Source: an uncultured Acidimicrobiales bacterium | GTDB taxonomy: Bacteria > Actinomycetota > Acidimicrobiia > Acidimicrobiales > SZUA-35 | Length of the DNA stretch: 64,000 bases | Assembly (NCBI GenBank): GCA_938021675.1 | Contig: CALIFY010000063.1 | Location: forward strand, 1 to 64,000 | Reading direction: 5' to 3' | In this document: positions 1-64,000 of the stretch, piece after piece | How positions within the stretch are numbered: the stretch's first letter is position 1 | Layout of the letters: every line of letters starts with the position of its first letter | Position numbers and translations under genes: made by a program | Notes under the pieces: model-generated | What the model saw: the letters and a program-made list of their open reading frames with translations, nothing else | The model's database searches: none | Told to the model about the DNA's origin: nothing

Positions 1-109
1 AAACTTTTATTGGGTTTCTTTGGTCTCATGTTTGTTGGATTCGCCGTCGTCTTCAAACCTGACACCAGAATACCTACCCACCCTATTTGTCAAAAAGGAA
101 AGCACCAAT

Positions 110-667
110 ATGAAATTTGCATCATGCCTACCTGTACTAGGTCTCGTAATCGGATCCTTCGCAGTTGAGGTGAGACCAGCCAGCGCTGAGACTGAAATTC
201 TCACATGTCAGGGCAAAGAAGTAACCATTTCCAAACTGGGAAATAGTGGAGATAGCACCATTGAAGGTACTGACGGGCCGGATGTAATACTCGTAACATC
301 AGTGGGTATTTCTGAGATACAGGCCCTCGGCGGCGACGATACCATTTGCGTTCGCCATGATGGGATTAAGAAGGTGTACGGCGGATCCGGTAACGACACG
401 ATTGTCGTCACCGGAAATGGCAACAGCTATATAAGCGGCGGATTCGGTGACGACAGTGTTACCGTTACCGCTAATGGTATAAATAATGTGTACGGCAACA
501 CCGGCAACAATACCTTCAATATCCACGGAAATGGGATAAACCTAGTAGTTGGAGGCCCCCAAGACGATGACCTTACCCTCATCGGGAACGGCATTAACGA
601 TGTGTACCTCTACGGTGGCAATAATACGTATAACGTTGAAAATGCTCCTCATACCACTATCCACTAG
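110..667 (+). CDS. secreted 19-residue-repeat (RTX-like beta-roll) protein
   Basis: The protein has 185 residues. I chose the ATG at 110 because a purine-rich AAAGGAAAG lies just upstream and the protein then opens with a signal peptide: a hydrophobic core at residues 5-20 and an ASA cleavage site near residue 26. From residue 52 the mature part is a run of 19-residue units (52-70, 71-89, 90-108, 109-127, 128-146, 147-165, then a partial unit). Each unit has a GGxGDDT-like turn, a beta strand and a GNGINxV half. This resembles calcium-binding RTX beta-roll repeats, but the unit is about twice the 9-residue RTX repeat. No enzyme domain is visible. The DNA is clearly AT-richer than the neighbouring genes, which suggests transfer, and it lies on the island side of the tRNA scar at 821. 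The function is unknown; a surface or secreted structural role is inference. Confidence 0.7.
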   Translation: MKFASCLPVLGLVIGSFAVEVRPASAETEILTCQGKEVTISKLGNSGDSTIEGTDGPDVILVTSVGISEIQALGGDDTICVRHDGIKKVYGGSGNDTIVVTGNGNSYISGGFGDDSVTVTANGINNVYGNTGNNTFNIHGNGINLVVGGPQDDDLTLIGNGINDVYLYGGNNTYNVENAPHTTIH

Positions 668-820
668 TTACTAGTGTCAACGCCCGGACGGATTTGATGC
701 ATCGATTGATTGCCTAAATGATTGCCAACAGCGTTGCACTGTATTGATCTTCGTTGAATAGGATCGCTCTAACTAACTGGCGAGCTGACGGTATTGAACA
801 GCTCTAAACACGTTAGATAG

Positions 821-875
821 CCCTGCTAAGGAGGTGTTCCTCCGGGAACCGTGGGTTCAAATCCCACCCTCTCCG
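821..875 (+). tRNA. 3' fragment of tRNA-Ser(GCU), probable attachment-site scar
   Basis: The segment contains the anticodon loop CTGCTAA (823-829, anticodon GCT), the 3' half of the anticodon stem, a long class-II variable arm (GTTCC/GGAAC), a perfect T-arm (GTGGG TTCAAAT CCCAC, 851-867) and the 3' acceptor strand plus discriminator G (868-875). The matching 5' acceptor strand, D-arm and 5' anticodon stem are absent upstream: the bases before 823 do not pair with 830-834. Identity that begins at the anticodon loop and runs to the 3' end is typical of the attB segment used by tyrosine integrases. The fragment is not a functional tRNA. A normal-looking terminator follows it, so the integrated DNA probably lies to the left. 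Confidence 0.75.
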
Positions 876-883
876 CTCCAAGG

Positions 884-917
884 AAACCCGCCCCGGCAAC
901 AGCTGGAGCGGGTTTTC
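884..917 (+). terminator. hairpin terminator after the tRNA-Ser fragment
   Basis: An 11-bp stem with one mismatch (884-894 with 905-915), AAACCCGC at its base and a loop of about 10 nt, ends in TTTT. The A-rich 5' base means it can also serve the minus-strand gene that ends at 948. Confidence 0.7.
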
Positions 918-947
918 TAGTTCCAGACTTGCCGGGTAGCCACTCGG

Positions 948-1745
948 TCAGTCGGGCGTGTTGCGCCCCGCTGGGAGCCACGCTGGGAGCCGCAGCCATC
1001 GAGACTTCTCAGACTCAACCGGGGATCCAGCCTTTGGCGGCGTGACGGTATGACCCATCTTTGTCAGCTGTTCGATAGCAGCATCAGGGTATCTTCGCAC
1101 TGCCGCAGCAGCCTGACGACGATGCCAAACCTCTTGAGAGGCATCGACGTGCGAGCGCCAGCCCGGATGCCAGTTCGCAAAGAGGTTCTCGTCGTCGAGA
1201 AACTTCAGCACGTCCTCAACGGTCGGCCGGAAACGCCTTCCACCTACGGGAAAGTGGACCTCTGACATGTTAATCATTGGGTGCCCAACTCTCCCGTACA
1301 GCCAGGCCAGCTCCGCCGACTCAGCATGGAAGTGGATGTGAGCCGGTGAACCGCTCCGCTTGCCCCTTTCATACTCCACTCGAAAAACAGGGGTTCGCTT
1401 CGGCTTGCGGCCTGTTGGGTCGGTACATAGCCACAACCCCATCGTCGAACTGATCACTCGGAGATGCGTGCGTGCGTCGTCAAGATCGACGGTATAGAGC
1501 ACCTTGAGACTCAACCACTCATCGTCTTTCGTCTCGCCAGCAGCCCTAAGGGGATTCAACGAGAAGAACCGATCGTTGAATCTACCGAGGCTGGTATCAA
1601 GCTCTGGACCGATCTGGAATCGGTCGTCCTTCCTCGCTGACTGCGGCCGGAAGCTCGGCACATCGTATGGCAGCACCCTGCGGAAGAGGTCGGTCAGTTC
1701 GTCCGCAAACGTATTCGCCTGAGTTAGGAGATCGGCTTGGCTCAC
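948..1745 (-). CDS. uncharacterised protein, second gene of a two-gene operon
   Basis: The protein has 265 residues and starts with GTG at 1745, which overlaps the stop of the upstream small gene (GTGA), so the two are translationally coupled. I see no signal peptide, membrane segment or nucleotide-binding loop. The middle carries a His-rich stretch (AHIHFHAESAELAW) followed by MSEVHFPVGGRRFRPT and an EDVLKFL helix. The C-terminal third is Arg/Trp-rich. The HxHFH stretch might bind metal, but I do not recognise a named family. The gene lies in accessory DNA between a tRNA scar and a transposase relic. The coupling and location would also suit a toxin-antitoxin-like or defence-associated pair, which is speculation. 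Confidence 0.6.
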   Translation of the reverse strand: MSQADLLTQANTFADELTDLFRRVLPYDVPSFRPQSARKDDRFQIGPELDTSLGRFNDRFFSLNPLRAAGETKDDEWLSLKVLYTVDLDDARTHLRVISSTMGLWLCTDPTGRKPKRTPVFRVEYERGKRSGSPAHIHFHAESAELAWLYGRVGHPMINMSEVHFPVGGRRFRPTVEDVLKFLDDENLFANWHPGWRSHVDASQEVWHRRQAAAAVRRYPDAAIEQLTKMGHTVTPPKAGSPVESEKSRWLRLPAWLPAGRNTPD

Positions 1746-1939
1746 ACGGTCTGGACGGTCGGGCGGCCTTCTTCGTCGCCAACGGTCGCTGCGACGTCAG
1801 TACCCCAGATAAGCCAGAGGTCGCGCAGCTCCGGCTCGCTCAATATTCCCCGATCGCCAAGGTCCACAAACTCGGCACGAGTCAAGCCAGCGTCACGAAG
1901 AATCAGATCGATTGTCTCAAGAATTTCTTCAGCGCTCAT
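1742..1939 (-). CDS. small acidic protein coupled to the 948-1745 gene
   Basis: The protein has 65 residues when started at the ATG at 1939, which has GGAAGG about 10 bases upstream. An in-frame ATG at 1993 would add 18 residues but has a poor ribosome site. The product is acidic and helical (MSAEEILETIDLIL, then ELRDLWLIWG) with no membrane segment. Its stop overlaps the GTG of the next gene. I do not recognise the family. Its size and acidity, and its position first in an overlapping pair, resemble antitoxin or chaperone-like partners, but nothing in the sequence proves that. Confidence 0.5.
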   Translation of the reverse strand: MSAEEILETIDLILRDAGLTRAEFVDLGDRGILSEPELRDLWLIWGTDVAATVGDEEGRPTVQTV

Positions 1940-2181
1940 CTTGGACTTGCCTTCCACTGGGCGCACCAAGACATTACTAGCAGGGTATGACATATAGAGA
2001 ACTTCGGCACGGCAACGGCAATACTGATGGACTTCCGCCCAGCAGCCAGTAAGACCCTGGGCCTTAGACAGCAGGGCCGAGCGGGGAGGTGCCCATGAGT
2101 TTGTGTCGATAGACATCGGCGATCATCCGCTCTGACGTACCAGCCCAGTCCGGAACGTGTCAAGGGGGATGAGGCAACTTC

Positions 2182-2999
2182 TCACGTGGATCGGATGAGT
2201 GTTTCCTGGGTGGGTTCGTTTATCCACGCGATCGACGGAAGCTTCGGCGGTGTGGGTGGTCGATGCTGGAACCGGGCGGGGTTCGCGGTGTAGGCGGCGT
2301 CGAGGGTCGCGGTGCGCTGTTCACGGATCTCGGCGGCGGTGCCGTAGTGAACCAATGCTGGGGTGTGGAGCCCGATGCCGGAGTGACGGTGGGCGTGGTT
2401 GTAGTGGTCGAAGAACCGTTCGCAGAACGCTCTCGCGTCGGCGATGGACCCAAACCGGGCGGGGAACGCGGGCAGTACTTGGGGGTCTTGAACTGGGCCT
2501 CGGAGTAGGGGTTGTCGTTCGACACCGATGGCGTGGAATGGGAGCGTGCGATGCCGAGGTCGACAAGGAGCTGAGCGACGGGTTTGGAGGTCATCGACGA
2601 GCCCCGGTCAGCGTGGAGCGTGAGCTGATCACGGCCGATGCCTTGGCGGTCGAGCGCATCGGCAATGAACGCTTCGGCGAGTTCACCGGTTTCGGTCTCG
2701 GCGACGGTCCAGGCGACGACGTAGCGGCTGTAGATGTCGATGATCACGAACAGCTCGTAGTAAATGCCACGTTCGGGACCGGCCAGCTTGGTGATATCCC
2801 AGCTCCAGACCTGGTTGGGTGCTCGGGCGATGAGCTCGGGGCGCTTACGGGCCGGGCGGGTACGCTGGCGCCGTCGCTCTCGGTTCTCACCGGCGATGGC
2901 CAACAGCCGGTACATGGTGCGGATCGAGCATAGATAGATCCCGTCATCGAGCAGGCGGGCCCACGCGAACCCTCTCTGTTTCGATGCGTCCGACGGCAT
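2182..2999 (-). pseudogene. IS3-family transposase (OrfB/rve domain), truncated and frameshifted
   Basis: Minus-strand translation from about 2999 gives an IS3-type OrfB: LCSIRTMYRLLA, then APNQVWSWDITKL (first catalytic Asp), HADRGSSM (second Asp) and SNDNPYSEAQFKT (Glu). The frame is lost near 2475-2482, just after the KY of the usual KYRPDFP motif. If one base is removed there, the family C-terminus continues intact (ARAFCERFFDHYNHAHRHS, then GIGLHTPALVHYG) to a TGA at 2182. The N-terminal part of OrfB and all of OrfA are missing. Upstream minus-strand DNA (about 3000-3123) can be read as an unrelated short Cys-containing peptide with no start. No terminal inverted repeats were found. It is an inactive relic. 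Confidence 0.8.
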
Positions 3000-3170
3000 G
3001 CCGCCCGAGATCGGGATCGACGTACTGGCCGATGAGGCGACGCGCCTCCTCGATCAGACCGAGGGCGGCGACGCAGACGTGGCACGGTTCGTCGACACCG
3101 TCGAAGCATCGTGGCCCCGGAACTAGAACTACCGGTCGTCTGTGAACGGTTCGGATGTCAGTCGGTGGTG

Positions 3171-4067
3171 CTAGGGGGTGTTGGTGGCGACTGCTTGGAT
3201 TTCGGCGACGGTGACCGGGCGCACCGAGTTTGTCGTGATGTCGGGGAGTGGGCCACCACAGACCGAGTTGGAACAGGTGTATGAGACCGTCCAGCTCGCA
3301 GCAAGCCCGATTTCGTGGTCGGCTACCGCCGATGATTGTTTGAACACGGTGACGCAGTCGGACGGCTGGGCATCGTCGCCACCGATCCCGAACTGGTACG
3401 GGACCATCTCACCGCCGGTACACGTCTCCTCGCCGTCTCCTCCCGACCAGGTGGCCAACGCCGGGACGGCCGTGGTCCTGACGGTAAATCCGGGGATCGA
3501 TGCCTCGGCCGAGACCGGCGTGTTCCACACGGTTTCGTCCACCCAAAGAAACGTCGGAAGCTGGGTGACGAGAGGAATATCGTCGTCACCGTCCGGTGAA
3601 GTTACCGGATCGAACGCAACAACCGGAGTTCGGACGTACGCGTCCTGGATCATGTCGCCGATAATCGGAGCCGGCGGCCGACCACCATCCGGATAGAAGG
3701 TATAGGCGGTAACCGCGGGCGGGCAGAACACGACCCAATAATCAACATCCCACGACCGATTGTTGGCACCCGCCGTCGGATGCAACGACACCTCGACACC
3801 GGCCGGAACCAACGTGAACGTACACCTATCGAAAAACGACGAACCAGTCGACGTACCGATCGTGCTCGGACCCCCACCCCCGGAGGGAAATTCCCGACGA
3901 GCAGACGCGTCAACGGCATCCGGAAAGCTAGCGGCTTGGCCACAACCGATGACGCAGCCACCAGGTTCGCCGTCGTCGGATTGCGCGGCCACCGGGCTCA
4001 CCGGCAACAACAGCGCCGAAACGGCGACGATCGATGCGGCGGCCAGATGCAGAGATGCCAGTCTCAT
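3171..4067 (-). CDS. secreted hypothetical protein, partner of the upstream lipoprotein
   Basis: The protein has 298 residues. The ATG at 4067 overlaps the stop of the preceding lipoprotein gene as ATGA, which marks it as the coupled start; another in-frame ATG lies at 4085. A clear signal peptide (hydrophobic residues 8-25, AxA site before QSDDGEPG) is followed by a beta-rich exported domain with several Cys residues (GGCVIGCG, DRCTF, VVFCPP, YTCSNSVCGG) that may form disulfides. No catalytic motif is recognised. It probably acts outside the membrane together with the lipoprotein encoded just before it. The function is unknown. Confidence 0.65.
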   Translation of the reverse strand: MRLASLHLAAASIVAVSALLLPVSPVAAQSDDGEPGGCVIGCGQAASFPDAVDASARREFPSGGGGPSTIGTSTGSSFFDRCTFTLVPAGVEVSLHPTAGANNRSWDVDYWVVFCPPAVTAYTFYPDGGRPPAPIIGDMIQDAYVRTPVVAFDPVTSPDGDDDIPLVTQLPTFLWVDETVWNTPVSAEASIPGFTVRTTAVPALATWSGGDGEETCTGGEMVPYQFGIGGDDAQPSDCVTVFKQSSAVADHEIGLAASWTVSYTCSNSVCGGPLPDITTNSVRPVTVAEIQAVATNTP

Positions 4068-4684
4068 TGTTCGCTGAGCTCGCATTCGACGGGATTGTCA
4101 GAGGCCTGTGTCGCGAACCACTCGCTGATCTTCCAGCCATCGTCGGTCAACTCAACCTGGAACTGTCCGGTGGTCAGATAGTTCGGATCGTCCTCGTCCA
4201 GTACTTCTTGGGTCTCAACGACCACAAGCTCGCCATCTGATCCGGTGCAGGCGTCGAGGGTTGCTCGGCCGGCTTCGAGATCCATCTCGATCCGAGTGAT
4301 CTCGATTCGGTCACCGCCACGACTCCGCATCAGTTGCCCATTCGATGTCAGCTCTTCGACCAGGTCGGTGATGCGCAACCGGATCAGACCGGTCAGGTAG
4401 TCAACCCGACTTCCCTCGTCTCCTTTCGAAGAATCAAACGGCGTGAGAAACCACTCGGTGACAAGTTGTTCGACCTCGACTTCGGCTTGTTCCACCTCGG
4501 ACAGGGTGGTCGTGGTCGCCACCGTGGTCGTCGTAGTCGGTTCGGCCTTTGAAGTGGTGGAGGTCGAGGAGGTTGTCGATGTGCTCGGCGCCGCCGCGGT
4601 GTCGGTAGGGGGATCGCTGGTACACGCCCCCAGCAGTAACGCGCCACATCCAACTGCCACCAACATGCGAGTGCCCGCCGTCAT
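4064..4684 (-). CDS. small lipoprotein with Ser/Thr-rich linker
   Basis: The protein has 206 residues. The ATG at 4684 was chosen because AGGAA lies immediately upstream and a lipobox (LLLGAC) follows at the right distance. The processed Cys is followed by a Ser/Thr/Pro linker of about 50 residues, typical of cell-wall spacers, then a globular domain of about 130 residues (EQLVTEWFLTPFDSSKG, then GWKISEWFATQ) that looks like a small NTF2/DUF-type fold with alternating strands. It is the first gene of a two-gene coupled unit with the secreted protein that follows. No enzyme motif is visible. Confidence 0.65.
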   Translation of the reverse strand: MTAGTRMLVAVGCGALLLGACTSDPPTDTAAAPSTSTTSSTSTTSKAEPTTTTTVATTTTLSEVEQAEVEVEQLVTEWFLTPFDSSKGDEGSRVDYLTGLIRLRITDLVEELTSNGQLMRSRGGDRIEITRIEMDLEAGRATLDACTGSDGELVVVETQEVLDEDDPNYLTTGQFQVELTDDGWKISEWFATQASDNPVECELSEQ

Positions 4685-4735
4685 TTCCTGAATGATAGGC
4701 CAACAAAATCTCGACGGAACGGCGAGCAACGAGCG

Positions 4736-5770
4736 TCACGTCAGGGGTTTGACGGCGTGAATTTCGCCGTCTTCAATCCTCCCTGATGGTTCATACCCCC
4801 GCGCCTGATATATCGGTGCCGGAGAACCGGGCCCGGTGGCCCACGACACCTCGATTTCGGTCGCTCCCTGATCTCTGCACCACTGCTCGAACCGGTCGAG
4901 AGCGGCCGAACCGATCCCCCGCCCTTGGTGCATCCGATCTATGAGGAAGCGCCACAGGTAGGGCGTGGCATGAGCTTCGGTCACCTCCGAAGCCATGATG
5001 AAACCCACGACCTCCCCGTCGGCTTCGATGGCCCGATACCAGGGCACCAACGTCGCTCCATTCCGCGAGGGAGGGGCCAACGCTTCTCGTAGATTGCCCA
5101 GCATCGGGGAGACGAACCGTTCCTGTGATTTGTGGGTAACCAGATCGCCGACCGCATGGCGGTTATCGGCCGTCACCGGCACCAGCTCCACCCGATCCGG
5201 CCGGTGTCGAGGACGGGCGCACCACGCCTCCCAGTCGGAACGGATCATCCCGTACTGGACGTCGTCCGAGCAGACGTCGCCTACCCAGAACGACTGACGG
5301 CTCCGACCTTCGAACATCAGCCCGCACGCTTCCAACACGCGGGCCGACGGCGGATTGTCGGGGTGGAGCGATGACTCCACTCGACGGACCCCGAAGTCGG
5401 TGAACAAGTAGCGGACAATGGCCTGAGCGGACTCCGTGGCGTACCCGCGCCCCCAATAGTCGGGATGGAGGGTGTATCCGATCAATGCACTTCGGCCACC
5501 CCAACTGATGCCGATGTACACGTCGCCCAGAATTCGGTCCGGGGCGGCGGCATCGACGACGGTGAGAGACCAGCCCATACCGTCGACCGGGCCGTCCATG
5601 GCTATCACTTCGGCCATCCGTTTTTCAGCCCGTTCCCGGGTATACGGCAGTTCCCAATCCTGATAACGAGCAACTTCGGGTAGGTTCCGACGCTGGTATG
5701 CGGCGTCGGCGTCACCGAGACGGGAGGGCCGCAAGATCAACCGCTCGGTACGAATTGGTTCAAAGGCCAC
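4736..5770 (-). CDS. tandem two-domain GNAT N-acetyltransferase
   Basis: The protein has 344 residues with a GTG start. The N-terminal half (about 1-170) is a RimJ/RimL-type GNAT: it opens RTERLILRPSRLGDADA and carries the acetyl-CoA loop GRGYATESAQ and NPPSARVLEACGL. The C-terminal half (about 190-340) is a second GNAT with the pyrophosphate loop QGRGIGSAALDRFEQWC and the YQARGYEPSG tail. Both acetyl-CoA loops look intact. Fused GNAT pairs often have one catalytic and one degenerate copy, but here that cannot be decided. The substrate is unknown. The gene is convergent with nothing and stands alone between a lipoprotein gene and a protease gene. Confidence 0.8.
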   Translation of the reverse strand: MAFEPIRTERLILRPSRLGDADAAYQRRNLPEVARYQDWELPYTRERAEKRMAEVIAMDGPVDGMGWSLTVVDAAAPDRILGDVYIGISWGGRSALIGYTLHPDYWGRGYATESAQAIVRYLFTDFGVRRVESSLHPDNPPSARVLEACGLMFEGRSRQSFWVGDVCSDDVQYGMIRSDWEAWCARPRHRPDRVELVPVTADNRHAVGDLVTHKSQERFVSPMLGNLREALAPPSRNGATLVPWYRAIEADGEVVGFIMASEVTEAHATPYLWRFLIDRMHQGRGIGSAALDRFEQWCRDQGATEIEVSWATGPGSPAPIYQARGYEPSGRIEDGEIHAVKPLT

Positions 5771-5862
5771 GAATCAAGAATAGTCGTCGACGGCCACACC
5801 CGACGGGTGAGTGCCCGCCACCGGGTAGACGGGTCCCCGGCACATCGTCGATAGCGCGCCGT

Positions 5863-5896
5863 GTGCTGGAAACCCGCCGACTCGGGTTTCCAACAC
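5863..5896. terminator. inverted-repeat hairpin, probable terminator of the protease gene
   Basis: Arms of 14 bp (5863-5876 and 5883-5896), built on GGAAACCCG/CGGGTTTCC with one mismatch and a 6-nt loop, sit 12 bp beyond the stop of the minus-strand protease gene. There is no clear T run. Confidence 0.6.
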
Positions 5897-5908
5897 GACG
5901 GCGGTTGC

Positions 5909-7750
5909 TCAGCGTGTTCGCACGCTCCAGTACACCGTCTGCACCGAGGACACGTCATAGCCACTGATGCGGATGGTCCACTGACCGGACGCCGCCGATC
6001 CGACGACCCCGGCCCGCTCGAAGACGCTCGGCGACGAAACACTCAGATCGGCTACCGCGCCATTGGGAGCGATCAGTTGGAGGTCGACGTCGTTGTGGAC
6101 GGCCGTCGACTCCGGCCACCACAGTGCGGCCTCGATCGTGTCCCGGTTCGGGCTGACGGAGACCGGAATGTCGATGGTCTGTCCGTCCGATACGTTCACC
6201 TTGCCATAGTGGACCGTCCCCCCGGTACCCATGATCAAATCCCCGGCACCGGTGTTGTTGTCGAACGGGTATGCCTCCTGCCCGTACAAGATCATCCGGG
6301 CGTAGACATGACCGGGATCGAACGAGCCGAGCGGCTGAAGCCAATTCCGCACCAACGCTGCGGCACCGGCCGCGTACGGGGTGGCCCCCGACGTGCCGTT
6401 GAAGTCAAACGTTGCGGCGACGCCGGACGTCGACGCCGATTCAGTGTCGGTCGGCGCTACCAGATCCGGCTTGACTCGGCTGTCGTTGGTCGGGCCTCGG
6501 CCCGAGTACCCCTCGAGTACCGAGGTCTTGACGTGGTCTGCTCCGATCCCCAGCGCCTTGTGAGCGTTTCCGGGTGATCGCACGGTCCCTGCGCCGGGAC
6601 CGGCGTTTCCGTTGGCGGCTACCACCACAACGCCAGCATCGAAGGCGGCATCGGCTGCGGTGGCGATGGCTCCGGTTTCGGCGGCATCGTGTTGGATCTC
6701 GCCGACGATGACCCGATCCAGCCACATCACGCCGGTCTGGAAACCATCCACCGCCGCGCTGACATCGAGGCTGCAGTTGTCGCCGTAGACATCGAAGCTG
6801 TCGACCCGAACACCGCTCACGCCTCGATGGTCGAAGCCCAGATTGGAGTTGCCGGTAAGGATGGCGGCCGTCGCCGTCCCGTGGCCGTGGCCGTTCCACG
6901 AGTCGCAGTTGTCCCCTGGGTCGCCGTCACCGGTGAGGTCCATTTCCAGTGCGATCCGGTCGGGGCCCGAAAGCAGGGTGTGATCGGAGCGGACACCGGA
7001 ATCGAGCAATCCGATCCACCCCTGGGTCTGGCCGAGGTTGAAGTACGGATCGCTGGAGATACGGGCGCGACCGTCGCGGATGTCGTTATCCGGGTCGCCG
7101 TCGACCGGAGGCCGGATAGGAAACGGGTCGGCCAGTTGGACGTACTGCAGGTCGTCCCACTGCTCGGCAATTTTCTCCACCGCTCCGAGCGGAATGGTCG
7201 CTGTTGCCCCATCGATGAGCCAGAACGTGGTGCCAAGTTTGCCGTCGAGTTCAGCAAGCCGTTTGCCAAGCTCGTCGTACCCCTCGGCCCTCTGCGCCGT
7301 CAGCTCATCGACCATCTTGCGAGCTTGGGCCAGTGCTTGGCGGTTGGCGGACGTCTCGCGGGATTCGGTGTCGTCCGGTTGGGGGAACGGCGGGATGGTC
7401 AACTCGTCACGACGGGTGATGACCACCTCGACCGGCTTGGAGGGATCCTCGGACCCCAAGAGCTTCAACAATGCGGGGCCGATGAGGCCCGGGTCGGTCG
7501 GTTTCGGGGTTTGCTCGTCAGCCTTGTTTTTTCGGGCGACGTCTCGGTCCTCGTCGGACAACTCTCCAAAGGCGTCGCGGTCAAGCTCTTCGGCTTTGTA
7601 GTCGACGACCCGGGCGTCTTTGAGTTCTGTCGTGTAGACGATCTCGGTTGGATCGGTGCCGACGGTGGCAACTGCAGCGGTTACGGTCAGCCCGGCGACC
7701 ACGGTGCTGGCTAATCGGCCACCGAGGCTGGTTGCGATTGGTATGGGCAT
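5909..7750 (-). CDS. subtilisin-like serine protease (S8), secreted
   Basis: The protein has 613 residues. The ATG at 7750 has AGGAG spaced 5 bases upstream and is preferred to an ATG 36 bases earlier. A hydrophobic N-terminus (residues about 8-30) acts as a signal or anchor, and a charged propeptide-like region of about 200 residues follows. The peptidase S8 domain carries the full triad: Asp250 in GLLDSGV, His290 in GHGHGTATA and Ser454 in NGTSGATPYAAG, with the oxyanion Asn in AANGNAGPG. After the catalytic domain comes a C-terminal beta-sandwich of about 110 residues (DIPVSVSPNRDTIEAALWW to the end) like proprotein-convertase P or PPC domains. It is an extracellular endopeptidase with unknown substrate. 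Confidence 0.9.
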   Translation of the reverse strand: MPIPIATSLGGRLASTVVAGLTVTAAVATVGTDPTEIVYTTELKDARVVDYKAEELDRDAFGELSDEDRDVARKNKADEQTPKPTDPGLIGPALLKLLGSEDPSKPVEVVITRRDELTIPPFPQPDDTESRETSANRQALAQARKMVDELTAQRAEGYDELGKRLAELDGKLGTTFWLIDGATATIPLGAVEKIAEQWDDLQYVQLADPFPIRPPVDGDPDNDIRDGRARISSDPYFNLGQTQGWIGLLDSGVRSDHTLLSGPDRIALEMDLTGDGDPGDNCDSWNGHGHGTATAAILTGNSNLGFDHRGVSGVRVDSFDVYGDNCSLDVSAAVDGFQTGVMWLDRVIVGEIQHDAAETGAIATAADAAFDAGVVVVAANGNAGPGAGTVRSPGNAHKALGIGADHVKTSVLEGYSGRGPTNDSRVKPDLVAPTDTESASTSGVAATFDFNGTSGATPYAAGAAALVRNWLQPLGSFDPGHVYARMILYGQEAYPFDNNTGAGDLIMGTGGTVHYGKVNVSDGQTIDIPVSVSPNRDTIEAALWWPESTAVHNDVDLQLIAPNGAVADLSVSSPSVFERAGVVGSAASGQWTIRISGYDVSSVQTVYWSVRTR

Positions 7751-7883
7751 GTCTACTCCTGTCGATGCATGGATTGGTATTGCCAATCCCGTGGCCCATT
7801 CGGGCCAGCAAACAACAGAGGTCGACTACGATCGAGGAAATACGGTCGGGTGCGAAAAGTCACCTAGACCATTGAGAGCCGTT

Positions 7884-7922
7884 GGTGGCTACTCGCCATG
7901 AAGATCGCGGCGAGTAGCCACC
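7884..7922. terminator. perfect 14-bp stem-loop between divergently placed ends
   Basis: Perfect 14-bp arms (7884-7897 GGTGGCTACTCGCC with 7909-7922) enclose an 11-nt loop, about 45 bp beyond the stop of the minus-strand small secreted gene. The stem is very stable but there is no T tract, so termination may be Rho-assisted, or the hairpin may protect the mRNA 3' end. Confidence 0.6.
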
Positions 7923-7967
7923 GGTCAATTCACAGTTATGAATGTACGACCTATATACATCTACGGC

Positions 7968-8321
7968 CTATATATACGAACAGATAGGTTCACCGTTCAA
8001 CGCTTGGCCCGTGTAGCTCTTATTGGAGTCATACCGACTGAATGTCGCGCACGTCATTACTCCACCACCATTATCAGCATGCCACGCATTGTTCATGACG
8101 TAAAAGTTTCCTGTCCGTTGGCCTTGCGAACACCGAAACGCGAACACCAACCCACCACCGTTGGCACGAATAGTGGCGCCAACCTCGTGGAGACAACCGT
8201 ATAGATCTTGGGCCTCATCGGATGACAAATCAGCAGCCGAGACTGCCGGAACACCGAGTTGAAAGGTCAAAACAGAAACGCCAAGGACCAATGGTGCCAA
8301 CAGCAAACCGAGTTTTCTCAT
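7968..8321 (-). CDS. small secreted protein, hypothetical
   Basis: The protein has 117 residues. It starts at ATG 8321 with GGAAG about 10 bases upstream. A typical signal peptide (MRKLGLLLAPLVLGVS, AxA cleavage after AVSA) leads to a mature domain of about 90 residues with three Cys residues (LYGCLHEVG, FRCSQG, MTCATF) and a fourth near the C-terminus (PICSYI), probably two disulfides. Its DNA is somewhat AT-richer than its surroundings, and a strong hairpin follows it. No family is recognised. Confidence 0.55.
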   Translation of the reverse strand: MRKLGLLLAPLVLGVSVLTFQLGVPAVSAADLSSDEAQDLYGCLHEVGATIRANGGGLVFAFRCSQGQRTGNFYVMNNAWHADNGGGVMTCATFSRYDSNKSYTGQALNGEPICSYI

Positions 8322-8480
8322 ATATTCTCAACTTCCAATGCTATTTCTCGTAGAGCAGTCGTACTTCGACTGTCCAAAGGTGACCGCCTCGCCACCCATT
8401 GCAGTGACGTAAGCCGAGTTCGTTTATCACGGCGACGCCACCGCGGTCCGAGCGCCAAACAGTCGCGCAGAAGCCTCGGC

Positions 8481-8508
8481 TTGACTTTTGACCACATTTT
8501 CGTAAAGT
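8481..8508 (+). promoter_or_regulatory. candidate sigma-70-type promoter for the 8607 gene
   Basis: TTGACT (8481-8486) and TAAAGT (8503-8508), with a 16-bp spacer, lie about 100 bp upstream of the next plus-strand gene. A short direct repeat of GTACTA (8507-8520 area) follows. The match is plausible but not unique. Confidence 0.35.
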
Positions 8509-8606
8509 ACTAGTTATGTACTAACTCTGGAGGTTCACCACTAAGAACCTCGTGATGTACGGCGGCACGCGGGCCACACTCCAGCAACGACCCGGGAGGG
8601 AACGAG

Positions 8607-8936
8607 ATGGCTGTCAACCGAGGTCTGGTAGATCTCATCGGCGCAGCGTTGGACAACGATGCCATTCCGGCCGGGAAGATGAACCAAGAGTGCAGTCGAA
8701 TCCTCAAGGATTTAGCGCAGAAAGGGATGGCCCACCAAGCCCAAGAAGGTCCGTTCGGCGGCTCGATTATCACCCAACGATCACGGCCCGAATTTCTGAT
8801 CGTACCGATCGCTAACACGCCAGAGTATCTCCAGGCAATCGCCGAACACGCCGCGAAGCGGGCAGCGGAAGCCGCCGGTGAGGATGCCGAGTCCTTCACC
8901 GCCAAGCTGAAAAAGGCGATCGAAGCACCCCAATAG
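8607..8936 (+). CDS. small conserved hypothetical protein
   Basis: The protein has 109 residues with a strong ribosome site (GGGAGG 8 bases before the ATG). It is cytoplasmic and has no membrane segment. The N-terminal part looks like a winged-helix-type helical bundle (IGAALDNDAIPAGKMNQECSRILKDLAQKGMAHQ), with a short beta hairpin (GGSIITQRSRPEFLIVPI) and a long Ala/Glu-rich C-terminal helix. A DNA-binding role is possible but there is no diagnostic motif. It is convergent with the membrane protein gene at 8946. Confidence 0.55.
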   Translation: MAVNRGLVDLIGAALDNDAIPAGKMNQECSRILKDLAQKGMAHQAQEGPFGGSIITQRSRPEFLIVPIANTPEYLQAIAEHAAKRAAEAAGEDAESFTAKLKKAIEAPQ

Positions 8937-8945
8937 CATCGTCGG

Positions 8946-9659
8946 CTACGGCGGCTGGGTGATTCCAGTTTCGGTGGGCAAGGGTTCAACTTCCACCGAG
9001 ATAGGTTGCACGGGTTCGGGCGGGCTTGACGACCAAGCGAACAGGCCGGCGCCCGACACGAAGGCTAAAACACCGAGAAGAACGGTCTTCCACAGCCGTT
9101 CATAGGCTCTTTTGGCTTCATAGTGGTTGGCGAACGCCAACACACTGTTCGCCGCATCACGACTTTCGAGAAGTTGACTCCGAAGCTCGTCCAATCGGTC
9201 CGAGGTTCCTTGCCCTACTTCCCGCTCCAAACGAGCGATATGGGCCCGAAGCTGATGTGGCGCCCGATGCTTGAAGGTAGACGGGAATAATCCGTCATGG
9301 CGGACGATTGCGTCTCGTAGACCCTCTGCCTCGTTGCCCTCTCCTGCCGCCACATCAACCTCTTCGAACGTGACGTACTCGATCGGAGCCACAAGAGCCG
9401 TCCGATGAATGACCATCACCACGGCAAGCAAGGCTCCGGCAACACCGACCCCGGTCAGGGCCAACCGCCAAAGCGGCAGCCCACCAAGACCCGACAACGA
9501 CAGCCCGGCGACAAGAGCCACGCCAAGCGCGCCGAAACTACCGGCCAACCATCGAGCGGTCTGCTGGTAGTTCGCAGACGCCGCCTGTAAGCGTCGAAGC
9601 GGATCCGTCGGACCGAGCGGCCCGCCAGCGTTCGGTGTCCCCCAATGGTCTGCCGTCAT
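8946..9659 (-). CDS. membrane protein with three transmembrane helices, hypothetical
   Basis: The protein has 237 residues. Two adjacent hydrophobic helices lie at about residues 40-57 and 66-83, followed by a soluble region of about 110 residues with charged helical segments likely to form a coiled coil (LRAHIARLEREVGQGTSDRLDELRSQL). A third helix lies at about 192-208 before a short Pro-rich tail. The 2+1 membrane layout with a cytoplasmic coiled coil suggests a small scaffold or sensor, but no named family is recognised. It sits 16 bp downstream of the next minus-strand gene and may share its transcript. Confidence 0.55.
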   Translation of the reverse strand: MTADHWGTPNAGGPLGPTDPLRRLQAASANYQQTARWLAGSFGALGVALVAGLSLSGLGGLPLWRLALTGVGVAGALLAVVMVIHRTALVAPIEYVTFEEVDVAAGEGNEAEGLRDAIVRHDGLFPSTFKHRAPHQLRAHIARLEREVGQGTSDRLDELRSQLLESRDAANSVLAFANHYEAKRAYERLWKTVLLGVLAFVSGAGLFAWSSSPPEPVQPISVEVEPLPTETGITQPP

Positions 9660-9675
9660 TGCCCGCCGGTCACCC

Positions 9676-10056
9676 TCACTGCTCGCCGATGAGAGGTATC
9701 AGGCCAGTGGAGGTGAAATCAGAGGCGTTCTGGACGCCGAAAACGATCCCTCGGAAGATCACCCCAGACTTTTCTTGCAGCATCGTGCGTTCCGTCGGCG
9801 ATGGCCGAACACACCGAACCACCAGCTCGGATACCAACGAATCAGCCCGAGAGAGATCCATCAGGGTTGGGCGATCGACCCCAAAGGCAACGTAGTAGAC
9901 AACTCGGCCGCTCTCGGACTGAGATACAGAGCCAAACTCCGCCGTACTGCTCTCAAAATCGAACCGCTCGAACGTCGTCTTAATACAACCAAGGACGGGG
10001 CTAAGCCCAAGGTCGCGGAGTTCTCGTTCGGCGTCGGGCAGCCAATAGAAGTTCAT
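9676..10056 (-). CDS. hypothetical protein upstream of the membrane protein
   Basis: The product has 126 residues from the ATG at 10056, or 133 from a TTG at 10077; the start is uncertain because neither has a clear ribosome site. It is a soluble alpha/beta protein (NFYWLPDAERELRDLGLSP, RVVYYVAFGVDRP) without recognisable catalytic residues. The opening is faintly reminiscent of small RelE-like folds, but the similarity is too weak to name. It ends 16 bp before the membrane protein gene at 9659, so the two probably form one transcript. Positions 10085-10349 between this gene and the OmpA-domain gene show no coding signal. Confidence 0.45.
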   Translation of the reverse strand: MNFYWLPDAERELRDLGLSPVLGCIKTTFERFDFESSTAEFGSVSQSESGRVVYYVAFGVDRPTLMDLSRADSLVSELVVRCVRPSPTERTMLQEKSGVIFRGIVFGVQNASDFTSTGLIPLIGEQ

Positions 10057-10349
10057 TGAGCGTACAAACTTAGGCAAATCGATCGGCGGCGGGCCGCGGC
10101 AAGAAGAAGATTCTTACATCTTGGCCCAAGACCCGTGGGATTTCACCGCGCGTCAAACCATCGATTTTGGTGACCAGCGGACAAGACCGGAGCACGATAC
10201 TCACACTTACCAAGGGTGGTTAGTTCAAAACAAGATTAGTTAGTTTGGATCGAAAATGTCCTGTCAGTATGAGGACAAGTGGTTCGCCGGGTGCACCGTA
10301 GAGATTCAGCTGCAATAATGTCGCCTCATGGCGGCAAAGGAAGAAGAGC

Positions 10350-12029
10350 GTGGCTGACGAATCTGGAAACGATCGGCAGAACGACGGTGGGTCTGATGCA
10401 GACGCGCTGCTCCGAGAGCTGCTCCCTGACGACACCGAAGTTGCGAGCGACACGGTAACCATTGGGCCACGGCCGACCGACCCCACACAGGGCCGACCAA
10501 CCCCCGACCAGGCACCGCCTGTCGATGCACCCTCTGCCACCGACGAACAAGCTGAACAGGCAGAACCGGTGCACCACGGCACTGCACCCGCTACCTCACA
10601 AAAGTCCGCCGAAAATTCCAGCTCTGGAAAACCAGCCACCGGCCAGCCGTCGGGCGCTCCAACCCCGGACCTCGAGAATGAACAGCGTATATTCCGGCCA
10701 GAAGCGGTGGCGTTAGGCGATGCCTCTCAGCGGGCGAACGCCACCGGCGGAATGACAACCACCGACGACCCCGATCGAAAACGCCGACGGGTAGTGCCGT
10801 GGTTGCTGACTCTTTGCACGCTTGCCGCAGTCGTTATCGCCATCATCTTCGGACTGGGCTTCCTCGACAACTCAGGCTCGGACAGCGAGACAGAGACCGC
10901 CACACCACAAGGCCCGTCGACCGACGACGCAGACACGACGATCGATGCCTCCTCCGACGACGCCACAAGCGAAGTATCGGCAGACGATTCCGCCGCCGCC
11001 GTGGCGGCCGATGACGATGCCGCAACCGCGTCCGATGACGATGCCACCGTGCCGCCCGCTGGAGCCGACGGCGGCCCATCGCTGTCGTTGAAGCTTGAGG
11101 ACTACCAGTTCACGGCAACCGGAGTAGTCCCGGACGAGCAGCTGAAAGAAGCGATCGAGGAACGTGCCGGTCTCGTGTTTGCCGAGTTCGGCACGGTTGA
11201 TATTTCGGTCGACCCATCGGTCGAGATGCCAGCATGGGCCGAGGCTGCGCCCTCGGTGATCAATGCGATGGTCCTTCTTCACGAAGGAACGATCGATGTC
11301 ACGTCCGATGCGACGGTTGTTGGTGGTCGAGGCTTAGAGGGCGACTTCGAAATGCTCGAGATGCGGCTCTCGCCAGACCTAGGGTTCCCACCGTTCTCGG
11401 TGGCCGAATCCGACGTCATAGACAGTCCGGCACCTTGGGTCACCGCCGTGGCAGACGGCGAAGGCACCCTGGTGCTTACCGGTGAGCTAGCCGACGAAAC
11501 TATGCGGCAGTCCATCGTGGATGGAGTGACAGAAATCTACGGCGAAGAAAACGTGATCGACGGCACCGAGGTGAATTCGGAGCGTCACAATCGTTTCCTC
11601 ATCATGCGATTCCCGAGCAACGTCGCGGCATATCGGGTATTCGGGTCGTTCGAAATAGCCGGAAGAAACGAATCGTTCGAGGCCATCCTCGACGACGGAC
11701 TCGTATTCGAATCCAACAACACCGATCTCACTGCCGAGAGTCGTGAACGGCTTTCAACAGTCATGTTCACCCTTACCAGGAACCCGCTGCCGGTGGCGGT
11801 AACCGGCCATACCGACGCAGTCGGATCCGAACTGGACAACCAGGCGCTGAGTGAACAGAGGGCAAAGTCGGTCGCCGACTTCCTGATCGAGAGCGGCGTC
11901 CAGGCCGACCTGGTCACCACCGAAGGTCAAGGGGAGTCAAACCCCATCGATTCGAACCGAACCGATGAGGGCCGGGCAAGAAACCGACGAGTCGAAATCT
12001 CCATCGGGCTCCCAGACGACGAGGGCTAA
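10350..12029 (+). CDS. single-pass membrane protein with C-terminal OmpA domain
   Basis: The protein has 559 residues with a GTG start preceded by AGGAAG. Layout: a disordered acidic and Pro-rich cytoplasmic region of about 145 residues ending in RKRRR, one transmembrane helix (about 150-171), a very acidic Asp/Ala/Ser linker (about 175-245), a domain of about 170 residues that may contain BON-like repeats, and an OmpA C-terminal domain (about 440-555) with the peptidoglycan-binding signature GHTDAVGSELDNQALSEQRA and DEGRARNRRVEI. OmpA domains bind peptidoglycan, so this is likely a membrane-to-wall linker. It precedes a branched-chain-amino-acid-type ABC importer. A second OmpA protein at 24169 shares the same anchor-linker-OmpA plan and ends in a ligand-binding domain. 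Confidence 0.8.
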   Translation: MADESGNDRQNDGGSDADALLRELLPDDTEVASDTVTIGPRPTDPTQGRPTPDQAPPVDAPSATDEQAEQAEPVHHGTAPATSQKSAENSSSGKPATGQPSGAPTPDLENEQRIFRPEAVALGDASQRANATGGMTTTDDPDRKRRRVVPWLLTLCTLAAVVIAIIFGLGFLDNSGSDSETETATPQGPSTDDADTTIDASSDDATSEVSADDSAAAVAADDDAATASDDDATVPPAGADGGPSLSLKLEDYQFTATGVVPDEQLKEAIEERAGLVFAEFGTVDISVDPSVEMPAWAEAAPSVINAMVLLHEGTIDVTSDATVVGGRGLEGDFEMLEMRLSPDLGFPPFSVAESDVIDSPAPWVTAVADGEGTLVLTGELADETMRQSIVDGVTEIYGEENVIDGTEVNSERHNRFLIMRFPSNVAAYRVFGSFEIAGRNESFEAILDDGLVFESNNTDLTAESRERLSTVMFTLTRNPLPVAVTGHTDAVGSELDNQALSEQRAKSVADFLIESGVQADLVTTEGQGESNPIDSNRTDEGRARNRRVEISIGLPDDEG

Positions 12030-12246
12030 AACCCAGTCGACAACGCTGCAACGCTGAGCCCCACCGCCCCTTCAGGGACGCTGAACCACACATCGGCACT
12101 GGTCCGACTACGATCGCCCGGGATTAGAGATGCGTCTAGATGCATCTGCTTCGAACTGTTCGGGTGGCGCGGGAGCTTTCTGGGTAGTTAAATCTAGGCA
12201 TACTTCGCGTGGGTGTGAACCGCCGACCACAAAGGAGATATCCGTG

Positions 12247-13614
12247 ATGGATCACAGACGTAGGTGGCGGCTTCTTGCCGTCATCTTGGCAGTTGCCTTG
12301 ACAGCAGCGGCTTGCAGCGACGACGGGACAACTGCCGTCACCGAGCTCTCCGAGCAGGAACCGACCGAAGAGTCCACGGTCGACAGCCCTCAAGACGCCG
12401 ATGGCGATGACGATGCGTCGACCAACGGCGAGAACGAGAACGGGACCGACGCCGAAGAACCCTCCGAGGAGGCGGACGATGCCGAGCCGGCCGAAGCAGC
12501 CTCCGGTGACCCAATTCTCCTGCACAGCATCCTCGACGAGAGCGAAGCCACCGGCCAATCATTCCCCTTCACCCGTGCCGCACTCGAAGCAGCCGAATTA
12601 TACATCAACGAAAACGGCGGGCTCGGTGGCAGCGGCCGCCCAATCGATATCGAGATCTGCGTCGGCGAAATGGACCCCAACATCAACCAAGAATGCGGCC
12701 AATCCGTGATTGACGACGGCGCAATCGCCACCGTCGGATCCGCTATTTGCGCAAATGACACCGCCTACCCGCCGCTAAACGAAGCCTCGATACCGAACAT
12801 CGGTCCCCTCAGCTGTCTTGAATCGACCTGGGCCTCACCGAACACCTTCCTCATGAACCACGGGTTCCAAGGCACGGCCGGTCTTCAGGCGACGCTGGCC
12901 TGCACCATCCTGGAATCGGGGACCACCGTATTCACCGGGGTAAACGTTCCATCGATCGTCGGGTCCATCCCGGTGTACAACCAAGTCCTCGAAGCTCAGG
13001 GGTGCGACCCGCTGGCCGGCGAACCCCTTACCGAGTTGGACACGAGCGATTTCGCTCCCATCGCTGCCCAATGGGCCGACGCTGACGTCGTGCTGTTCAG
13101 CAACGCCCCACCCCAATCAGCGCCGCTGATCAACACCGCAACGGCAGCCGACATCGATGCCACCCTCGTCTTCACCCCTCCGACGATGAGCAGCGCAACG
13201 CTAGACGCGACCGAGGGCAGCAACGAGGGCGTCATGGCTATTCGTTACTATCGTGCTCCTGACGACTCCGTAGAGGGCTACCAGGTGTACCGCGAGTATC
13301 TGCAGCGGGTCGACGGCGAACAGTTCATCGCTGATGAGTTCGGGACCGCGGCTTGGGTCTCGGTGCTCGCTCTCGATCAGGCGTACCGAGATTGCGATAG
13401 CTGCGAATTCACCCCATCGGGCGCCCTCGACGCAATGAACGAGCTGAGCGGTTTCGACGCGATGGGAATAGCCCCGCCACTCGACTTCACCGCCGACCCA
13501 GCTCCCCAGTTCGCCGAGCGGTTTCCACGAATCCTGACGACCCAAGGCTTCGCCGGCATCGTCGAGTCGGGCGAGATCGTCGCCTTCAATGACAACGAAC
13601 CGATCGGCGGATAA
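12247..13614 (+). CDS. ABC importer substrate-binding lipoprotein (branched-chain amino acid type)
   Basis: The protein has 455 residues. The ATG at 12247 sits 9 bases after AAAGGAG; an adjacent in-frame GTG at 12244 is possible. A lipoprotein signal (hydrophobic stretch, LTAAAC lipobox) precedes an acidic linker of about 65 residues (Asp/Glu/Ala-rich). The binding domain is periplasmic-binding-protein type I, LIV family (DPILLHSILDESEATGQSFPFT, AAELYINENGGLGG, IDIEICVGE). It delivers its ligand to the fused permease/ATPase encoded next. The ligand cannot be read from sequence; family members bind amino acids, amides, urea or aromatic acids. Confidence 0.9.
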   Translation: MDHRRRWRLLAVILAVALTAAACSDDGTTAVTELSEQEPTEESTVDSPQDADGDDDASTNGENENGTDAEEPSEEADDAEPAEAASGDPILLHSILDESEATGQSFPFTRAALEAAELYINENGGLGGSGRPIDIEICVGEMDPNINQECGQSVIDDGAIATVGSAICANDTAYPPLNEASIPNIGPLSCLESTWASPNTFLMNHGFQGTAGLQATLACTILESGTTVFTGVNVPSIVGSIPVYNQVLEAQGCDPLAGEPLTELDTSDFAPIAAQWADADVVLFSNAPPQSAPLINTATAADIDATLVFTPPTMSSATLDATEGSNEGVMAIRYYRAPDDSVEGYQVYREYLQRVDGEQFIADEFGTAAWVSVLALDQAYRDCDSCEFTPSGALDAMNELSGFDAMGIAPPLDFTADPAPQFAERFPRILTTQGFAGIVESGEIVAFNDNEPIGG

Positions 13615-13636
13615 GCCGACGGGAGGTCATTCACCG

Positions 13637-13666
13637 ATGAGCGCGCCGATCGCCCCCACTCGATGA
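13637..13666 (+). CDS. possible 9-codon leader ORF before the fused permease
   Basis: The GGGAGG ribosome site upstream of the permease is placed 10 bases before an ATG at 13637, not before the permease start. That ATG opens a 9-codon ORF (MSAPIAPTR) whose TGA overlaps the permease ATG at 13663 as ATGA. It may be a translational coupling leader. Alternatively the permease really starts at ATG 13711 and this is chance. Confidence 0.3.
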   Translation: MSAPIAPTR

Positions 13667-16600
13667 CGACAGCGCTTCTCGCAGCGCGGACCCCAGATGT
13701 CGTCGCGGTCATGACCGTCGACGACATCTGGGTCTTCCTACTGCTGGGCCTCGGCACCGGCGCCGCCTATGCCATCGCCGGTATCGGCCTCGTTCAGATC
13801 TACCGAGGCTCGGGGGTCATCAATTTCGCCCACGGGGCCATCGCCTTTCTCAGCGTCGCCCTCTACGGCCAGTTCAGCGTGATTTGGGATTGGCCATGGC
13901 CGCTGGCCTTCGCCCTCTCGTGGCTCGCCGCTATCGCTGCGGGAGCCTTGATCCAATTGGCGGTCATGCGCCCTTTGCGTCAAGCGACAGTCCTGGTCAA
14001 GATCATCGCCACCGTCGGCGTGCTGGCGATCATCGAAGAACTCGTCCCGCTCGTGCTCGGGAACATTACACAGCGAGCTCAAAACGTTGACCCGTGGTCC
14101 CCGAGTGGTGGGGTAACGCTCCAACCCGGAGCGGTTCTCGGATTCGATCGACTCATCATGACCGGGATCGCCATCGCACTCGGAGCCGGCATGTGGAAAC
14201 TCATGTCGGCGACCCGTTTCGGGCTTGAGACTACGGCGGTGGCTGAGGATGAGCTGACGGCTCAAGCGTTGCGAGTTAACCCAAATCGGGTGGCGTTATT
14301 GAATTGGATGCTCGGGGGTGGCCTGGCCGGCCTAGCCGGCCTGTTGTGGTCATCGTGGACGGGGTTGCGGGTCGAGCCGTACATCCTCCTCGTCGTACCG
14401 GCTTTAGCGGCGGCCCTGATCGGCAAGTTCGATTCGTTCCCACTGACCGTGGCGGGTGGGCTCGGACTGGGCATGGTCCGGGAACTCATCTTTCGATGGC
14501 AGACCGACCCAGACATCGGGTTACCTGACGGCCTAACCCAAGGATGGAACGATGCGCTCCCGTTCATCGTCATCCTCGGCCTGTTGGCCGCGAGAGGATC
14601 GGTCTTTCCCGACCGGGGCGAATCGATTTCCGTTCTCCCTGCCGTCGGTCGCGCCCGGCTGTCACTACCAACCGCCGCCGCCCTCGCCGTCGTACTTCCT
14701 GCGGTGACGCTGCTGGCTACCGACGACCTCGCCCTGGCGATCACCGCTACCACCGGTGTGGCCGTCGTCGGACTGTCGCTGGTGGTCGTCACCGGTCTGG
14801 CCGGCCAGGTCTCACTCGCCCAAATGGCCATGGCGGGAATCGGCGCGCTGGTCGCCGCTCAGCTCAGCGCTACCGCCGGGGTGCCGATTCTCTTGCTGCT
14901 GCCGATCGCCGCCGTGTCGGGAGCTCTGGCCGGAGCGGTGTTCGCGTTACCGGCGCTGCGATCCCGAGGCCCGGCGCTGGCGGTAGCGACCATCGCCCTC
15001 GGTCTAGCGGTGCAGCGGACCGTGTTCGGGAACGCCAGTATTTCCGGCGCGTCGTTCTCCGGTCTTGAGATCGAGCCGCCGAACCTGTTCGGTTGGTCTA
15101 TCGATGGCGTGTCCCATCCCGAGCGGTTCGCTGCCTGTGGTGTCGTCGTAGCGATCGTCGCATTGCTGGCGGTATCAAACCTCCGGGCCGGACCGGTCGG
15201 ACGCCGATTCCTGGCGGTGCGTTCAAATGAGCGGGCGGCAGCGGCGCTCGGTATCTCCATATCGGCGACCAAAGTCACGGCGTTCGTGATGTCGGCTGGA
15301 CTGGCCGCGGTCGGCGGACTCCTCCTCACCTTCAACCGGAACTTCGTTCAGGTGACGGGAGCGTTCGGTTTCGGTCAGTCTTTGCTGGCACTCGTCCTCG
15401 CGCTGATAGGGGGGATCGGTTTCCTCCTCGGCCCGGTGGTCGGCGGAGCGCTCTCCCCGGCCGGTCTCGTCCCGTGGGTGTTCAATGACATCGACGCCAT
15501 CGAACGACTACTAATCGTTGTGGCCGGGGTGATCGTCGTGATCCAACTGATCGTCGCACCCAACGGCATCGTCCACCAGATCGTGACCAGACAAAGTGAC
15601 ATGCCCGACCTGCGGAACGCGGTCGGCTCTCGTCGGTCGGCCTGGCGGTGGATCGGTGGAGCCGAGATGGCCGGCGGACTCGCCACGCTGGTCGGCGTCA
15701 TCGGACAGCGGTTCGAATCGTCACTACCATTCGAGGCGATTCGGATCACCGGCGGCGTCGGCCTCGCAGTACTCATGGGGTTGGCTATCCGCAGACACCG
15801 CAGCCGTGGGCATCCGATGGTTGCCCTCGTACCAGCATCAGTCTTTCTGATCCTGATCTCGCTCAGCCTCGGACTTCCCCGAATTGCCAGCCCACTGCTC
15901 GACGTCGGCCCTGATGCCAACCCTGCGACGGCTATCGGATTGTGGCTCGGCCTGGCCACCCTGGCCGGAACGGCTGGCGCCATTTGGGTCGACCGTCGAC
16001 GCGACCTCGAAGTACAAGCCCGACTACCGCTCGGTTGGATGGTGGCTGGCATAGCGACCGGTGCGTTCCTGTTGGCCTCGACCTTTAGCGCCGAGATCCT
16101 CCACAATTTGTTCGGCATGATCGTCGGCGTGCTTTTCACCACGTTCGGCGTCGGAAAACTAAAACCGGAAGACGGCTATCGACGAACCGCCGTCGATTTC
16201 GTCATCGCCGATCCCGCCGACACCGATGCCGATGTCTCTGTCGATGTCGACACCGATGCCGATGTCGATGTCGATGTCGAGCCGACAGATGCCACCCTGC
16301 ATGTTCGTGGGTTGACGGTGCGCTACGGTCCGGTTCTGGCGCTCGACCAGCTACACCTCGAGGTCCGGCCGGGGGAGATCGTTGGGCTGATCGGTCCCAA
16401 TGGCGCCGGCAAAACAACGGCAATCGATGCCATCAACGGATTCGTCGACATCACCGACGGTACGGTTGCCCTCGGCCCGGCCGACCTGACGTCGCGTAGC
16501 GTCCACCAGCGCTCACGGCTGGGGCTCGGCCGCACCTTCCAAACCGTTGAACCATTCGACGACTTGAGCGTCGTTGAGAACCTCGCCGCAGCCACCGAGC

Positions 16601-17103
16601 ACGTCGGGTGTATCGATTGGGTTCTGAGTCCATTTCGTGTTCCGACGCTCAAACTGTCGGCGGCGACCGCCGATGTGATCGACGCATTCGAACTCGATCG
16701 AGAGTTGTCCTCAATGCCTGACGAACTCCCCCAGGGACGACGGAGACTTCTTGGTGTAGCCCGGGCGGTCGCCAGCTCGCCGGCGGTGATGTTGCTCGAC
16801 GAGCCGGCGGCCGGTTTGAGTGCAACCGAGACCGAACAGCTCGGCGTGATCCTTCGACGGGTCGCCGACGACATGGGCGTCGGAATGTTGCTCGTAGAAC
16901 ACGACATGAGCATCGTGACCGCCATATGCGACCATGTCGTCGCCCTAGATTTCGGCCGGACCATCTTCAGCGGCCCACCGAACGCGGTGTTGACAGACCC
17001 GACTATTCGCCGCGCCTATCTCGGACATGACCTTGAGGAAACCGAATCGGAGTCTCACTCGGAATCTGACTCGGTCACGACGGAGAGCAAGATCACGGCA
17101 TGA
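13663..17103 (+). CDS. fused LivH-LivM-LivG: two permease domains plus ATPase of a BCAA-type ABC importer
   Basis: The protein has 1146 residues. Residues about 18-310 are a LivH-type permease (LGTGAAYAIAGIGLVQIYRG, GVINFAHGA). Residues about 335-640 are a LivM-type permease (LVVVTGLAGQVSLAQMAMAG, ALGISISATKVTAFVMSAG). Residues about 660-832 add six or so extra hydrophobic segments of unknown role. An acidic repeat linker (851-876) leads to a LivG-type ATPase at about 878-1125 with Walker A GPNGAGKTT (911-919), Walker B VMLLDEP, a degenerate signature LPQGRRR and the H-loop LVEHD. These are normally three genes. An in-frame ATG at 13711 is an alternative start. The gene overlaps the next by ATGA, so the importer is one operon with 12247 and 17100. 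Confidence 0.9.
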   Translation: MTTALLAARTPDVVAVMTVDDIWVFLLLGLGTGAAYAIAGIGLVQIYRGSGVINFAHGAIAFLSVALYGQFSVIWDWPWPLAFALSWLAAIAAGALIQLAVMRPLRQATVLVKIIATVGVLAIIEELVPLVLGNITQRAQNVDPWSPSGGVTLQPGAVLGFDRLIMTGIAIALGAGMWKLMSATRFGLETTAVAEDELTAQALRVNPNRVALLNWMLGGGLAGLAGLLWSSWTGLRVEPYILLVVPALAAALIGKFDSFPLTVAGGLGLGMVRELIFRWQTDPDIGLPDGLTQGWNDALPFIVILGLLAARGSVFPDRGESISVLPAVGRARLSLPTAAALAVVLPAVTLLATDDLALAITATTGVAVVGLSLVVVTGLAGQVSLAQMAMAGIGALVAAQLSATAGVPILLLLPIAAVSGALAGAVFALPALRSRGPALAVATIALGLAVQRTVFGNASISGASFSGLEIEPPNLFGWSIDGVSHPERFAACGVVVAIVALLAVSNLRAGPVGRRFLAVRSNERAAAALGISISATKVTAFVMSAGLAAVGGLLLTFNRNFVQVTGAFGFGQSLLALVLALIGGIGFLLGPVVGGALSPAGLVPWVFNDIDAIERLLIVVAGVIVVIQLIVAPNGIVHQIVTRQSDMPDLRNAVGSRRSAWRWIGGAEMAGGLATLVGVIGQRFESSLPFEAIRITGGVGLAVLMGLAIRRHRSRGHPMVALVPASVFLILISLSLGLPRIASPLLDVGPDANPATAIGLWLGLATLAGTAGAIWVDRRRDLEVQARLPLGWMVAGIATGAFLLASTFSAEILHNLFGMIVGVLFTTFGVGKLKPEDGYRRTAVDFVIADPADTDADVSVDVDTDADVDVDVEPTDATLHVRGLTVRYGPVLALDQLHLEVRPGEIVGLIGPNGAGKTTAIDAINGFVDITDGTVALGPADLTSRSVHQRSRLGLGRTFQTVEPFDDLSVVENLAAATEHVGCIDWVLSPFRVPTLKLSAATADVIDAFELDRELSSMPDELPQGRRRLLGVARAVASSPAVMLLDEPAAGLSATETEQLGVILRRVADDMGVGMLLVEHDMSIVTAICDHVVALDFGRTIFSGPPNAVLTDPTIRRAYLGHDLEETESESHSESDSVTTESKITA
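16218..16280 (+). repeat. in-frame 30-bp-period repeat encoding an acidic Asp/Val linker
   Basis: Two copies of a 19-base unit (16218-16236 and 16248-16266) with a 30-bp period, followed by GATGTC hexamers, encode DTDADVSVDVDTDADVDVDV between the membrane part and the ATPase of the fused importer. The length is likely to vary by slippage. Confidence 0.7.
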
Positions 17104-18722
17104 TCAACCCCTCCACCAGTCGACGCTCACGTAACGGCCCTCCCCCGGCACCTGGATCTGTTCCCGGTAGCAGACCAACCGGCAGGGCCATCGCGGCATC
17201 TGGCCTTATCGCCGGCTACCGATCACAGAATGTCGTTCATGGCATCGACCTTCGAGTCGAGCCAGGGGAAGTAGTTGCGCTACTCGGCCCAAACGGTGCC
17301 GGCAAGACCACCACCATGAGCGCCCTGGCCGGCACCATCGAACATTCCGGCAGTGTGCGATTTCTTGGCCGTCGGGCCGGGGGGTCGCTATGGGAGCGGG
17401 CCGAGCGGGGGCTGGCGTTCCTCCCCGAGTCTCGGGCCATCGTCCGTAAATTAACCGTTGCAGAAAACCTCAAGCTGGCCAGAGTCGATCGAGACGCTGC
17501 CATCGCCATCTCTCCCGAACTCGAAGCCCTTCTCGACCGTCCCGGCTCAGCACTCTCGGGCGGGGAGCAACAAATCCTGTCTCTTACCCAGGCGATCGCC
17601 GCCAAACCAGCGGTATTGCTCGCCGATGAGCTGTCGTTCGGCCTAGCACCGATTGTGGTGCGCCGCATGCTTGAGCTGGCCCGGGGCGCGGCCGACGACG
17701 GCGCGGCGGTTCTGCTCGTCGAACAGTTCGCCAGGCAAGTCCTAGGGATCGCCGACCGAGCGTACGTCATGCGGCACGGATCGATCATCACGGCAGGCAC
17801 CGCCGAGTATCTGTTGAGCAACATCGAGACCGTCGAGGCGTCGTACCTCGGAGGCGAACCACTTCGCTCGCAAGAAACGGTGCGAGCTGAGCGTGCTGCC
17901 AGCAACGCCACGCAGAAACGAAAGAAGAAACGCATGCTTGACGGCAAGACAATCGTGGTTACCGGAGTGGCTTCGGGGATCGGTGCCGAGACGGCATCCG
18001 AACTCACCCGGCAAGGGGCCACGGTCATTGGCGTCGACCGACATGCTCCCGGCAACGAATTTAGTGGACGGTTCCATCAGGTCGACATCTCGGAAGCGGC
18101 CGGAGTCGACGCAGTACTCGACGCACTTCCCGACGGCATCGACGGGCTGTGCAACATCGCCGGAGTCCCGCCGACCCAATCGGCTGACATGGTGCTTCGA
18201 GTCAACGTGATCGGCCTGCGGCGGGTAACCGAGGGGCTGATACCGAAACTTTCAGATGGCGCCGCAATCACCAACCTCGCGTCCTTGGCCGGTATCGGTT
18301 GGACACAATCGGTAGACCAAGTCAAAGAAGTTCTGTCGCTCGACTTCGGCGATGACATCGTCGGGTTCTGCAAAAAGCATCGACTCGGCGAGGACGGGCG
18401 AAGCTACTTTCTCAGCAAAGAGGCGCTGCAGGTTTACACCATGAAGAATCGGTGGACGTGGCGGGAGCGAGGTATCCGCATGAACTGTGTAAGTCCCGGT
18501 CCGGTCGAGACGCCGATCCTGAAAGATTTTGTCGACACCCTCGGAGAACGAGCGGCCGAAGACATGGAAATCATGGACCGGCCGGGGACGCCAGCCGACG
18601 TAGCTCCCGTCGTTGCGTTTCTTCAAAGCGAGGCCGCAGTGTGGTTCCGTGGCGCCAACTTGGCGCTCGACGGTGGAATGTCGTCCCACATCATGCTGCA
18701 GATGAACGGGGTCGAGCGCTGA
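17100..18722 (+). CDS. fused LivF-type ABC ATPase and short-chain dehydrogenase
   Basis: The protein has 540 residues and is coupled to the previous gene by ATGA. Residues about 32-250 are a LivF-like ATPase: Walker A GPNGAGKTT, signature LSGGEQQ, Walker B AVLLADELSFGLAP (Asp-Glu retained) and the LLVEQF switch. A basic linker (NATQKRKKKR) joins it to a complete classical SDR at about 279-540 with TGVASGIG for NAD(P), CNIAG, and catalytic YFLSK. The SDR resembles 3-alpha-hydroxysteroid or coniferyl-alcohol dehydrogenases. No stop separates the halves. Met279 (17934) follows a purine-rich stretch and could also initiate a free SDR. The fusion suggests the imported ligand is an alcohol or ketone oxidised on entry, which is inference. 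Confidence 0.88.
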   Translation: MINPSTSRRSRNGPPPAPGSVPGSRPTGRAIAASGLIAGYRSQNVVHGIDLRVEPGEVVALLGPNGAGKTTTMSALAGTIEHSGSVRFLGRRAGGSLWERAERGLAFLPESRAIVRKLTVAENLKLARVDRDAAIAISPELEALLDRPGSALSGGEQQILSLTQAIAAKPAVLLADELSFGLAPIVVRRMLELARGAADDGAAVLLVEQFARQVLGIADRAYVMRHGSIITAGTAEYLLSNIETVEASYLGGEPLRSQETVRAERAASNATQKRKKKRMLDGKTIVVTGVASGIGAETASELTRQGATVIGVDRHAPGNEFSGRFHQVDISEAAGVDAVLDALPDGIDGLCNIAGVPPTQSADMVLRVNVIGLRRVTEGLIPKLSDGAAITNLASLAGIGWTQSVDQVKEVLSLDFGDDIVGFCKKHRLGEDGRSYFLSKEALQVYTMKNRWTWRERGIRMNCVSPGPVETPILKDFVDTLGERAAEDMEIMDRPGTPADVAPVVAFLQSEAAVWFRGANLALDGGMSSHIMLQMNGVER

Positions 18723-18800
18723 GGTTTCGCAGACGGGCGAATCAACGGAGAGGATCCGCCCGCCTGCCATTTACCTACATCGGTCGGCTAGCACCGTCGG

Positions 18801-19595
18801 CTATTCTGCTGCCTCCGGCTGGAGTACCGTGAAGCTGCCTCCGGACGGATCATGCACCGAGGCCGTCGTTCCGACTCCTGGGATGGGCATCGGGCCAAAG
18901 GTGATCTGGCCGCCAAGCTCCTTCGCCTTGGCCAACGTGGCATCCAGGTCGGCCACGGTGAAATACACGGCCCAATGGTTCGGCACCATCTCCGGCACCT
19001 CTGCCGGCATCGCCATCAATCCCCCACGGCCGCCGTTCTCGCCGCCGGCGATCACGTTGTATGTTCCCATCGGCCCCATATCCATGGTCTCATATTCCCA
19101 GCCGAACACATCGGCATAGAACGGCTTGGCCGACTCGACATCGCGAGTCATCAACTCGTTCCAGCTGAAGGTGTTCGGCTCATTGCAGACCTCGGCACCG
19201 CGGTGCTCCCCGGCTTTCCATACCGAAAAGACGGCGCCGGTCGGGTCGGAGAACACCGCCATCTCGCCGGCTTCCATCACCTGCATCGGCGGCATCACTA
19301 CCTGCCCTCCGGCGGCACCAACCTTTTCGGCGACCGCTGCTGGATCCTCCACGGCAACGTAGCTGCTCCACACCGCCGGCATCTCGCCCATCTGTGGCGG
19401 CGGGGCACCAAGCCCGGCCACCGACTTCCCGCCCTGGGTGAACATGGTGTAGGTGTAGTTGCCTTCCTCGTCGAGCTGATCCTCTGCGTCCCAGCCAAAC
19501 AGTCCGGCATAGAACGCTTTTGACGCCTCAACGTCAGGGCTCATCAGATCGACCCAACAGGGCGTTCCAGCGTCATAACTCGAAAATTCCGGCAT
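18801..19595 (-). CDS. two-domain VOC (glyoxalase/dioxygenase-superfamily) protein
   Basis: The protein has 264 residues. The ATG at 19595 has GGAGG 6 bases upstream; an earlier in-frame ATG at 19610 lacks one. It has two tandem VOC modules: residues about 10-125 (GTPCWVDLMSPDVEASKAFYAGLFGW) and 135-260 (NTFSWNELMTRDVESAKPFYADVFGW), each with the typical beta-alpha-beta-beta-beta unit and a FxVxDPxG-like motif (FSDPTGAVFSVWK, VHDPSGGSFTVLQ). This form is common in actinobacteria and is often annotated as a 27-kDa antigen or glyoxalase-like protein. Substrate unknown. It stands alone and is convergent with the SDR-fusion gene. Confidence 0.88.
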   Translation of the reverse strand: MPEFSSYDAGTPCWVDLMSPDVEASKAFYAGLFGWDAEDQLDEEGNYTYTMFTQGGKSVAGLGAPPPQMGEMPAVWSSYVAVEDPAAVAEKVGAAGGQVVMPPMQVMEAGEMAVFSDPTGAVFSVWKAGEHRGAEVCNEPNTFSWNELMTRDVESAKPFYADVFGWEYETMDMGPMGTYNVIAGGENGGRGGLMAMPAEVPEMVPNHWAVYFTVADLDATLAKAKELGGQITFGPMPIPGVGTTASVHDPSGGSFTVLQPEAAE

Positions 19596-19750
19596 GATGT
19601 ACCTCCGCATCTCTTGCAGTTATTCCCCACTTGGGGGACGTCATGCTAGCCCCCGCCCGCCGGTCGCCGCCGGACTCTTGACCAGGAATGGGACCGGGGT
19701 CGTCGCCGGTGAGATACGGCCGTTCGGCGAGCTGCCGCTACTATCCGTTC

Positions 19751-22072
19751 ATGACGGTCGACCTCGAAACTCTGAGACAGATCGAGCAGCGGGTTCTCTG
19801 GCTGGCGACCCGGATCGTCGATGCGGCGAACCGGCGCACCGACACACAGATCAAGGTGGGCGGCCATCAAGCATCGAGTGCGTCGCTGGTATCGGTTATG
19901 ACCGCGCTCTGGTTTGGCCACATCTCCGGTGATGACAAGGTGGCGGTCAAACCCCATGCGTCTCCCGTGTATCACGCCATCAAATACTTAACCGGAGAAC
20001 TCGACCGTTCGTATCTGACCACCCTCCGCCAACACGGAGGCCTCCAGGCCTACCCATCGAGAACGAAAGACCCCGACGTCTCAGACTTCTCAACCGGATC
20101 GGTGGGACTTGGCGCGGTGGCCCCCCTGTTCTCCGCACTGACCCGACGGTACATCGAAGATCATTTCGGTTCACAACCAACATCCCGATTCATTTCTTTG
20201 GTCGGTGACGCCGAACTCGATGAGGGAAACGTTTGGGAAGCGGTAGCCGAGCCTGCCACCGAGAACCTCGGCAACTTCACCATGATCGTCGACCTCAACC
20301 GTCAAAGCCTCGACCGTGTCATTCCCGACATCGCCGCCGCCCGATTGGAACGGTTCTTCCACCACGCCGGGTGGCACGTTACCGAGGCCAAGTACGGATC
20401 GAGGCTCACCGCGGCGTTCGATCGGCAGGGAGGCGACGCCCTTCGAGACCACATCGATCTCATGCCAAACGAGGCATACCAATCGCTGTTCGCCCTCGAA
20501 GGGGCCGACCTCCGAAGCAAGTTCCTCGCTGGCGCCGATCGAGCCGTCGTTCGACTCACCGACGACTACGACGACACAGAACTACAGCGACTCGTCACCG
20601 ACCTCGGCGGTCACGACCTTGGTTTGCTTCTCGACCGCTTCGCCGAATGCGACAAGACACCGGACCAACCGAGCGTGCTATTCGCGTACACCATCAAAGG
20701 GTGGGGCCTACCGGTGGCCGGAGACCCGCTCAACCATGCGGCGCTTCTGACCGAAACCCAGATCGACGCCCTCCGACAGAGACTCGGCGTAGACCGGGCC
20801 AACGAATGGGACCGGTTCGACCCGGCCTCGGCTCCAGGAAAACTTTGCGCCTCGGTCGGTGGCAATATCAAAAACCAAAAACGCGTACCCCGGCCTCGAC
20901 CCTCGATCCCCATCGCATCGCGTCCACCGGTAACGGCTGGGATGGTGTCGACCCAGGAGGCGTTCGGGCGGGTCCTCAACAACCTTGGCGACGTCGACGG
21001 GGTCGCTGAACGAATCGTGACCACGGCACCGGACGTCTCGATCTCAACCAACCTTGGCGGCTGGATAAACAAGACAGGCGTGTACTCCCACACCGAACGC
21101 GATGATCACGGGGGTGCCGACCGATTACTGCGCTGGGCCCCATCGCCTTCTGGACAGCACATCGAACTCGGGATCTCCGAGATGAACATGTTCATGTTGC
21201 TCGGCCAGCTCGGTCTGAGCCACGACCATCACGGCGAACACCTGCTGCCGGTCGGCACCGTATATGACCCATTCGTACTCCGCGGCCTCGACGCGTTCAT
21301 CTATTCCCTCTACAACGGATCGCGATTCGTGGTCGCCGGCACCCCCTCAGGAGTAACTTTGGCTCCCGAAGGCGGCGCCCACCAGTCGACGATCACACCA
21401 TCGGTGGGGATCGAGTTGCCGGGGGTGCACTACGCCGAACCGGCTTTTGCTTCGGAGGTTGATTGGTTGTTGTGCGATGCGCTCGACCAGCTCGGTTCCC
21501 CTGACGGAGAGAGTTGCTATCTCCGTCTGTCCACCCGACCGTTGGATCATGCGCCGTTTTCTGACGCCATGGAACGGTACGGGGAGAGTCCGCTACGCAA
21601 CTTGGTGCTGGCCGGCGGGTATCGACTGGTCGACGGCGCACCGGATGGGCGACCGGGAGTCACGATCGTGAGCGCTGGCGTGATGGCCGCCGAAGCTATC
21701 GATGCCGCGGCGCAACTCGACGTCGAAGGCGTCCAAGCGTCGGTCATTCATCTCACAAGTCCTGACCGTGTCTATCGGAGCTGGCAACGGACCCACGCTG
21801 CGGCGTTGTCCGATGGCCGCGTCATCCGTCGCCCCAGTCATCTTCACCGTCTGGTACCGGAGCAAGAACGAACTCGACCGGTCGTAAGCGTTCACGACGC
21901 GGCGAGTCACAGCCTTGGCTGGATAGGGTCCGCCCTCGGGGCCCGTCAATACAACCTCGGGGTCGATCGGTTCGGCGAGTCCGGCACGATCGATGAGCTT
22001 TACCAGTTGGCCGGTATCTCGGTCGACAGCATCGTCAACGCCGCGCTGATCGCCCTGTTCGAACCGCGCTAG
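19751..22072 (+). CDS. AceE-like thiamine-dependent pyruvate dehydrogenase E1 homologue
   Basis: The protein has 773 residues from the ATG at 19751; an in-frame upstream start at 19688 would add 21 unlikely residues. The N-terminal TPP domain carries the phosphate/Mg motif GDAELDEGN followed by IVDLNRQSLD, and an early KVGGHQASSAS. The middle has GISEMNMFMLLGQLGLS, and the C-terminal transketolase part follows (SGVTLAPEGGAHQS). It is shorter than canonical homodimeric AceE (about 890 residues) and no E2 or E3 gene is nearby, so it may act on another 2-oxoacid or as a stand-alone transketolase-like enzyme. It is flanked by unrelated genes. The enzyme class is firm, the substrate is not. Confidence 0.82.
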   Translation: MTVDLETLRQIEQRVLWLATRIVDAANRRTDTQIKVGGHQASSASLVSVMTALWFGHISGDDKVAVKPHASPVYHAIKYLTGELDRSYLTTLRQHGGLQAYPSRTKDPDVSDFSTGSVGLGAVAPLFSALTRRYIEDHFGSQPTSRFISLVGDAELDEGNVWEAVAEPATENLGNFTMIVDLNRQSLDRVIPDIAAARLERFFHHAGWHVTEAKYGSRLTAAFDRQGGDALRDHIDLMPNEAYQSLFALEGADLRSKFLAGADRAVVRLTDDYDDTELQRLVTDLGGHDLGLLLDRFAECDKTPDQPSVLFAYTIKGWGLPVAGDPLNHAALLTETQIDALRQRLGVDRANEWDRFDPASAPGKLCASVGGNIKNQKRVPRPRPSIPIASRPPVTAGMVSTQEAFGRVLNNLGDVDGVAERIVTTAPDVSISTNLGGWINKTGVYSHTERDDHGGADRLLRWAPSPSGQHIELGISEMNMFMLLGQLGLSHDHHGEHLLPVGTVYDPFVLRGLDAFIYSLYNGSRFVVAGTPSGVTLAPEGGAHQSTITPSVGIELPGVHYAEPAFASEVDWLLCDALDQLGSPDGESCYLRLSTRPLDHAPFSDAMERYGESPLRNLVLAGGYRLVDGAPDGRPGVTIVSAGVMAAEAIDAAAQLDVEGVQASVIHLTSPDRVYRSWQRTHAAALSDGRVIRRPSHLHRLVPEQERTRPVVSVHDAASHSLGWIGSALGARQYNLGVDRFGESGTIDELYQLAGISVDSIVNAALIALFEPR

Positions 22073-22119
22073 CGGCCGTCGGGCCCGCCCGGTACACCGC
22101 CACCCGCACCACGCCTCGT

Positions 22120-22986
22120 TCAAATTACGTCGGGGGACCCGTGCAAGACTCTTTGGGGGTACGGAATCGTGACGTCGTGTTCAGCGAGCGTTTCCCGTAT
22201 CACGATGGCCGCCTCACTAGCCGTACGGCGAGCCGATCGTTCCTCCGCCGGGTGCCAGAAATGAGCCCGCAGCTCGATACCAGAATCGGCCAGGTTGACG
22301 ACCAGCACTTCGACCGGAGGCGATTCGACAACCATCTCGACCCCGTGAATGGCCGGCACCAGCACATCTCTAATCAGTCGGAGATCGGTGTCGTAGCCAA
22401 CCAGAAACTCGAAGGTGGTTCGACGGATATTGTCGGCCGTCAGGTTTATCAGTGTTGAGTCGAGCACCTGATTGTTTGGCAGGTACACCCGGTTGCCGTC
22501 AAAGTCGAGAATTTCGACTGCTCGATGGCTGATATCGACCACCGTGCCGACTACGCCGTTCGATTCGATCTCGTCGCCGGGGCGAAAGGCTCGGGTTCCG
22601 TGAAGCAGCATCGAACCAACGAAATTCCCGATCACCGGTTGAAGGGCAATGGCGGCGATGATGCCGGAGATACCGAGACCTCCGACGAGGGGGCCAGCCT
22701 CGACCTCCAGCAGATCGAGCACATAGAAGGTCGAAACGAGCGCCACGACCGCCATAGCGAACCGGCGGATCATGTCGGCGGTGTATGTCCGAACCTTGAG
22801 CCGACGAACGATGACCGACTGCAACCAACGAAGGGTGATGAGTAGGGCGATCGTTACCCCGGCGACCGCTCCGACCGCAATCCAGGTGCCAGCAGTCACC
22901 GCGGCCACCGGAAGTGCGACGACCAATACGGCTGAAAAGGTGCCGAACACAGTGCTCAGTATCGCAGCGTCGCGGTGCGCTACCAC
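22120..22986 (-). CDS. MscS-family mechanosensitive channel
   Basis: The protein has 288 residues with a GTG start. Three to four hydrophobic segments occupy residues 1-130. The pore-lining helix is PLVGGLGISGIIAAIALQPVIGNF, the Gly/Ala-rich TM3 of the family, followed by the beta domain (RPGDEIESNGVVGTVVDISHRAVEI) and PNNQVLDSTLINLT, the usual MscS hallmark. The C-terminal alpha/beta domain completes the fold. It is an osmotic safety valve in the inner membrane. It is convergent with the AceE-like gene and appears monocistronic. Confidence 0.88.
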   Translation of the reverse strand: MVAHRDAAILSTVFGTFSAVLVVALPVAAVTAGTWIAVGAVAGVTIALLITLRWLQSVIVRRLKVRTYTADMIRRFAMAVVALVSTFYVLDLLEVEAGPLVGGLGISGIIAAIALQPVIGNFVGSMLLHGTRAFRPGDEIESNGVVGTVVDISHRAVEILDFDGNRVYLPNNQVLDSTLINLTADNIRRTTFEFLVGYDTDLRLIRDVLVPAIHGVEMVVESPPVEVLVVNLADSGIELRAHFWHPAEERSARRTASEAAIVIRETLAEHDVTIPYPQRVLHGSPDVI

Positions 22987-23032
22987 CCATCCATTTGATG
23001 AGGTCTTCCGGCCGTCTTATGCGACGTGTTGG

Positions 23033-23779
23033 TCAATCATCGGTCAACGGATTTTTCCACGTCGCAGGATCTCTTCCCAGTTCGTCGTATCGGTTGGTGA
23101 TCCACAACGGGGGTTCGAGATCCTCGCCGCGTCGGACCGCGGCGACCATCTCGCCGTCCTCATGCCAAACGTGGCAGGAGTTGAGGGTGTGGGCGAACCG
23201 GTCCTGAATTTCTGCGTCGGTCGGAATCGGTGACAACGGTGTCGCCACCGGCGTCTCGTCCGGCGACGGACCGGGCCCGATTGACCACATCGATTGGATG
23301 GCCACCGGCGCCATGGCGAATAGCAACGCTGTGGTGTGGGTACAACCCCGAGGTCCACCGAACAGCTCCCGAACCTGGCGGCTAAACCCGCGGGAGATCA
23401 CAAGCCCAATCAGCTGGTGGTACTGATCGGTGATCGACAGGCAGGAGACGTGAGGATGCGTCTCCATCACCACCTCGGCATCAACGATCTCGAGATCGGG
23501 CAAGGCGATGACCAGGTCGACGATCATGTGATGGATCGGCAGTGGTTCTTCATCGTCGACGTAGAGCCCCGGTGGTTTCTGATCGAGAACCTGTCCCCTG
23601 AGGAGGAGCTGATCGGTTGCGGTCCGGTATGACCGAACCGAGTAGGTACGGTCGTGTAGGAGCGGAAGATCCGGCTCGATCACCGCGGGGTGCCGAATAG
23701 CAGCGGGCGGACGTGGTGCCGTCATGTCGCCCATTTCATCGCACTGGCGACGGGAACCCAAATCGAGCCTGACTAACAT
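23033..23779 (-). CDS. DUF2889-like protein
   Basis: The product has 248 residues from the ATG at 23779; ATGs at 23734 and 23725 are alternatives and the start is unsettled. It is a soluble protein with a beta-rich N-terminal half (RTYSVRSYRTATDQLLLRGQVLD, MIVDLVIALPDLEIVDAEVVME), a GFSRQVRELFGGPRGCTHTTALLFAMAP segment with a conserved-looking Gly-Cys-Thr-His, and a late NSCHVWHEDG. This fits the uncharacterised DUF2889 family, sometimes found near fatty-acid or aromatic catabolism genes. The His/Cys residues may be functional. A tandem 18-bp repeat lies directly upstream and is likely its control region. Confidence 0.65.
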   Translation of the reverse strand: MLVRLDLGSRRQCDEMGDMTAPRPPAAIRHPAVIEPDLPLLHDRTYSVRSYRTATDQLLLRGQVLDQKPPGLYVDDEEPLPIHHMIVDLVIALPDLEIVDAEVVMETHPHVSCLSITDQYHQLIGLVISRGFSRQVRELFGGPRGCTHTTALLFAMAPVAIQSMWSIGPGPSPDETPVATPLSPIPTDAEIQDRFAHTLNSCHVWHEDGEMVAAVRRGEDLEPPLWITNRYDELGRDPATWKNPLTDD

Positions 23780-23784
23780 ACCTT

Positions 23785-23820
23785 ATATAAGCACTTGAAC
23801 TCATATAGGTACTTGAACTC
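23785..23820. repeat. tandem 18-bp direct repeat, candidate operator
   Basis: Two head-to-tail 18-bp units (23785-23802 and 23803-23820) match at 16 of 18 positions around ACTTGAACTC. They sit 6 bp upstream of the longest start of the DUF2889-like gene, where a -10/-35 region would be. An 18-bp period is close to two helical turns, as expected for a regulator binding in tandem. Confidence 0.55.
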
Positions 23821-23886
23821 CGAATATCCGGCCTTGACCCTGGGATCCCCATGCCGTGGACTCCGGTCCCGCCGCCTGTGGACTGA

Positions 23887-24165
23887 TTGGAATCTGGACT
23901 AGCAAGACGCAGATGTGCCAGAAATGAGGCACGAATAGACTCACGACCGACGGTCGCATCGGATTTCTTCGCATCAAGACATCAATACCTCACGGATGGG
24001 TTGATTTACCAGTCACAACCGGCTGTACTGAAGGCTGGATCGCCGACGATGGCGGCGATGGTCCAAGCTGGGTTCACAAGCAATTTCCGCCTGTTCGTAG
24101 TACCTTTAACAGCCGAAACTAGCGATACGTGGCACGAGGGCGCGTTGCTTCTTGAGGGGAGCTAG
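23887..24165 (+). CDS. doubtful small ORF upstream of the OmpA-BMP gene
   Basis: The ORF has 92 codons with a TTG start and no good ribosome site, ending 3 bp before the GTG of the next gene. The translation has no signal peptide, membrane helix or recognisable motif, and it uses many Arg and Ser residues. The adjacent ribosome site (GAGGGGAG) for the next gene lies inside its 3' end. It could be a coupled leader or chance. If it is not coding, positions 23821-24168 hold only the promoter of the OmpA-BMP gene. Confidence 0.2.
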   Translation: MESGLARRRCARNEARIDSRPTVASDFFASRHQYLTDGLIYQSQPAVLKAGSPTMAAMVQAGFTSNFRLFVVPLTAETSDTWHEGALLLEGS

Positions 24166-24168
24166 CTC

Positions 24169-26280
24169 GTGATTGAAAACGTGACTGGGCATGAGGGAGA
24201 CTCTCACGCGCAACTCGACGCGCTTTACCGCCGTCGTGATGAACTGAGAGCTGCCATCGGTGCCGAAACCGAACCTGACGTTCGCGCCGAACTCCTTTCG
24301 ATGTTGAAACGGAATCGGGCGAACATCAATCGACTTAGTACTGAACTCGGGGTGGAACGGTCGAACCCAACACCGATCACCACCTCGCTAAGCAAGGTCG
24401 TCGTGGACACCGGGGACCACAATCACATCGGCGCTGCGTTCGATCACAGTTCCTTCAACAATCAATCAACAGAGAGACCGCTCGACGATCTTCCACCGGG
24501 AATTCCAGAGAACGCATCATTCCCGGAGAGCTTCTTTCAAGATCAAGAGGCAGCGATGCAGCCTCAACAGTTGGGTCAATCCACGATGGACGTCGATCAC
24601 CGACAGCCAGGCAAGACCGGATTCCTTCCCGGTTTTCTTCTCGCCCTCGCCCTGATCGCCATCACCGCACTCGGCGTATACACCCTCTTTAACGTGCTCG
24701 GTCTGAGCGATGGGTTGTCGAACTCCAACGCTGAGGCCGTGGCCAGCCCATCGGCCCAACCAGAATCAACCCGGCTCAATGACATGCGGGCCGTACTCGC
24801 CGGCATGAGCCTGGCCGGCATCCAAATCGAGGAGCAGAACGGCTCCATCTTTCTCACCGGCACGGTGATCTCCGATGCCGAACGAGATGCTGTCATCGGC
24901 GCCATCAGCGCCCTCGCCGAAGGAAGCCCGATCGATGCATCGCAGCTGGTAGTTACCGGCGGGGGTCCCGAGGTAGACGATTCGCCCGACGATGCAAGTG
25001 CTGCCGACCGCCTACAGTCTGAGATAGGGCGGGTAGTAGCCGCCACCCCAATCATCTTCGACAACAACCAGACCGAACTGGACGATCTCCATCGGCGAAT
25101 TCTCAACAACATCGCCACGATCGTGCTCGCCTACCAGAGCCCAGCTATCACCATTGTTGGTTTCACAGACGGCGGCGGCGAGGCCGACGTCAACGATGAG
25201 GTCAGTCTGGCCAGAGCGAACGCCGTTCGGGACTATCTCATAAGCCAAGGCGTTCCCGAAGCTGGTCTCTCCACTGAAGCGCGCGGAGAAGACACCTCGC
25301 TCGGCCTTGACAGCGTGGCCAACCTCGAACGTCGCGTCGAGTTCGAGGTCGGAGGAACAGCCGAACCGGCCGACGAGCCCGGTGCTGCAGATACTCTCAA
25401 GATCGCGCTGATCACACCCAGCGGCGCCGACGATAAGGCGTTCAGCCAAAGCATGGTCGATGCGGCAAACTTGGTCGCCGACCAACGAGGCAAGGTCGAC
25501 GTAACCGTCGCCGACAACGTGTTCGTTCCCGACGAGGCAAAAGCCCAAATTCGAGACTTCGCTTCTCAGGAATATGACCTGGTTATCGCCCATGGCTCCC
25601 AGTTCAGCGAAGCGGTCGTTGAGTCGGCACGCGAGTTTCCCGATGTCTCGTTCGCCTGGGGCACGGCCAGTGATACCTTCGATCTGCCCAACATTTACGC
25701 ATACGACGCAGCCTCGAATGAAGGCGGCTACGTGCTTGGCGCTCTCGCCGCGATGCTTAGCGAAAGCAACGTAGTGGGTGTTGTCGGGCCGATCGAGGTC
25801 GGTGATGCCGAGCGGTACGTCAACGGCTTTCAAAATGGAGCTGTCGCCGAGTTGGCGGCAACCGACGTGCGTGTCGAATACACCGGCTCATTCTCCGATA
25901 CCACGTTGGCGGCCGAAGCAGCTGAGTCCCACGTCGACGCCGGCGCTGACGTGCTCACCGGCTCCGCCCAAATGGTTGTTGGCGCAGTGTCGGTCGCTCA
26001 AGAGAACGACGCGTTGTGGTTTGGTACCCAGTCGAATCAGACATCGCTTGCGCCCGATCGCGTTGTCGCCTCCCAGGTGTACCACTGGGAAGTCATCCTG
26101 GCCGAAATCGTCGCCGATATCGATGCCGGTTCGGTGACCGGCCGTTCTTATACGGCCAACTTGGCCAACGGAGGACTGGTGATCGAGTACAACCCTGATT
26201 TCGACGTTCCTCCCGAGACTCTGGCTCGAGCCGACGCGATCATCGAGGGCATCAAAGACGAATCGATCGACCCAAGCTGA
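24169..26280 (+). CDS. membrane-anchored OmpA domain fused to BMP/PnrA-type ligand-binding domain
   Basis: The protein has 703 residues with a GTG start after GAGGGGAG. Residues 1-70 are a charged helical coiled-coil segment (LDALYRRRDELRAAI, LLSMLKRNRANINRL). Residues about 76-99 form a Gly/Asn/His turn motif (DTGDHNHIGAAFDHSSFNN). One transmembrane helix lies at 151-177, a BON-like module at about 205-265 (GSIFLTGTVISDAERDAVI), and an OmpA domain at 283-394 (VGFTDGGGEADVNDEVSLARA, ERRVEFEV). A full BMP family domain fills 409-700 (KIALITPSGADDKAFSQSM, YDLVIAHGSQFSEAV, AYDAASNEGGYVLGALAAML). BMP proteins normally are free lipoproteins feeding nucleoside ABC importers; no such permease is nearby. 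The architecture suggests a wall-tethered ligand sensor, which is inference. Confidence 0.85.
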   Translation: MIENVTGHEGDSHAQLDALYRRRDELRAAIGAETEPDVRAELLSMLKRNRANINRLSTELGVERSNPTPITTSLSKVVVDTGDHNHIGAAFDHSSFNNQSTERPLDDLPPGIPENASFPESFFQDQEAAMQPQQLGQSTMDVDHRQPGKTGFLPGFLLALALIAITALGVYTLFNVLGLSDGLSNSNAEAVASPSAQPESTRLNDMRAVLAGMSLAGIQIEEQNGSIFLTGTVISDAERDAVIGAISALAEGSPIDASQLVVTGGGPEVDDSPDDASAADRLQSEIGRVVAATPIIFDNNQTELDDLHRRILNNIATIVLAYQSPAITIVGFTDGGGEADVNDEVSLARANAVRDYLISQGVPEAGLSTEARGEDTSLGLDSVANLERRVEFEVGGTAEPADEPGAADTLKIALITPSGADDKAFSQSMVDAANLVADQRGKVDVTVADNVFVPDEAKAQIRDFASQEYDLVIAHGSQFSEAVVESAREFPDVSFAWGTASDTFDLPNIYAYDAASNEGGYVLGALAAMLSESNVVGVVGPIEVGDAERYVNGFQNGAVAELAATDVRVEYTGSFSDTTLAAEAAESHVDAGADVLTGSAQMVVGAVSVAQENDALWFGTQSNQTSLAPDRVVASQVYHWEVILAEIVADIDAGSVTGRSYTANLANGGLVIEYNPDFDVPPETLARADAIIEGIKDESIDPS

Positions 26281-26294
26281 CCGGCGCGCTACAG

Positions 26295-27143
26295 CTAACA
26301 GCGTGACACCGATCGACACAACGGTCCTACGACACGATTGAGACGGTCGGGTAATTCGACATCCGTCTCCAACACTTGTCGAGGCACAGTCAGGGCGAGC
26401 CCAAACCGACCTCCAACCATCGACAGACCCCGGTACTGAGGGATCTTGTCGAATACGATCTCAACCACCTGATCGACCGACGACGAGACAGGACGACAGC
26501 TCAACACGTCCTCAGCGGCGGTTAGGCCGGTGAGGAGCGTCTTTCCTAACGCTTCGCGACCTGTCCAGGCCGCCAACGGTGCCAAATCAGGATCCACCCC
26601 ATGGCCAACAAATCGATCAATGAACTCGTCTCCAAGATGTTGGCTGACGACTCGGCAGGTTCGCTCGCTTCTTACCTCGACATCGACACCCATGGGAAAG
26701 GACTGGTCGAACGCCACCGAGGCTGCGTATCCACCACTGTGGGCGATACCGACCCTGACCCCTCGACAGTCGCCAAGGACGACAGGTTGTCCGAACACTC
26801 CGACACCGATGCAAACGAGATTCGGGTCGGCGGTGATTCCAACCGATGCGATGGCCACCTTGGCCGCGATCCGTCCCAGGCGAAACTCATCGGCCCGCCG
26901 ATGAGAACGCCTGCGAAGCATGTCGATCCTCCCCAACTCCGATTGATGGAGTAGACGCTCGTCGATTGGTAGCCGTTCAACGGTCCGATCGCGGCTCGAT
27001 GATCGCTCGGCCGAACGGCAGCCGTCGGCGCTCCTGTTGTTCGGACCGACGACAACCAGCGCCCCAAAGGCCAATTCAGCGGTAGCAGCACCTATCGGTA
27101 GCTTCGCGACGAAAAGTCCACTGGTAGCTGCGGTGCTAGACAT
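26295..27143 (-). CDS. 4'-phosphopantetheinyl transferase (Sfp type)
   Basis: The product has 282 residues from the ATG at 27143, which overlaps the 3' end of the SDR gene by 8 bp; a longer in-frame start exists inside that gene. It shows the Sfp-family pattern: RADEFRLGRIAAKVA, the GVGVFGQP/IAHSGGYAASVAF block, the Mg-binding GVDVEV, and W-T-x-x-E-A-x-x-K (AAWTGREALGKTLL). These enzymes move phosphopantetheine from CoA onto the active Ser of carrier domains. As the last gene of the PKS operon it most likely primes the four ACPs of the two synthases upstream. Confidence 0.83.
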   Translation of the reverse strand: MSSTAATSGLFVAKLPIGAATAELAFGALVVVGPNNRSADGCRSAERSSSRDRTVERLPIDERLLHQSELGRIDMLRRRSHRRADEFRLGRIAAKVAIASVGITADPNLVCIGVGVFGQPVVLGDCRGVRVGIAHSGGYAASVAFDQSFPMGVDVEVRSERTCRVVSQHLGDEFIDRFVGHGVDPDLAPLAAWTGREALGKTLLTGLTAAEDVLSCRPVSSSVDQVVEIVFDKIPQYRGLSMVGGRFGLALTVPRQVLETDVELPDRLNRVVGPLCRSVSRC

Positions 27144-28038
27144 CGAGAGCCGTACAAAATTCCCACAACTGTTTGGCGTTCTCGGACACCTGGCTGAGCT
27201 CGGATGGCGGACGAGGTTTCGTGCCACTCACATACTTGTCGGTCCATCCTGCCGCGTCGTCGGAGACGGCTAGCCACGCAAGAGCACGAGCCGAATCTAC
27301 GACCCGACGAGCTTCCGGCATCCTCACGATCAGTGGGATAACCGCCCGATACAGCTTCTGAACCATCGCCGGGTACTCGCGGTCGAGACCAGTCTCGGGC
27401 ATCAAGCCCGGATCGAAGGTATTGGCCGTGATCCCGTTATCGGCAAACCTGCGATTGACTTCGGTGGCAAGGTAGATAGTGGCCAACTTCGAGTTCGCGT
27501 AGCGGACTCGGCCAGCCTGGCTTGACTTCGACACATCCGGACCGGGAAAGAATAGGTCGTCGGGTTTCGTCCATTTGGGGGCAGGAAAGCCCCACGCCGA
27601 CAGCCCACCGCGATGGGTTTCGCTACCGAGGAAGATGATTCGGGCTCCGGGCTCAAGAATTCCGATCATCTCTGAGCAAAGTCGATGGTGAGCGAGAACG
27701 TTCACTGCCATGGTCAGTTCGACGCCGTCGACCGACTGTTTCACGCCGTCAACCACTTGCAAACCGGCGTTACAAACAATCACATCGGGTCGGCCGACCG
27801 ATCCGGAAGTGAACTTCGAAGCTGCGGCAGACACCGACGACAAACTAGCCAGGTCACAATCGACGACCTCAACTCCGCCGTTGGTCGACAGGCCGGCGGC
27901 TTCTTCAGCGAGCTCAGACCCCTTCGCCGCGTCGCGGACGAGGGCGATGACAACATGGTTTTGTCGGACGAGCTCAAGCGCAGTGGCTTTGCCCAATCCT
28001 GATGTCGCACCAGTAATAGCGATTCGACGAGAATTCAT
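27136..28038 (-). CDS. short-chain dehydrogenase/reductase of the PKS operon
   Basis: The protein has 300 residues; its ATG at 28038 overlaps the GMC oxidoreductase stop (ATGA). It is a classical SDR with an N-terminal TGATSGLG cofactor loop, DCDLASL, the CNAGLQ strand, the catalytic Ser in FLGSETHRGG and YANSK (Tyr-x-x-x-Lys). It resembles the protochlorophyllide-reductase/retinol-dehydrogenase-like branch (NTFDPGLMPETGL). In the operon it is placed to reduce or oxidise a carbonyl/alcohol of the product, for example the aldehyde released by the reductase domain. The exact reaction is inference. Confidence 0.88.
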   Translation of the reverse strand: MNSRRIAITGATSGLGKATALELVRQNHVVIALVRDAAKGSELAEEAAGLSTNGGVEVVDCDLASLSSVSAAASKFTSGSVGRPDVIVCNAGLQVVDGVKQSVDGVELTMAVNVLAHHRLCSEMIGILEPGARIIFLGSETHRGGLSAWGFPAPKWTKPDDLFFPGPDVSKSSQAGRVRYANSKLATIYLATEVNRRFADNGITANTFDPGLMPETGLDREYPAMVQKLYRAVIPLIVRMPEARRVVDSARALAWLAVSDDAAGWTDKYVSGTKPRPPSELSQVSENAKQLWEFCTALDV

Positions 28039-29642
28039 CGTCCTCGACCTCCCGATGCCGACGCCGCGCTGGCACCGATGGCGTTGCGATCAAGGGCGTT
28101 GGTGATGCAACGGTCGGCCAGTGCCGTCACGGTCAACGCTGGAGGAACCGCACCGGTAGAACCGGGGATAAGGCTGGAATCCATGACGAACAGTCCGGGA
28201 CTACCGTTGAGTTGGCCGACGTCGTCGGTGGCGTAACCCAAGGCGGCACCTCCGAGCGGATGGGAAGTAATCAGGCTGGTGGCCAGCTTGACATCCCGAC
28301 CGGGGGTTCCATCACTGATGTCGTCGGCGATCGACCGTACCGAGTTACGAACAGCACGAACACCGGCGTTCCACACCGGCCACACCGGAACGCTGAAATC
28401 GTTGGAGAATCGGGCCACCCGGCCCACAGCGGGAACCGGTGCGGTGGCGAGCGATTCTCGCAACAGCGCGTCGACCGCAGGTACCCCAAGAGGAAAGTTC
28501 AGCATTGTCACCGGCGGGTCGCCGGTATCCCATGCCTGCCCAACGATATGGGAAGGGCCGCCCACTGCCGGGTTGGGATTCGGAGTGCCGGAGAACAACA
28601 CAATTGAATCGCCATCAGTACCCCATCTCCTACCGATTTCTGGCCCGAGACCAGGGATCGAACCCGATGCCCGAGCATTTAGAAGAAGCTTGACCGAACC
28701 AAGAGAGCCGGCGGCCAACACCACCGAGGTTGCGTCAATCCGGTCTTCTCTTACTATCGAGCCGTCATCGGCGAGTTCCTCGTACGAAACTCGGTATCCC
28801 GTCGACGTCGACTCGATAGTCGTCACTTGATGTAGCGGTCGAACGTCGACGAGTCCCGACTGCTCAGCGGTGGCCAAAATGGTACGGTCGACGCTTCGTT
28901 TGGCTCCACTGTTTACTCCAAACAACGACTGACCGCGGATCAGTGATGGCTCGGCCGTCCCGGCGATCTCGTTGCGAACGATATCCCAATCGACGGCAAG
29001 ATCGGGCCGGACGATGTCGAGACCGGCACGCGACATCTCGTCTTGGGCCTGGCGAGCATTGGCATAGGCCGCCGAGGCCAGGACATCATCGGGTATCGGT
29101 GTTGGCCCGACCAGTTGTCGAGCCCGCGGGTACCAGGTCGCACTCATGTCGTCATAGTCGAGTGCCCCTCGAAACGACAGATCGAAGTGATCCCTGCGGG
29201 GCATCATCATCACCGCGTTATTGACGAGCGAACCCCCGCCGACGCCGGCCCCAGCCAGGCAAATGATGCCGATTCCGGCCACCGCCTCCAACACTCCGGT
29301 AAACCGATCGACCCGGCCATCGAAAACGGGAAGTGAGGTGTCGAGCCACACCGCTCGACCATCAATATTGTCGCCGGTAGCGAACGTGTCGCCAGCTGGG
29401 TTGATCGGCCATCGTCGCCCACGTTCCAGCACAACGCTCTGCATTCCGGCCTCGCTTAGCCGAAGAGCGGCCACCGAACCGGCGTACCCCGAGCCGATGA
29501 TGACAACATCGGCTCGGTTCGTTGCCGCTGCAGCTCCACTTGCAAACACCCCGGGCATAGCCAAGAGAGTCGAGGCGGCTGCCGCACCTTTGACGAACGT
29601 CCGCCGACTGGTTTGGTTTGATTTTCTACTATCACTGGTCAC
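28035..29642 (-). CDS. Tat-exported GMC oxidoreductase (cholesterol-oxidase-like)
   Basis: The protein has 535 residues. A twin-arginine signal (TSRRTFVKGAAAASTLLAM, then AAA) precedes a FAD-binding fold (VVIIGSGYAGSVAALRLSEAG). The GMC pattern is present (GAGVGGGSLVNNAVMM, VVLAAGSLGSVKLLLNA), and the C-terminal active-site region has SHPLGGAALG and DSSLIPGSTGAVPPALTVTALADR. It most resembles flavin cholesterol oxidase/GMC alcohol oxidases. It starts 2 bp after the P450 stop and overlaps the SDR gene, so it is co-transcribed. Export implies that one oxidation step happens outside the membrane, after or during product export. Its substrate is unknown. Confidence 0.88.
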   Translation of the reverse strand: MTSDSRKSNQTSRRTFVKGAAAASTLLAMPGVFASGAAAATNRADVVIIGSGYAGSVAALRLSEAGMQSVVLERGRRWPINPAGDTFATGDNIDGRAVWLDTSLPVFDGRVDRFTGVLEAVAGIGIICLAGAGVGGGSLVNNAVMMMPRRDHFDLSFRGALDYDDMSATWYPRARQLVGPTPIPDDVLASAAYANARQAQDEMSRAGLDIVRPDLAVDWDIVRNEIAGTAEPSLIRGQSLFGVNSGAKRSVDRTILATAEQSGLVDVRPLHQVTTIESTSTGYRVSYEELADDGSIVREDRIDATSVVLAAGSLGSVKLLLNARASGSIPGLGPEIGRRWGTDGDSIVLFSGTPNPNPAVGGPSHIVGQAWDTGDPPVTMLNFPLGVPAVDALLRESLATAPVPAVGRVARFSNDFSVPVWPVWNAGVRAVRNSVRSIADDISDGTPGRDVKLATSLITSHPLGGAALGYATDDVGQLNGSPGLFVMDSSLIPGSTGAVPPALTVTALADRCITNALDRNAIGASAASASGGRGR

Positions 29643-29644
29643 TT

Positions 29645-30844
29645 TTACACCTCGGCTTTGATCAAGAATGGCAAGTGGGAGTACCCATAGGAGCCTTGAC
29701 GAAGTCGCAGCTGCGCAGGGTCATTTGGATCTTCAGCAAGTCGACCGATATGGGGGTACCACCCTTGGAATGTCTTCTCGGCTAGCAGACGAGACAAGGT
29801 AGCGCCAGGACAGAAATGAGAACCACCGCCGAACGCTTGGTGGGATTGGGACTTCGGTCGATCGATATCAAACTCGTCGGGACGTTCGAATTGACGGGGG
29901 TCCCGGTTAGCCGAACCGATGATGACGTGCACCAAGCCTCCTTCGGGAATCGTCACTCCGTGCAGATCGAGCTCGATCTTCGCCCGGCGGAGGACCCACT
30001 GGGTCGGTGGGTACATTCGTAAATACTCTTCGATGAATTTAGCAGTATCGCTTGGAACATCAATCAGTCGTTCGAGAAGTTTGGGGTTCTGAACCAAATG
30101 AAGTATGCCGCCACCGAGAAGGTTCATGGTGGTCTCATGACCAGCAGCTACGAACGCCCACGCAGTGACGGTCAACTCATCCCTGCTGATGGTTCCTTCC
30201 TTCTCAGCTTCGACCAGTAGCCCGAGAACATCCCCACCACTCGGCTGTTGACGCCGCTCTCGGGCGCGATCATCCATGTAGTTGCTAAAGGCCATGACAT
30301 CCTCAAAGAAGCCGGGCACTTCATCGGGGTCCATCCCTCCTGCAACCGCAAACATGTCCATCACCGCGTGTGACCATCTACGGAGATCAGCCTTACGGTC
30401 CAGTGGGATACCAAGTAAGGCGCTGATAACCCGTAGCGGCAGCATCGTTGAGTACGCATCAACAAATTCGACTCGGTCATCAGCCAAAATTCCCTCAATC
30501 AGCTCGTCGACCAACTCGGAAATCCACGGCTCCATTGCCTGGACCGCACGACCGGTAAACGAACGATTCGTGGTTTTTCGTATACGACCATGATCGGGGT
30601 TATCCCGATTTACCAATAGTGGAAGGTTTAGGTAGCCGTCGAGTCGAATCTGTGATGAAAAAGAAGTGGCGTCCCGGAACGCTCTATCCACGTCATCATA
30701 CCGGCTCAACACATAGACATCTTCACCCTCGTGCGTGTAATTCGGCAGATAGTGAACCGGATGCTCATCCCGCAGTTGCGCATACACCGGGAACGGATTG
30801 CTTCGATACGCCGGGCTGGCAAGATCGATTTCAAGACTAGTCAT
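29645..30844 (-). CDS. cytochrome P450
   Basis: The protein has 399 residues and no membrane anchor, like bacterial class I P450s. It has the I-helix oxygen motif AGHETT, the K-helix E-x-x-R (EEYLR), and the heme loop FGGGSHFCPGATLSR with the Cys ligand. The ATG at 30844 overlaps the stop of the second synthase (ATGA). It is presumably a hydroxylase or desaturase tailoring the polyketide lipid. No ferredoxin or ferredoxin reductase gene is in the operon, so electron partners must come from elsewhere. Confidence 0.92.
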   Translation of the reverse strand: MTSLEIDLASPAYRSNPFPVYAQLRDEHPVHYLPNYTHEGEDVYVLSRYDDVDRAFRDATSFSSQIRLDGYLNLPLLVNRDNPDHGRIRKTTNRSFTGRAVQAMEPWISELVDELIEGILADDRVEFVDAYSTMLPLRVISALLGIPLDRKADLRRWSHAVMDMFAVAGGMDPDEVPGFFEDVMAFSNYMDDRARERRQQPSGGDVLGLLVEAEKEGTISRDELTVTAWAFVAAGHETTMNLLGGGILHLVQNPKLLERLIDVPSDTAKFIEEYLRMYPPTQWVLRRAKIELDLHGVTIPEGGLVHVIIGSANRDPRQFERPDEFDIDRPKSQSHQAFGGGSHFCPGATLSRLLAEKTFQGWYPHIGRLAEDPNDPAQLRLRQGSYGYSHLPFLIKAEV

Positions 30845-33800
30845 ACTTTCCCCTCGCTAAGAACTCTTTCTTCGTCACGCTGTGGTTTTTGAACAACAAA
30901 TTCTCGAGCCAAGAACCCTTCTAGAAACGTATGGATAAGCGGTCCGTCTAACACCGGGCATGACATCGGCAAAGTGCTGAGCCGGGAATCGGTGAGCGAC
31001 GAGTCGAATACTGCCAGGTGGACGTCATCGATCATGTCGTTCATAAACGGCGCAAGACCCAATAAGGCCATCGTGCCCGACGAGCGATTCGTGACCTGAT
31101 GACGCCACTCGTCAAAGGGCAGGTGACGGAAACAGTACCCAAAATCTTCGATATGTTTGAACATTTCCGACCACTCCATCGGTGGATTGTTGACCAGGTG
31201 CGAGGTCTCGCCATAGAACTCACCTCCGATTGCCAGGTGAACCATAGCCGCCGCTACATAGTCGATCGGAGCGGCCTGAAGTGGGAAGCGACCAGAGGTG
31301 GGCGCTATACCCGCCTCGATACACCCCTTGAGAATTAGCGACAAATGATCGAGTCGATTAAACGCTCCGGTTTCGCTGTGCGGAGCGGTATTTATACGGT
31401 GGATTGTTACCGGAAGACCGAGTTCCCCCGCATTTCGTACCATGCGCTCGGCCACCCATTTGGTCTGGGCGTAGCCGACGGCCAACGGGCCACTCTCCAT
31501 CATGTCGGTTTGCTCAGAAACTTTGTCGTGAATCACGTCGCCCGACGAAAAGACACCAACAGTCGATGTGAGGTGAACGGGCCGCGCCGGCCCGACCGTA
31601 GCTAGCTCAAGAACATGGCGCGTGCCACACACGTTGGTCGGGGCCAACCGCTTGTAGTTCGAGGTCCACTTGACCTCGGCACCATTGTGGAAAATCTGAC
31701 CGATCCGAGCATGGAGTGCCTCGAAAGAATCGCTATCCAACCCGAATCTGGGTAGCGACAGGTCGCCGACAACGACATCGATGCGATTCCGGTAGTCGGC
31801 TAGATGAACCCCGAACGACGAGGTCGATTCCAGTAGACGACGAATGCCGTGCTCCTGATCCTCGGCCCGTACCAAGCACGTCACGTTGGCGGTGGTGGCC
31901 GATAGAAGTTCGTTGAGAAGAAACGCTCCAACGAAGCCCGTGGCCCCGGTCAACAAGATGTCGGCTGGAGCCTGGCCAGCCGGCTCGGGAGGGGTGACCA
32001 CGAGGTCGACCTCGGCCTCTGCGGCCATTGCCGACACATCCATGGTCCGACGGCGACGCCGTTCGCCAGCACGAGGCGCAGCCGACTCCCCGCCCACGAG
32101 TCGAACTACACCGGCGATCGAGACCGCATCCAACAAGTCGGCTTCTGCGATTGGCCGTTCAAAAGCCTCGCTGAGGCCTTCGGCGACTTCAACGAACATC
32201 AGCGAATCCATCATGTCGCTGAGCGGCTCGTCATCGGATAGTTTCTCAACCGTCGTACCGAGAACTGAGGCAATGATGTAGGCAACCCGCTGCTTCGGGT
32301 CGACCGGTAGCTGTTCCCGCCTCACTCCGGGGCGAACGTCGGCCAGCCGACGCAACGTCGACTCATCGACCGGCCCGTACCCGATACCGAACAGGGTCGC
32401 CAGGTACTCTCCCGACTCGGACTCGATCCGTATGTCACAATCGGTCCCCGATGGCGACAGTTCTGCCGTGGCGATCATGACATCGGGCAACCGAGCGGTC
32501 GAGCGTTCGAAGCGTGTGAAGCCTGTTCCCAGGTGCACGGGACCGCTGGCATCGGCGGTTCCGATCAGAGAACCAGCCAATTGGACACAGGCATCAAGTA
32601 CCAGCAACTCGCTGCGGACGCCGCTGCGAGTGCCAGCACACCGAGAATCGGGCAGGACGAGCCGACCGGTGATCGTCCCATCGACTGCGGTGGCCTCGGT
32701 GACCAACGTGAAGCTCGGCCCGAGTGTGAACTGCGGATGCCAACCGTCTCGGTAGAAGACCGGGTCCGGGATCGGCACCTCGACCTCCGGCCCGGCGCTA
32801 TCTCCCCCGCCACCCTCGGCAGACGTCTCCACGGTCGGAGGCGACAGGTCACCGCCATAGACCAGTTCGGCTTCAAGGTGAACCCGGCGACGGCCGTCGG
32901 TGTCGGCGCTGACCACACGGGCCATAGAACGACCATCTTCCTTCGGCCCTAACTCCACCGATAGCTCAACGCCGCCACCTTCTCTCAGCACCACCGGCCG
33001 CTCGATGCGCAGCCGGCTCGGTGTTACCTCCTGATCAAACCGTTGTTCTGCTGTCCGAAGCAGTGTTTCGAGGTACACGACCCCGGGAACGACCGACAAT
33101 CCATACACGGTGTGTTCGGCAACGACCGGGCAGCGCGAGAGATTCACCATCGCCCGACCCGTTGCTCCACCGTCGGCATTGGCGGTCACCTGGACGTCGA
33201 GACCCACGGCTTGGAGACCGGCCTCAGTCGACAGATCTCGATACCACAACGGAACCCGATCCCAGGCGTAGGTCGGCAACTCGACGAATCCCGAGGCGAG
33301 CGGGAAGCAGCGAGCCCACTCCACCGATCCTCCGGCCAACCAGTACGCCACGACCCCCTCAATAAGATGTAGAGCTACGGACCGACCGTCACCGACCAAC
33401 AGGTCAAGCCGCACGTCGCAATCCGCGTCCACCGTCGATGTGGCGTTCGCCGCAGCCATAAGTGTCCGGAGCCGGGTACAGGTGCCAAGAGATTCTGCCC
33501 AGACGACTTGGGCCTCGGCAGATCCGACGTCGGCGTCGTCGATCGGCTGCTCGGCATCGCCCCCATCGTCGACGGTGAGCTCAAGGCCCCGTTTCGTAGA
33601 AAGAACACCAGCGACCGCGGCGGCCAAATAGCCGTCGCGCCCCTGTGCCTCCACTATCTCCGGTCGGAGCCCGACCGATTTCCACCACATCGAGAGAGCA
33701 CAAGCGGTAATCGAATCTTGCGGGGCTGATGCGACGTCGAGACCGTCAAGATGGGCGAGCACGTCGTCCGCGTTGGGAACGTCGGCGAAGGCGACAGGTG

Positions 33801-35616
33801 TTCGGTTGTCGCCGCTGTCGAGCTGGTGGAAATGAAACGAAACCGATGGATCGAGCCCGCCCACTCTGCGACCGCGCCGTCCGCCACCGGTCGCGATGTC
33901 ACGCAGCTGAGACACCAACGTAGCCCGATCGGACCCGACGGCAATGGCCCGATGTTCAAGGTCGGCCCGTCCGACACATGCCGCTCGCGAGAACAACTCA
34001 AGGTCGACCGGACCAGCTTCGAGGGCGTCCGCCAACCTGGCGGCGTTGATCTCAAGTGAACGCCTGGTCGCCCCGCTGACCTTGATCATGTGGGGAACCG
34101 ATTCGGTGCGATCGTCTGGAGAGTCTGGAGCGTCTGCCACCTGGTCGGTCGAACTGGACTCGACAACGATCGATCGATTCTCGCTCGCAGTCTCAGACCC
34201 AATGCGCCGCTCGTTGCCCACCACAACATGGCAGTTGGTTCCGCCGAAACCGAAAGCCGAAACGCCAGCGACACGGGTGGCGTCCGGCCAAGCGATGGCC
34301 GACTGATTGACGGTTACCGGAAGACTGTCCCACGGGATTCGGCGATTTGGGATTCTGAGGTCTGGGTGAGCGGGAATCACTCCGTTCTTCGTCACCAGCA
34401 GGGTTTTCAATAGGCCGGCCACGCCAGCAGCCGCTTCCAAGTGTCCGATATTGGCCTTGACCGATCCAAGCACCAACGGCTCGTTGTCGCCCCGGTCATC
34501 CCCGAAGACCGAAGCCAGCGCCTGGACCTCGATGGGGTCGCCGAGCGCTGTGCCGGTCCCGTGGGCCTCAACGTATCCGACGGCGTTGGGACTGATCCGA
34601 GCGGCGTTCATGGCACTGGTGATGACGGTCTGTTGCGATGCACCGTTTGGCACCGTGATTCCTGAACTTCCGCCATCCTGGTTCATCGCTGAGCCGAGAA
34701 GGTTGCCGAGCGGCCGGTTGGCGTCGGGGTCGACGTCAGCGGACCGCCGCAAGATCACTACCGCGCAACCCTCGCCTCTTGCGTACCCGTCGGCCCGATC
34801 GTCGAAGGTATGGCATCGACCGCTCGGAGAAAGCATCCGACCCTGACACAGCGCAACCGTGGTGCTTGAACTCGCCATGAGGTTGACCCCTCCGACGATT
34901 GCCGTGTCGCAGTCGCCGTTGCGGAGTGCGTTCATTGCCAGGTGGACAGCGACCAGCGATGAGGAACACGCGGTGTCGACGACCAAGCTCGGACCTCGTA
35001 AGTCCAGCGAGTACGACAATCGGTTGGCCGCAAAATTGGTAGCCGTGCCGGTAGCCGAATGAACGTTGGAAGCGTTCGGATCGCCTTCACCAAGGCGAAG
35101 CCGTTCATAGTCTGATCCGCTGATCCCGACATACACCCCGGTCGACGTCCCCTTCAGCGTGTCGGGAGCTATTCCAGCATGTTCCAAGGCCTCCCACGCC
35201 ACTTCCAACAGCAGGCGATGTTGTGGGTCTATCTCGATCGCTTCGCGTGGTGGGATCCGAAACAGGTCTGCATCGAATTCGGTAATGTCGTCGAGGAATC
35301 CCCCGGCGGTCGTATAGGAACGGCCCGGCGTCCCCGGGTGTGGAGAAAAGTAGGCGTCAGACTGCCAGCGATCCGGTGGGCCATCGGCCACCACACACCG
35401 GCCATCGACCAGCGCCTCCCAGTACCGGTCAAGGCTGTCGATGCCGCCAGGTAAGCGGCATCCGGCGCCGATAACGGTCACCGGTGCAGTGGACGATCTG
35501 GCCGGCAGGCGCTCCATCGCCAGTTCACTGCGTAGGCGCCGAATCTCGCGAAGTGCGTGCCGTAGCGTGTCCTCGCTCGTCGCCGTGTTTTCCAAAACCA
35601 TCTCAGGGTGTGTCAT
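30841..35616 (-). CDS. type I polyketide synthase: KS - relic AT - DH - ACP - thioester reductase
   Basis: The protein has 1591 residues and is coupled to the first synthase by ATGA. Residues about 14-36 are a coiled-coil docking helix. KS is at 44-470 with Cys217 (DTACSSSL), His352 (HGTGT) and His392 (GHLEAA). Residues about 510-790 occupy the AT position but keep only its edges: the GHSxG nucleophile loop is replaced by EAQGRDG, the HAFH region is missing, and the post-AT linker ELPTYAW remains. DH is at 825-1090 with H835-x3-G-x4-P and D1008-x3-Q. ACP is at 1105-1175 (Ser1138 in MDSLM). A C-terminal reductase at 1217-1570 carries TGATGFVG and Y1382-AQT-K. It releases the chain reductively as an aldehyde or alcohol. 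There is no KR. Confidence 0.92.
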   Translation of the reverse strand: MTHPEMVLENTATSEDTLRHALREIRRLRSELAMERLPARSSTAPVTVIGAGCRLPGGIDSLDRYWEALVDGRCVVADGPPDRWQSDAYFSPHPGTPGRSYTTAGGFLDDITEFDADLFRIPPREAIEIDPQHRLLLEVAWEALEHAGIAPDTLKGTSTGVYVGISGSDYERLRLGEGDPNASNVHSATGTATNFAANRLSYSLDLRGPSLVVDTACSSSLVAVHLAMNALRNGDCDTAIVGGVNLMASSSTTVALCQGRMLSPSGRCHTFDDRADGYARGEGCAVVILRRSADVDPDANRPLGNLLGSAMNQDGGSSGITVPNGASQQTVITSAMNAARISPNAVGYVEAHGTGTALGDPIEVQALASVFGDDRGDNEPLVLGSVKANIGHLEAAAGVAGLLKTLLVTKNGVIPAHPDLRIPNRRIPWDSLPVTVNQSAIAWPDATRVAGVSAFGFGGTNCHVVVGNERRIGSETASENRSIVVESSSTDQVADAPDSPDDRTESVPHMIKVSGATRRSLEINAARLADALEAGPVDLELFSRAACVGRADLEHRAIAVGSDRATLVSQLRDIATGGGRRGRRVGGLDPSVSFHFHQLDSGDNRTPVAFADVPNADDVLAHLDGLDVASAPQDSITACALSMWWKSVGLRPEIVEAQGRDGYLAAAVAGVLSTKRGLELTVDDGGDAEQPIDDADVGSAEAQVVWAESLGTCTRLRTLMAAANATSTVDADCDVRLDLLVGDGRSVALHLIEGVVAYWLAGGSVEWARCFPLASGFVELPTYAWDRVPLWYRDLSTEAGLQAVGLDVQVTANADGGATGRAMVNLSRCPVVAEHTVYGLSVVPGVVYLETLLRTAEQRFDQEVTPSRLRIERPVVLREGGGVELSVELGPKEDGRSMARVVSADTDGRRRVHLEAELVYGGDLSPPTVETSAEGGGGDSAGPEVEVPIPDPVFYRDGWHPQFTLGPSFTLVTEATAVDGTITGRLVLPDSRCAGTRSGVRSELLVLDACVQLAGSLIGTADASGPVHLGTGFTRFERSTARLPDVMIATAELSPSGTDCDIRIESESGEYLATLFGIGYGPVDESTLRRLADVRPGVRREQLPVDPKQRVAYIIASVLGTTVEKLSDDEPLSDMMDSLMFVEVAEGLSEAFERPIAEADLLDAVSIAGVVRLVGGESAAPRAGERRRRRTMDVSAMAAEAEVDLVVTPPEPAGQAPADILLTGATGFVGAFLLNELLSATTANVTCLVRAEDQEHGIRRLLESTSSFGVHLADYRNRIDVVVGDLSLPRFGLDSDSFEALHARIGQIFHNGAEVKWTSNYKRLAPTNVCGTRHVLELATVGPARPVHLTSTVGVFSSGDVIHDKVSEQTDMMESGPLAVGYAQTKWVAERMVRNAGELGLPVTIHRINTAPHSETGAFNRLDHLSLILKGCIEAGIAPTSGRFPLQAAPIDYVAAAMVHLAIGGEFYGETSHLVNNPPMEWSEMFKHIEDFGYCFRHLPFDEWRHQVTNRSSGTMALLGLAPFMNDMIDDVHLAVFDSSLTDSRLSTLPMSCPVLDGPLIHTFLEGFLAREFVVQKPQRDEERVLSEGKV

Positions 35617-38600
35617 TGCGGTCCTCCGTTGGCGAGTTCGACGTTCAACAGGAACGCCAACTCGGCTTCTCCCAGATCGTCAAGGCCGTCGGCCGTATCG
35701 GTACTCAAAAACGCGGTTGTCGGAGTGACGGGTAGTACCGCCAGCTCGTCCTCGTTTATGTGGACGTCACCGTCATCGCCGCCAAGGCCGAGCATCGTGA
35801 GAACCTGGTCAGCGATATCGACGATCCGCGGGTACTCCAAAATGAATGCAGCGTCGAGTTCCAAGCCGGTCATCGATTCGAGTTCGACCTTGACTTCCAT
35901 GCTCATCATCGAATCCATGCCGGCGTCGAACAGGCCCTGATCGACAGCGACCAGGTCATCAGTGGAACGACCTAAGGCCAAAGAGACGACACTGCGAACG
36001 GTCTGCATGAGGTGGCTGAGACGACGATTGACCGGAAGATCGGCCAAGGTATTTGCCAGCTCACCGCTCTCGCCATCGTTGCCAGCAAGCCCAACTTCGC
36101 AAAGCAGTGGCCGACGACGCCTGGCTTCCATCACCGGTTTGAACCGTCGCCAATCGACGAGAGCGACAACGAGCTGGTGGTTGGCCGTATCGGTGACGAC
36201 CGAGTCGAGCGCGGCCCATGCCATCTCCTCGGTGATCGGGGGCAACCCCATTCGGAGGAAGTAGTCATCAGCGTGCCCGGCCATGTTGCTGTTGGCCCAC
36301 CAGCTCCAGTTCACGCTGACGACCGGGCGGCCATCCGCTTGTGCTCGTTCGGCCAGAACATCGAGCCCATAGTTTGCAGCGACGTACTGGGGGGCGTGGG
36401 CGGTGCCCCAAACCGACGACGCCGAGGAGAACAGAAGTAGGAAGTCGACGCCGGTCCGTTGGGCCCAACGATCGAGCAGCTGAGCTCCTTCCACCTTCGG
36501 GCGCCAGGTGGCGCGCATCTCCCCTACCGACAACTCACCGATTTCCGACGGTTCGAAAACGCCGGCCAGATGAAGAACGCCTCTCACCGCTGGCCACTTC
36601 GACTCCGAAGAGAAGAGCCGGGCGACGTCATCGTCCTTCGTGATGTCGATTGGCGGAAGGTGGACGGTCACGCCCTCGGCCCGCAGATCGGTTACCACTT
36701 CGGTCACCTCGGACGGGGCACCGGCGAGGTCTTCATCGATTGGTGTGCGTCCGGTGAGAACGATATGGCGGGCACCTCGACCGGCCAGCCAACGAGCCAT
36801 CCGCAAACCGAGCGAGCCCCGTCCTCCGGTCACGACATACGAACCATGAGGTGAGAGAATCTCGGTGTCCAGCGGTACCGCTACTTCTCTGGCAACCAGC
36901 CGTGGACACCATCGTTGACCATGACGATATGCAACTTGATCCTCGCCGTCGGCACAGAGCAACTCGGCCACCAGACGATCTGGTCGGTCAACAGAGTGGC
37001 CGGGATCGATCATTCCACCCCACATGTGAGGGGTCTCGACCGCCATGGCTCGCCCCAATCCCCATAACCCGACCGCCGAGAGGTTCAGCTGGCTACCGGC
37101 CTCGTCGACGATCGATGTGTTCCCGGCGGTTGACCCGTTCGGGGTGACGAGCCATAGCCGAACGGGACGATCCAAACGCTGGAAAAGCTGCACGACCTCA
37201 AGGACGGCACACGCTGCGTCAATTTCATCGTGACGAGCATCGTCAACCCGCCGACCGGTGCGTTGGCCGACGACTACCAAGCCGATCGGTTCAACATCGA
37301 TCAACCGTTCCGTCAGTTCGCCGGCGACAGCATCGACCAGCACACCAGGAGAGAGATCGGTAATGAGCGAGCATGCATCGTGGCCGGCGTCAGCCAACCC
37401 ATCAACCATCGACTCGACGACCTCGCCATCGGTTCCCACAACTAACCAGCGATCGGGAGGCGGGTTGACATCGGTTTGGAGACCCTCGTCAATACTCCGT
37501 TCGCTCCATTCGACACGGAAGGTGGCCTCGTTCAATGCGGCGGATTTCGTGGACCGGCGACGAGATGATTGTTCTCGAAGGTGGCCAAATGAGTGGCTGG
37601 TACGTCGCCACGAACGCATCGGAAGATCCACTGGACGCGATGGAGGCGCCGACAGCAGTGGATCGACTCGAACCCCAACGGTAAATAGCTTCCCGGCGGT
37701 CCGGGCCATGTGAGATGCGGCGTCAAGTCCAGGCATCACGGCGTCGACAAGACAAAGCAGCCGATCCTCGGGTACCTGATCGCGAATCGAACTTCCTAGA
37801 TCAGGCGCCGGACCGACCTGGAGAAAAACACTCGGACGGTCAACGGCCTGGGCCACAACGTCGGTGAATGGGACAGGCAGAACCAAATCCTGTAACCACC
37901 ACGGCAGATCGAGCGACGATGATGCCTCGTTGCGCTGGCTCGGCAACCAAATCCGGTCGGAGTCGAGCGTCCCCGACAATGACGGACCGTCGAATCCACC
38001 GGCCCGGTCGATTGCGGGCATCAGCCGGGGACTGTGAAAAGCGACCGTGTCGCTTAGCCGAGTCGCCCATGTGCCAGCGTCACGGGCAGCCTGTTCAACC
38101 ATCTTGACCAGATCATCGGTACCAGCCACGGTGGTACTGTTGACACCAGAAATAGCGGCAATGCAAATGTCGGCGGCCGGGCGATCAGCGATCAAGTCGG
38201 TCACAGCACTCGCTCCCAGGCCGACGGCGGCGGTGGCCCCCGATGGAGGGGACGCATCGATCAACTGTCCACGCCGGAAGGCCAGTGCCAGGGCATCCTC
38301 AGCATCGAGGACGTCGGCCGCAACCAGGGCGGCAAGCTCACCGGCGCTATAGCCGATCGACCGATCGATCGTCAGGCCGGCCCGCTTCCAGGCCTCAATC
38401 ATGGTTATTTGGATCGCCGTCAGTGCCGCGAAACGGTCCGACAAACGACCAGAGTCCCACCACCCGGTGGTGCTGAGTGGTCCGCCACCCAACGCTTGGA
38501 GAAGTCGATCAAAGTGTTCGAGGCGTGAAACGGCCTGCGCATCGAGCGCGGCGGCCGAGACCATCCCGTTCCATTGCGTCCCATGACCGGAAAACACCGT

Positions 38601-41600
38601 GACGATTTGCCGATCGAGCGGGTCGAACCCTTGCCCGGTGGCGAGCCGCGGACCGGTTTGCCCATCTTGACACCATTGTCGAAGTACGCCGACCGTCTCG
38701 CGTGTACTCTCAGCCGATATCGCCAATCGGTGGCGATGGTGATCTCGTCGTTCCAACGCCGTCCAGGCGATCTCTGCCAGTGAAGCGTCGGTGTTCTCAA
38801 GGAATTCGGCATACCGATTCGCCGTCGCCACCAAACCCTCGGCCGATGATGAAGACATCACCAGCGTTGCGGTTTGTGGCACCGCTCCGTCGGGGGAATC
38901 GCTCGGAGGGTCAGGATCGAGATCCACGGCTTCAGCAAGAACCATGTGAGCGTTGGTCCCGCTGAAACCGAATGAGCTGACCGCGCCGTGCCGTCGACCG
39001 GGGCTGACCCATTCCTCGGTTCGATCGGCGACTCGCAGACCCAACTTCTCCCAGTCGACCAACTCGGTCCGGCACTGCGATCCAACATGGATCGGCAGCT
39101 GCTTTCGATTGAGCCCAAGGGCCAGTTTGATCAGTCCGGCGATACCGGCGGCTGCCTCTAGATGCCCGATATTGGCCTTGGCTGACCCGACGGTCAGGTC
39201 TGGCAGGGGTTCCCGTTGGCCTGCGATCGAAGAAGCGGGTCGGAGTGCGGTCGACAAGGCTTCCAGTTCGATGGGGTCACCGAGTGGCGTGCCGGTTCCG
39301 TGGGCTTCGACGAAAGAAACCTCGTTCGGATCAACGGATGCATCGTTCAACGCAGCGGTGATCAAGGCCTTCTGGGATGGTCCGCTCGGGACGGTGAGGC
39401 CTGCGGTCGAACCATCATGATTCACCGCTGAGCCGCGAATGACGGCCCAAGACCGGTCGCGATCGCGTCTCGCGTCGCCAGCCCGTTTCAACACGACGAC
39501 GCCGCAGCCTTCTCCTCGGCCGTACCCATCGGCCGCCGCGCCAAAGCTCTGGCTCCTACCGCTCGGCGAGAGCGCACCGATCTCCATCAGTGACCGGGTC
39601 GTTCGGGCCGAAAGCATCAGGTTGATCCCGCCGACTATCGCAAGATCGACGTCGCCACGGCGGAGAGCTAGGACGGCCTCGTGACAGGCGGTTAGCGCCG
39701 ACGAGCACGCGGTGTCCAGGGTGATCGCGGGGCCCGTCGTTCCCAGAAGATGAGCGATCCGACCCGACGCAACCGACGCGGTATTGCCGGTGACGAGGTA
39801 GGGGTCGGCACCCGCAGTTTCGTAGTACTGATGATTGTTGAGATAGTCAGATGTATTCATTCCTACGTACACGCCGGCGGCACCGCCGGCCAGTGAGGTA
39901 GGCGCTATCCCGGCATCATCGAGTGCTTCCCACACCACCTCTAGGAGGAGGCGCTGCTGGGGATCGGTGCTGCGAGCTTCGCGAGGAGACATCCCAAACG
40001 CGGACGGTTCAAACATCCACGGGTCGGCTTGCAAGAACCCTGCCCGAGTAACGAGCGGGGTCTCCATCGATTCGGCATCGTCGAGGTCGACCCAGCGACC
40101 ATCGGGCAGTTCGGACGTTCCGTCATAGCCGGCAACGAGCTTCGACCAGTATGACGCTGGGTCGTTTGCGCCACCCGGAAAGCGGCAACCCATCCCGACG
40201 ATCGCAATGTCAGCCTGGGACCGGGATGTTTCCGATGTCGACGGCGCCACCGGGGCTGATAGCGCCAGGTCCGACCGTCTCGATGGCGGTTCGGTGGCCC
40301 CGATCAGAGAGGCCCAGTCGGAGGAGGATTCGGTGAACCAGTTGCCGGACCTCTGTTTGACCGAAGAGGTCGGTCTTCCTACGGACTCGGCACGGTCCTC
40401 GTTTTCCGGTGCGTTAAGGCCGCTGGGCGGTTCGAGCGTCTCCCGGTGAGCTTGTGCGCCAATGGCATCGACCAGGTACTCGGCGAATCGTCGCAAGGTG
40501 GGATAGTCGAACAACGCAGTGGACCCCAGCTCGACAGTAAAGCGGCGTTCAAGTTCCTCTTTGAGTTCGGTGGCCATGACCGACGTCAACCCGAGATCGA
40601 ACAGCCCGACGTCGAGCGGAAGTTGCTCGGTGCCAACACCAAGCCGAGGGGCGAGGAGAGAGCGGAGTTCGGTGACAAGGTCGGCGAGATCCGGTCCGCC
40701 TGACCCAACATGGACGGAAGCGAACGACTGATGTTGCCGTCCAGCCGACTCGGTATCGGTAGTTTGATCCCGGAGATCCGCTGCTCGCTCCCTTGACGGA
40801 TTGTGATCGAGCGTCGAGGCGAGGACCGAGGTGTCGGAACCATCGGCCCCCAACCCCGCTAGTTCGAGGCCGCGCTGCCACCGCTCATCGTCAACCCAGT
40901 GATGTCGCGATTCAAAGGGGTAGGTCGGAAGCCTCGTCAGGGGGCGGTCCGTTGGCAGCAGTCGGTTCCATTTGATCGGGGCACCTTCAAGCCAGATACC
41001 ACCGACGGCTTCCAACAATCCCTTGGTACCCGAGCCTGGCGTTCCCCCACGATGAAGACTGGCCAAGGCGTGTGTCGCTGGACCGTCGCAACGTTCAATG
41101 AGGCCGGTGAGCATCGCTGGTCCAAGTTCGATGATGATGTCGGCCATCGACCGAATGGTTGATACGGCTCCGGAAAAATCCAGTGTCTGTCTCGTGTGGT
41201 CGCGCCAGTACTGGGCGTTATCGACATCGGTGGCCAGTGCGCCGGTCCGGTCGGAAACGAACGGCAGTGTGGGTGCGGACGGCTGGGCCCGCTGGACCGC
41301 GGTCCCGAGTTCATCCAAAACAGATTCCATGTCGGGAGAGTGAAACGCTCGTGACACACCGAGTCGCACGCCTTGTTTTCCTTCGGCACGCAATGCGGCC
41401 ATGGCTTCCTCGATCGCCGCCGCCGGCCCGGCGATCACGGTGTCCTTCTTTGAGTTGACAACCGCCACTTGCAGACGCCGGTCAGCCAGAAGCTGCTGGC
41501 AGATCGGATCCTCGTGTCCAAGGCGCATGGCCAACATGGCGCCGTCGACGACGAGTTCTTGGCACAGGCGACCGCGTTCGGTGATGAGCTCGAAACCGGC

Positions 41601-44600
41601 GAGTGGGTCGAAGACTCCGGCCAGGGCCGCGGCCGCATAACTTCCAACACTGTGTCCGAGGACGGCAACGGGCTGAACCCCAATCTCCTGCCACCACGAG
41701 CCGAGGGCGTACGCCAATGCGTACAACGCGGGTTGCGCCATATCGGTGCGGCGCAATCGTTCCTTGGATTCGGGTGAGCCGTCTACCAGGATTCTCAGCG
41801 GCCATTCGTCGACTGATCCAAACCGGTTCACCGATTCGGTGATGGTTTGCTCCCGTCCATAGATCCCGTCGAGAACACCAGCGATCGGTGCACCATGACC
41901 GGGAGCCACGAACGCAACCTTTGGCGGGGCGCCGGCGACAACCCGGCCTCGGGTCCTGGAACCGGTCACCGCATCTTCCAAACCTTTGCTCAATTCGAGT
42001 CGGTTGGAGGCAATGACGAACGACCGTTCTGCCAGATCGGCCCGTGTGGCGTTGGCCGAGGCGGCCAACGTCTCCAGATCGGTCGAGGAGCGGCCGTCGA
42101 CCCAACCAGCGAGTCGACCGGCCACCCCGAACAGCGAGGCTTCGGTCGCCGCCGACATCTTGACCAGTACCGGACTCGATGCGTCGGTCTGCTCCGTCGG
42201 CACAGAGGGGGTACGTCCAACGTTGTTTCCGACGATGACATGGGCATTGGTCCCGCCGAAACCGAACGACGACACACCGGCAAGTCTCGTCTCGTCGTTC
42301 CAGGTTGTAGCGTTGCACGACAGCCGAAGACCGCCGTTCTCCCAGTCGAAGCCGGCGGTAGTTTCAACTACACCTGGCTGTGGTGGCAGCACCCCGGTGT
42401 CGGTTACCAGAAGCGCTTTGATCAGGCCAACAACTCCGGCCGCAGCTTCCAAATGGCCGACGTTGGCCTTGACCGCGCCTACCACAACAGGCCGCTCAGG
42501 TTTCGTGGCCAAAGACCGAGACAAGGCACGTGCCTCGACCGGGTCGCCCAGTGGCGTACCGGTTCCGTGAGCTTCGACGTATCCAATGGCCGAGGAGTGG
42601 ATGTTGGCGTCAGCTAGGGCCGCGGATACCACCGCACTTTGCGCCCGACCATTGGGCGCGGTAAGACCGTTGCTGCGGCCGTCCTGATTCATTGCCGAGC
42701 CGAGCAGCCGACCACGGGGCGGAAGCGAACTATGCTCGACGTCGGACCGGTGGAGCACAAGCATGGCCCCACCCTCACCCCGGATGTATCCGTCGGCTCG
42801 GGCGTCGAACGGTCGACACCATCCGCTGGGAGACAACATCCGAGACTGACAGAGGGCGACCGAAACCCTCGGATCGAGCATTAGGTTGACCCCGCCGACC
42901 AAGGCGACGCCGCACTCCCCCCGCCTCAACGACTGCATCGCCAGGTGGACGGCGACCAGCGACGACGAACAGGCGGTATCAACAACAAGACTTGGCCCTT
43001 CGAGCCCCAATGCGTAGGACAGACGGTTGGCGGCGAAATTCGATGCGCACCCCGTGCTCGTGTAGGCACTGGAGACCGTTGTTCCTCCGGTACCGATCCG
43101 CTCATAGTCACTTCCGGCAATTCCGATGAACACACCGGTATCGCTTTGCCGAATCGAGTCCGGCGCGATGCCGGCGTCCTCAAGTGCCGCCCAGGCCAAC
43201 TCCATCAGCATCCGCTGCTGGGGGTCGATCTCATCGGCCTCGGCCTTGGTCAACCCGAACAGCGGCGAATCGAATCCGGCGACGTCGTTGAGGAAGCCGC
43301 CTCGTGTGGTGTAGGCCCGCCCAGGTTGCACCGGCATCGGCGCATGGAACCGACCGGCGTCCCAGCGGTCTACCGGCACCTCACCCAAGGCCGAACGGCC
43401 GTCGATCAGCAACTGCCAGAAATCGTCGGGATTCTCGACGCCCCCCGGCAATCGACACGAGAGGCCGGCCACTACCACAGCGCGTTCATCGCCATCATCG
43501 CCGTTGGCCAGTGAATCGGTCGAACCGTTCGGATCGGGGGTGGTGACCTGCGCGCCGAGGGCCAGCACCGCGTCGGCGACCTCGGTCAACGAACCGGCTT
43601 CCCACGCCAATGACGGTGGGATCTCGTAACCGAGTTCCTCGCTCAGGCTCCCCGTCATCTCGATCACCTTGACCGAATCAACGCCGACCTCGGACAATGG
43701 CGCCGAGGGATCGAAGCTGTTGACCGGCCGATCGGTCAGCTCGGCTAACAATGAGATCAACCGGCCAACAGTCTGAGCAACCTCCGTTTTTCGGGTGTCC
43801 TCTTGACCCTCGACGCCATCGACGACCGTGTCGGTGTCTTTGGATCGGTCGACCAACGTGTGGAGGGTGCCCTTGAGGTACTGGTCTTTCGCCGCCGACC
43901 GTCGGATCTTCCCACTCGACGTGACCGGCAAACTATTGCGGCGGACCAATACCACGGCGTCGAGCGAGACCTCAGCCTCGGCTGCGACGATTTGGCGAAC
44001 CGCCCGTTCTACGGCGTCATACCCGTGCTCGGGCGTACGGCGGTCCCGAACTTCAACAGCCGCCACCACGTCCTCGCCAGACTCGCCAGCCACGCTAAAC
44101 GCTGCGGCCCGGCCCCCATGGAGCACCGGGTGCGCGGTGCTGGCCAGTTCCTCGATGTCTTGGGGGTAGACGTTTCGACCATTGACGATCAGGAGATCCT
44201 TCAACCGACCGGTAACGAACAGTTCGCCATTGTGCATCGCACCGAGATCGCCGGTCGCCAAGAACCGACCGGACGATTCGGTCGGTTCCACTCCAAACAC
44301 CGCTTGGGTCGCTTCCGGGGCACCGTAGTAACCCAAGGCCACCGACGGTGAGGAAACCAACACCTCGCCAACCTGGCCATCGGGCAACACGTCACCGTTT
44401 TCTCGATCGACAATCATCACCGTGGCATCTGGTTCGATACCGCCACAGCTGACCAGCGTCGACGACGGCGCGTCGTCCGCTGCCGGTCGGAGTCGCCCAC
44501 TATCTAGATCGCTACGAGAGGCAGCAAAGAAGTTCGGTTTTCTGTCGCCGGGGTGGCGGCCAGAAACTAGCAGCGTCGTTTCGGCCATTCCGTAGCAGGG

Positions 44601-45539
44601 CCGAAACGACGATGCGTTGAACCCGCATCCGGCAAAGGCAGAAGCGAATCGCTCGAGGGTGTTGGCCCGGACCGGCTCAGCGCCGTTGAGTGCATGAGTC
44701 CAGCTGCTGAGATCAAGGTCTTCGATCTCGTCCTCGGTGATGCGGTCGACGCATAGGTCATAGCCAAAGTTGGGAGCTGGGCTAATCGTCGCCCCCAGCT
44801 CGCTTATCGTTCGGAGCCAAATAACCGGCTTGCGGATAAAGGTGGCCGGCGCCATAAGGGTCGACTCGAAACCGAGTACGACCGGGGTGACGATGCCGCC
44901 GATAAGTCCCATATCGTGGTAAGGAGGCAACCAGCTCACCACGATGCTGTCGCTCGCCAGCTCGAAGGTCGAGCGGCTGGCCTCGGCGTTGGCGATCAGG
45001 TTTTGATGGGTAACCATGACACCTTTTGGCTGACCGGTTGAGCCGGAGGTGTACTGCAAGAATCCGAGTTCCGACCCGTCGACGCCTGCACCGTTGCCGG
45101 GTAACCCGCCCTCAGGTTCGTTGGCGCCTTCGTTTACTGCCAACCACTGAGCCCGTGGCGCCAGTTCGTCGCGATCTTCAACCCAACTGGCGTTTAGGTC
45201 AGGGCAGAGGACGACGCTGGGATCGCAGTCTTCAGAAATGGCTCGGACTCTGCCTCCGTGTCGTCGGTTGATCGGGGGGAATGCGGGGACGGCGACAAAT
45301 CCACCGGCGAGACAGCCAAAGAAGCTGACCACGTAATCCAAGCCAGGAGGGTTGAGAAGCAGAACTCGGTCACCTATCGAGGCCACTGAACCAAGCCGTT
45401 GCTCGACGGCAAAGACTCGACTAGCCAACTCTAGGTTTGAGATTGATTCAGTTGTCCCGCCTGGGGCTATAAACCGAAAGGCAACCGCGTCCGGATCCCT
45501 GTCGGCGCGGTCAAGAAGCAACATCCCAATGTTTGTCAC
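35613..45539 (-). CDS. FAAL-loaded bimodular type I polyketide synthase
   Basis: The protein has 3308 residues; GTG 45539 follows GGCGGAG, and ATG 45524 is an alternative. FAAL/AMP-ligase is at 1-555 (YTSGSTGQPKG at 163-173, GYYG, TGDLG) and loads a fatty acid on ACP1 (587-660, Ser622). Module 1: KS 686-1105 (Cys857, His991, His1029), AT 1207-1500 (GHSVG, Ser1297; AFH, His1400), ACP2 1615-1695 (Ser1653), no reducing domain. Module 2: KS 1776-2200 (Cys1945, His2080, His2126), AT 2310-2620 (GYSAG, Ser2398; AFH, His2502), KR 2695-3110 (GGRGSLG, Tyr3052), ACP3 3172-3255 (Ser3210). An acidic tail may dock to the next synthase. AFH in both ATs suggests malonyl-CoA. No condensation domain, so it is not an NRPS. 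Confidence 0.93.
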   Translation of the reverse strand: MTNIGMLLLDRADRDPDAVAFRFIAPGGTTESISNLELASRVFAVEQRLGSVASIGDRVLLLNPPGLDYVVSFFGCLAGGFVAVPAFPPINRRHGGRVRAISEDCDPSVVLCPDLNASWVEDRDELAPRAQWLAVNEGANEPEGGLPGNGAGVDGSELGFLQYTSGSTGQPKGVMVTHQNLIANAEASRSTFELASDSIVVSWLPPYHDMGLIGGIVTPVVLGFESTLMAPATFIRKPVIWLRTISELGATISPAPNFGYDLCVDRITEDEIEDLDLSSWTHALNGAEPVRANTLERFASAFAGCGFNASSFRPCYGMAETTLLVSGRHPGDRKPNFFAASRSDLDSGRLRPAADDAPSSTLVSCGGIEPDATVMIVDRENGDVLPDGQVGEVLVSSPSVALGYYGAPEATQAVFGVEPTESSGRFLATGDLGAMHNGELFVTGRLKDLLIVNGRNVYPQDIEELASTAHPVLHGGRAAAFSVAGESGEDVVAAVEVRDRRTPEHGYDAVERAVRQIVAAEAEVSLDAVVLVRRNSLPVTSSGKIRRSAAKDQYLKGTLHTLVDRSKDTDTVVDGVEGQEDTRKTEVAQTVGRLISLLAELTDRPVNSFDPSAPLSEVGVDSVKVIEMTGSLSEELGYEIPPSLAWEAGSLTEVADAVLALGAQVTTPDPNGSTDSLANGDDGDERAVVVAGLSCRLPGGVENPDDFWQLLIDGRSALGEVPVDRWDAGRFHAPMPVQPGRAYTTRGGFLNDVAGFDSPLFGLTKAEADEIDPQQRMLMELAWAALEDAGIAPDSIRQSDTGVFIGIAGSDYERIGTGGTTVSSAYTSTGCASNFAANRLSYALGLEGPSLVVDTACSSSLVAVHLAMQSLRRGECGVALVGGVNLMLDPRVSVALCQSRMLSPSGWCRPFDARADGYIRGEGGAMLVLHRSDVEHSSLPPRGRLLGSAMNQDGRSNGLTAPNGRAQSAVVSAALADANIHSSAIGYVEAHGTGTPLGDPVEARALSRSLATKPERPVVVGAVKANVGHLEAAAGVVGLIKALLVTDTGVLPPQPGVVETTAGFDWENGGLRLSCNATTWNDETRLAGVSSFGFGGTNAHVIVGNNVGRTPSVPTEQTDASSPVLVKMSAATEASLFGVAGRLAGWVDGRSSTDLETLAASANATRADLAERSFVIASNRLELSKGLEDAVTGSRTRGRVVAGAPPKVAFVAPGHGAPIAGVLDGIYGREQTITESVNRFGSVDEWPLRILVDGSPESKERLRRTDMAQPALYALAYALGSWWQEIGVQPVAVLGHSVGSYAAAALAGVFDPLAGFELITERGRLCQELVVDGAMLAMRLGHEDPICQQLLADRRLQVAVVNSKKDTVIAGPAAAIEEAMAALRAEGKQGVRLGVSRAFHSPDMESVLDELGTAVQRAQPSAPTLPFVSDRTGALATDVDNAQYWRDHTRQTLDFSGAVSTIRSMADIIIELGPAMLTGLIERCDGPATHALASLHRGGTPGSGTKGLLEAVGGIWLEGAPIKWNRLLPTDRPLTRLPTYPFESRHHWVDDERWQRGLELAGLGADGSDTSVLASTLDHNPSRERAADLRDQTTDTESAGRQHQSFASVHVGSGGPDLADLVTELRSLLAPRLGVGTEQLPLDVGLFDLGLTSVMATELKEELERRFTVELGSTALFDYPTLRRFAEYLVDAIGAQAHRETLEPPSGLNAPENEDRAESVGRPTSSVKQRSGNWFTESSSDWASLIGATEPPSRRSDLALSAPVAPSTSETSRSQADIAIVGMGCRFPGGANDPASYWSKLVAGYDGTSELPDGRWVDLDDAESMETPLVTRAGFLQADPWMFEPSAFGMSPREARSTDPQQRLLLEVVWEALDDAGIAPTSLAGGAAGVYVGMNTSDYLNNHQYYETAGADPYLVTGNTASVASGRIAHLLGTTGPAITLDTACSSALTACHEAVLALRRGDVDLAIVGGINLMLSARTTRSLMEIGALSPSGRSQSFGAAADGYGRGEGCGVVVLKRAGDARRDRDRSWAVIRGSAVNHDGSTAGLTVPSGPSQKALITAALNDASVDPNEVSFVEAHGTGTPLGDPIELEALSTALRPASSIAGQREPLPDLTVGSAKANIGHLEAAAGIAGLIKLALGLNRKQLPIHVGSQCRTELVDWEKLGLRVADRTEEWVSPGRRHGAVSSFGFSGTNAHMVLAEAVDLDPDPPSDSPDGAVPQTATLVMSSSSAEGLVATANRYAEFLENTDASLAEIAWTALERRDHHRHRLAISAESTRETVGVLRQWCQDGQTGPRLATGQGFDPLDRQIVTVFSGHGTQWNGMVSAAALDAQAVSRLEHFDRLLQALGGGPLSTTGWWDSGRLSDRFAALTAIQITMIEAWKRAGLTIDRSIGYSAGELAALVAADVLDAEDALALAFRRGQLIDASPPSGATAAVGLGASAVTDLIADRPAADICIAAISGVNSTTVAGTDDLVKMVEQAARDAGTWATRLSDTVAFHSPRLMPAIDRAGGFDGPSLSGTLDSDRIWLPSQRNEASSSLDLPWWLQDLVLPVPFTDVVAQAVDRPSVFLQVGPAPDLGSSIRDQVPEDRLLCLVDAVMPGLDAASHMARTAGKLFTVGVRVDPLLSAPPSRPVDLPMRSWRRTSHSFGHLREQSSRRRSTKSAALNEATFRVEWSERSIDEGLQTDVNPPPDRWLVVGTDGEVVESMVDGLADAGHDACSLITDLSPGVLVDAVAGELTERLIDVEPIGLVVVGQRTGRRVDDARHDEIDAACAVLEVVQLFQRLDRPVRLWLVTPNGSTAGNTSIVDEAGSQLNLSAVGLWGLGRAMAVETPHMWGGMIDPGHSVDRPDRLVAELLCADGEDQVAYRHGQRWCPRLVAREVAVPLDTEILSPHGSYVVTGGRGSLGLRMARWLAGRGARHIVLTGRTPIDEDLAGAPSEVTEVVTDLRAEGVTVHLPPIDITKDDDVARLFSSESKWPAVRGVLHLAGVFEPSEIGELSVGEMRATWRPKVEGAQLLDRWAQRTGVDFLLLFSSASSVWGTAHAPQYVAANYGLDVLAERAQADGRPVVSVNWSWWANSNMAGHADDYFLRMGLPPITEEMAWAALDSVVTDTANHQLVVALVDWRRFKPVMEARRRRPLLCEVGLAGNDGESGELANTLADLPVNRRLSHLMQTVRSVVSLALGRSTDDLVAVDQGLFDAGMDSMMSMEVKVELESMTGLELDAAFILEYPRIVDIADQVLTMLGLGGDDGDVHINEDELAVLPVTPTTAFLSTDTADGLDDLGEAELAFLLNVELANGGPQ

Positions 45540-45911
45540 CGCAACATCTCCGCCTCTATCTCCAGCTCTATTTGGAGACCCGAACTATCTGCTGCATGAG
45601 GTGTTGCTTGAAACGTGACAAACTTACACCTAAATCTTCTCATTCCTATTTCCCTCCGCATCGTCTAGTCAGCAATGTAATTCGAGTTGTGGTTGTAGAA
45701 GTGAGTTCACGGGTATCCGGATTGGCCAGTACTCCCAAATATTCGTGCGCCGCAAGCACACCTTTCAGGAATTTAGGCAACAAACACCGACGGGTGAAAC
45801 CCGCTATTTACAACTGAGCGGCTGTCGGCCAAGGAACTACATATCGGTCCCAAATTCTGATGATGGGACGCGTGTCGCCGGCGCAGATAGCGCCAGCTGC
45901 AAAGATGCAGC
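45540..45911. other. 372-bp AT-richer gap ahead of the PKS operon
   Basis: There is no credible gene on either strand. The stretch is visibly AT-richer than both neighbours and lies directly upstream of the FAAL-PKS start, so it probably contains the PKS operon promoter and the 3' untranslated end of the MMPL gene. I could not place convincing -35/-10 boxes or a strong terminator hairpin. Confidence 0.5.
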
Positions 45912-48233
45912 TCAACCCACGCCGACAGACCTCTGGGACTCAGCTCTGGCCAGAGACGAAAGTGCCGGCACATCCTGTGTTCCTTCCACACCGATTGAGG
46001 GAAGGATCCGATCAAGCCAACCGGGCAACCACCAGTTTCGGGTTCCCAACAGCTGCATCGTCGCCGGCACCAATAGCATGCGCACAATCGTCGCATCTAA
46101 AAATACGGCAACGGAAAGACCGACTCCGAACATCTTGAGGATCCGGTCATCTTCCAAAAGAAACGCTCCGAAGACCACGACCATGATGGCGGCAGCGGCC
46201 GAGATCACCCGAGCGGTTGCCGCCAAGCCGTCGGCGACTGAGTCCCGAGGATCACCGGCGCTGTCGTACTCTTCCTTTATTCGCGAGAGCAGGAACACCT
46301 CGTAGTCCATTGACAACCCGAAGACGATAGCGAACATCATCATCGGCACGAAGGGTTCAATAGGCCCGGCAGAAACGCCAATCAATCCACCCAGCCAGCC
46401 CCACTGAAAGATGACGACGATAACACCGTATGCCGATCCGATCGACAGTAGGTTCATGATGACTGCTTTGAAGGGAACCAAAATCGAACGAAACACCATC
46501 ATCAACAAAATGAAGCTGAGCCCCAGAACTGCGGCAAAGAAACCAACCATCCGGTTGGCCAGATAGTTCGTGAAATCAATATTGGCTGGCACACCACCAG
46601 TTACCTCGGCCGAGAGACTAGACCCAGCGATCGCAGCCGGAATTACGTCGCTACGTAACGTCTGCACCAAGTCCTTGGTGGCATCATCCTGAGGCGCCGT
46701 GGTCGGAGTTACTTGGATCAGTACCGCCTGCGGGTTGGCCGGATCGTTGGGAACGGGGCCAAGTACGAACTGAACCCCTGACGTTTGGGAAATAGCCGTT
46801 GCCAAATCGACAGCTACAGCCAGATCGCTCGGGGAGCCAAGTTCGCCGGCGACGAAGAACGGCCCATTGGCCCCTGGACCGAATCCTTCGGCTAGAAGAT
46901 CGTAAGCTTGGCGGGTACTGGTGGTTTCGGGAAAGTTGCCTTCATCACTGAATCCCATCCGCAGTCCGAGGACCGGAGAAGCCACAACAACCAACAACAG
47001 CAACCCAGCGGATGCGAAGATGAGCGGCCGAGCCTGAATCAATCGACTCCAGCGATACCACACTGTCTGCCGCAGCGGTTTGGATGGCCGGCGATGAATC
47101 TGCCTGTTCAACACCGGCACAAAGAACGAGAGTCCCATACCGACCACCGACAACACCAGTGGCACAAGTGCGCCAGAAAACCCTAGCCCGGCCATGAACA
47201 AACCGAGTGCCAAAAGGCCGGCGGCAACTACGTGACCGACTCTCGTGACCTCAACTCGTTTACCTGCCACTCCTAGAAATGCCGGAAGCAGCGTAACCGA
47301 AGCCAGCATGGTGACCATGACGGTGACCGACGAACCAACTCCGACACCAGTCATGAAATTGACGCCGAGCAGGGTCATACCGAGAAGCGACGTTACTACC
47401 GTTATCCCAGCGAAAAGGACGGCTCGGCCGGCCGTGTCTATTGCGGTCCCAACCGCTTCGAAATTGCTTACCCCGGTCTTCAACTCGTCGCGGTACCTGG
47501 TAACGATGAAGAGCGCATAGTCAATTCCAACCCCCAATCCAATCATGGCCCCAACCTGAATTGAGAAGTCTGGCATATCTACCAGGTGACTCAGAAGAGT
47601 GATCAACCCTGCGCCGACCCCAACGCCGAATACCGCCGTTCCAACCGGAAATGACATGGCGGCAACTGAGCCAAAGGCAAGTATCAACACGATTACCGCG
47701 AAGGCCAAACCGATCAGCTCAGACTCGGGAGGCTCGAACGCAGCCAGAACGTCACCACCAATTTCAACCCTGAGGCCATCGACCTGAGGTCGTGATGCCA
47801 TCAGTTCGGCGCCAATTTCTCCAGCTTGCTGTTGATCCACACCCTCTGCGATCGTCAACAATGCGTAGCCAACCGTGCCATCTGGAGAGATCTGCTGCCG
47901 TCCCTGTTCGCCGTAGGGACTGACAACACTGAAACCATCAATCGCCGCTACCTCGGCAAACATGGCCGACATGGCGTCGACTACTTCGGGGTCATCCGCC
48001 CCCTGTTCAGCCTCGAAGACGATCGTGCCCGATTGTCCGGCCCCGATTCCGTCGAAGTGCTCCTCAAGTATCTCGAAACCATCCGACGTTTCTGAAGCAG
48101 GCACATCAAAAGTAGCGTTGAACGCGGATCCTAGCGCTATGGCCCAACCGACAACGGCGACCATGGAAAGCACCCACAGCAGAATGGACAGCACAGGGTT
48201 ACCGAAAGACCACTGCCCGACTCTCGTTAGCAT
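45912..48233 (-). CDS. MMPL/RND-family lipid exporter
   Basis: The protein has 773 residues; ATG 48233 has AGGAG at proper spacing. It has two similar halves, each with one helix, a large extracytoplasmic loop and a five-helix bundle. The family's proton-relay motifs are present: GLGVGIDYALFIVTRYRDEL in the first half and GLSMDYEVFLLSRIKEEY in the second. MMPL proteins move complex lipids and siderophores across the membrane in mycobacteria and relatives. Its position between an acyl-CoA dehydrogenase and a FAAL-PKS operon on the same strand makes it the likely exporter of the PKS product. Confidence 0.9.
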   Translation of the reverse strand: MLTRVGQWSFGNPVLSILLWVLSMVAVVGWAIALGSAFNATFDVPASETSDGFEILEEHFDGIGAGQSGTIVFEAEQGADDPEVVDAMSAMFAEVAAIDGFSVVSPYGEQGRQQISPDGTVGYALLTIAEGVDQQQAGEIGAELMASRPQVDGLRVEIGGDVLAAFEPPESELIGLAFAVIVLILAFGSVAAMSFPVGTAVFGVGVGAGLITLLSHLVDMPDFSIQVGAMIGLGVGIDYALFIVTRYRDELKTGVSNFEAVGTAIDTAGRAVLFAGITVVTSLLGMTLLGVNFMTGVGVGSSVTVMVTMLASVTLLPAFLGVAGKRVEVTRVGHVVAAGLLALGLFMAGLGFSGALVPLVLSVVGMGLSFFVPVLNRQIHRRPSKPLRQTVWYRWSRLIQARPLIFASAGLLLLVVVASPVLGLRMGFSDEGNFPETTSTRQAYDLLAEGFGPGANGPFFVAGELGSPSDLAVAVDLATAISQTSGVQFVLGPVPNDPANPQAVLIQVTPTTAPQDDATKDLVQTLRSDVIPAAIAGSSLSAEVTGGVPANIDFTNYLANRMVGFFAAVLGLSFILLMMVFRSILVPFKAVIMNLLSIGSAYGVIVVIFQWGWLGGLIGVSAGPIEPFVPMMMFAIVFGLSMDYEVFLLSRIKEEYDSAGDPRDSVADGLAATARVISAAAAIMVVVFGAFLLEDDRILKMFGVGLSVAVFLDATIVRMLLVPATMQLLGTRNWWLPGWLDRILPSIGVEGTQDVPALSSLARAESQRSVGVG

Positions 48234-48337
48234 GACAACTCTCTCCTGGACTCGTAACTGGCGGCGACAACAAGGCGAGTACCCAACCTGGCCATCTGCT
48301 GTTCCCCGTCGCAGAGTCTTGAAACGAGAGCGAACTA

Positions 48338-49606
48338 CTAATTCTTCGGCAGCTCGTTGAATGGCACATCACGCGGCACGCCAGGTTCCTTTGGCAGACC
48401 GAGGACGCGCTCACCAATGATGTTTCTCTGGATCTGATCGCTGCCGCCGTAGATAGACGGGGCACAGGCATGGAGAGCCAGCTCAGCAATACTCGGATCG
48501 GTTTCCGAACTGGCCGGCGCCAACATCCCGTCCGCCCCGATGATGCGGAGGCTGACCGTCCGAAACTGGCGGTGAATCTCGGCGTCATACAGCTTGGCGA
48601 TGTTCGGCTCGCCACCGGTTCGCTGCCGAGGCTCCCGAGCACGTTGCAGGTTGAGGCGGTTCACCCGAAGCATGATGTAGAGCCCGACTACCTCTTGACG
48701 AAGCACCGGGTCGCCGATCCTCCCCAGCCGGCGGGCCAATTCGACATACCGGGAGTAGAGGCTCATCCCTACCCCTGGTGGCCGACCGGTCGATCGGCGC
48801 CCAGAACCAGCCTCTTCGACGATGTCGCCGACCCGACGACCAAATCTGCCAGCCCGCTGACCGGCGGCGGCCAAGATGTTTCCCGCCGACCCGGCACCGA
48901 TACTCGATCGCTCATAGGCCAGAGTGGTGTTAGCAACCCGCCAACCATCACCTCGACCACCGATCATGGCGCCGTGACCCACCGCGGCGCGGTCCATGAA
49001 GACCTCGCTGAAAAACGTTCGTCCCGTCATTTCTCTGAGAGGGCGAACGTCGATGCCGTCCTGGTTCATCGGGATGGCAAAGTATGAAAGTCCTTGATGC
49101 TTTGGAAGATCGGGGTCGGTGCGGGCGATGAGCATGCCAAGGTCGGCGTAGTCACCGCCCGATGTCCAAACCTTTTGGCCGGTGATCGACCATTCGTCGC
49201 CGTCTCGCTCTGCGCTGGCTTGGACCCCGGCTAGGTCCGACCCTGCAGCTGGTTCAGAAAAGAGCTGACACCACGATTCTTGCCCGTTGAGAATCTGGGG
49301 GATGTAGCGCTCGATCTGCGACGGGGTGCCATAGTCGGCGATGGTCGGTGCGGCCAGCATGTAGCCGAGCCCGGGGGCCGGGCCGACGACCTTCCGCTCG
49401 GCAAAGACCCGCATGGCACGAAGCTCCATGCCGTGAGACCAGCCCTTGCCGAAGGCATGCTCCGGCAACGCAGGGTGGGCGTAGCCGGAGTCGGCCAACA
49501 GTTGCCACCACTCCCCCAGCGTGGCGTCCGGATCCCAGTTGTGGTCGATCCACGCCGAAACTTCGGCCTCCACATCGATGCCATCTTTTGATCGACCGTC
49601 CGACAT
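48338..49606 (-). CDS. acyl-CoA dehydrogenase family protein
   Basis: The product has 422 residues from the ATG at 49606; a GTG at 49651 would add 15 residues not typical of the family. It is FAD-dependent acyl-CoA dehydrogenase-like: LFSEPAAGSDLAGVQ and ITGQKVWTSGG in the flavin-binding beta domain, then the C-terminal helical domain with YGGSDQIQRNIIGERVLGLP. It oxidises an acyl-CoA to the enoyl-CoA, or acts on an acyl carrier substrate. The gene lies 104 bp upstream of the MMPL gene and could shape or supply the fatty starter for the PKS. Confidence 0.88.
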   Translation of the reverse strand: MSDGRSKDGIDVEAEVSAWIDHNWDPDATLGEWWQLLADSGYAHPALPEHAFGKGWSHGMELRAMRVFAERKVVGPAPGLGYMLAAPTIADYGTPSQIERYIPQILNGQESWCQLFSEPAAGSDLAGVQASAERDGDEWSITGQKVWTSGGDYADLGMLIARTDPDLPKHQGLSYFAIPMNQDGIDVRPLREMTGRTFFSEVFMDRAAVGHGAMIGGRGDGWRVANTTLAYERSSIGAGSAGNILAAAGQRAGRFGRRVGDIVEEAGSGRRSTGRPPGVGMSLYSRYVELARRLGRIGDPVLRQEVVGLYIMLRVNRLNLQRAREPRQRTGGEPNIAKLYDAEIHRQFRTVSLRIIGADGMLAPASSETDPSIAELALHACAPSIYGGSDQIQRNIIGERVLGLPKEPGVPRDVPFNELPKN

Positions 49607-49664
49607 GAGCCGATCGTAGTATTCGGAGCCAGCCGATCCCGATCCAAGCACCCATCACCGCAAA

Positions 49665-49694
49665 CGATCCGACCGCCCGAAGGCGGCCGGATCG
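49665..49694 (-). terminator. UUCG-capped hairpin after the sigma/anti-sigma operon
   Basis: Arms of 13 bp with one mismatch (49665-49677 and 49682-49694) enclose CGAA, which on the minus strand reads as a very stable TTCG tetraloop, followed by TTTG. It lies about 65 bp past the stop of the anti-sigma gene. Confidence 0.6.
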
Positions 49695-49757
49695 TAGTGG
49701 CGGGTTTCTGTTACCTCAACACCAGCTGAGGGTCATGTCCCGCAACAGCGGTGTCGG

Positions 49758-50792
49758 CTACTCGCCGAGAAGCGACTCGGCGATATCTCCTCCCGGGCCT
49801 GCGATCGGTTGAGCGTCGGCCGGAGCCTCAATGGTCAGGTCGGCACCAAGATCGGAGAACCCGATCGAGAGGTTGAACACCGCCGCCCCTTCCCCATCAC
49901 TCGGCTCATTCAGATCACCAGAGAGCTCGAGTTTCCGGAGCAGCCCGTCAGCGTCGACGAACAGATCGACCTGCACCTCGCCTTCAACATCGACATCGGC
50001 GCCATCAATCGGCAACCAACCCGCCTGTCCAAGCGACTCGTCCTGAAGATCGACGACACTCTGATAGTGGGTGGTCTCGACCCCATCGACGGTCACCGTC
50101 CCGACCTCGGACGCCTCGACCAGTTCCTCAACCCGTTCGAGAACCGAACGAGGATCGATCGCGTCCTGCAACTGTTCACCGAGGAACTCCGGCGCTTCGA
50201 TCGAATACCACTGTGTGCCGTCGCCGATGTAGACGACCCCATCGACCAGTCGACTCTCGCTCACCGGGAGGTCCTCAAAGCCAGCATCGGACGGGGCCTC
50301 ATCAATAGCGATAGTGGCCTCAAAATCTTCACCGGAGAACGCTGCGTCGACCCGACCTGTGAGACTCTGCGACTCTGCCCCATCGGTCCCGTCGGCGTCG
50401 GCCACGATCGTCACCCGTCCCGAGTCGACTTCGGACGTAGCGGCCGCCGCGCTATGAACCGCCGCGAGCGCCGGTTCGGTACTTTGAGGGGCCAACGTCA
50501 GGGCACCGGCGACAAGAAATACGACAGCAGCGGCGCTGGCGATCAGATAGCCGAGCCGACGGCGAGGCTTTCCGGCCTGCCGCTTGGCTTGAGTCACCGC
50601 TGGATGTTCCAGTGGTTCCGATTGGTGGTTGATGGGACTGGTCATCGTTTCCTCGTCATTCATGATGCGCTCGATGAGCTGCTGGGTCGTTGGGTCGCCG
50701 GGCGAGGGAAGCGCCGAGTCGACCACGGGATCGGACTGACGAAGCTGATCCATCAACTCTGCGTCAGACAATGGCATGTGATCTTCGGTCAT
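49758..50792 (-). CDS. membrane-anchored probable anti-sigma factor with extracytoplasmic domain
   Basis: The protein has 344 residues; its ATG overlaps the sigma-factor stop (ATGA). Residues 1-80 are cytoplasmic, with no clear zinc HxxxCxxC motif. One transmembrane helix lies at about 82-102 and is followed by an outside domain of about 240 residues, rich in beta strands (SGRVTIVADADG, RLVDGVVYIGDGTQWYSIEAP, YQSVVDLQDES). The outside domain is reminiscent of LppX/LprG-type lipid-carrier folds, but I cannot confirm this. The position directly behind an ECF sigma gene is the main evidence for an anti-sigma role. Confidence 0.7.
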   Translation of the reverse strand: MTEDHMPLSDAELMDQLRQSDPVVDSALPSPGDPTTQQLIERIMNDEETMTSPINHQSEPLEHPAVTQAKRQAGKPRRRLGYLIASAAAVVFLVAGALTLAPQSTEPALAAVHSAAAATSEVDSGRVTIVADADGTDGAESQSLTGRVDAAFSGEDFEATIAIDEAPSDAGFEDLPVSESRLVDGVVYIGDGTQWYSIEAPEFLGEQLQDAIDPRSVLERVEELVEASEVGTVTVDGVETTHYQSVVDLQDESLGQAGWLPIDGADVDVEGEVQVDLFVDADGLLRKLELSGDLNEPSDGEGAAVFNLSIGFSDLGADLTIEAPADAQPIAGPGGDIAESLLGE

Positions 50793-51427
50793 TTCCGGTC
50801 CTTATTTGCGTCTGGGTTTCGCGTCTGGGTTGTTGTGGAGGAACGGTGCTCCGCCAATTGGGTGCGGAGCCGGCCCCGAGCTCGATGAAGGCGAATCGCC
50901 ACCGCGTTCTCGGAGACGTCGAGGGCGAGAGCGATATCGGCGTGAGCCAAACCCTCCCATGCCGATAACCGCAACACCTCTTGATCGTCGAACGACAACT
51001 CGGCCAACGCCGCTCGCAACTCCGCCCCCGGTCGATCCGAGGGATCGGGAGCCGGGTGGTGGAGCTGCGGTTGCTGACCGATTTCGTCGACCAACCGCAG
51101 TCGACGAGCTGCGGACCGTCGATGATTTCTCACCACGTTGGCTGCAATGCCATAGAGCCAGGGCAACGGGTCGGTGTCGGGTCGTAGGTCGTCGCGGCGA
51201 CGCCATGCCGTCGAGAAGACCTCGGCTACCACATCATCGGCTTCCGACTGTTCGACCACCCGGCGTCGGGCGTAGGCCACCAATGGCCGGTAGGTCACCT
51301 CGAATAGCGAACGGAAGTCGTCATTCGTCGTCGCCACGTCGGTACCAGAAACTCCCTGGTCGGGGGTGGTTTCGTCGGAAACGATATGAAGCGGTGTTGC
51401 TCCCATATCCTGTTCTTGTCCGGTCAT
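50789..51427 (-). CDS. ECF-type RNA polymerase sigma factor
   Basis: The protein has 212 residues, or 205 from a second in-frame ATG. Region 2 is FRSLFEVTYRPLVAYARRRVVEQSEADDVVAEVFSTAWRR, and PLPWLYGIAANVVRNHRR ends it. Region 4 is the helix-turn-helix LSFDDQEVLRLSAWEGLAHADIALALDVSENAVAIRLHRARGRL. There is no SnoaL or other C-terminal extension. It is coupled to the membrane protein that follows, the usual sigma/anti-sigma arrangement for sensing an envelope signal. Its target promoters are unknown; the PKS locus next door is one candidate. Confidence 0.92.
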   Translation of the reverse strand: MTGQEQDMGATPLHIVSDETTPDQGVSGTDVATTNDDFRSLFEVTYRPLVAYARRRVVEQSEADDVVAEVFSTAWRRRDDLRPDTDPLPWLYGIAANVVRNHRRSAARRLRLVDEIGQQPQLHHPAPDPSDRPGAELRAALAELSFDDQEVLRLSAWEGLAHADIALALDVSENAVAIRLHRARGRLRTQLAEHRSSTTTQTRNPDANKDRK

Positions 51428-51566
51428 GGTTCTGACCTTTCAGAGCTGCCAAGAAAAACTAGCTCAGGTCGATCAGAACCACCCGGCCGTTGCCACATCT
51501 CAACGATGGGTCCAAGACAGTGCCCCGATCGATCTCCCTACCTCCCCGGATATTTTGGGGTACGCC

Positions 51567-51992
51567 ATGAACGTCTCACGCGATGAAGCGAGGGAGATCG
51601 CGATAATCGGCATTCTGGCTGCCATCGCCTTCCGGATAGTTGCCGGTCTCGTCCAGCTCATCGAAGAGGCCACCGGCGAGTGGACCTACGGATCACTCGT
51701 CGGACGGCTCGTCGCACCGATCGGTTCCACCATCGGAATACTGGCATTGGCCGCGGTGCTGATCACCGTCCTGTCTCCGAACGGAAGCGTGACCCGCGGC
51801 GTGGCAACCGCCACCCGAGCCACAGCCGGCGTCGTCGCATGGCTCGGGGTGTTGGCATCGGTCTATACGCTCGGCTTCGCTCCAAACGATCTATTGACCC
51901 GTCTGTGGTTCGCATTGATCAATGGCATGACCGCGACCGCCCTCGCAGGCACCGGGTACGTGATCTCCCGCAACTTCGAGAACCGCCGCTAA
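51567..51992 (+). CDS. small membrane protein, hypothetical
   Basis: The product has 141 residues from the ATG at 51567; the ORF is open from 51426, but the earlier part looks non-coding and overlaps the sigma-factor promoter. Four hydrophobic segments are visible: about residues 12-32, 50-69, 85-105 and 115-133. They are joined by short loops, with a short basic tail (RNFENRR). No motif identifies a function. It is divergent from the sigma gene and ends 36 bp before the FetB-like permease gene, so both could share a transcript. Confidence 0.6.
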   Translation: MNVSRDEAREIAIIGILAAIAFRIVAGLVQLIEEATGEWTYGSLVGRLVAPIGSTIGILALAAVLITVLSPNGSVTRGVATATRATAGVVAWLGVLASVYTLGFAPNDLLTRLWFALINGMTATALAGTGYVISRNFENRR

Positions 51993-52028
51993 CCGATACG
52001 ATCGCGCCGCCAACCATGCAAGGCTGGC

Positions 52029-52793
52029 ATGGTGGATCTCGACGTACTACCCCTATTCGGATCGCTGTCGCTGGTGGCGATAGCTGTCGGGTTGAGCTGG
52101 TGGCTTCGGCTTGGACTGACCCGATCGTTGCTGACGGCGGCCACTCGAGCAGCCGGTCAGCTCTTGGCCGTCGGCCTGTTGTTCAACCTGATCCTCAACA
52201 ACGACCAATCGATGGCACTGGCATGGCTTTGGGTGCTGGCGATGTTATTGGTGACCTCGGTGGTAGCCCACCGTCGGGCACCAGCCCTACCAAAGGGCGG
52301 CAGGATCGCCGCCCTGTCAGTCGCTAGCACGGTGGCGATCGGGTTGACAGTGGTTTTCGGGTTCGGGGTACTCGACTACCGACCTATCAATGTCATCGTG
52401 GTTGCTGGAATCACGATCGGTAATGCGCTTCCGTCGCAAGTACTCGGGGCGGGCAAAGTCATGACGGACGCTCGCGATCGACGAGGGGAAATCGAGGCGT
52501 TGCTGTCACTCGGCTTCACCACTGCTCAGGTCGTGAGACTAACCGGGGGCCAGATTGTGCGGATGGCGATGGTGCCGCAAATCGAGCGAACCAACGTGGT
52601 CGGACTCGTTGCCCTCCCCGGAGCGATGACCGGGCTCCTCTTAGCCGGAGCCGACCCAATCGATGCGGTACTGGTCCAACTGGTGGTCATGTACCTCGTA
52701 TTGGGTGCGGTGTCGATCTCGGTGATCGTGACCGTGGTAACCGGGATGAGTCAGCTCTTCACCGTCGACCACCGACTGCGGAACGTGGAATGA
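52029..52793 (+). CDS. FetB/UPF0014-family ABC permease
   Basis: The protein has 254 residues with about seven hydrophobic helices. It shows the UPF0014 pattern: VIVVAGITIGNALPSQVLGAGKVMTDARDRRGEIEALLSLG and, near the C-terminus, VVGLVALPGAMTGLLLAGADPIDAVLVQLVVMYLVLGAV. In E. coli FetB works with the ATPase FetA in iron export. No FetA-like ATPase is adjacent on either side, so the partner is elsewhere or this copy works differently. Confidence 0.83.
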   Translation: MVDLDVLPLFGSLSLVAIAVGLSWWLRLGLTRSLLTAATRAAGQLLAVGLLFNLILNNDQSMALAWLWVLAMLLVTSVVAHRRAPALPKGGRIAALSVASTVAIGLTVVFGFGVLDYRPINVIVVAGITIGNALPSQVLGAGKVMTDARDRRGEIEALLSLGFTTAQVVRLTGGQIVRMAMVPQIERTNVVGLVALPGAMTGLLLAGADPIDAVLVQLVVMYLVLGAVSISVIVTVVTGMSQLFTVDHRLRNVE

Positions 52794-52885
52794 CAACCGC
52801 TCTGTTCGAGTTGGGGGCCAGCCCAGCTTCGGCGCGGATGAAGGTGTTCCCTTGTTCGGAGCCAAACGAAGATCCACCGTGCGTC

Positions 52886-54118
52886 CTACCGTAACGTAAG
52901 GGCGTCAATTACTTCCGGTAGGGCACCGAGCGAGTGGCCGCTGAGTAAGTGATCGAGATGTGGGAGGGCGGCGGCCATTCCGGCCGCCGCCGGCTGGTAG
53001 TCGGCCGCCGCCGCCCTCGGGTTTATCCAGATGACTCGGTACGCCATTCGCTGAAGCCGAGCCATGCGTCGCCCGAGTTCGTCTGGCGGGTCGGTGTCCC
53101 ACCCATCGGATGCGATCAAAACGGTGGCCCCCCGGACGGACTGAGACCAGCGCGGCGTGCCGAGAAGTTCACCAAGACTGAAGGCGATTCGCGTCCCACC
53201 GAAGCGATCCGGTAGTTCATCGGTCAGTCGATCGATGGCCGCAGCTGGGTCGCGGGTCCGTAACGATGGCGTGATCCGACGGAGGGTGGTGGTGAACGCG
53301 AACACCTCCACCTTCGGTGACCGGCCGTCGGGGGCCAGATGTCGGTTGGTCAGGATGGCCCGCATCAAATGCAGGTACACCCGAGCGTAGACCTCCATCG
53401 ATCCGCTGATGTCGGCCACCATGGCTACCGGGCGAAGCTCCCGACGAGGGCGGTGACGGGCGAGTTCCAATGGTTCACCGGTGCGCCGTGCCATGCGAAG
53501 GGTTCGGCGGAGGTCGATCGTACCCCGTCCGGAATACCGCGTTCGGCGGGTCGAACGACGAGGAAGCGAAAGCGCCGAGGTCTCCAACCATCGACCAATC
53601 TTCGACAGGTCCTCGGTCGAGAGTTGATCGAAACTCGTATCGGCGAGATGGACGATCTCGGCGGGGAGCCGCTCGGGAACAACCGATTCGCCCTCGTCCG
53701 GTGTCGGGTCGTCGTCCGGTGCCATCGATGCCGGACGACTGGTCGAGATACGAAGGTCGAGCCCACCGAGACCTTCGACCGGCACCGACCGGCGGGTGAC
53801 CGAGCCGGTGGCTTTGACCGACGGGCGGCCTCGGTCGCGCTCCCACGGAGCGATCGGTAGACCATGGCCACCGAAGGCCGCATCGAACAACGCATCGAAG
53901 AGCGCGAACTGTCGGCGGTCGTTCAGCAACGTCGTTTTCGCCACCCAGTAGAGGGTCGCTCGGTCTCGTGGCGGACAGCGACGCATCGCTTCGGAGAACC
54001 GGTTGGTCGCACTCAGCCCGACCGGCACACCGACCGCCCGGAGCCGGTCGGACAACGCCGCGGCGAATGACGCAAGGTCGACCGATCGGAACAAGGTGAG
54101 ATTCGACGGCTCGTGCAC
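52886..54118 (-). CDS. coxE: CoxE-type VWA-domain protein
   Basis: The protein has 410 residues with a GTG start 14 bp after the MoxR-type gene stops. The N-terminal region is a helical CoxE domain. The C-terminal von Willebrand A domain carries the metal-ion-dependent adhesion site DISGSM, with a later Thr/Asp (VLIASDGWDTDPP). In CO dehydrogenase systems CoxE partners the AAA+ ATPase CoxD to mature the active-site cluster of CoxL, including sulfuration in CoxD studies. It is the last gene of this cox operon. Confidence 0.82.
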   Translation of the reverse strand: MHEPSNLTLFRSVDLASFAAALSDRLRAVGVPVGLSATNRFSEAMRRCPPRDRATLYWVAKTTLLNDRRQFALFDALFDAAFGGHGLPIAPWERDRGRPSVKATGSVTRRSVPVEGLGGLDLRISTSRPASMAPDDDPTPDEGESVVPERLPAEIVHLADTSFDQLSTEDLSKIGRWLETSALSLPRRSTRRTRYSGRGTIDLRRTLRMARRTGEPLELARHRPRRELRPVAMVADISGSMEVYARVYLHLMRAILTNRHLAPDGRSPKVEVFAFTTTLRRITPSLRTRDPAAAIDRLTDELPDRFGGTRIAFSLGELLGTPRWSQSVRGATVLIASDGWDTDPPDELGRRMARLQRMAYRVIWINPRAAAADYQPAAAGMAAALPHLDHLLSGHSLGALPEVIDALTLR

Positions 54119-54132
54119 CGGCCGGTCGATCC

Positions 54133-55041
54133 TTACGCCGATTCGTCGAGCAGCTCGCCGGCCGCCATAGCGTCGCGGACCGCGGCAAGGTCATCCGGCG
54201 TTTTGATTACCGACCCGAGCGTTGCAGCAGCATCGGCCGAGTTGAGCCGGGAAACCCCTAGCGCGTGAAGCGCACCGACCCAGTCGATGGCCTCGGCTAC
54301 ACCCGGGGGTTTGTCAAGGTCGAGCGAACGCGCCCGACCGACGAACGCGGTGGCCGCATCGACCAGTGGCTCGGCCGCATCGACCACACGGCGACGAACG
54401 ATCTGTGCGGTTCGCTCCGGAGAGGGGAAGTCGATCCAGTGATAGAGGCACCGGCGTTTGAGTGCATCGTGGAGTTCGCGGCTGCGGTTCGAGGTTAAGA
54501 TCACCAGCGGCGGGACGGTGGCGGTGAAGGTGCCGAGCTCGGGCACTGTGATCGACGACTCGCCGAGAAACTCGAACAGCATGGCCTCGAACTGCTCATC
54601 GGCCCTATCGACCTCGTCGATCAACAGCACCGCCGCTGCCGGACCTGGATGACGGACCGCCGCCAACAGCGGCCGATCGAGTAAGAACTCCTCGGTGAAC
54701 ACTCGCGTCGTAGCCGAACCCTCGACTGCCGTTGCGTCGTATTCGGCGGAGCGGATCGCCAACAGCTGATGGGCGTAGTTCCATTCGTATATCGCCTCCG
54801 AGGCGCCGATCCCCTCGTAACACTGGAGCCGGAGAAATGGTCCGCCGATGACGTCGGCCAGGGCTTTGGCCGCCTCGGTCTTCCCAACTCCTGGCTCGCC
54901 TTCCAGCAGCAAAGGTTGACGGATCGCCATGGCGATGAACAACGCGGTGGCCAGACCATCATCGGCCAGGTAGTCCACCTCGGCCAGACCAGATATCAAC
55001 CCCTGGCGATCAGCGAACGGTGGCGGGTCGGTGTCTGTCAT
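54133..55041 (-). CDS. coxD: CoxD-like MoxR-family AAA+ ATPase
   Basis: The product has 302 residues from the ATG at 55041, which overlaps the stop of the mobA-like gene (ATGA). The longer ORF to 55245 would add an unconvincing Arg-rich N-terminus. It has Walker A GEPGVGKTEAAKAL, Walker B LLIDEVDRAD, sensor LVILTSNRSRELHDALKRRC and the MoxR feature YEWNYAHQLL. With CoxE it forms the usual MoxR-VWA pair that matures molybdenum hydroxylases. The context with coxMSL makes CoxD a good name. Confidence 0.87.
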   Translation of the reverse strand: MTDTDPPPFADRQGLISGLAEVDYLADDGLATALFIAMAIRQPLLLEGEPGVGKTEAAKALADVIGGPFLRLQCYEGIGASEAIYEWNYAHQLLAIRSAEYDATAVEGSATTRVFTEEFLLDRPLLAAVRHPGPAAAVLLIDEVDRADEQFEAMLFEFLGESSITVPELGTFTATVPPLVILTSNRSRELHDALKRRCLYHWIDFPSPERTAQIVRRRVVDAAEPLVDAATAFVGRARSLDLDKPPGVAEAIDWVGALHALGVSRLNSADAAATLGSVIKTPDDLAAVRDAMAAGELLDESA

Positions 55042-55622
55042 CGATCGGCGTCCAGGAGCGCCTTGTAGTCCTCCCAAGTATCGACGTCGTGTGGGATGGG
55101 TCCGGCTACCGGTATTTCGGTTACGGGGTGGCGACCGGATTCGATGAGCTGCCACACCCCCTTGTCGCCGTGAAGCGAACGGAGGTCGTCGAACGTCGAA
55201 CGCCCAAGCCAGAAGGGGTGGCCGAGTCCGTCGTCGTACCGGCACACCCCGAGCGGCGATCCGGTCGCCCGTTGGACGAGGTCACCCATCGCTCGATAAC
55301 TCACGCCCGGCTGATCGCCGAGTAGGAGTACCACACCATCGGAGCGGACGTCGACCGCATCGAGTGAAGCGACGATCGACGACGAACAACCATCGGTATA
55401 CGTCAGGTTTTCTACCACCTTGGCCCACCCGGGATCGATAGCCTGACGGACTTCATCGGCCGCTCCGCCGAGGGCGACGACGACCTGATCGAAGGGCCCG
55501 GCCAAGGCGTTGTCGATAGCGGTCTGCAGCAGCGGCCGACCGCGATATTCCAGCAGCTGTTTCGGTTGTCCCAGCCGTGATGAACTACCGGCACCGAGCA
55601 CCAGGGCGGTCACGATGGTCAT
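55038..55622 (-). CDS. MobA-like NTP transferase for molybdenum cofactor
   Basis: The product has 194 residues from the ATG at 55622, coupled to the xdhC-like gene stop (ATGA). The nucleotidyltransferase signature ALVLGAGSSSRLGQPKQLLEYRGRPLLQ is at the N-terminus, followed by LLLGDQPGV. Members of this branch (MocA/CoxI-neighbourhood type) attach CMP to molybdopterin to give the MCD cofactor required by CO dehydrogenase. Its place between the xdhC-like and coxD genes fits that role. Confidence 0.85.
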   Translation of the reverse strand: MTIVTALVLGAGSSSRLGQPKQLLEYRGRPLLQTAIDNALAGPFDQVVVALGGAADEVRQAIDPGWAKVVENLTYTDGCSSSIVASLDAVDVRSDGVVLLLGDQPGVSYRAMGDLVQRATGSPLGVCRYDDGLGHPFWLGRSTFDDLRSLHGDKGVWQLIESGRHPVTEIPVAGPIPHDVDTWEDYKALLDADR

Positions 55623-56524
55623 ACCGCGGCAGCTTCTTCGGCATATCGCGTCCGACATCCCGGGTTACAAAACCAGAAGTGTTCACCGTCAACCGTGAGA
55701 TTCGGCGTGTCGTCGACCACGGTGACTTCCATCCCACACACCGGATCCCGCGCCGTGACCGGACGTTCAACCGGTGTCGGTTTTGGTGGTCTCAAGCCCT
55801 CAAGCCGAATCGACCGGACCACATCAGCCAAGATCGATAATGCGATCTCTTCAGCTGTCTTGGCCCCGATATCGACCCCAACCGGGGTATGAACAACGGC
55901 CTTGGCTTCGGGATCGAGGCCGAGGCTGTCGACGACCGCCTCACCTCTGATCGCACTGGCCACCAGCCCGACAAACCCGACCCCGCCATCGAGGGCGCGC
56001 CGGATGAGTGTCTCTTCGTCACGCCCGTGGCTGGCGATGAGTACGGCAACGCTGGCCCCGAACTCCGGCTCGTCGATCGACCGAGTAACCGTGAATCCGA
56101 GAAGGCCGGCCAGCAGCTCCAGGGAGGCGGCGATCGGGGTGTTGCCGATGATGGCGATGCGGGCCGCCGGAAGCTTCGGTTCGAGGAAGACCTCGATGGC
56201 CCCGCCGGATAGGCACGGGTTCACCACCGTCAGGGCCCCTTCGCTCTCGGGAAAACCCCCATCGTCTTGTGGCCCACCATCGGGTAAGACGCGGAGCAAC
56301 AACGCTTCGCCGCTGTCGAGCAGTGGCAGTGAGGCGGTTCGGACCGAGCCCTCCGCGCACTGGCCACCGACGAACCCCTCGATGGTGCCGTCGGCGAGGA
56401 CGACCGCCGAGTCGCCGGGGCGAGCTGACGTCGGGCATTGGGCCCGAACTACGGTGGCCTGGACGAACGGGATGCCCCGTTCAACCAGTTCCGATGCTCG
56501 ACGCGCACTCTGTGGACCGGTCAC
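55619..56524 (-). CDS. XdhC/CoxI-family maturation protein with C-terminal YHS domain
   Basis: The product has 301 residues. A GTG at 56524 lies 6 bases after AAAGG; a TTG two codons earlier is too close to it. The N-terminal XdhC/CoxI domain reads CPTSARPGDSAVVLADGTIEG followed by FVGGQCAEGSV. The Rossmann-like XdhC-C domain reads ARIAIIGNTPIAASLELLAG and FVGLVASAIRGEAVV. The last 40 residues are a YHS domain (ARDPVCGMEVTV, HFWFCNPGCRTRYAEE) with Cys residues that could bind metal. XdhC proteins bind molybdenum cofactor and help to insert it. The YHS extension may carry a metal or sulfur cargo, which is inference. Confidence 0.85.
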   Translation of the reverse strand: MTGPQSARRASELVERGIPFVQATVVRAQCPTSARPGDSAVVLADGTIEGFVGGQCAEGSVRTASLPLLDSGEALLLRVLPDGGPQDDGGFPESEGALTVVNPCLSGGAIEVFLEPKLPAARIAIIGNTPIAASLELLAGLLGFTVTRSIDEPEFGASVAVLIASHGRDEETLIRRALDGGVGFVGLVASAIRGEAVVDSLGLDPEAKAVVHTPVGVDIGAKTAEEIALSILADVVRSIRLEGLRPPKPTPVERPVTARDPVCGMEVTVVDDTPNLTVDGEHFWFCNPGCRTRYAEEAAAV

Positions 56525-56535
56525 TTCCAACCTTT

Positions 56536-58917
56536 CTAAATCGGAGCGGTGTGGTTACCTTGCATCGTTTCCCACACCCGTGAAGGCGTGAGAGGCATAT
56601 CGGCGTGACGGATCCCAAACGGCTTCAGCGCATCGACGACGGCATTAACGACCGCCGGTGGCGATCCGACCGTCGCGGATTCGCCGATGCCCTTCGCCCC
56701 GATCGGGTGGTGTGGCGATGGGGTCACCGTGTGCCCGGTCTCCCAATCGGGACATTCGAGCGACGTTGGAATGAGGTAGTCCATCAACGATGCACTCAGA
56801 CAGTTGCCGTCTTCGTCGAAGGCGATCATCTCCATTAACGCCATACCGACCCCATCGGCCAACCCGCCGTGAACCTGACCTTCGATGATCATCGGGTTGA
56901 TTTGAGTGCCGCAATCATCGACTGCGATGAACCGTCGAACCTTGACCTCGGCGGTGGCTGGATCGATGTCGACGACGCAGATGTAGGCCCCGAACGGGTA
57001 CGTGAGGTTCGTCGGGTTGTAGCATATTTGAGCTTCGAGTCCACCCTCTATGCCGTCCGGAAGATCCCCTGCGCCGTGAGCCCGCATAGCGATGTCTTGG
57101 ATAGTGACCGACTTCGACGGGTCGCCCGCAACATGGAACGAGCCTTTGACCCACTCAAGGTCGGCCACCGAGGCCTCCAACATTCCAGAAGCGATGATCT
57201 GCGCCTTATCCCGCACTTTGCGGGCGACGAGAGCTGCCGCCGCCCCAGACACCGGGGTCGAGCGCGACCCATAAGTGCCCAGGCCGAACGGCGTATTATC
57301 CGTATCCCCGTGAATGACATCAATGTCTTCCGGAGGGATTCCTAGCTCTTCTGCCACGATCTGAGCGAACGTCGTTTCGTGGCCTTGACCTTGCGTTTTG
57401 ACGGACAGGCGGACGATGGCTTTCCCGGTTGGGTGGACCCGCAGTTCACAACCGTCGGCCATTCCCAGCCCCAGGATGTCCATGTCTTTTCGCGGGCCGG
57501 CTCCGACGGCCTCGGTGAAGAAGGAGATACCGATCCCCATCAGTTCACCACGCTCCCGCTTCTCGGCCTGTTCCTCACGAAGTTGGGCGTACCCGGCCAT
57601 GTCCATGGCCTTGCGCATCGCAGGCTCATAATCGCCGGAGTCGTAGACCCAACCGGTCTTCGTTTCGTACGGGAACTGCTCGGGCTTGATGAAGTTCTTT
57701 AACCGAAGTTCGGCTGGATCCATGTCCAGCTCGAACGCCAGGCAGTCGACTATTCGCTCTATGAGATACACGGCCTCGGTGATCCGGAACGAGCATGCGT
57801 AGGCAACACCGCCTGGCGCCTTGTTGGTATAGACGGCGGTCATTTTGCAATGGGCCGCCTCAAGGTCGTAGCTCCCGGTGAAGACGCCGAAGAACCCGGC
57901 CGGATACTTGATCGGCGAGGCGACGCCGTTGAAGGCACCATGATCGGCGAGCACGTTGGTCCGTACCGCAAGAATCTTGCCGTCACTGGTAGCGGCGATT
58001 TCGCCCTTCATGATGTAGTCGCGGGCGAAGCCGGTGCTCACCAGATTTTCGGTACGATCTTCGGTCCACTTGACGGGCTTGCCGATGACCAGGCTGGCGA
58101 CGATGGCGCACACGTACCCGGGATAGATCGGGACCTTCCCACCAAAGCCTCCACCGATGTCGGGAGCGATGATGCGAATCTTGTGCTCCGGCAAACCGGC
58201 GACGAGGGCGTACACGGTCCGGTGAGCGTGTGGCGCCTGGGTGGTCGACCACAGCGTGAGCTGACCTGAGACCCGCTCTACCTGTGCCACACAGGCGCAC
58301 GTTTCCATCGGTGCCGGGTGAACCCGGGGGTAGATAATCTCTTCGCTGACGACGACGTCGGCCCGTTCAAATACCTCGTTGGTGCTCGCCTCGTCACCGG
58401 TTTCCCAGTCGAAAATGTGATTGTCGGCTTTGCCTTCTAGATCATCGCGGATGACCGGTGCATCGGCATCTAGTGCGCTGCGCACGTCGGAGATGACGGG
58501 CAACATGTCGTATTCCACGTCGATGAGTTCGAGGGCGTCACGAGCCGAGTACCGGTCCTCGGCGACGACGAAGGCCACTTCCTGATGTTGGAAACGGACC
58601 TTGTCGGTCGCCAGGACCGATTGAACGTCGTTTGAGAGGGTCGGCATCCAGGCCAATCCCTGCTCAGCTAAATCTGCCCCGGTAATGACGGCGACGACCT
58701 TGGGGTGGGCTTGGGCGGCCGACGTGTCGATGTTGGCGATCCGAGCGTGGGCCACCGGCGATCGGAGGATGGCGAGGTGCAACATGCCCGGCAGTTGGAT
58801 GTCGTCGACGAAATTGCCCATTCCTCGGATGAGGCGGGGATCTTCCTTTCGCAGCAGCCGTCCGTAGCCGATCGGCCGCTCGCCCTCTTCAGCTGGGGTC
58901 TCCTCTACCGCGGTCAT
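56536..58917 (-). CDS. coxL: aerobic carbon monoxide dehydrogenase large subunit, form I
   Basis: The product has 793 residues from the ATG at 58917, coupled to coxS by ATGA. It is a molybdenum hydroxylase large chain (GYGRLLRKEDPRLIRG at the start, DIGGGFGGK for cofactor, GAKGIGESATVGSPPAVVNA near the end). The active-site loop reads AYACSFR (Cys at residue 375), which matches the form I CO dehydrogenase signature AYxCSFR and not the form II AYRGAGR. The Cys bridges Mo and Cu in the known enzyme. It oxidises CO to CO2 and passes electrons through CoxS and CoxM. Confidence 0.94.
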   Translation of the reverse strand: MTAVEETPAEEGERPIGYGRLLRKEDPRLIRGMGNFVDDIQLPGMLHLAILRSPVAHARIANIDTSAAQAHPKVVAVITGADLAEQGLAWMPTLSNDVQSVLATDKVRFQHQEVAFVVAEDRYSARDALELIDVEYDMLPVISDVRSALDADAPVIRDDLEGKADNHIFDWETGDEASTNEVFERADVVVSEEIIYPRVHPAPMETCACVAQVERVSGQLTLWSTTQAPHAHRTVYALVAGLPEHKIRIIAPDIGGGFGGKVPIYPGYVCAIVASLVIGKPVKWTEDRTENLVSTGFARDYIMKGEIAATSDGKILAVRTNVLADHGAFNGVASPIKYPAGFFGVFTGSYDLEAAHCKMTAVYTNKAPGGVAYACSFRITEAVYLIERIVDCLAFELDMDPAELRLKNFIKPEQFPYETKTGWVYDSGDYEPAMRKAMDMAGYAQLREEQAEKRERGELMGIGISFFTEAVGAGPRKDMDILGLGMADGCELRVHPTGKAIVRLSVKTQGQGHETTFAQIVAEELGIPPEDIDVIHGDTDNTPFGLGTYGSRSTPVSGAAAALVARKVRDKAQIIASGMLEASVADLEWVKGSFHVAGDPSKSVTIQDIAMRAHGAGDLPDGIEGGLEAQICYNPTNLTYPFGAYICVVDIDPATAEVKVRRFIAVDDCGTQINPMIIEGQVHGGLADGVGMALMEMIAFDEDGNCLSASLMDYLIPTSLECPDWETGHTVTPSPHHPIGAKGIGESATVGSPPAVVNAVVDALKPFGIRHADMPLTPSRVWETMQGNHTAPI

Positions 58918-59402
58918 GATGAGGCTCCTTCTAGTGAGACCGGCGTACCGTTCTCGGCGGCCCACCGAATCGATCGGACGATGGATGAATAGCCGGTGCA
59001 CCGGCAGATCTGACCGGAGATCGCTTCTCGGATCTCGTGTTCAGACGGATCGGGGTTCTGGTCGAGCAACGCTCGGGCCGTCAACATCATGCCAGGGGTG
59101 CAGAACCCGCATTGAAGGCCATGGCACTGCATGAACCCCTCTTGGACTGGGTCGAGCACACCGTCGACCTCCATGCCTTCAACGGTGGTGACCTGATGAC
59201 CGCTGGTCATGGCAGCCAGTGTGGTGCATGACTTGACCGGCTCGCCGTCGATGAGAACGACGCACGTGCCACAATTGCTGGTGTCGCAACCCCAATGGGT
59301 GCCGGTCAGTCCCGCTTGATCGCGGATGAAGTGAACCAGGAGCATCCGAGGCTCGATTTCCTCGGTGACTTCCTGGCCGTTGATAACTATGTTGACCTGC
59401 AT
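58914..59402 (-). CDS. coxS: CO dehydrogenase small iron-sulfur subunit
   Basis: The protein has 162 residues. The N-terminal plant-type [2Fe-2S] ligands are in GCDTSNCGTC and KSCTTL. The C-terminal four-helix [2Fe-2S] domain has CGFCTPGMM and CRCTGYSSIV, so all eight cluster Cys are present. It starts one base after the coxM stop and overlaps coxL. It carries electrons from the Mo/Cu site of CoxL to the FAD of CoxM. Confidence 0.94.
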   Translation of the reverse strand: MQVNIVINGQEVTEEIEPRMLLVHFIRDQAGLTGTHWGCDTSNCGTCVVLIDGEPVKSCTTLAAMTSGHQVTTVEGMEVDGVLDPVQEGFMQCHGLQCGFCTPGMMLTARALLDQNPDPSEHEIREAISGQICRCTGYSSIVRSIRWAAENGTPVSLEGASS

Positions 59403-60305
59403 TTAGCCCGCTCCATTCGTCATCGCGCCGTTGGTTGTCGACGTCACTCTGGCAACTGCGGTTCGGAGCGCCCGTTTGGTGAGCTCCTTTGCCAGGTGGG
59501 TTTTGTATTCGGCGGTTCCCCGTTGATCGGTTACCGGCGAACAGTGCTCGGCGGCGATGGCGCCGACCTGCTCGTAGAGGTCTTCGCTCGGCGCGCTGCC
59601 TTGTAGCGCCTGGCGAACCGGCTCGATATTCGTCGTGTTTGGACCGACGGCGGCGAGGCCAACCCGTCCGTCGGCGATGGCGCCATCGCCGGTCATCCAG
59701 ACTGCGGCACCGGCCGACACGACTGCCCAGTCGCCGGCCCGACGCTCCACCTTGTGATAGGCGCTGGAGCCGTTGGGTCGTAGCGGCAGCCGGATTTCGG
59801 TCAACATCTCGGCTGGACCGACCGCGGTTTCGTATGGGCCAACATGAAAGTCGCCCATCGGAACCACCCGCTCACCGGATGTGCTGGCGATGACGCAACT
59901 GGCGTCGAGGGCGGCACAGACCGCCGAAAGATCCTCCGACGGATCGGCCTGGCAGAGCGATCCACCAAGCGTGCCGCGATTGCGGACAACGGGATCAGCA
60001 ATGACCTGTTCTGCGTCTCGGAAGATGGGAAAATGCTGGGCGAGAAGCTCGGACTCGAGTAGCTCACGGTGGCGGGTCATGGCCCCGATCCGGATCTCTT
60101 CGGCTTCCTCGTTTATATAGAACAGCTCGGTGCAGTCGTTTATGTCGATGAGGTACTCCGGCGTTGCCAAACGGAGTTTCATCATCGGTAAGAGACTGTG
60201 GCCCCCGGCAACGAAGCGAGCCTCTTCCCCCAGGCGTTCTCGGAGGGCGATAGCCTCCGACACACTCGAAGCCCGTTCGTATTCAAACGGTGCAGGTACC
60301 TGCAT
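59403..60305 (-). CDS. coxM: CO dehydrogenase medium FAD subunit
   Basis: The product has 300 residues from the ATG at 60305, with AAGGGGG upstream. It is an FAD-binding molybdenum-hydroxylase medium chain: ARFVAGGHSLLPMMKLRLATPEYLIDI (AGGHS flavin loop), TLGGSLCQADPSED (TxGG loop) and the C-terminal YHKVERRAGDWAVVSAGAAV. It is the first gene of the seven-gene cox operon. Its promoter lies in the 100-bp divergent spacer shared with the LysR gene. Confidence 0.93.
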   Translation of the reverse strand: MQVPAPFEYERASSVSEAIALRERLGEEARFVAGGHSLLPMMKLRLATPEYLIDINDCTELFYINEEAEEIRIGAMTRHRELLESELLAQHFPIFRDAEQVIADPVVRNRGTLGGSLCQADPSEDLSAVCAALDASCVIASTSGERVVPMGDFHVGPYETAVGPAEMLTEIRLPLRPNGSSAYHKVERRAGDWAVVSAGAAVWMTGDGAIADGRVGLAAVGPNTTNIEPVRQALQGSAPSEDLYEQVGAIAAEHCSPVTDQRGTAEYKTHLAKELTKRALRTAVARVTSTTNGAMTNGAG

Positions 60306-60371
60306 GAATTCCCCCTTTGTCGTATGCGGCGCTACTAGTAAGAAACACCGGGAAAAGACGGCGGTCAAGAT

Positions 60372-60395
60372 TGACTTAAGCGATACCTTAAGTCA
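60372..60395. promoter_or_regulatory. perfect 9-bp inverted repeat, candidate LysR operator
   Basis: TGACTTAAG (60372-60380) and CTTAAGTCA (60387-60395) are separated by CGATAC in the spacer between coxM and the divergent LysR gene. The plus-strand TTGACT overlapping its left arm resembles a -35 box, so binding would control at least the LysR promoter. Confidence 0.65.
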
Positions 60396-60397
60396 CT

Positions 60398-60415
60398 CTG
60401 GAGTCGTGACTCCAG
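60398..60415. promoter_or_regulatory. second perfect palindrome spanning the LysR start codon
   Basis: CTGGAGTC (60398-60405) and GACTCCAG (60408-60415) flank GT, so the proposed LysR GTG (60406-60408) lies at the centre. It could be a second operator, or an RNA hairpin that hides the start codon and its GGAG. Confidence 0.5.
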
Positions 60416-61362
60416 CTCAGCTTCGAGCGTTCGCCGCAATCGTTCGACTCGGTTCTGCCAAAGAAGCGGCCGCCGAGCTCGGCGTCTCGGAAGCGGCGAT
60501 CTCCTCTCATACAGCGGCCCTACGCAAAGAGCTGGACGACCAGCTGTACCGGCGAGCGGGCAGCGGGCTTTGCTTTACACCGGGCGGTTTACGCCTGGCG
60601 ACGCGAGCCATCGAGCTACTCGGTCTTCAAGATCAGACGAAACAAGAGGTGATGGCCGCCGGTAGCGGTCACCGGATTCTCCGACTGGCGGCCACAAGCC
60701 TTTTCGCGGAATATGCGGCCCCGGGACTGATCGAGCTTTTCAAGACACGGGCTGATGATCTTGAGGTTGAACTGAGCGTCCATCCTGGAGCGGATTTGGA
60801 CAGCTTGCTCCTTTCGAGATCGGCCGATGTCACGGTCTGCTCCCGACCCGAGGCCACCGACGTACGGCTGCAATCCCGGGCGTTCTTGAAGTATCAGTTG
60901 GTGGTGGTTGTGGCCGCAGGTCACCCGTTGGCCAACCTCCGGTGCCACCCACAGACCCTCGCGAAACAGCCGTGGCTTCTTGGACCGTCGGCCGCCGACC
61001 CAAACGAACAGACGGCAACGCTGCTCTCTCGCTTCGCTGTCCCGCCCGAGAACCAACGCATCTTCCAGAGCCATGCCGCGGCGATGGCGGAAACGCTCGA
61101 TGGGCGTGGGGTTGGAGCGATGCCCGAGTTCCGGGCCCAATCTGCATTGCAGGCGGGACGGCTCTGCCGAGTCTCAACCGTTGGTGGGGCGATCGCCGGT
61201 ATTTGGACGGCGACCAGGCTGGCACCCACCGGCACCCCGGCGGTCGCCGACGAACTCATACGGTTCATAACGACACCTCGAGCGATCCAGGCCATGCTGA
61301 CCGGCTCCGGGGCCAACGTCGGCCGCTTCCGACCGAGCGTGCACGTGACCCTCTGGAGCTAA
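60406..61362 (+). CDS. LysR-family regulator divergent from the cox operon
   Basis: The product has 318 residues from the GTG at 60406, the usual LysR length. The reading frame is open much further upstream, but that part is antisense to coxM and the operator. The N-terminal helix-turn-helix reads TPAQLRAFAAIVRLGSAKEAAAELGVSEAAISSHTAALRKEL, followed by the substrate-binding domain (RILRLAATSLFAEYAAPGLIELF, DVTVCSRPEATD). The C-terminus is slightly extended. Divergent LysR genes often control the neighbouring cox genes, and the palindromes in the shared spacer support that. Confidence 0.87.
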   Translation: MTPAQLRAFAAIVRLGSAKEAAAELGVSEAAISSHTAALRKELDDQLYRRAGSGLCFTPGGLRLATRAIELLGLQDQTKQEVMAAGSGHRILRLAATSLFAEYAAPGLIELFKTRADDLEVELSVHPGADLDSLLLSRSADVTVCSRPEATDVRLQSRAFLKYQLVVVVAAGHPLANLRCHPQTLAKQPWLLGPSAADPNEQTATLLSRFAVPPENQRIFQSHAAAMAETLDGRGVGAMPEFRAQSALQAGRLCRVSTVGGAIAGIWTATRLAPTGTPAVADELIRFITTPRAIQAMLTGSGANVGRFRPSVHVTLWS

Positions 61363-61463
61363 GGGCACATCGGCGATGGGGATCCCCGAAATGACCGATT
61401 GGTCATAGGCGCAGTCCCCTGACACACCGGCTGAATGGGTCGTGTGGCGATAGGCTCGCCAAG

Positions 61464-61796
61464 ATGTCCATCGACCCTCTGAACACTGATAATGAACAGA
61501 GCGATGACTGGGCCACCAAAGCGTCTGAGACGGTTGTGTCCTACGTCGGGACAGTCAGAGACAAGACGACCGGTCCGGCCCTCGTCGCATCACGATACGC
61601 GGTATACGCGCTGGCGATGGGACTTATCGCTGTCGTGCTGTTGATCCTCACCCTGGTGTTGCTCGTCCGCCTCTTGGTGGTCTCCACCGGGACGTTGCCA
61701 TTCGTCGAGCCCGGCGAGACGTGGTTGGCATACTACATATTGGGTGTCGTTTTCGTCTTGGCCGGCGCGTTGCTTTGGCGTAAGAAAGAACGCTGA
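61464..61796 (+). CDS. small two-helix membrane protein upstream of trxB
   Basis: The protein has 110 residues. A soluble N-terminus of about 45 residues (SIDPLNTDNEQSDDWATKA) leads to two transmembrane helices (about 48-72 and 86-104) and ends in a basic WRKKER. It resembles small phage-holin-like/DUF1469-type membrane proteins of actinobacteria, but no specific function can be given. It lies about 100 bp before trxB on the same strand. Confidence 0.6.
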   Translation: MSIDPLNTDNEQSDDWATKASETVVSYVGTVRDKTTGPALVASRYAVYALAMGLIAVVLLILTLVLLVRLLVVSTGTLPFVEPGETWLAYYILGVVFVLAGALLWRKKER

Positions 61797-61899
61797 GTGG
61801 AACGTGAGCGACCGCTCACCGGTTCATGTTGTGTGACGATTCACTCCAACAAGACACGATTCGCCAGGGTGCGAATCCAAGCAGCCAGGAGGGCCAACG

Positions 61900-62862
61900 A
61901 TGCCCGAGTTACATGATGTCGTGATCGTGGGAAGCGGACCGGCGGGCTTGACCGCGGCGATCTACACCGCCCGCGCCAGCCTGAACCCCCTAGTACTTGA
62001 GGGTGAGCCGTCGTCGACCGGTGATCAACCGGGGGGGCAACTCATGTTGACCACCGACGTCGAGAACTTTCCCGGCTTTCCCGATGGAATCATGGGCCCG
62101 GAACTGATGGTTAATTTTCGCGATCAAGCCGTTCGGTTCGGGGCCAAGATGGAAACGGTGAAGGCGTCGAGGGTCGACGTGTCGGAACGACCGTTCAAGG
62201 TGTGGGTGGGCGACCCCGATGCCGCAGAGCCGACCTATCTGGCCAAGACGCTAATTATTTCCACCGGCGCCAAGGCGTTGATGCTCGAACTGCCGAACGA
62301 GACCAGGCTCATCGGTCATGGTGTGTCGACCTGCGCCACCTGTGACGGCTTCTTCTTTCGTGACCAAGACATAGCGGTGATCGGTGGTGGTGACTCGGCG
62401 CTCGAGGAAGCCACGTTCCTGACGAAGTTCGCATCGTCGGTGACTATCGTCCATCGACGCGACGAACTTCGGGCATCCAAGATCATGCAAGACCGGGCGA
62501 TGGCCAACGAAAAGATCGTGTTCAAGTGGAACAGTGAAGTTGCAGAGATCGTCGGCGAGGAGAAAGTGGAGGGCTTGGTCCTTACCGACACGAAGACCGG
62601 CGAGCGATCAGAGTTGGCGGTGACGGGAATGTTCGTGGCCATCGGCCATCGACCGAATACAGATTTGTTCGTGGACCAGTTGGACATGAAGGACAACGGG
62701 TATCTCATCACGAAGTCGCCGAGCGCAGCGACGAGCGTTGCAGGGGTATTCGCCTGCGGCGATGTGCAGGACGACACCTTCCGCCAAGCGATAACTGCGG
62801 CCGGGTCGGGCTGCGCGGCGGCAATTGACGCCGAGCGGTGGTTGGAAGCAAACGAGCACTAG
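61900..62862 (+). CDS. trxB: thioredoxin reductase
   Basis: The protein has 320 residues with AGGAGG upstream. FAD-binding VVIVGSGPAGLTAAIYTARASL is at the start, the redox-active pair is in CATCDGFFFRD, NADPH-binding VIGGGDSALEEATFLTKFAS follows, and the C-terminal FAD motif is GVFACGDVQDDTFRQAITAAGSGC. It transfers electrons from NADPH to the thioredoxin encoded 145 bp downstream. All family residues are present. Confidence 0.96.
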   Translation: MPELHDVVIVGSGPAGLTAAIYTARASLNPLVLEGEPSSTGDQPGGQLMLTTDVENFPGFPDGIMGPELMVNFRDQAVRFGAKMETVKASRVDVSERPFKVWVGDPDAAEPTYLAKTLIISTGAKALMLELPNETRLIGHGVSTCATCDGFFFRDQDIAVIGGGDSALEEATFLTKFASSVTIVHRRDELRASKIMQDRAMANEKIVFKWNSEVAEIVGEEKVEGLVLTDTKTGERSELAVTGMFVAIGHRPNTDLFVDQLDMKDNGYLITKSPSAATSVAGVFACGDVQDDTFRQAITAAGSGCAAAIDAERWLEANEH

Positions 62863-63007
62863 GTCTTGGTAGCCGACCACCCACGCCCACTCGCTCCGGG
62901 AATAGCTGAGAACGTTCGACGGGTTAGTACTGGTGGCAGACTCGATAGCACAGCTCTCCAGTGGTCGGACTGCCGGCCCTACGCAAGACGACGGAGGTCG
63001 TAGAAAT

Positions 63008-63328
63008 ATGTCAGACAAAGTCACCCATCTCACCGACGCGACCTTCGACGAGGTCATCGCCGGCTCGGCCGAGCCAGTCCTTGTCGATTTCTGGGCCGAG
63101 TGGTGTGGTCCATGTAAGACCGTGGCCCCGATCCTCGATGAATTGGCCGAGGAACAGGACGGCAAGCTGAAGATCACGAAGATGAACGTCGACGAGAACC
63201 CGACGACGCCCCTGAAGTATCAGGTGCAAAGCATTCCGACAATGCTGCTGTTCAAGGACGGCGAGCTCACCAAGACGGTCGTTGGCGCCAAGCCGAAAGC
63301 GGCGTTGGTAGCCGAGCTCGGCCTGTAG
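63008..63328 (+). CDS. trxA: thioredoxin
   Basis: The product has 106 residues from the ATG at 63008, with GGAGG about 9 bases upstream; the longer frame from 62933 lacks a ribosome site. The active site is WAEWCGPCK, with the cis-Pro in QSIPTMLLF. It is reduced by the TrxB just upstream. The trxB-trxA pair beside parA is the usual actinobacterial order near the origin. Confidence 0.96.
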   Translation: MSDKVTHLTDATFDEVIAGSAEPVLVDFWAEWCGPCKTVAPILDELAEEQDGKLKITKMNVDENPTTPLKYQVQSIPTMLLFKDGELTKTVVGAKPKAALVAELGL

Positions 63329-63393
63329 TACTTGGCCCACCGAGAGGTGGTTGAATCATTCGGTCAGTCACTCAGTTGGCAATTCGATAACTC

Positions 63394-63436
63394 GCAACGG
63401 GAGTTCGATACAAGATCGAACTCCCGTTGCTGTTTT
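63394..63436 (+). terminator. strong Rho-independent terminator after trxA
   Basis: A perfect 16-bp stem (63394-63409 with 63415-63430) with a 5-nt loop is followed by TGTTTT. It lies 66 bp downstream of the trxA stop and insulates the parA-like gene. Confidence 0.9.
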
Positions 63437-63604
63437 GCGATGCCCACCGGTTTATACCCAAACCACCCGCCTGCATCCCCCTTACGACCCAATGATCCCC
63501 CGGTTAGACCCGCTAGGCTGCCCGGGTGAGGTGTTGAGCCAGCGATGGCCTGGTGCCGCCGCTTCGGCTGCGCACCTCGGCTTCGTTCGAGGAGGTTTCC
63601 TGCA

Positions 63605-64000
63605 GTGCGTACAATTCCGGATTCGGTGGTGGTCGGGATCGGCAAAGGGGGTAGCTGCAAGACAACCCTTTCGACACAGTTGGCCGGGATCTGGGCCAGC
63701 GAAGGAAAACGTATCCTTCTGGCCGACCTCGATATGCAGGCGTCGGCTTCCAAAGTTGTCGGCCTAGACCCAGGTCAACACGGCGATGGCCGCCATCTCA
63801 TGGATTCGGTTATGTACGGCGACGAGCTGGTGACGGTCAAGGCCAGGGACAATTTGGAAATCGTGGTCGCTGGCCGCCACACAAAGACGCTGTCCAATCA
63901 CCTCGTGACGGCAGCGAACGGTCCGGAGTCGTTCGCGCTTCCGTTTGAGAAGGTCGTAGCATCCGGTCGATTCGATCGACTGGTCTTCGATTTGCCGCCG
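63605..64000 (+). CDS. parA: ParA-family ATPase, 5' part only (runs off the window)
   Basis: The first 132 codons are open to the window end. GTG 63605 follows GGAGG with 9-base spacing. The deviant Walker A reads GIGKGGSCKTTLS, where the family almost always has Gly before Lys (KGGxGKTT). It is followed by Walker A' LLADLDMQASASKVVG and, at the edge, the Walker B start RLVFDLPP. ParA ATPases segregate chromosomes or plasmids with ParB. The position after trxA suggests the chromosomal partition gene, but the Cys and unusual local sequence leave room for a paralogue. No parS-like site was seen. Confidence 0.8.
   Translation, partial: MRTIPDSVVVGIGKGGSCKTTLSTQLAGIWASEGKRILLADLDMQASASKVVGLDPGQHGDGRHLMDSVMYGDELVTVKARDNLEIVVAGRHTKTLSNHLVTAANGPESFALPFEKVVASGRFDRLVFDLPP

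Follow-up and report, generated by a model that had tools for sequence, protein, structure and literature searches.

The salicyl unit of micacocidin is built by a PKS primed by a fatty acyl-AMP ligase (FAAL). FAAL-primed type I PKS/NRPS lines, among them those of olefin synthase, micacocidin (a FAAL fusion with a C6 starter) and desmamide, are reviewed in PMC11837247, a text in which no word begins with "reductase" or "aldehyde". Type A dehydrating bimodules have the order KS-KR-ACP-KS0//DH-ACP, transfer the chain without extending it, usually carry A-type KRs and give Z double bonds, and the KS0 of a characterised one reads Cys-Asn-His in place of the usual triad (PMC8456789). In the irumamycin PKS, the AT of the last module is dead, yet the structure requires a two-carbon extension there; in the same work a missing YGP tyrosine is taken as a sign of DH inactivity (PMC11672594). 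The 6-methylsalicylic acid synthase (6-MSAS) goes through a 3-hydroxytriketide, with dehydration taking place on the tetraketide, and the 6-MSAS-like mellein synthase yields an R-alcohol (PMC4950124).

The window, that is, the whole stretch of 64,000 nucleotides of an uncultured Acidimicrobiales bacterium that we analysed, holds a locus made of parts of known kinds, with the following features:

48338..49606 (-), acyl-CoA dehydrogenase (ACAD), left out of the operon; paired with MMPL in congeners that lack the PKS
45912..48233 (-), MMPL transporter, left out of the operon; kept in the genus without the PKS
45540..45911 (-), gap of 372 bp between MMPL and PKS1, where the operon probably has a promoter of its own
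35613..45539 (-), PKS1, 3308 aa, FAAL-ACP1-KS1-AT1-ACP2-KS2-AT2-KR-ACP3, by Pfam/NCBIfam and catalytic motifs
43857..45512 (-), FAAL domain of PKS1, by structure match and tree; NCBIfam FAAL models match below their cut-offs
42375..43484 (-), KS1, C-H-H triad present
41118..41912 (-), AT1, malonyl-type, GHSVG and AFHS motifs
38868..40151 (-), KS2, C-H-H triad present
37770..38597 (-), AT2, malonyl-type, GYSAG and AFHS motifs
36294..36845 (-), KR, with the Trp typical of A-type KRs and without LDD; catalytic S, Y and N present
30841..35616 (-), PKS2, 1591 aa, KS3-AT0-DH-ACP4-TR, by Pfam, NCBIfam, alignment and motifs
34363..35484 (-), KS3, the sister of KS1, with its C-H-H triad in place
33247..33891 (-), AT0, remnant of an acyltransferase, shortened and without the active-site motif; most like AT1 by alignment
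32458..33180 (-), DH, PF21089 at 47.7 bits, PF14765 at 20.0 bits (below cut-off)
30898..31959 (-), thioester reductase (TR), TIGR01746 at 279 bits, 4u7w_A at 235 bits
29645..30844 (-), cytochrome P450, by Pfam; heme-Cys, I-helix and ExxR motifs present
28035..29642 (-), GMC oxidase of the cholesterol-oxidase type with a twin-arginine signal, by Pfam, comparison with cholesterol oxidases and motifs
27136..28038 (-), short-chain dehydrogenase/reductase (SDR), by Pfam/NCBIfam and motifs
26295..27143 (-), PPTase, divergent Sfp-type, by motif; Pfam score under the cut-off

The eight minus-strand ORFs that the first-pass annotation had placed in order between 26295 and 49606 were all recovered by an ORF and translation check, and so was the tight run of six, described as overlapping by 4-8 bp or lying 2 bp apart. 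PKS1 and PKS2 overlap by 4 bp, as do PKS2 and the P450 gene and, further on, the GMC oxidase and SDR genes; the P450 and GMC oxidase genes are 2 bp apart, and, with the ATG at 27143 taken as the PPTase start, the SDR and PPTase genes overlap by 8 bp. With all five junctions between -8 and +2 bp (-4, -4, +2, -4, -8), the six genes (PKS1, PKS2, P450, GMC oxidase, SDR and PPTase; 26295-45539, minus strand) almost certainly make one transcript, and we refer to them as the operon. Of the proposed single locus of eight genes only this run stands, whereas MMPL and ACAD are separate, with 372 bp from the 3' end of MMPL to PKS1 and 104 bp from the 3' end of ACAD to MMPL, and form a pair in congeners without the PKS. 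A search for a sigma-70 consensus in the 372-bp gap found none; the GC content falls to 55% there. As for island boundaries of the operon, no tRNA was found and the GC profile dipped only locally, around 30.0-31.5 kb and again around 45.0-48.0 kb. A 703-aa protein with OmpA peptidoglycan-binding and PnrA/Bmp-like substrate-binding domains (window 24169-26280) is encoded convergently to the operon, facing its PPTase end.

Pfam and NCBIfam searches gave for PKS1 one FAAL, three ACPs, two KSs, two ATs and one KR. The FAAL is fused to an ACP and a KS module, the arrangement that marks FAAL-primed type I PKSs, and its best match among solved structures covers the full length of the PKS-embedded FAAL chains 7r7e-g (440 bits). 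Both ATs lie in cis with their active-site motifs present, and the domain search located a KR in module 2 only. The Trp of this KR, aligned with the template, lies in the sequence SSASSVWG and there is no LDD; by motif, the KR is of the A-type.

In PKS2, the same searches returned the KS, DH, ACP and thioester reductase that had been read there before; what the earlier reading overlooked is a dead, shortened AT. This AT0 spans residues about 575-790 of PKS2 (~215 residues, the KS3-DH interval), without GxSxG and without the AFH motif, and the region gave no AT family match either in Pfam or in an AT search of the own genome. Aligned locally, it scores 94 to AT1 versus 43 to AT2 and has AQGRDG at the site of the GHSVG of AT1; the motif around the catalytic serine is missing, as is roughly one third of the domain. 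KS3, in turn, is closest to KS1 (56% identity, SH-aLRT 100; best outsider 52%) and keeps the motifs DTACSS, HGTGT and KANIGH, hence a full Cys-His-His triad. The simplest history that these sequences suggest is a duplication of KS1-AT1, decay of the copied AT and joining to DH-ACP-TR; module 3 looks odd in having a dead AT beside a KS that appears alive. The DH keeps HxxxGxxxxP and LDxxxQ, the tyrosine of its YGP motif is replaced (LGP), and its C-terminal half falls under the Pfam cut-off; the serine of ACP4 is kept. A structure of AT0-DH predicted from the single sequence reached a pLDDT of 36, too poor for a fold search. The TR has a TGATGFVG nucleotide site and the Tyr-Lys motif GYAQTKW, matches TIGR01746 above its cut-off and has the MxaA R-domain (4u7w_A) as its nearest solved relative; reductive release by this domain is thus predicted with good support at the family level.

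Among the remaining genes of the operon, the P450 and the SDR were confirmed by Pfam and NCBIfam, which also bore out the MMPL and ACAD assignments. The GMC oxidase had been described as Tat-exported, and the GMC domain (Pfam) and a twin-arginine motif, SRRTFVK, are both present, which agrees with its predicted export. The protein is most like cholesterol oxidases, the active site of which consists of Glu361, His447 and Asn485; the His is kept (HPLGG) and the equivalents of Glu361 and Asn485, two of the three catalytic residues, are replaced. We rejected a true cholesterol oxidase on account of these lost residues, and the substrate is therefore probably a different alcohol. The PPTase held up in part: its sole Pfam match (4PPT_N) scores 20.6 bits, below the 27-bit cut-off, but the motifs GVDVE and WTGREALGK are present. 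A further comparison gave no significant match, and it was not matched by ACPS in a search of the own genome. More multi-PKS loci are found in the same genome (G000), on contig C5 at about 31-74 kb and on contig C66 at about 12-27 kb. As the C66 locus has its own better-scoring Sfp-type PPTase, the one in the window need not alone serve PKS1 and PKS2.

The chemical steps proposed here are all predictions, drawn against genes, domains, motifs, the dead AT, the KS1-KS3 kinship and the MMPL/ACAD synteny as observed. The FAAL would load a fatty acid onto ACP1; module 1 (KS1-AT1-ACP2) would add one malonate and leave a ketone, and module 2 (KS2-AT2-KR-ACP3) would add another, with the A-type KR giving a hydroxyl. 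The assembly line up to this point, together with reductive release, is in our judgment likely, and the domains, structure matches and motifs are consistent with the first-pass sequence of FAAL priming, an unreduced first extension, a KR-bearing second one, KS-DH-ACP and a reductive end. That scheme, however, had overlooked the KS1-KS3 duplication, the dead AT and the A-type KR, with which the predicted chemistry of module 3 changes. We tentatively propose that PKS2 forms the latter half of a dehydrating bimodule, in which AT0 would be unable to load an extender, KS3 would pass the chain to ACP4 without extension and the DH would eliminate water, probably to a Z-alkene; the TR would then release a 5-oxo-alk-2-enal or an allylic alcohol, to be further modified by the P450, the exported GMC oxidase and the SDR. 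Since module 3 has no KR, the only substrate for its DH would be the hydroxyl of module 2.

Transfer and dehydration are favoured by the lack of a working AT and of a KR in module 3 and by the A-type KR of module 2, whereas the intact triad of KS3 favours extension. Several observations argue against the bimodule: the Cys-His-His of KS3 differs from the Cys-Asn-His of the characterised KS0, and dehydrating bimodules are known from trans-AT PKSs, while PKS1 and PKS2 are cis-AT (PMC8456789); the DH has no YGP tyrosine, and irumamycin sets a precedent for extension despite a dead AT (PMC11672594); the model of AT0-DH, moreover, is poor. If module 3 does extend, ACP4 would receive malonate from AT1, AT2 or FabD, the chain would cyclise and the TR would release a 6-alkylsalicylaldehyde or its alcohol, an outcome that we consider rather unlikely. 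It would amount to a modular, non-iterative, fatty-acid-primed salicylate assembly, doubtful to the same degree, in which three modules do the work of the 6-MSAS iteration and the last one, its own AT having decayed, borrows its malonate. The keto, hydroxy, keto reduction pattern is that of 6-MSAS, the micacocidin PKS assembles a salicyl unit after FAAL priming, the KS3 triad is still intact at 44% divergence from KS1, and a free AT-type protein, probably FabD, occurs in the genome (C35, a frame of 434 aa); these points and the last cis-AT module of irumamycin, which extends with its AT dead, speak for the salicylaldehyde. On the other hand, malonate would have to be loaded in trans, no cyclase was identified, and the KR, judged A-type from its motif, contrasts with the R-alcohol of the 6-MSAS-like mellein synthase. 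It is unlikely, too, that module 3 is mostly vestigial, with KS3 relaying the chain, the DH inactive and the TR releasing a 3-hydroxy-5-oxo-acyl aldehyde or a 1,3-diol: the dead AT0, the lost YGP tyrosine and the sub-threshold C-terminal half of the DH point that way, but the His and Asp motifs of the DH and the triad of KS3 are kept.

The first-pass annotation had further assigned the MMPL to the PKS as a dedicated exporter, a role not supported, given the synteny of ACAD and MMPL in congeners that lack the PKS. Genus-wide DNA searches, fetched regions and protein comparison revealed that in two of these, G318 and G323, the genes are neighbours with the same orientation. The flanking genes 19688 and 22120 of the window recur in G318, again with the pair downstream of them and hence at the same chromosomal site; in the interval from these flanks to the MMPL, 4.6 kb with amidase-like and GGDEF genes, none of the six operon proteins finds a match. 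As this site lacks operon matches and a search of 11 congeners found the DH-ACP-TR half of PKS2 in none, the six-gene operon looks acquired beside an older MMPL/ACAD pair. Judged by synteny, MMPL and ACAD are backbone genes not dedicated to the PKS; some congeners carry other MMPL copies nearer in sequence (63-64% versus 57%), so the MMPLs of the pairs may not be strict orthologues, and the MMPL may possibly have been recruited for the new product. A mycobacterial-type complex-lipid locus of eight genes, to which the MMPL as exporter and the acyl-CoA dehydrogenase would both belong, would fit the common strand of all genes and the position of MMPL and ACAD directly upstream of PKS1; it is very improbable, however, given that G318 and G323 keep the ACAD-MMPL order without a match to the PKS operon proteins and that the FAAL falls outside the mycobacteria-like clade. 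In the FAAL tree, the window FAAL, on a long branch that makes its placement approximate, groups with PKS/NRPS-associated FAALs of Chloroflexota, cyanobacteria, Burkholderia and Nocardia (best 46% identity) and not within the 100/100 clade that FAAL-PKSs of presumed mycobacteria form. No TR was found beside the mycobacteria-like FAAL-PKSs recovered, and the resemblance to mycobacterial complex-lipid loci noted earlier was not sustained. Upstream of ACAD on the same strand (window 49758-51427), an ECF sigma factor gene overlaps a gene for a SCO4651-family lipoprotein; a PKS link is not indicated for this pair, as parts of it match an unlinked site in a congener (G323:C28).

A survey of 298 genomes of the order, 39 of the family and 396 of the phylum, the last being a thin sample, found no locus with the same architecture, and there was none among the best 80 TR loci of the genome collection in a search with a TR alignment. 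Nothing in these searches spoke against the first-pass view that no characterised pathway with this exact gene set is known. Neither these genomes nor the best 80 TR loci gave a close match to the DH-ACP-TR half of PKS2; a DH-ACP-TR search of the genome contigs gave no relative, an iterative profile search for DH relatives among the fetched loci none, and tblastn against plasmids with PKS2 no record covering 80%. Order-level matches to PKS2 were rejected as relatives, being generic KS matches, and a 3622-aa protein with a TR from the same family (G309/L097) was rejected as a homologue, being an NRPS/PKS hybrid with an aminotransferase. That locus (L097 1223-12088; also L172), from an Acidimicrobiales MAG of the window's family, holds an NRPS/PKS with a class III aminotransferase and a terminal TR, with a PPTase-like gene nearby. 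Provisionally, we regard the operon as an orphan cluster, with parts all of known kinds and an assembly-line order found nowhere else among the genomes sampled. Should the proposed pathway be true, it would provide a compact two-protein system in which to ask whether an AT-less cis-AT module extends, transfers or is loaded by a neighbour, the question also posed by irumamycin and the dehydrating bimodules, with the KS1/KS3 duplicate as a natural comparison inside one assembly line; it would also add to a little-studied actinobacterial order a lipid-polyketide pathway with an unusual exported oxidase.

Compared with the systems described, the operon is unlike the mycobacterial FadD/Pks/MmpL complex-lipid loci in having neither a FadD-clade FAAL nor a dedicated MmpL. 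It shares the FAAL-PKS fusion and the fatty-acid starter with the FAAL-primed type I lines and differs from them in ending in KS-AT0-DH-ACP-TR (PMC11837247); an olefin synthase was rejected, as the sulfotransferase-TE ending is absent. Its TR resembles the terminal reductases of the MxaA type in score (235 bits to 4u7w) and in the Tyr-Lys motif; unlike them, it is fused behind DH-ACP, and it has at most about 40% identity to the best TRs among the matches listed. The nearest architectures found are FAAL-to-TR proteins of Anaerolineae and, on a Burkholderia arboris plasmid, a FAAL-ACP-KS whose AT, placed before a DH, has decayed in a similar way. The former, recurrent single-gene megaenzymes of Anaerolineae and other Chloroflexota (L114, L126, L136, L138, L151, L160), likewise start with a FAAL (up to 46% identity) and end with a TR within a single line, FAAL-ACP-KS-AT-ACP-AMP-binding-TR; their second half is an AMP-binding domain, probably an NRPS module, and not KS-DH, and they appear to form a family of lipo-amino-acid synthetases with reductive release. 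In the plasmid PKS (L104 9943-17705), the decayed AT is followed by the first half of a DH, and a separate frame then encodes a luciferase-like monooxygenase, the rest of the DH, a KR and an ACP. With 6-MSAS and the micacocidin-type salicylate synthases the operon would share the reduction pattern if three extensions take place, and it differs from them in one module per extension, reductive release and an A-type KR. It also resembles the type A dehydrating bimodules of hangtaimycin and others, where an extending KS/KR/ACP with an A-type KR is likewise followed by KS-DH-ACP without a working AT, here with no extender-loading motif in AT0; unlike in those trans-AT systems, the first half has its own AT, the triad of the second KS is unimpaired, and the split between the proteins lies before KS3 rather than after the KS (PMC8456789).
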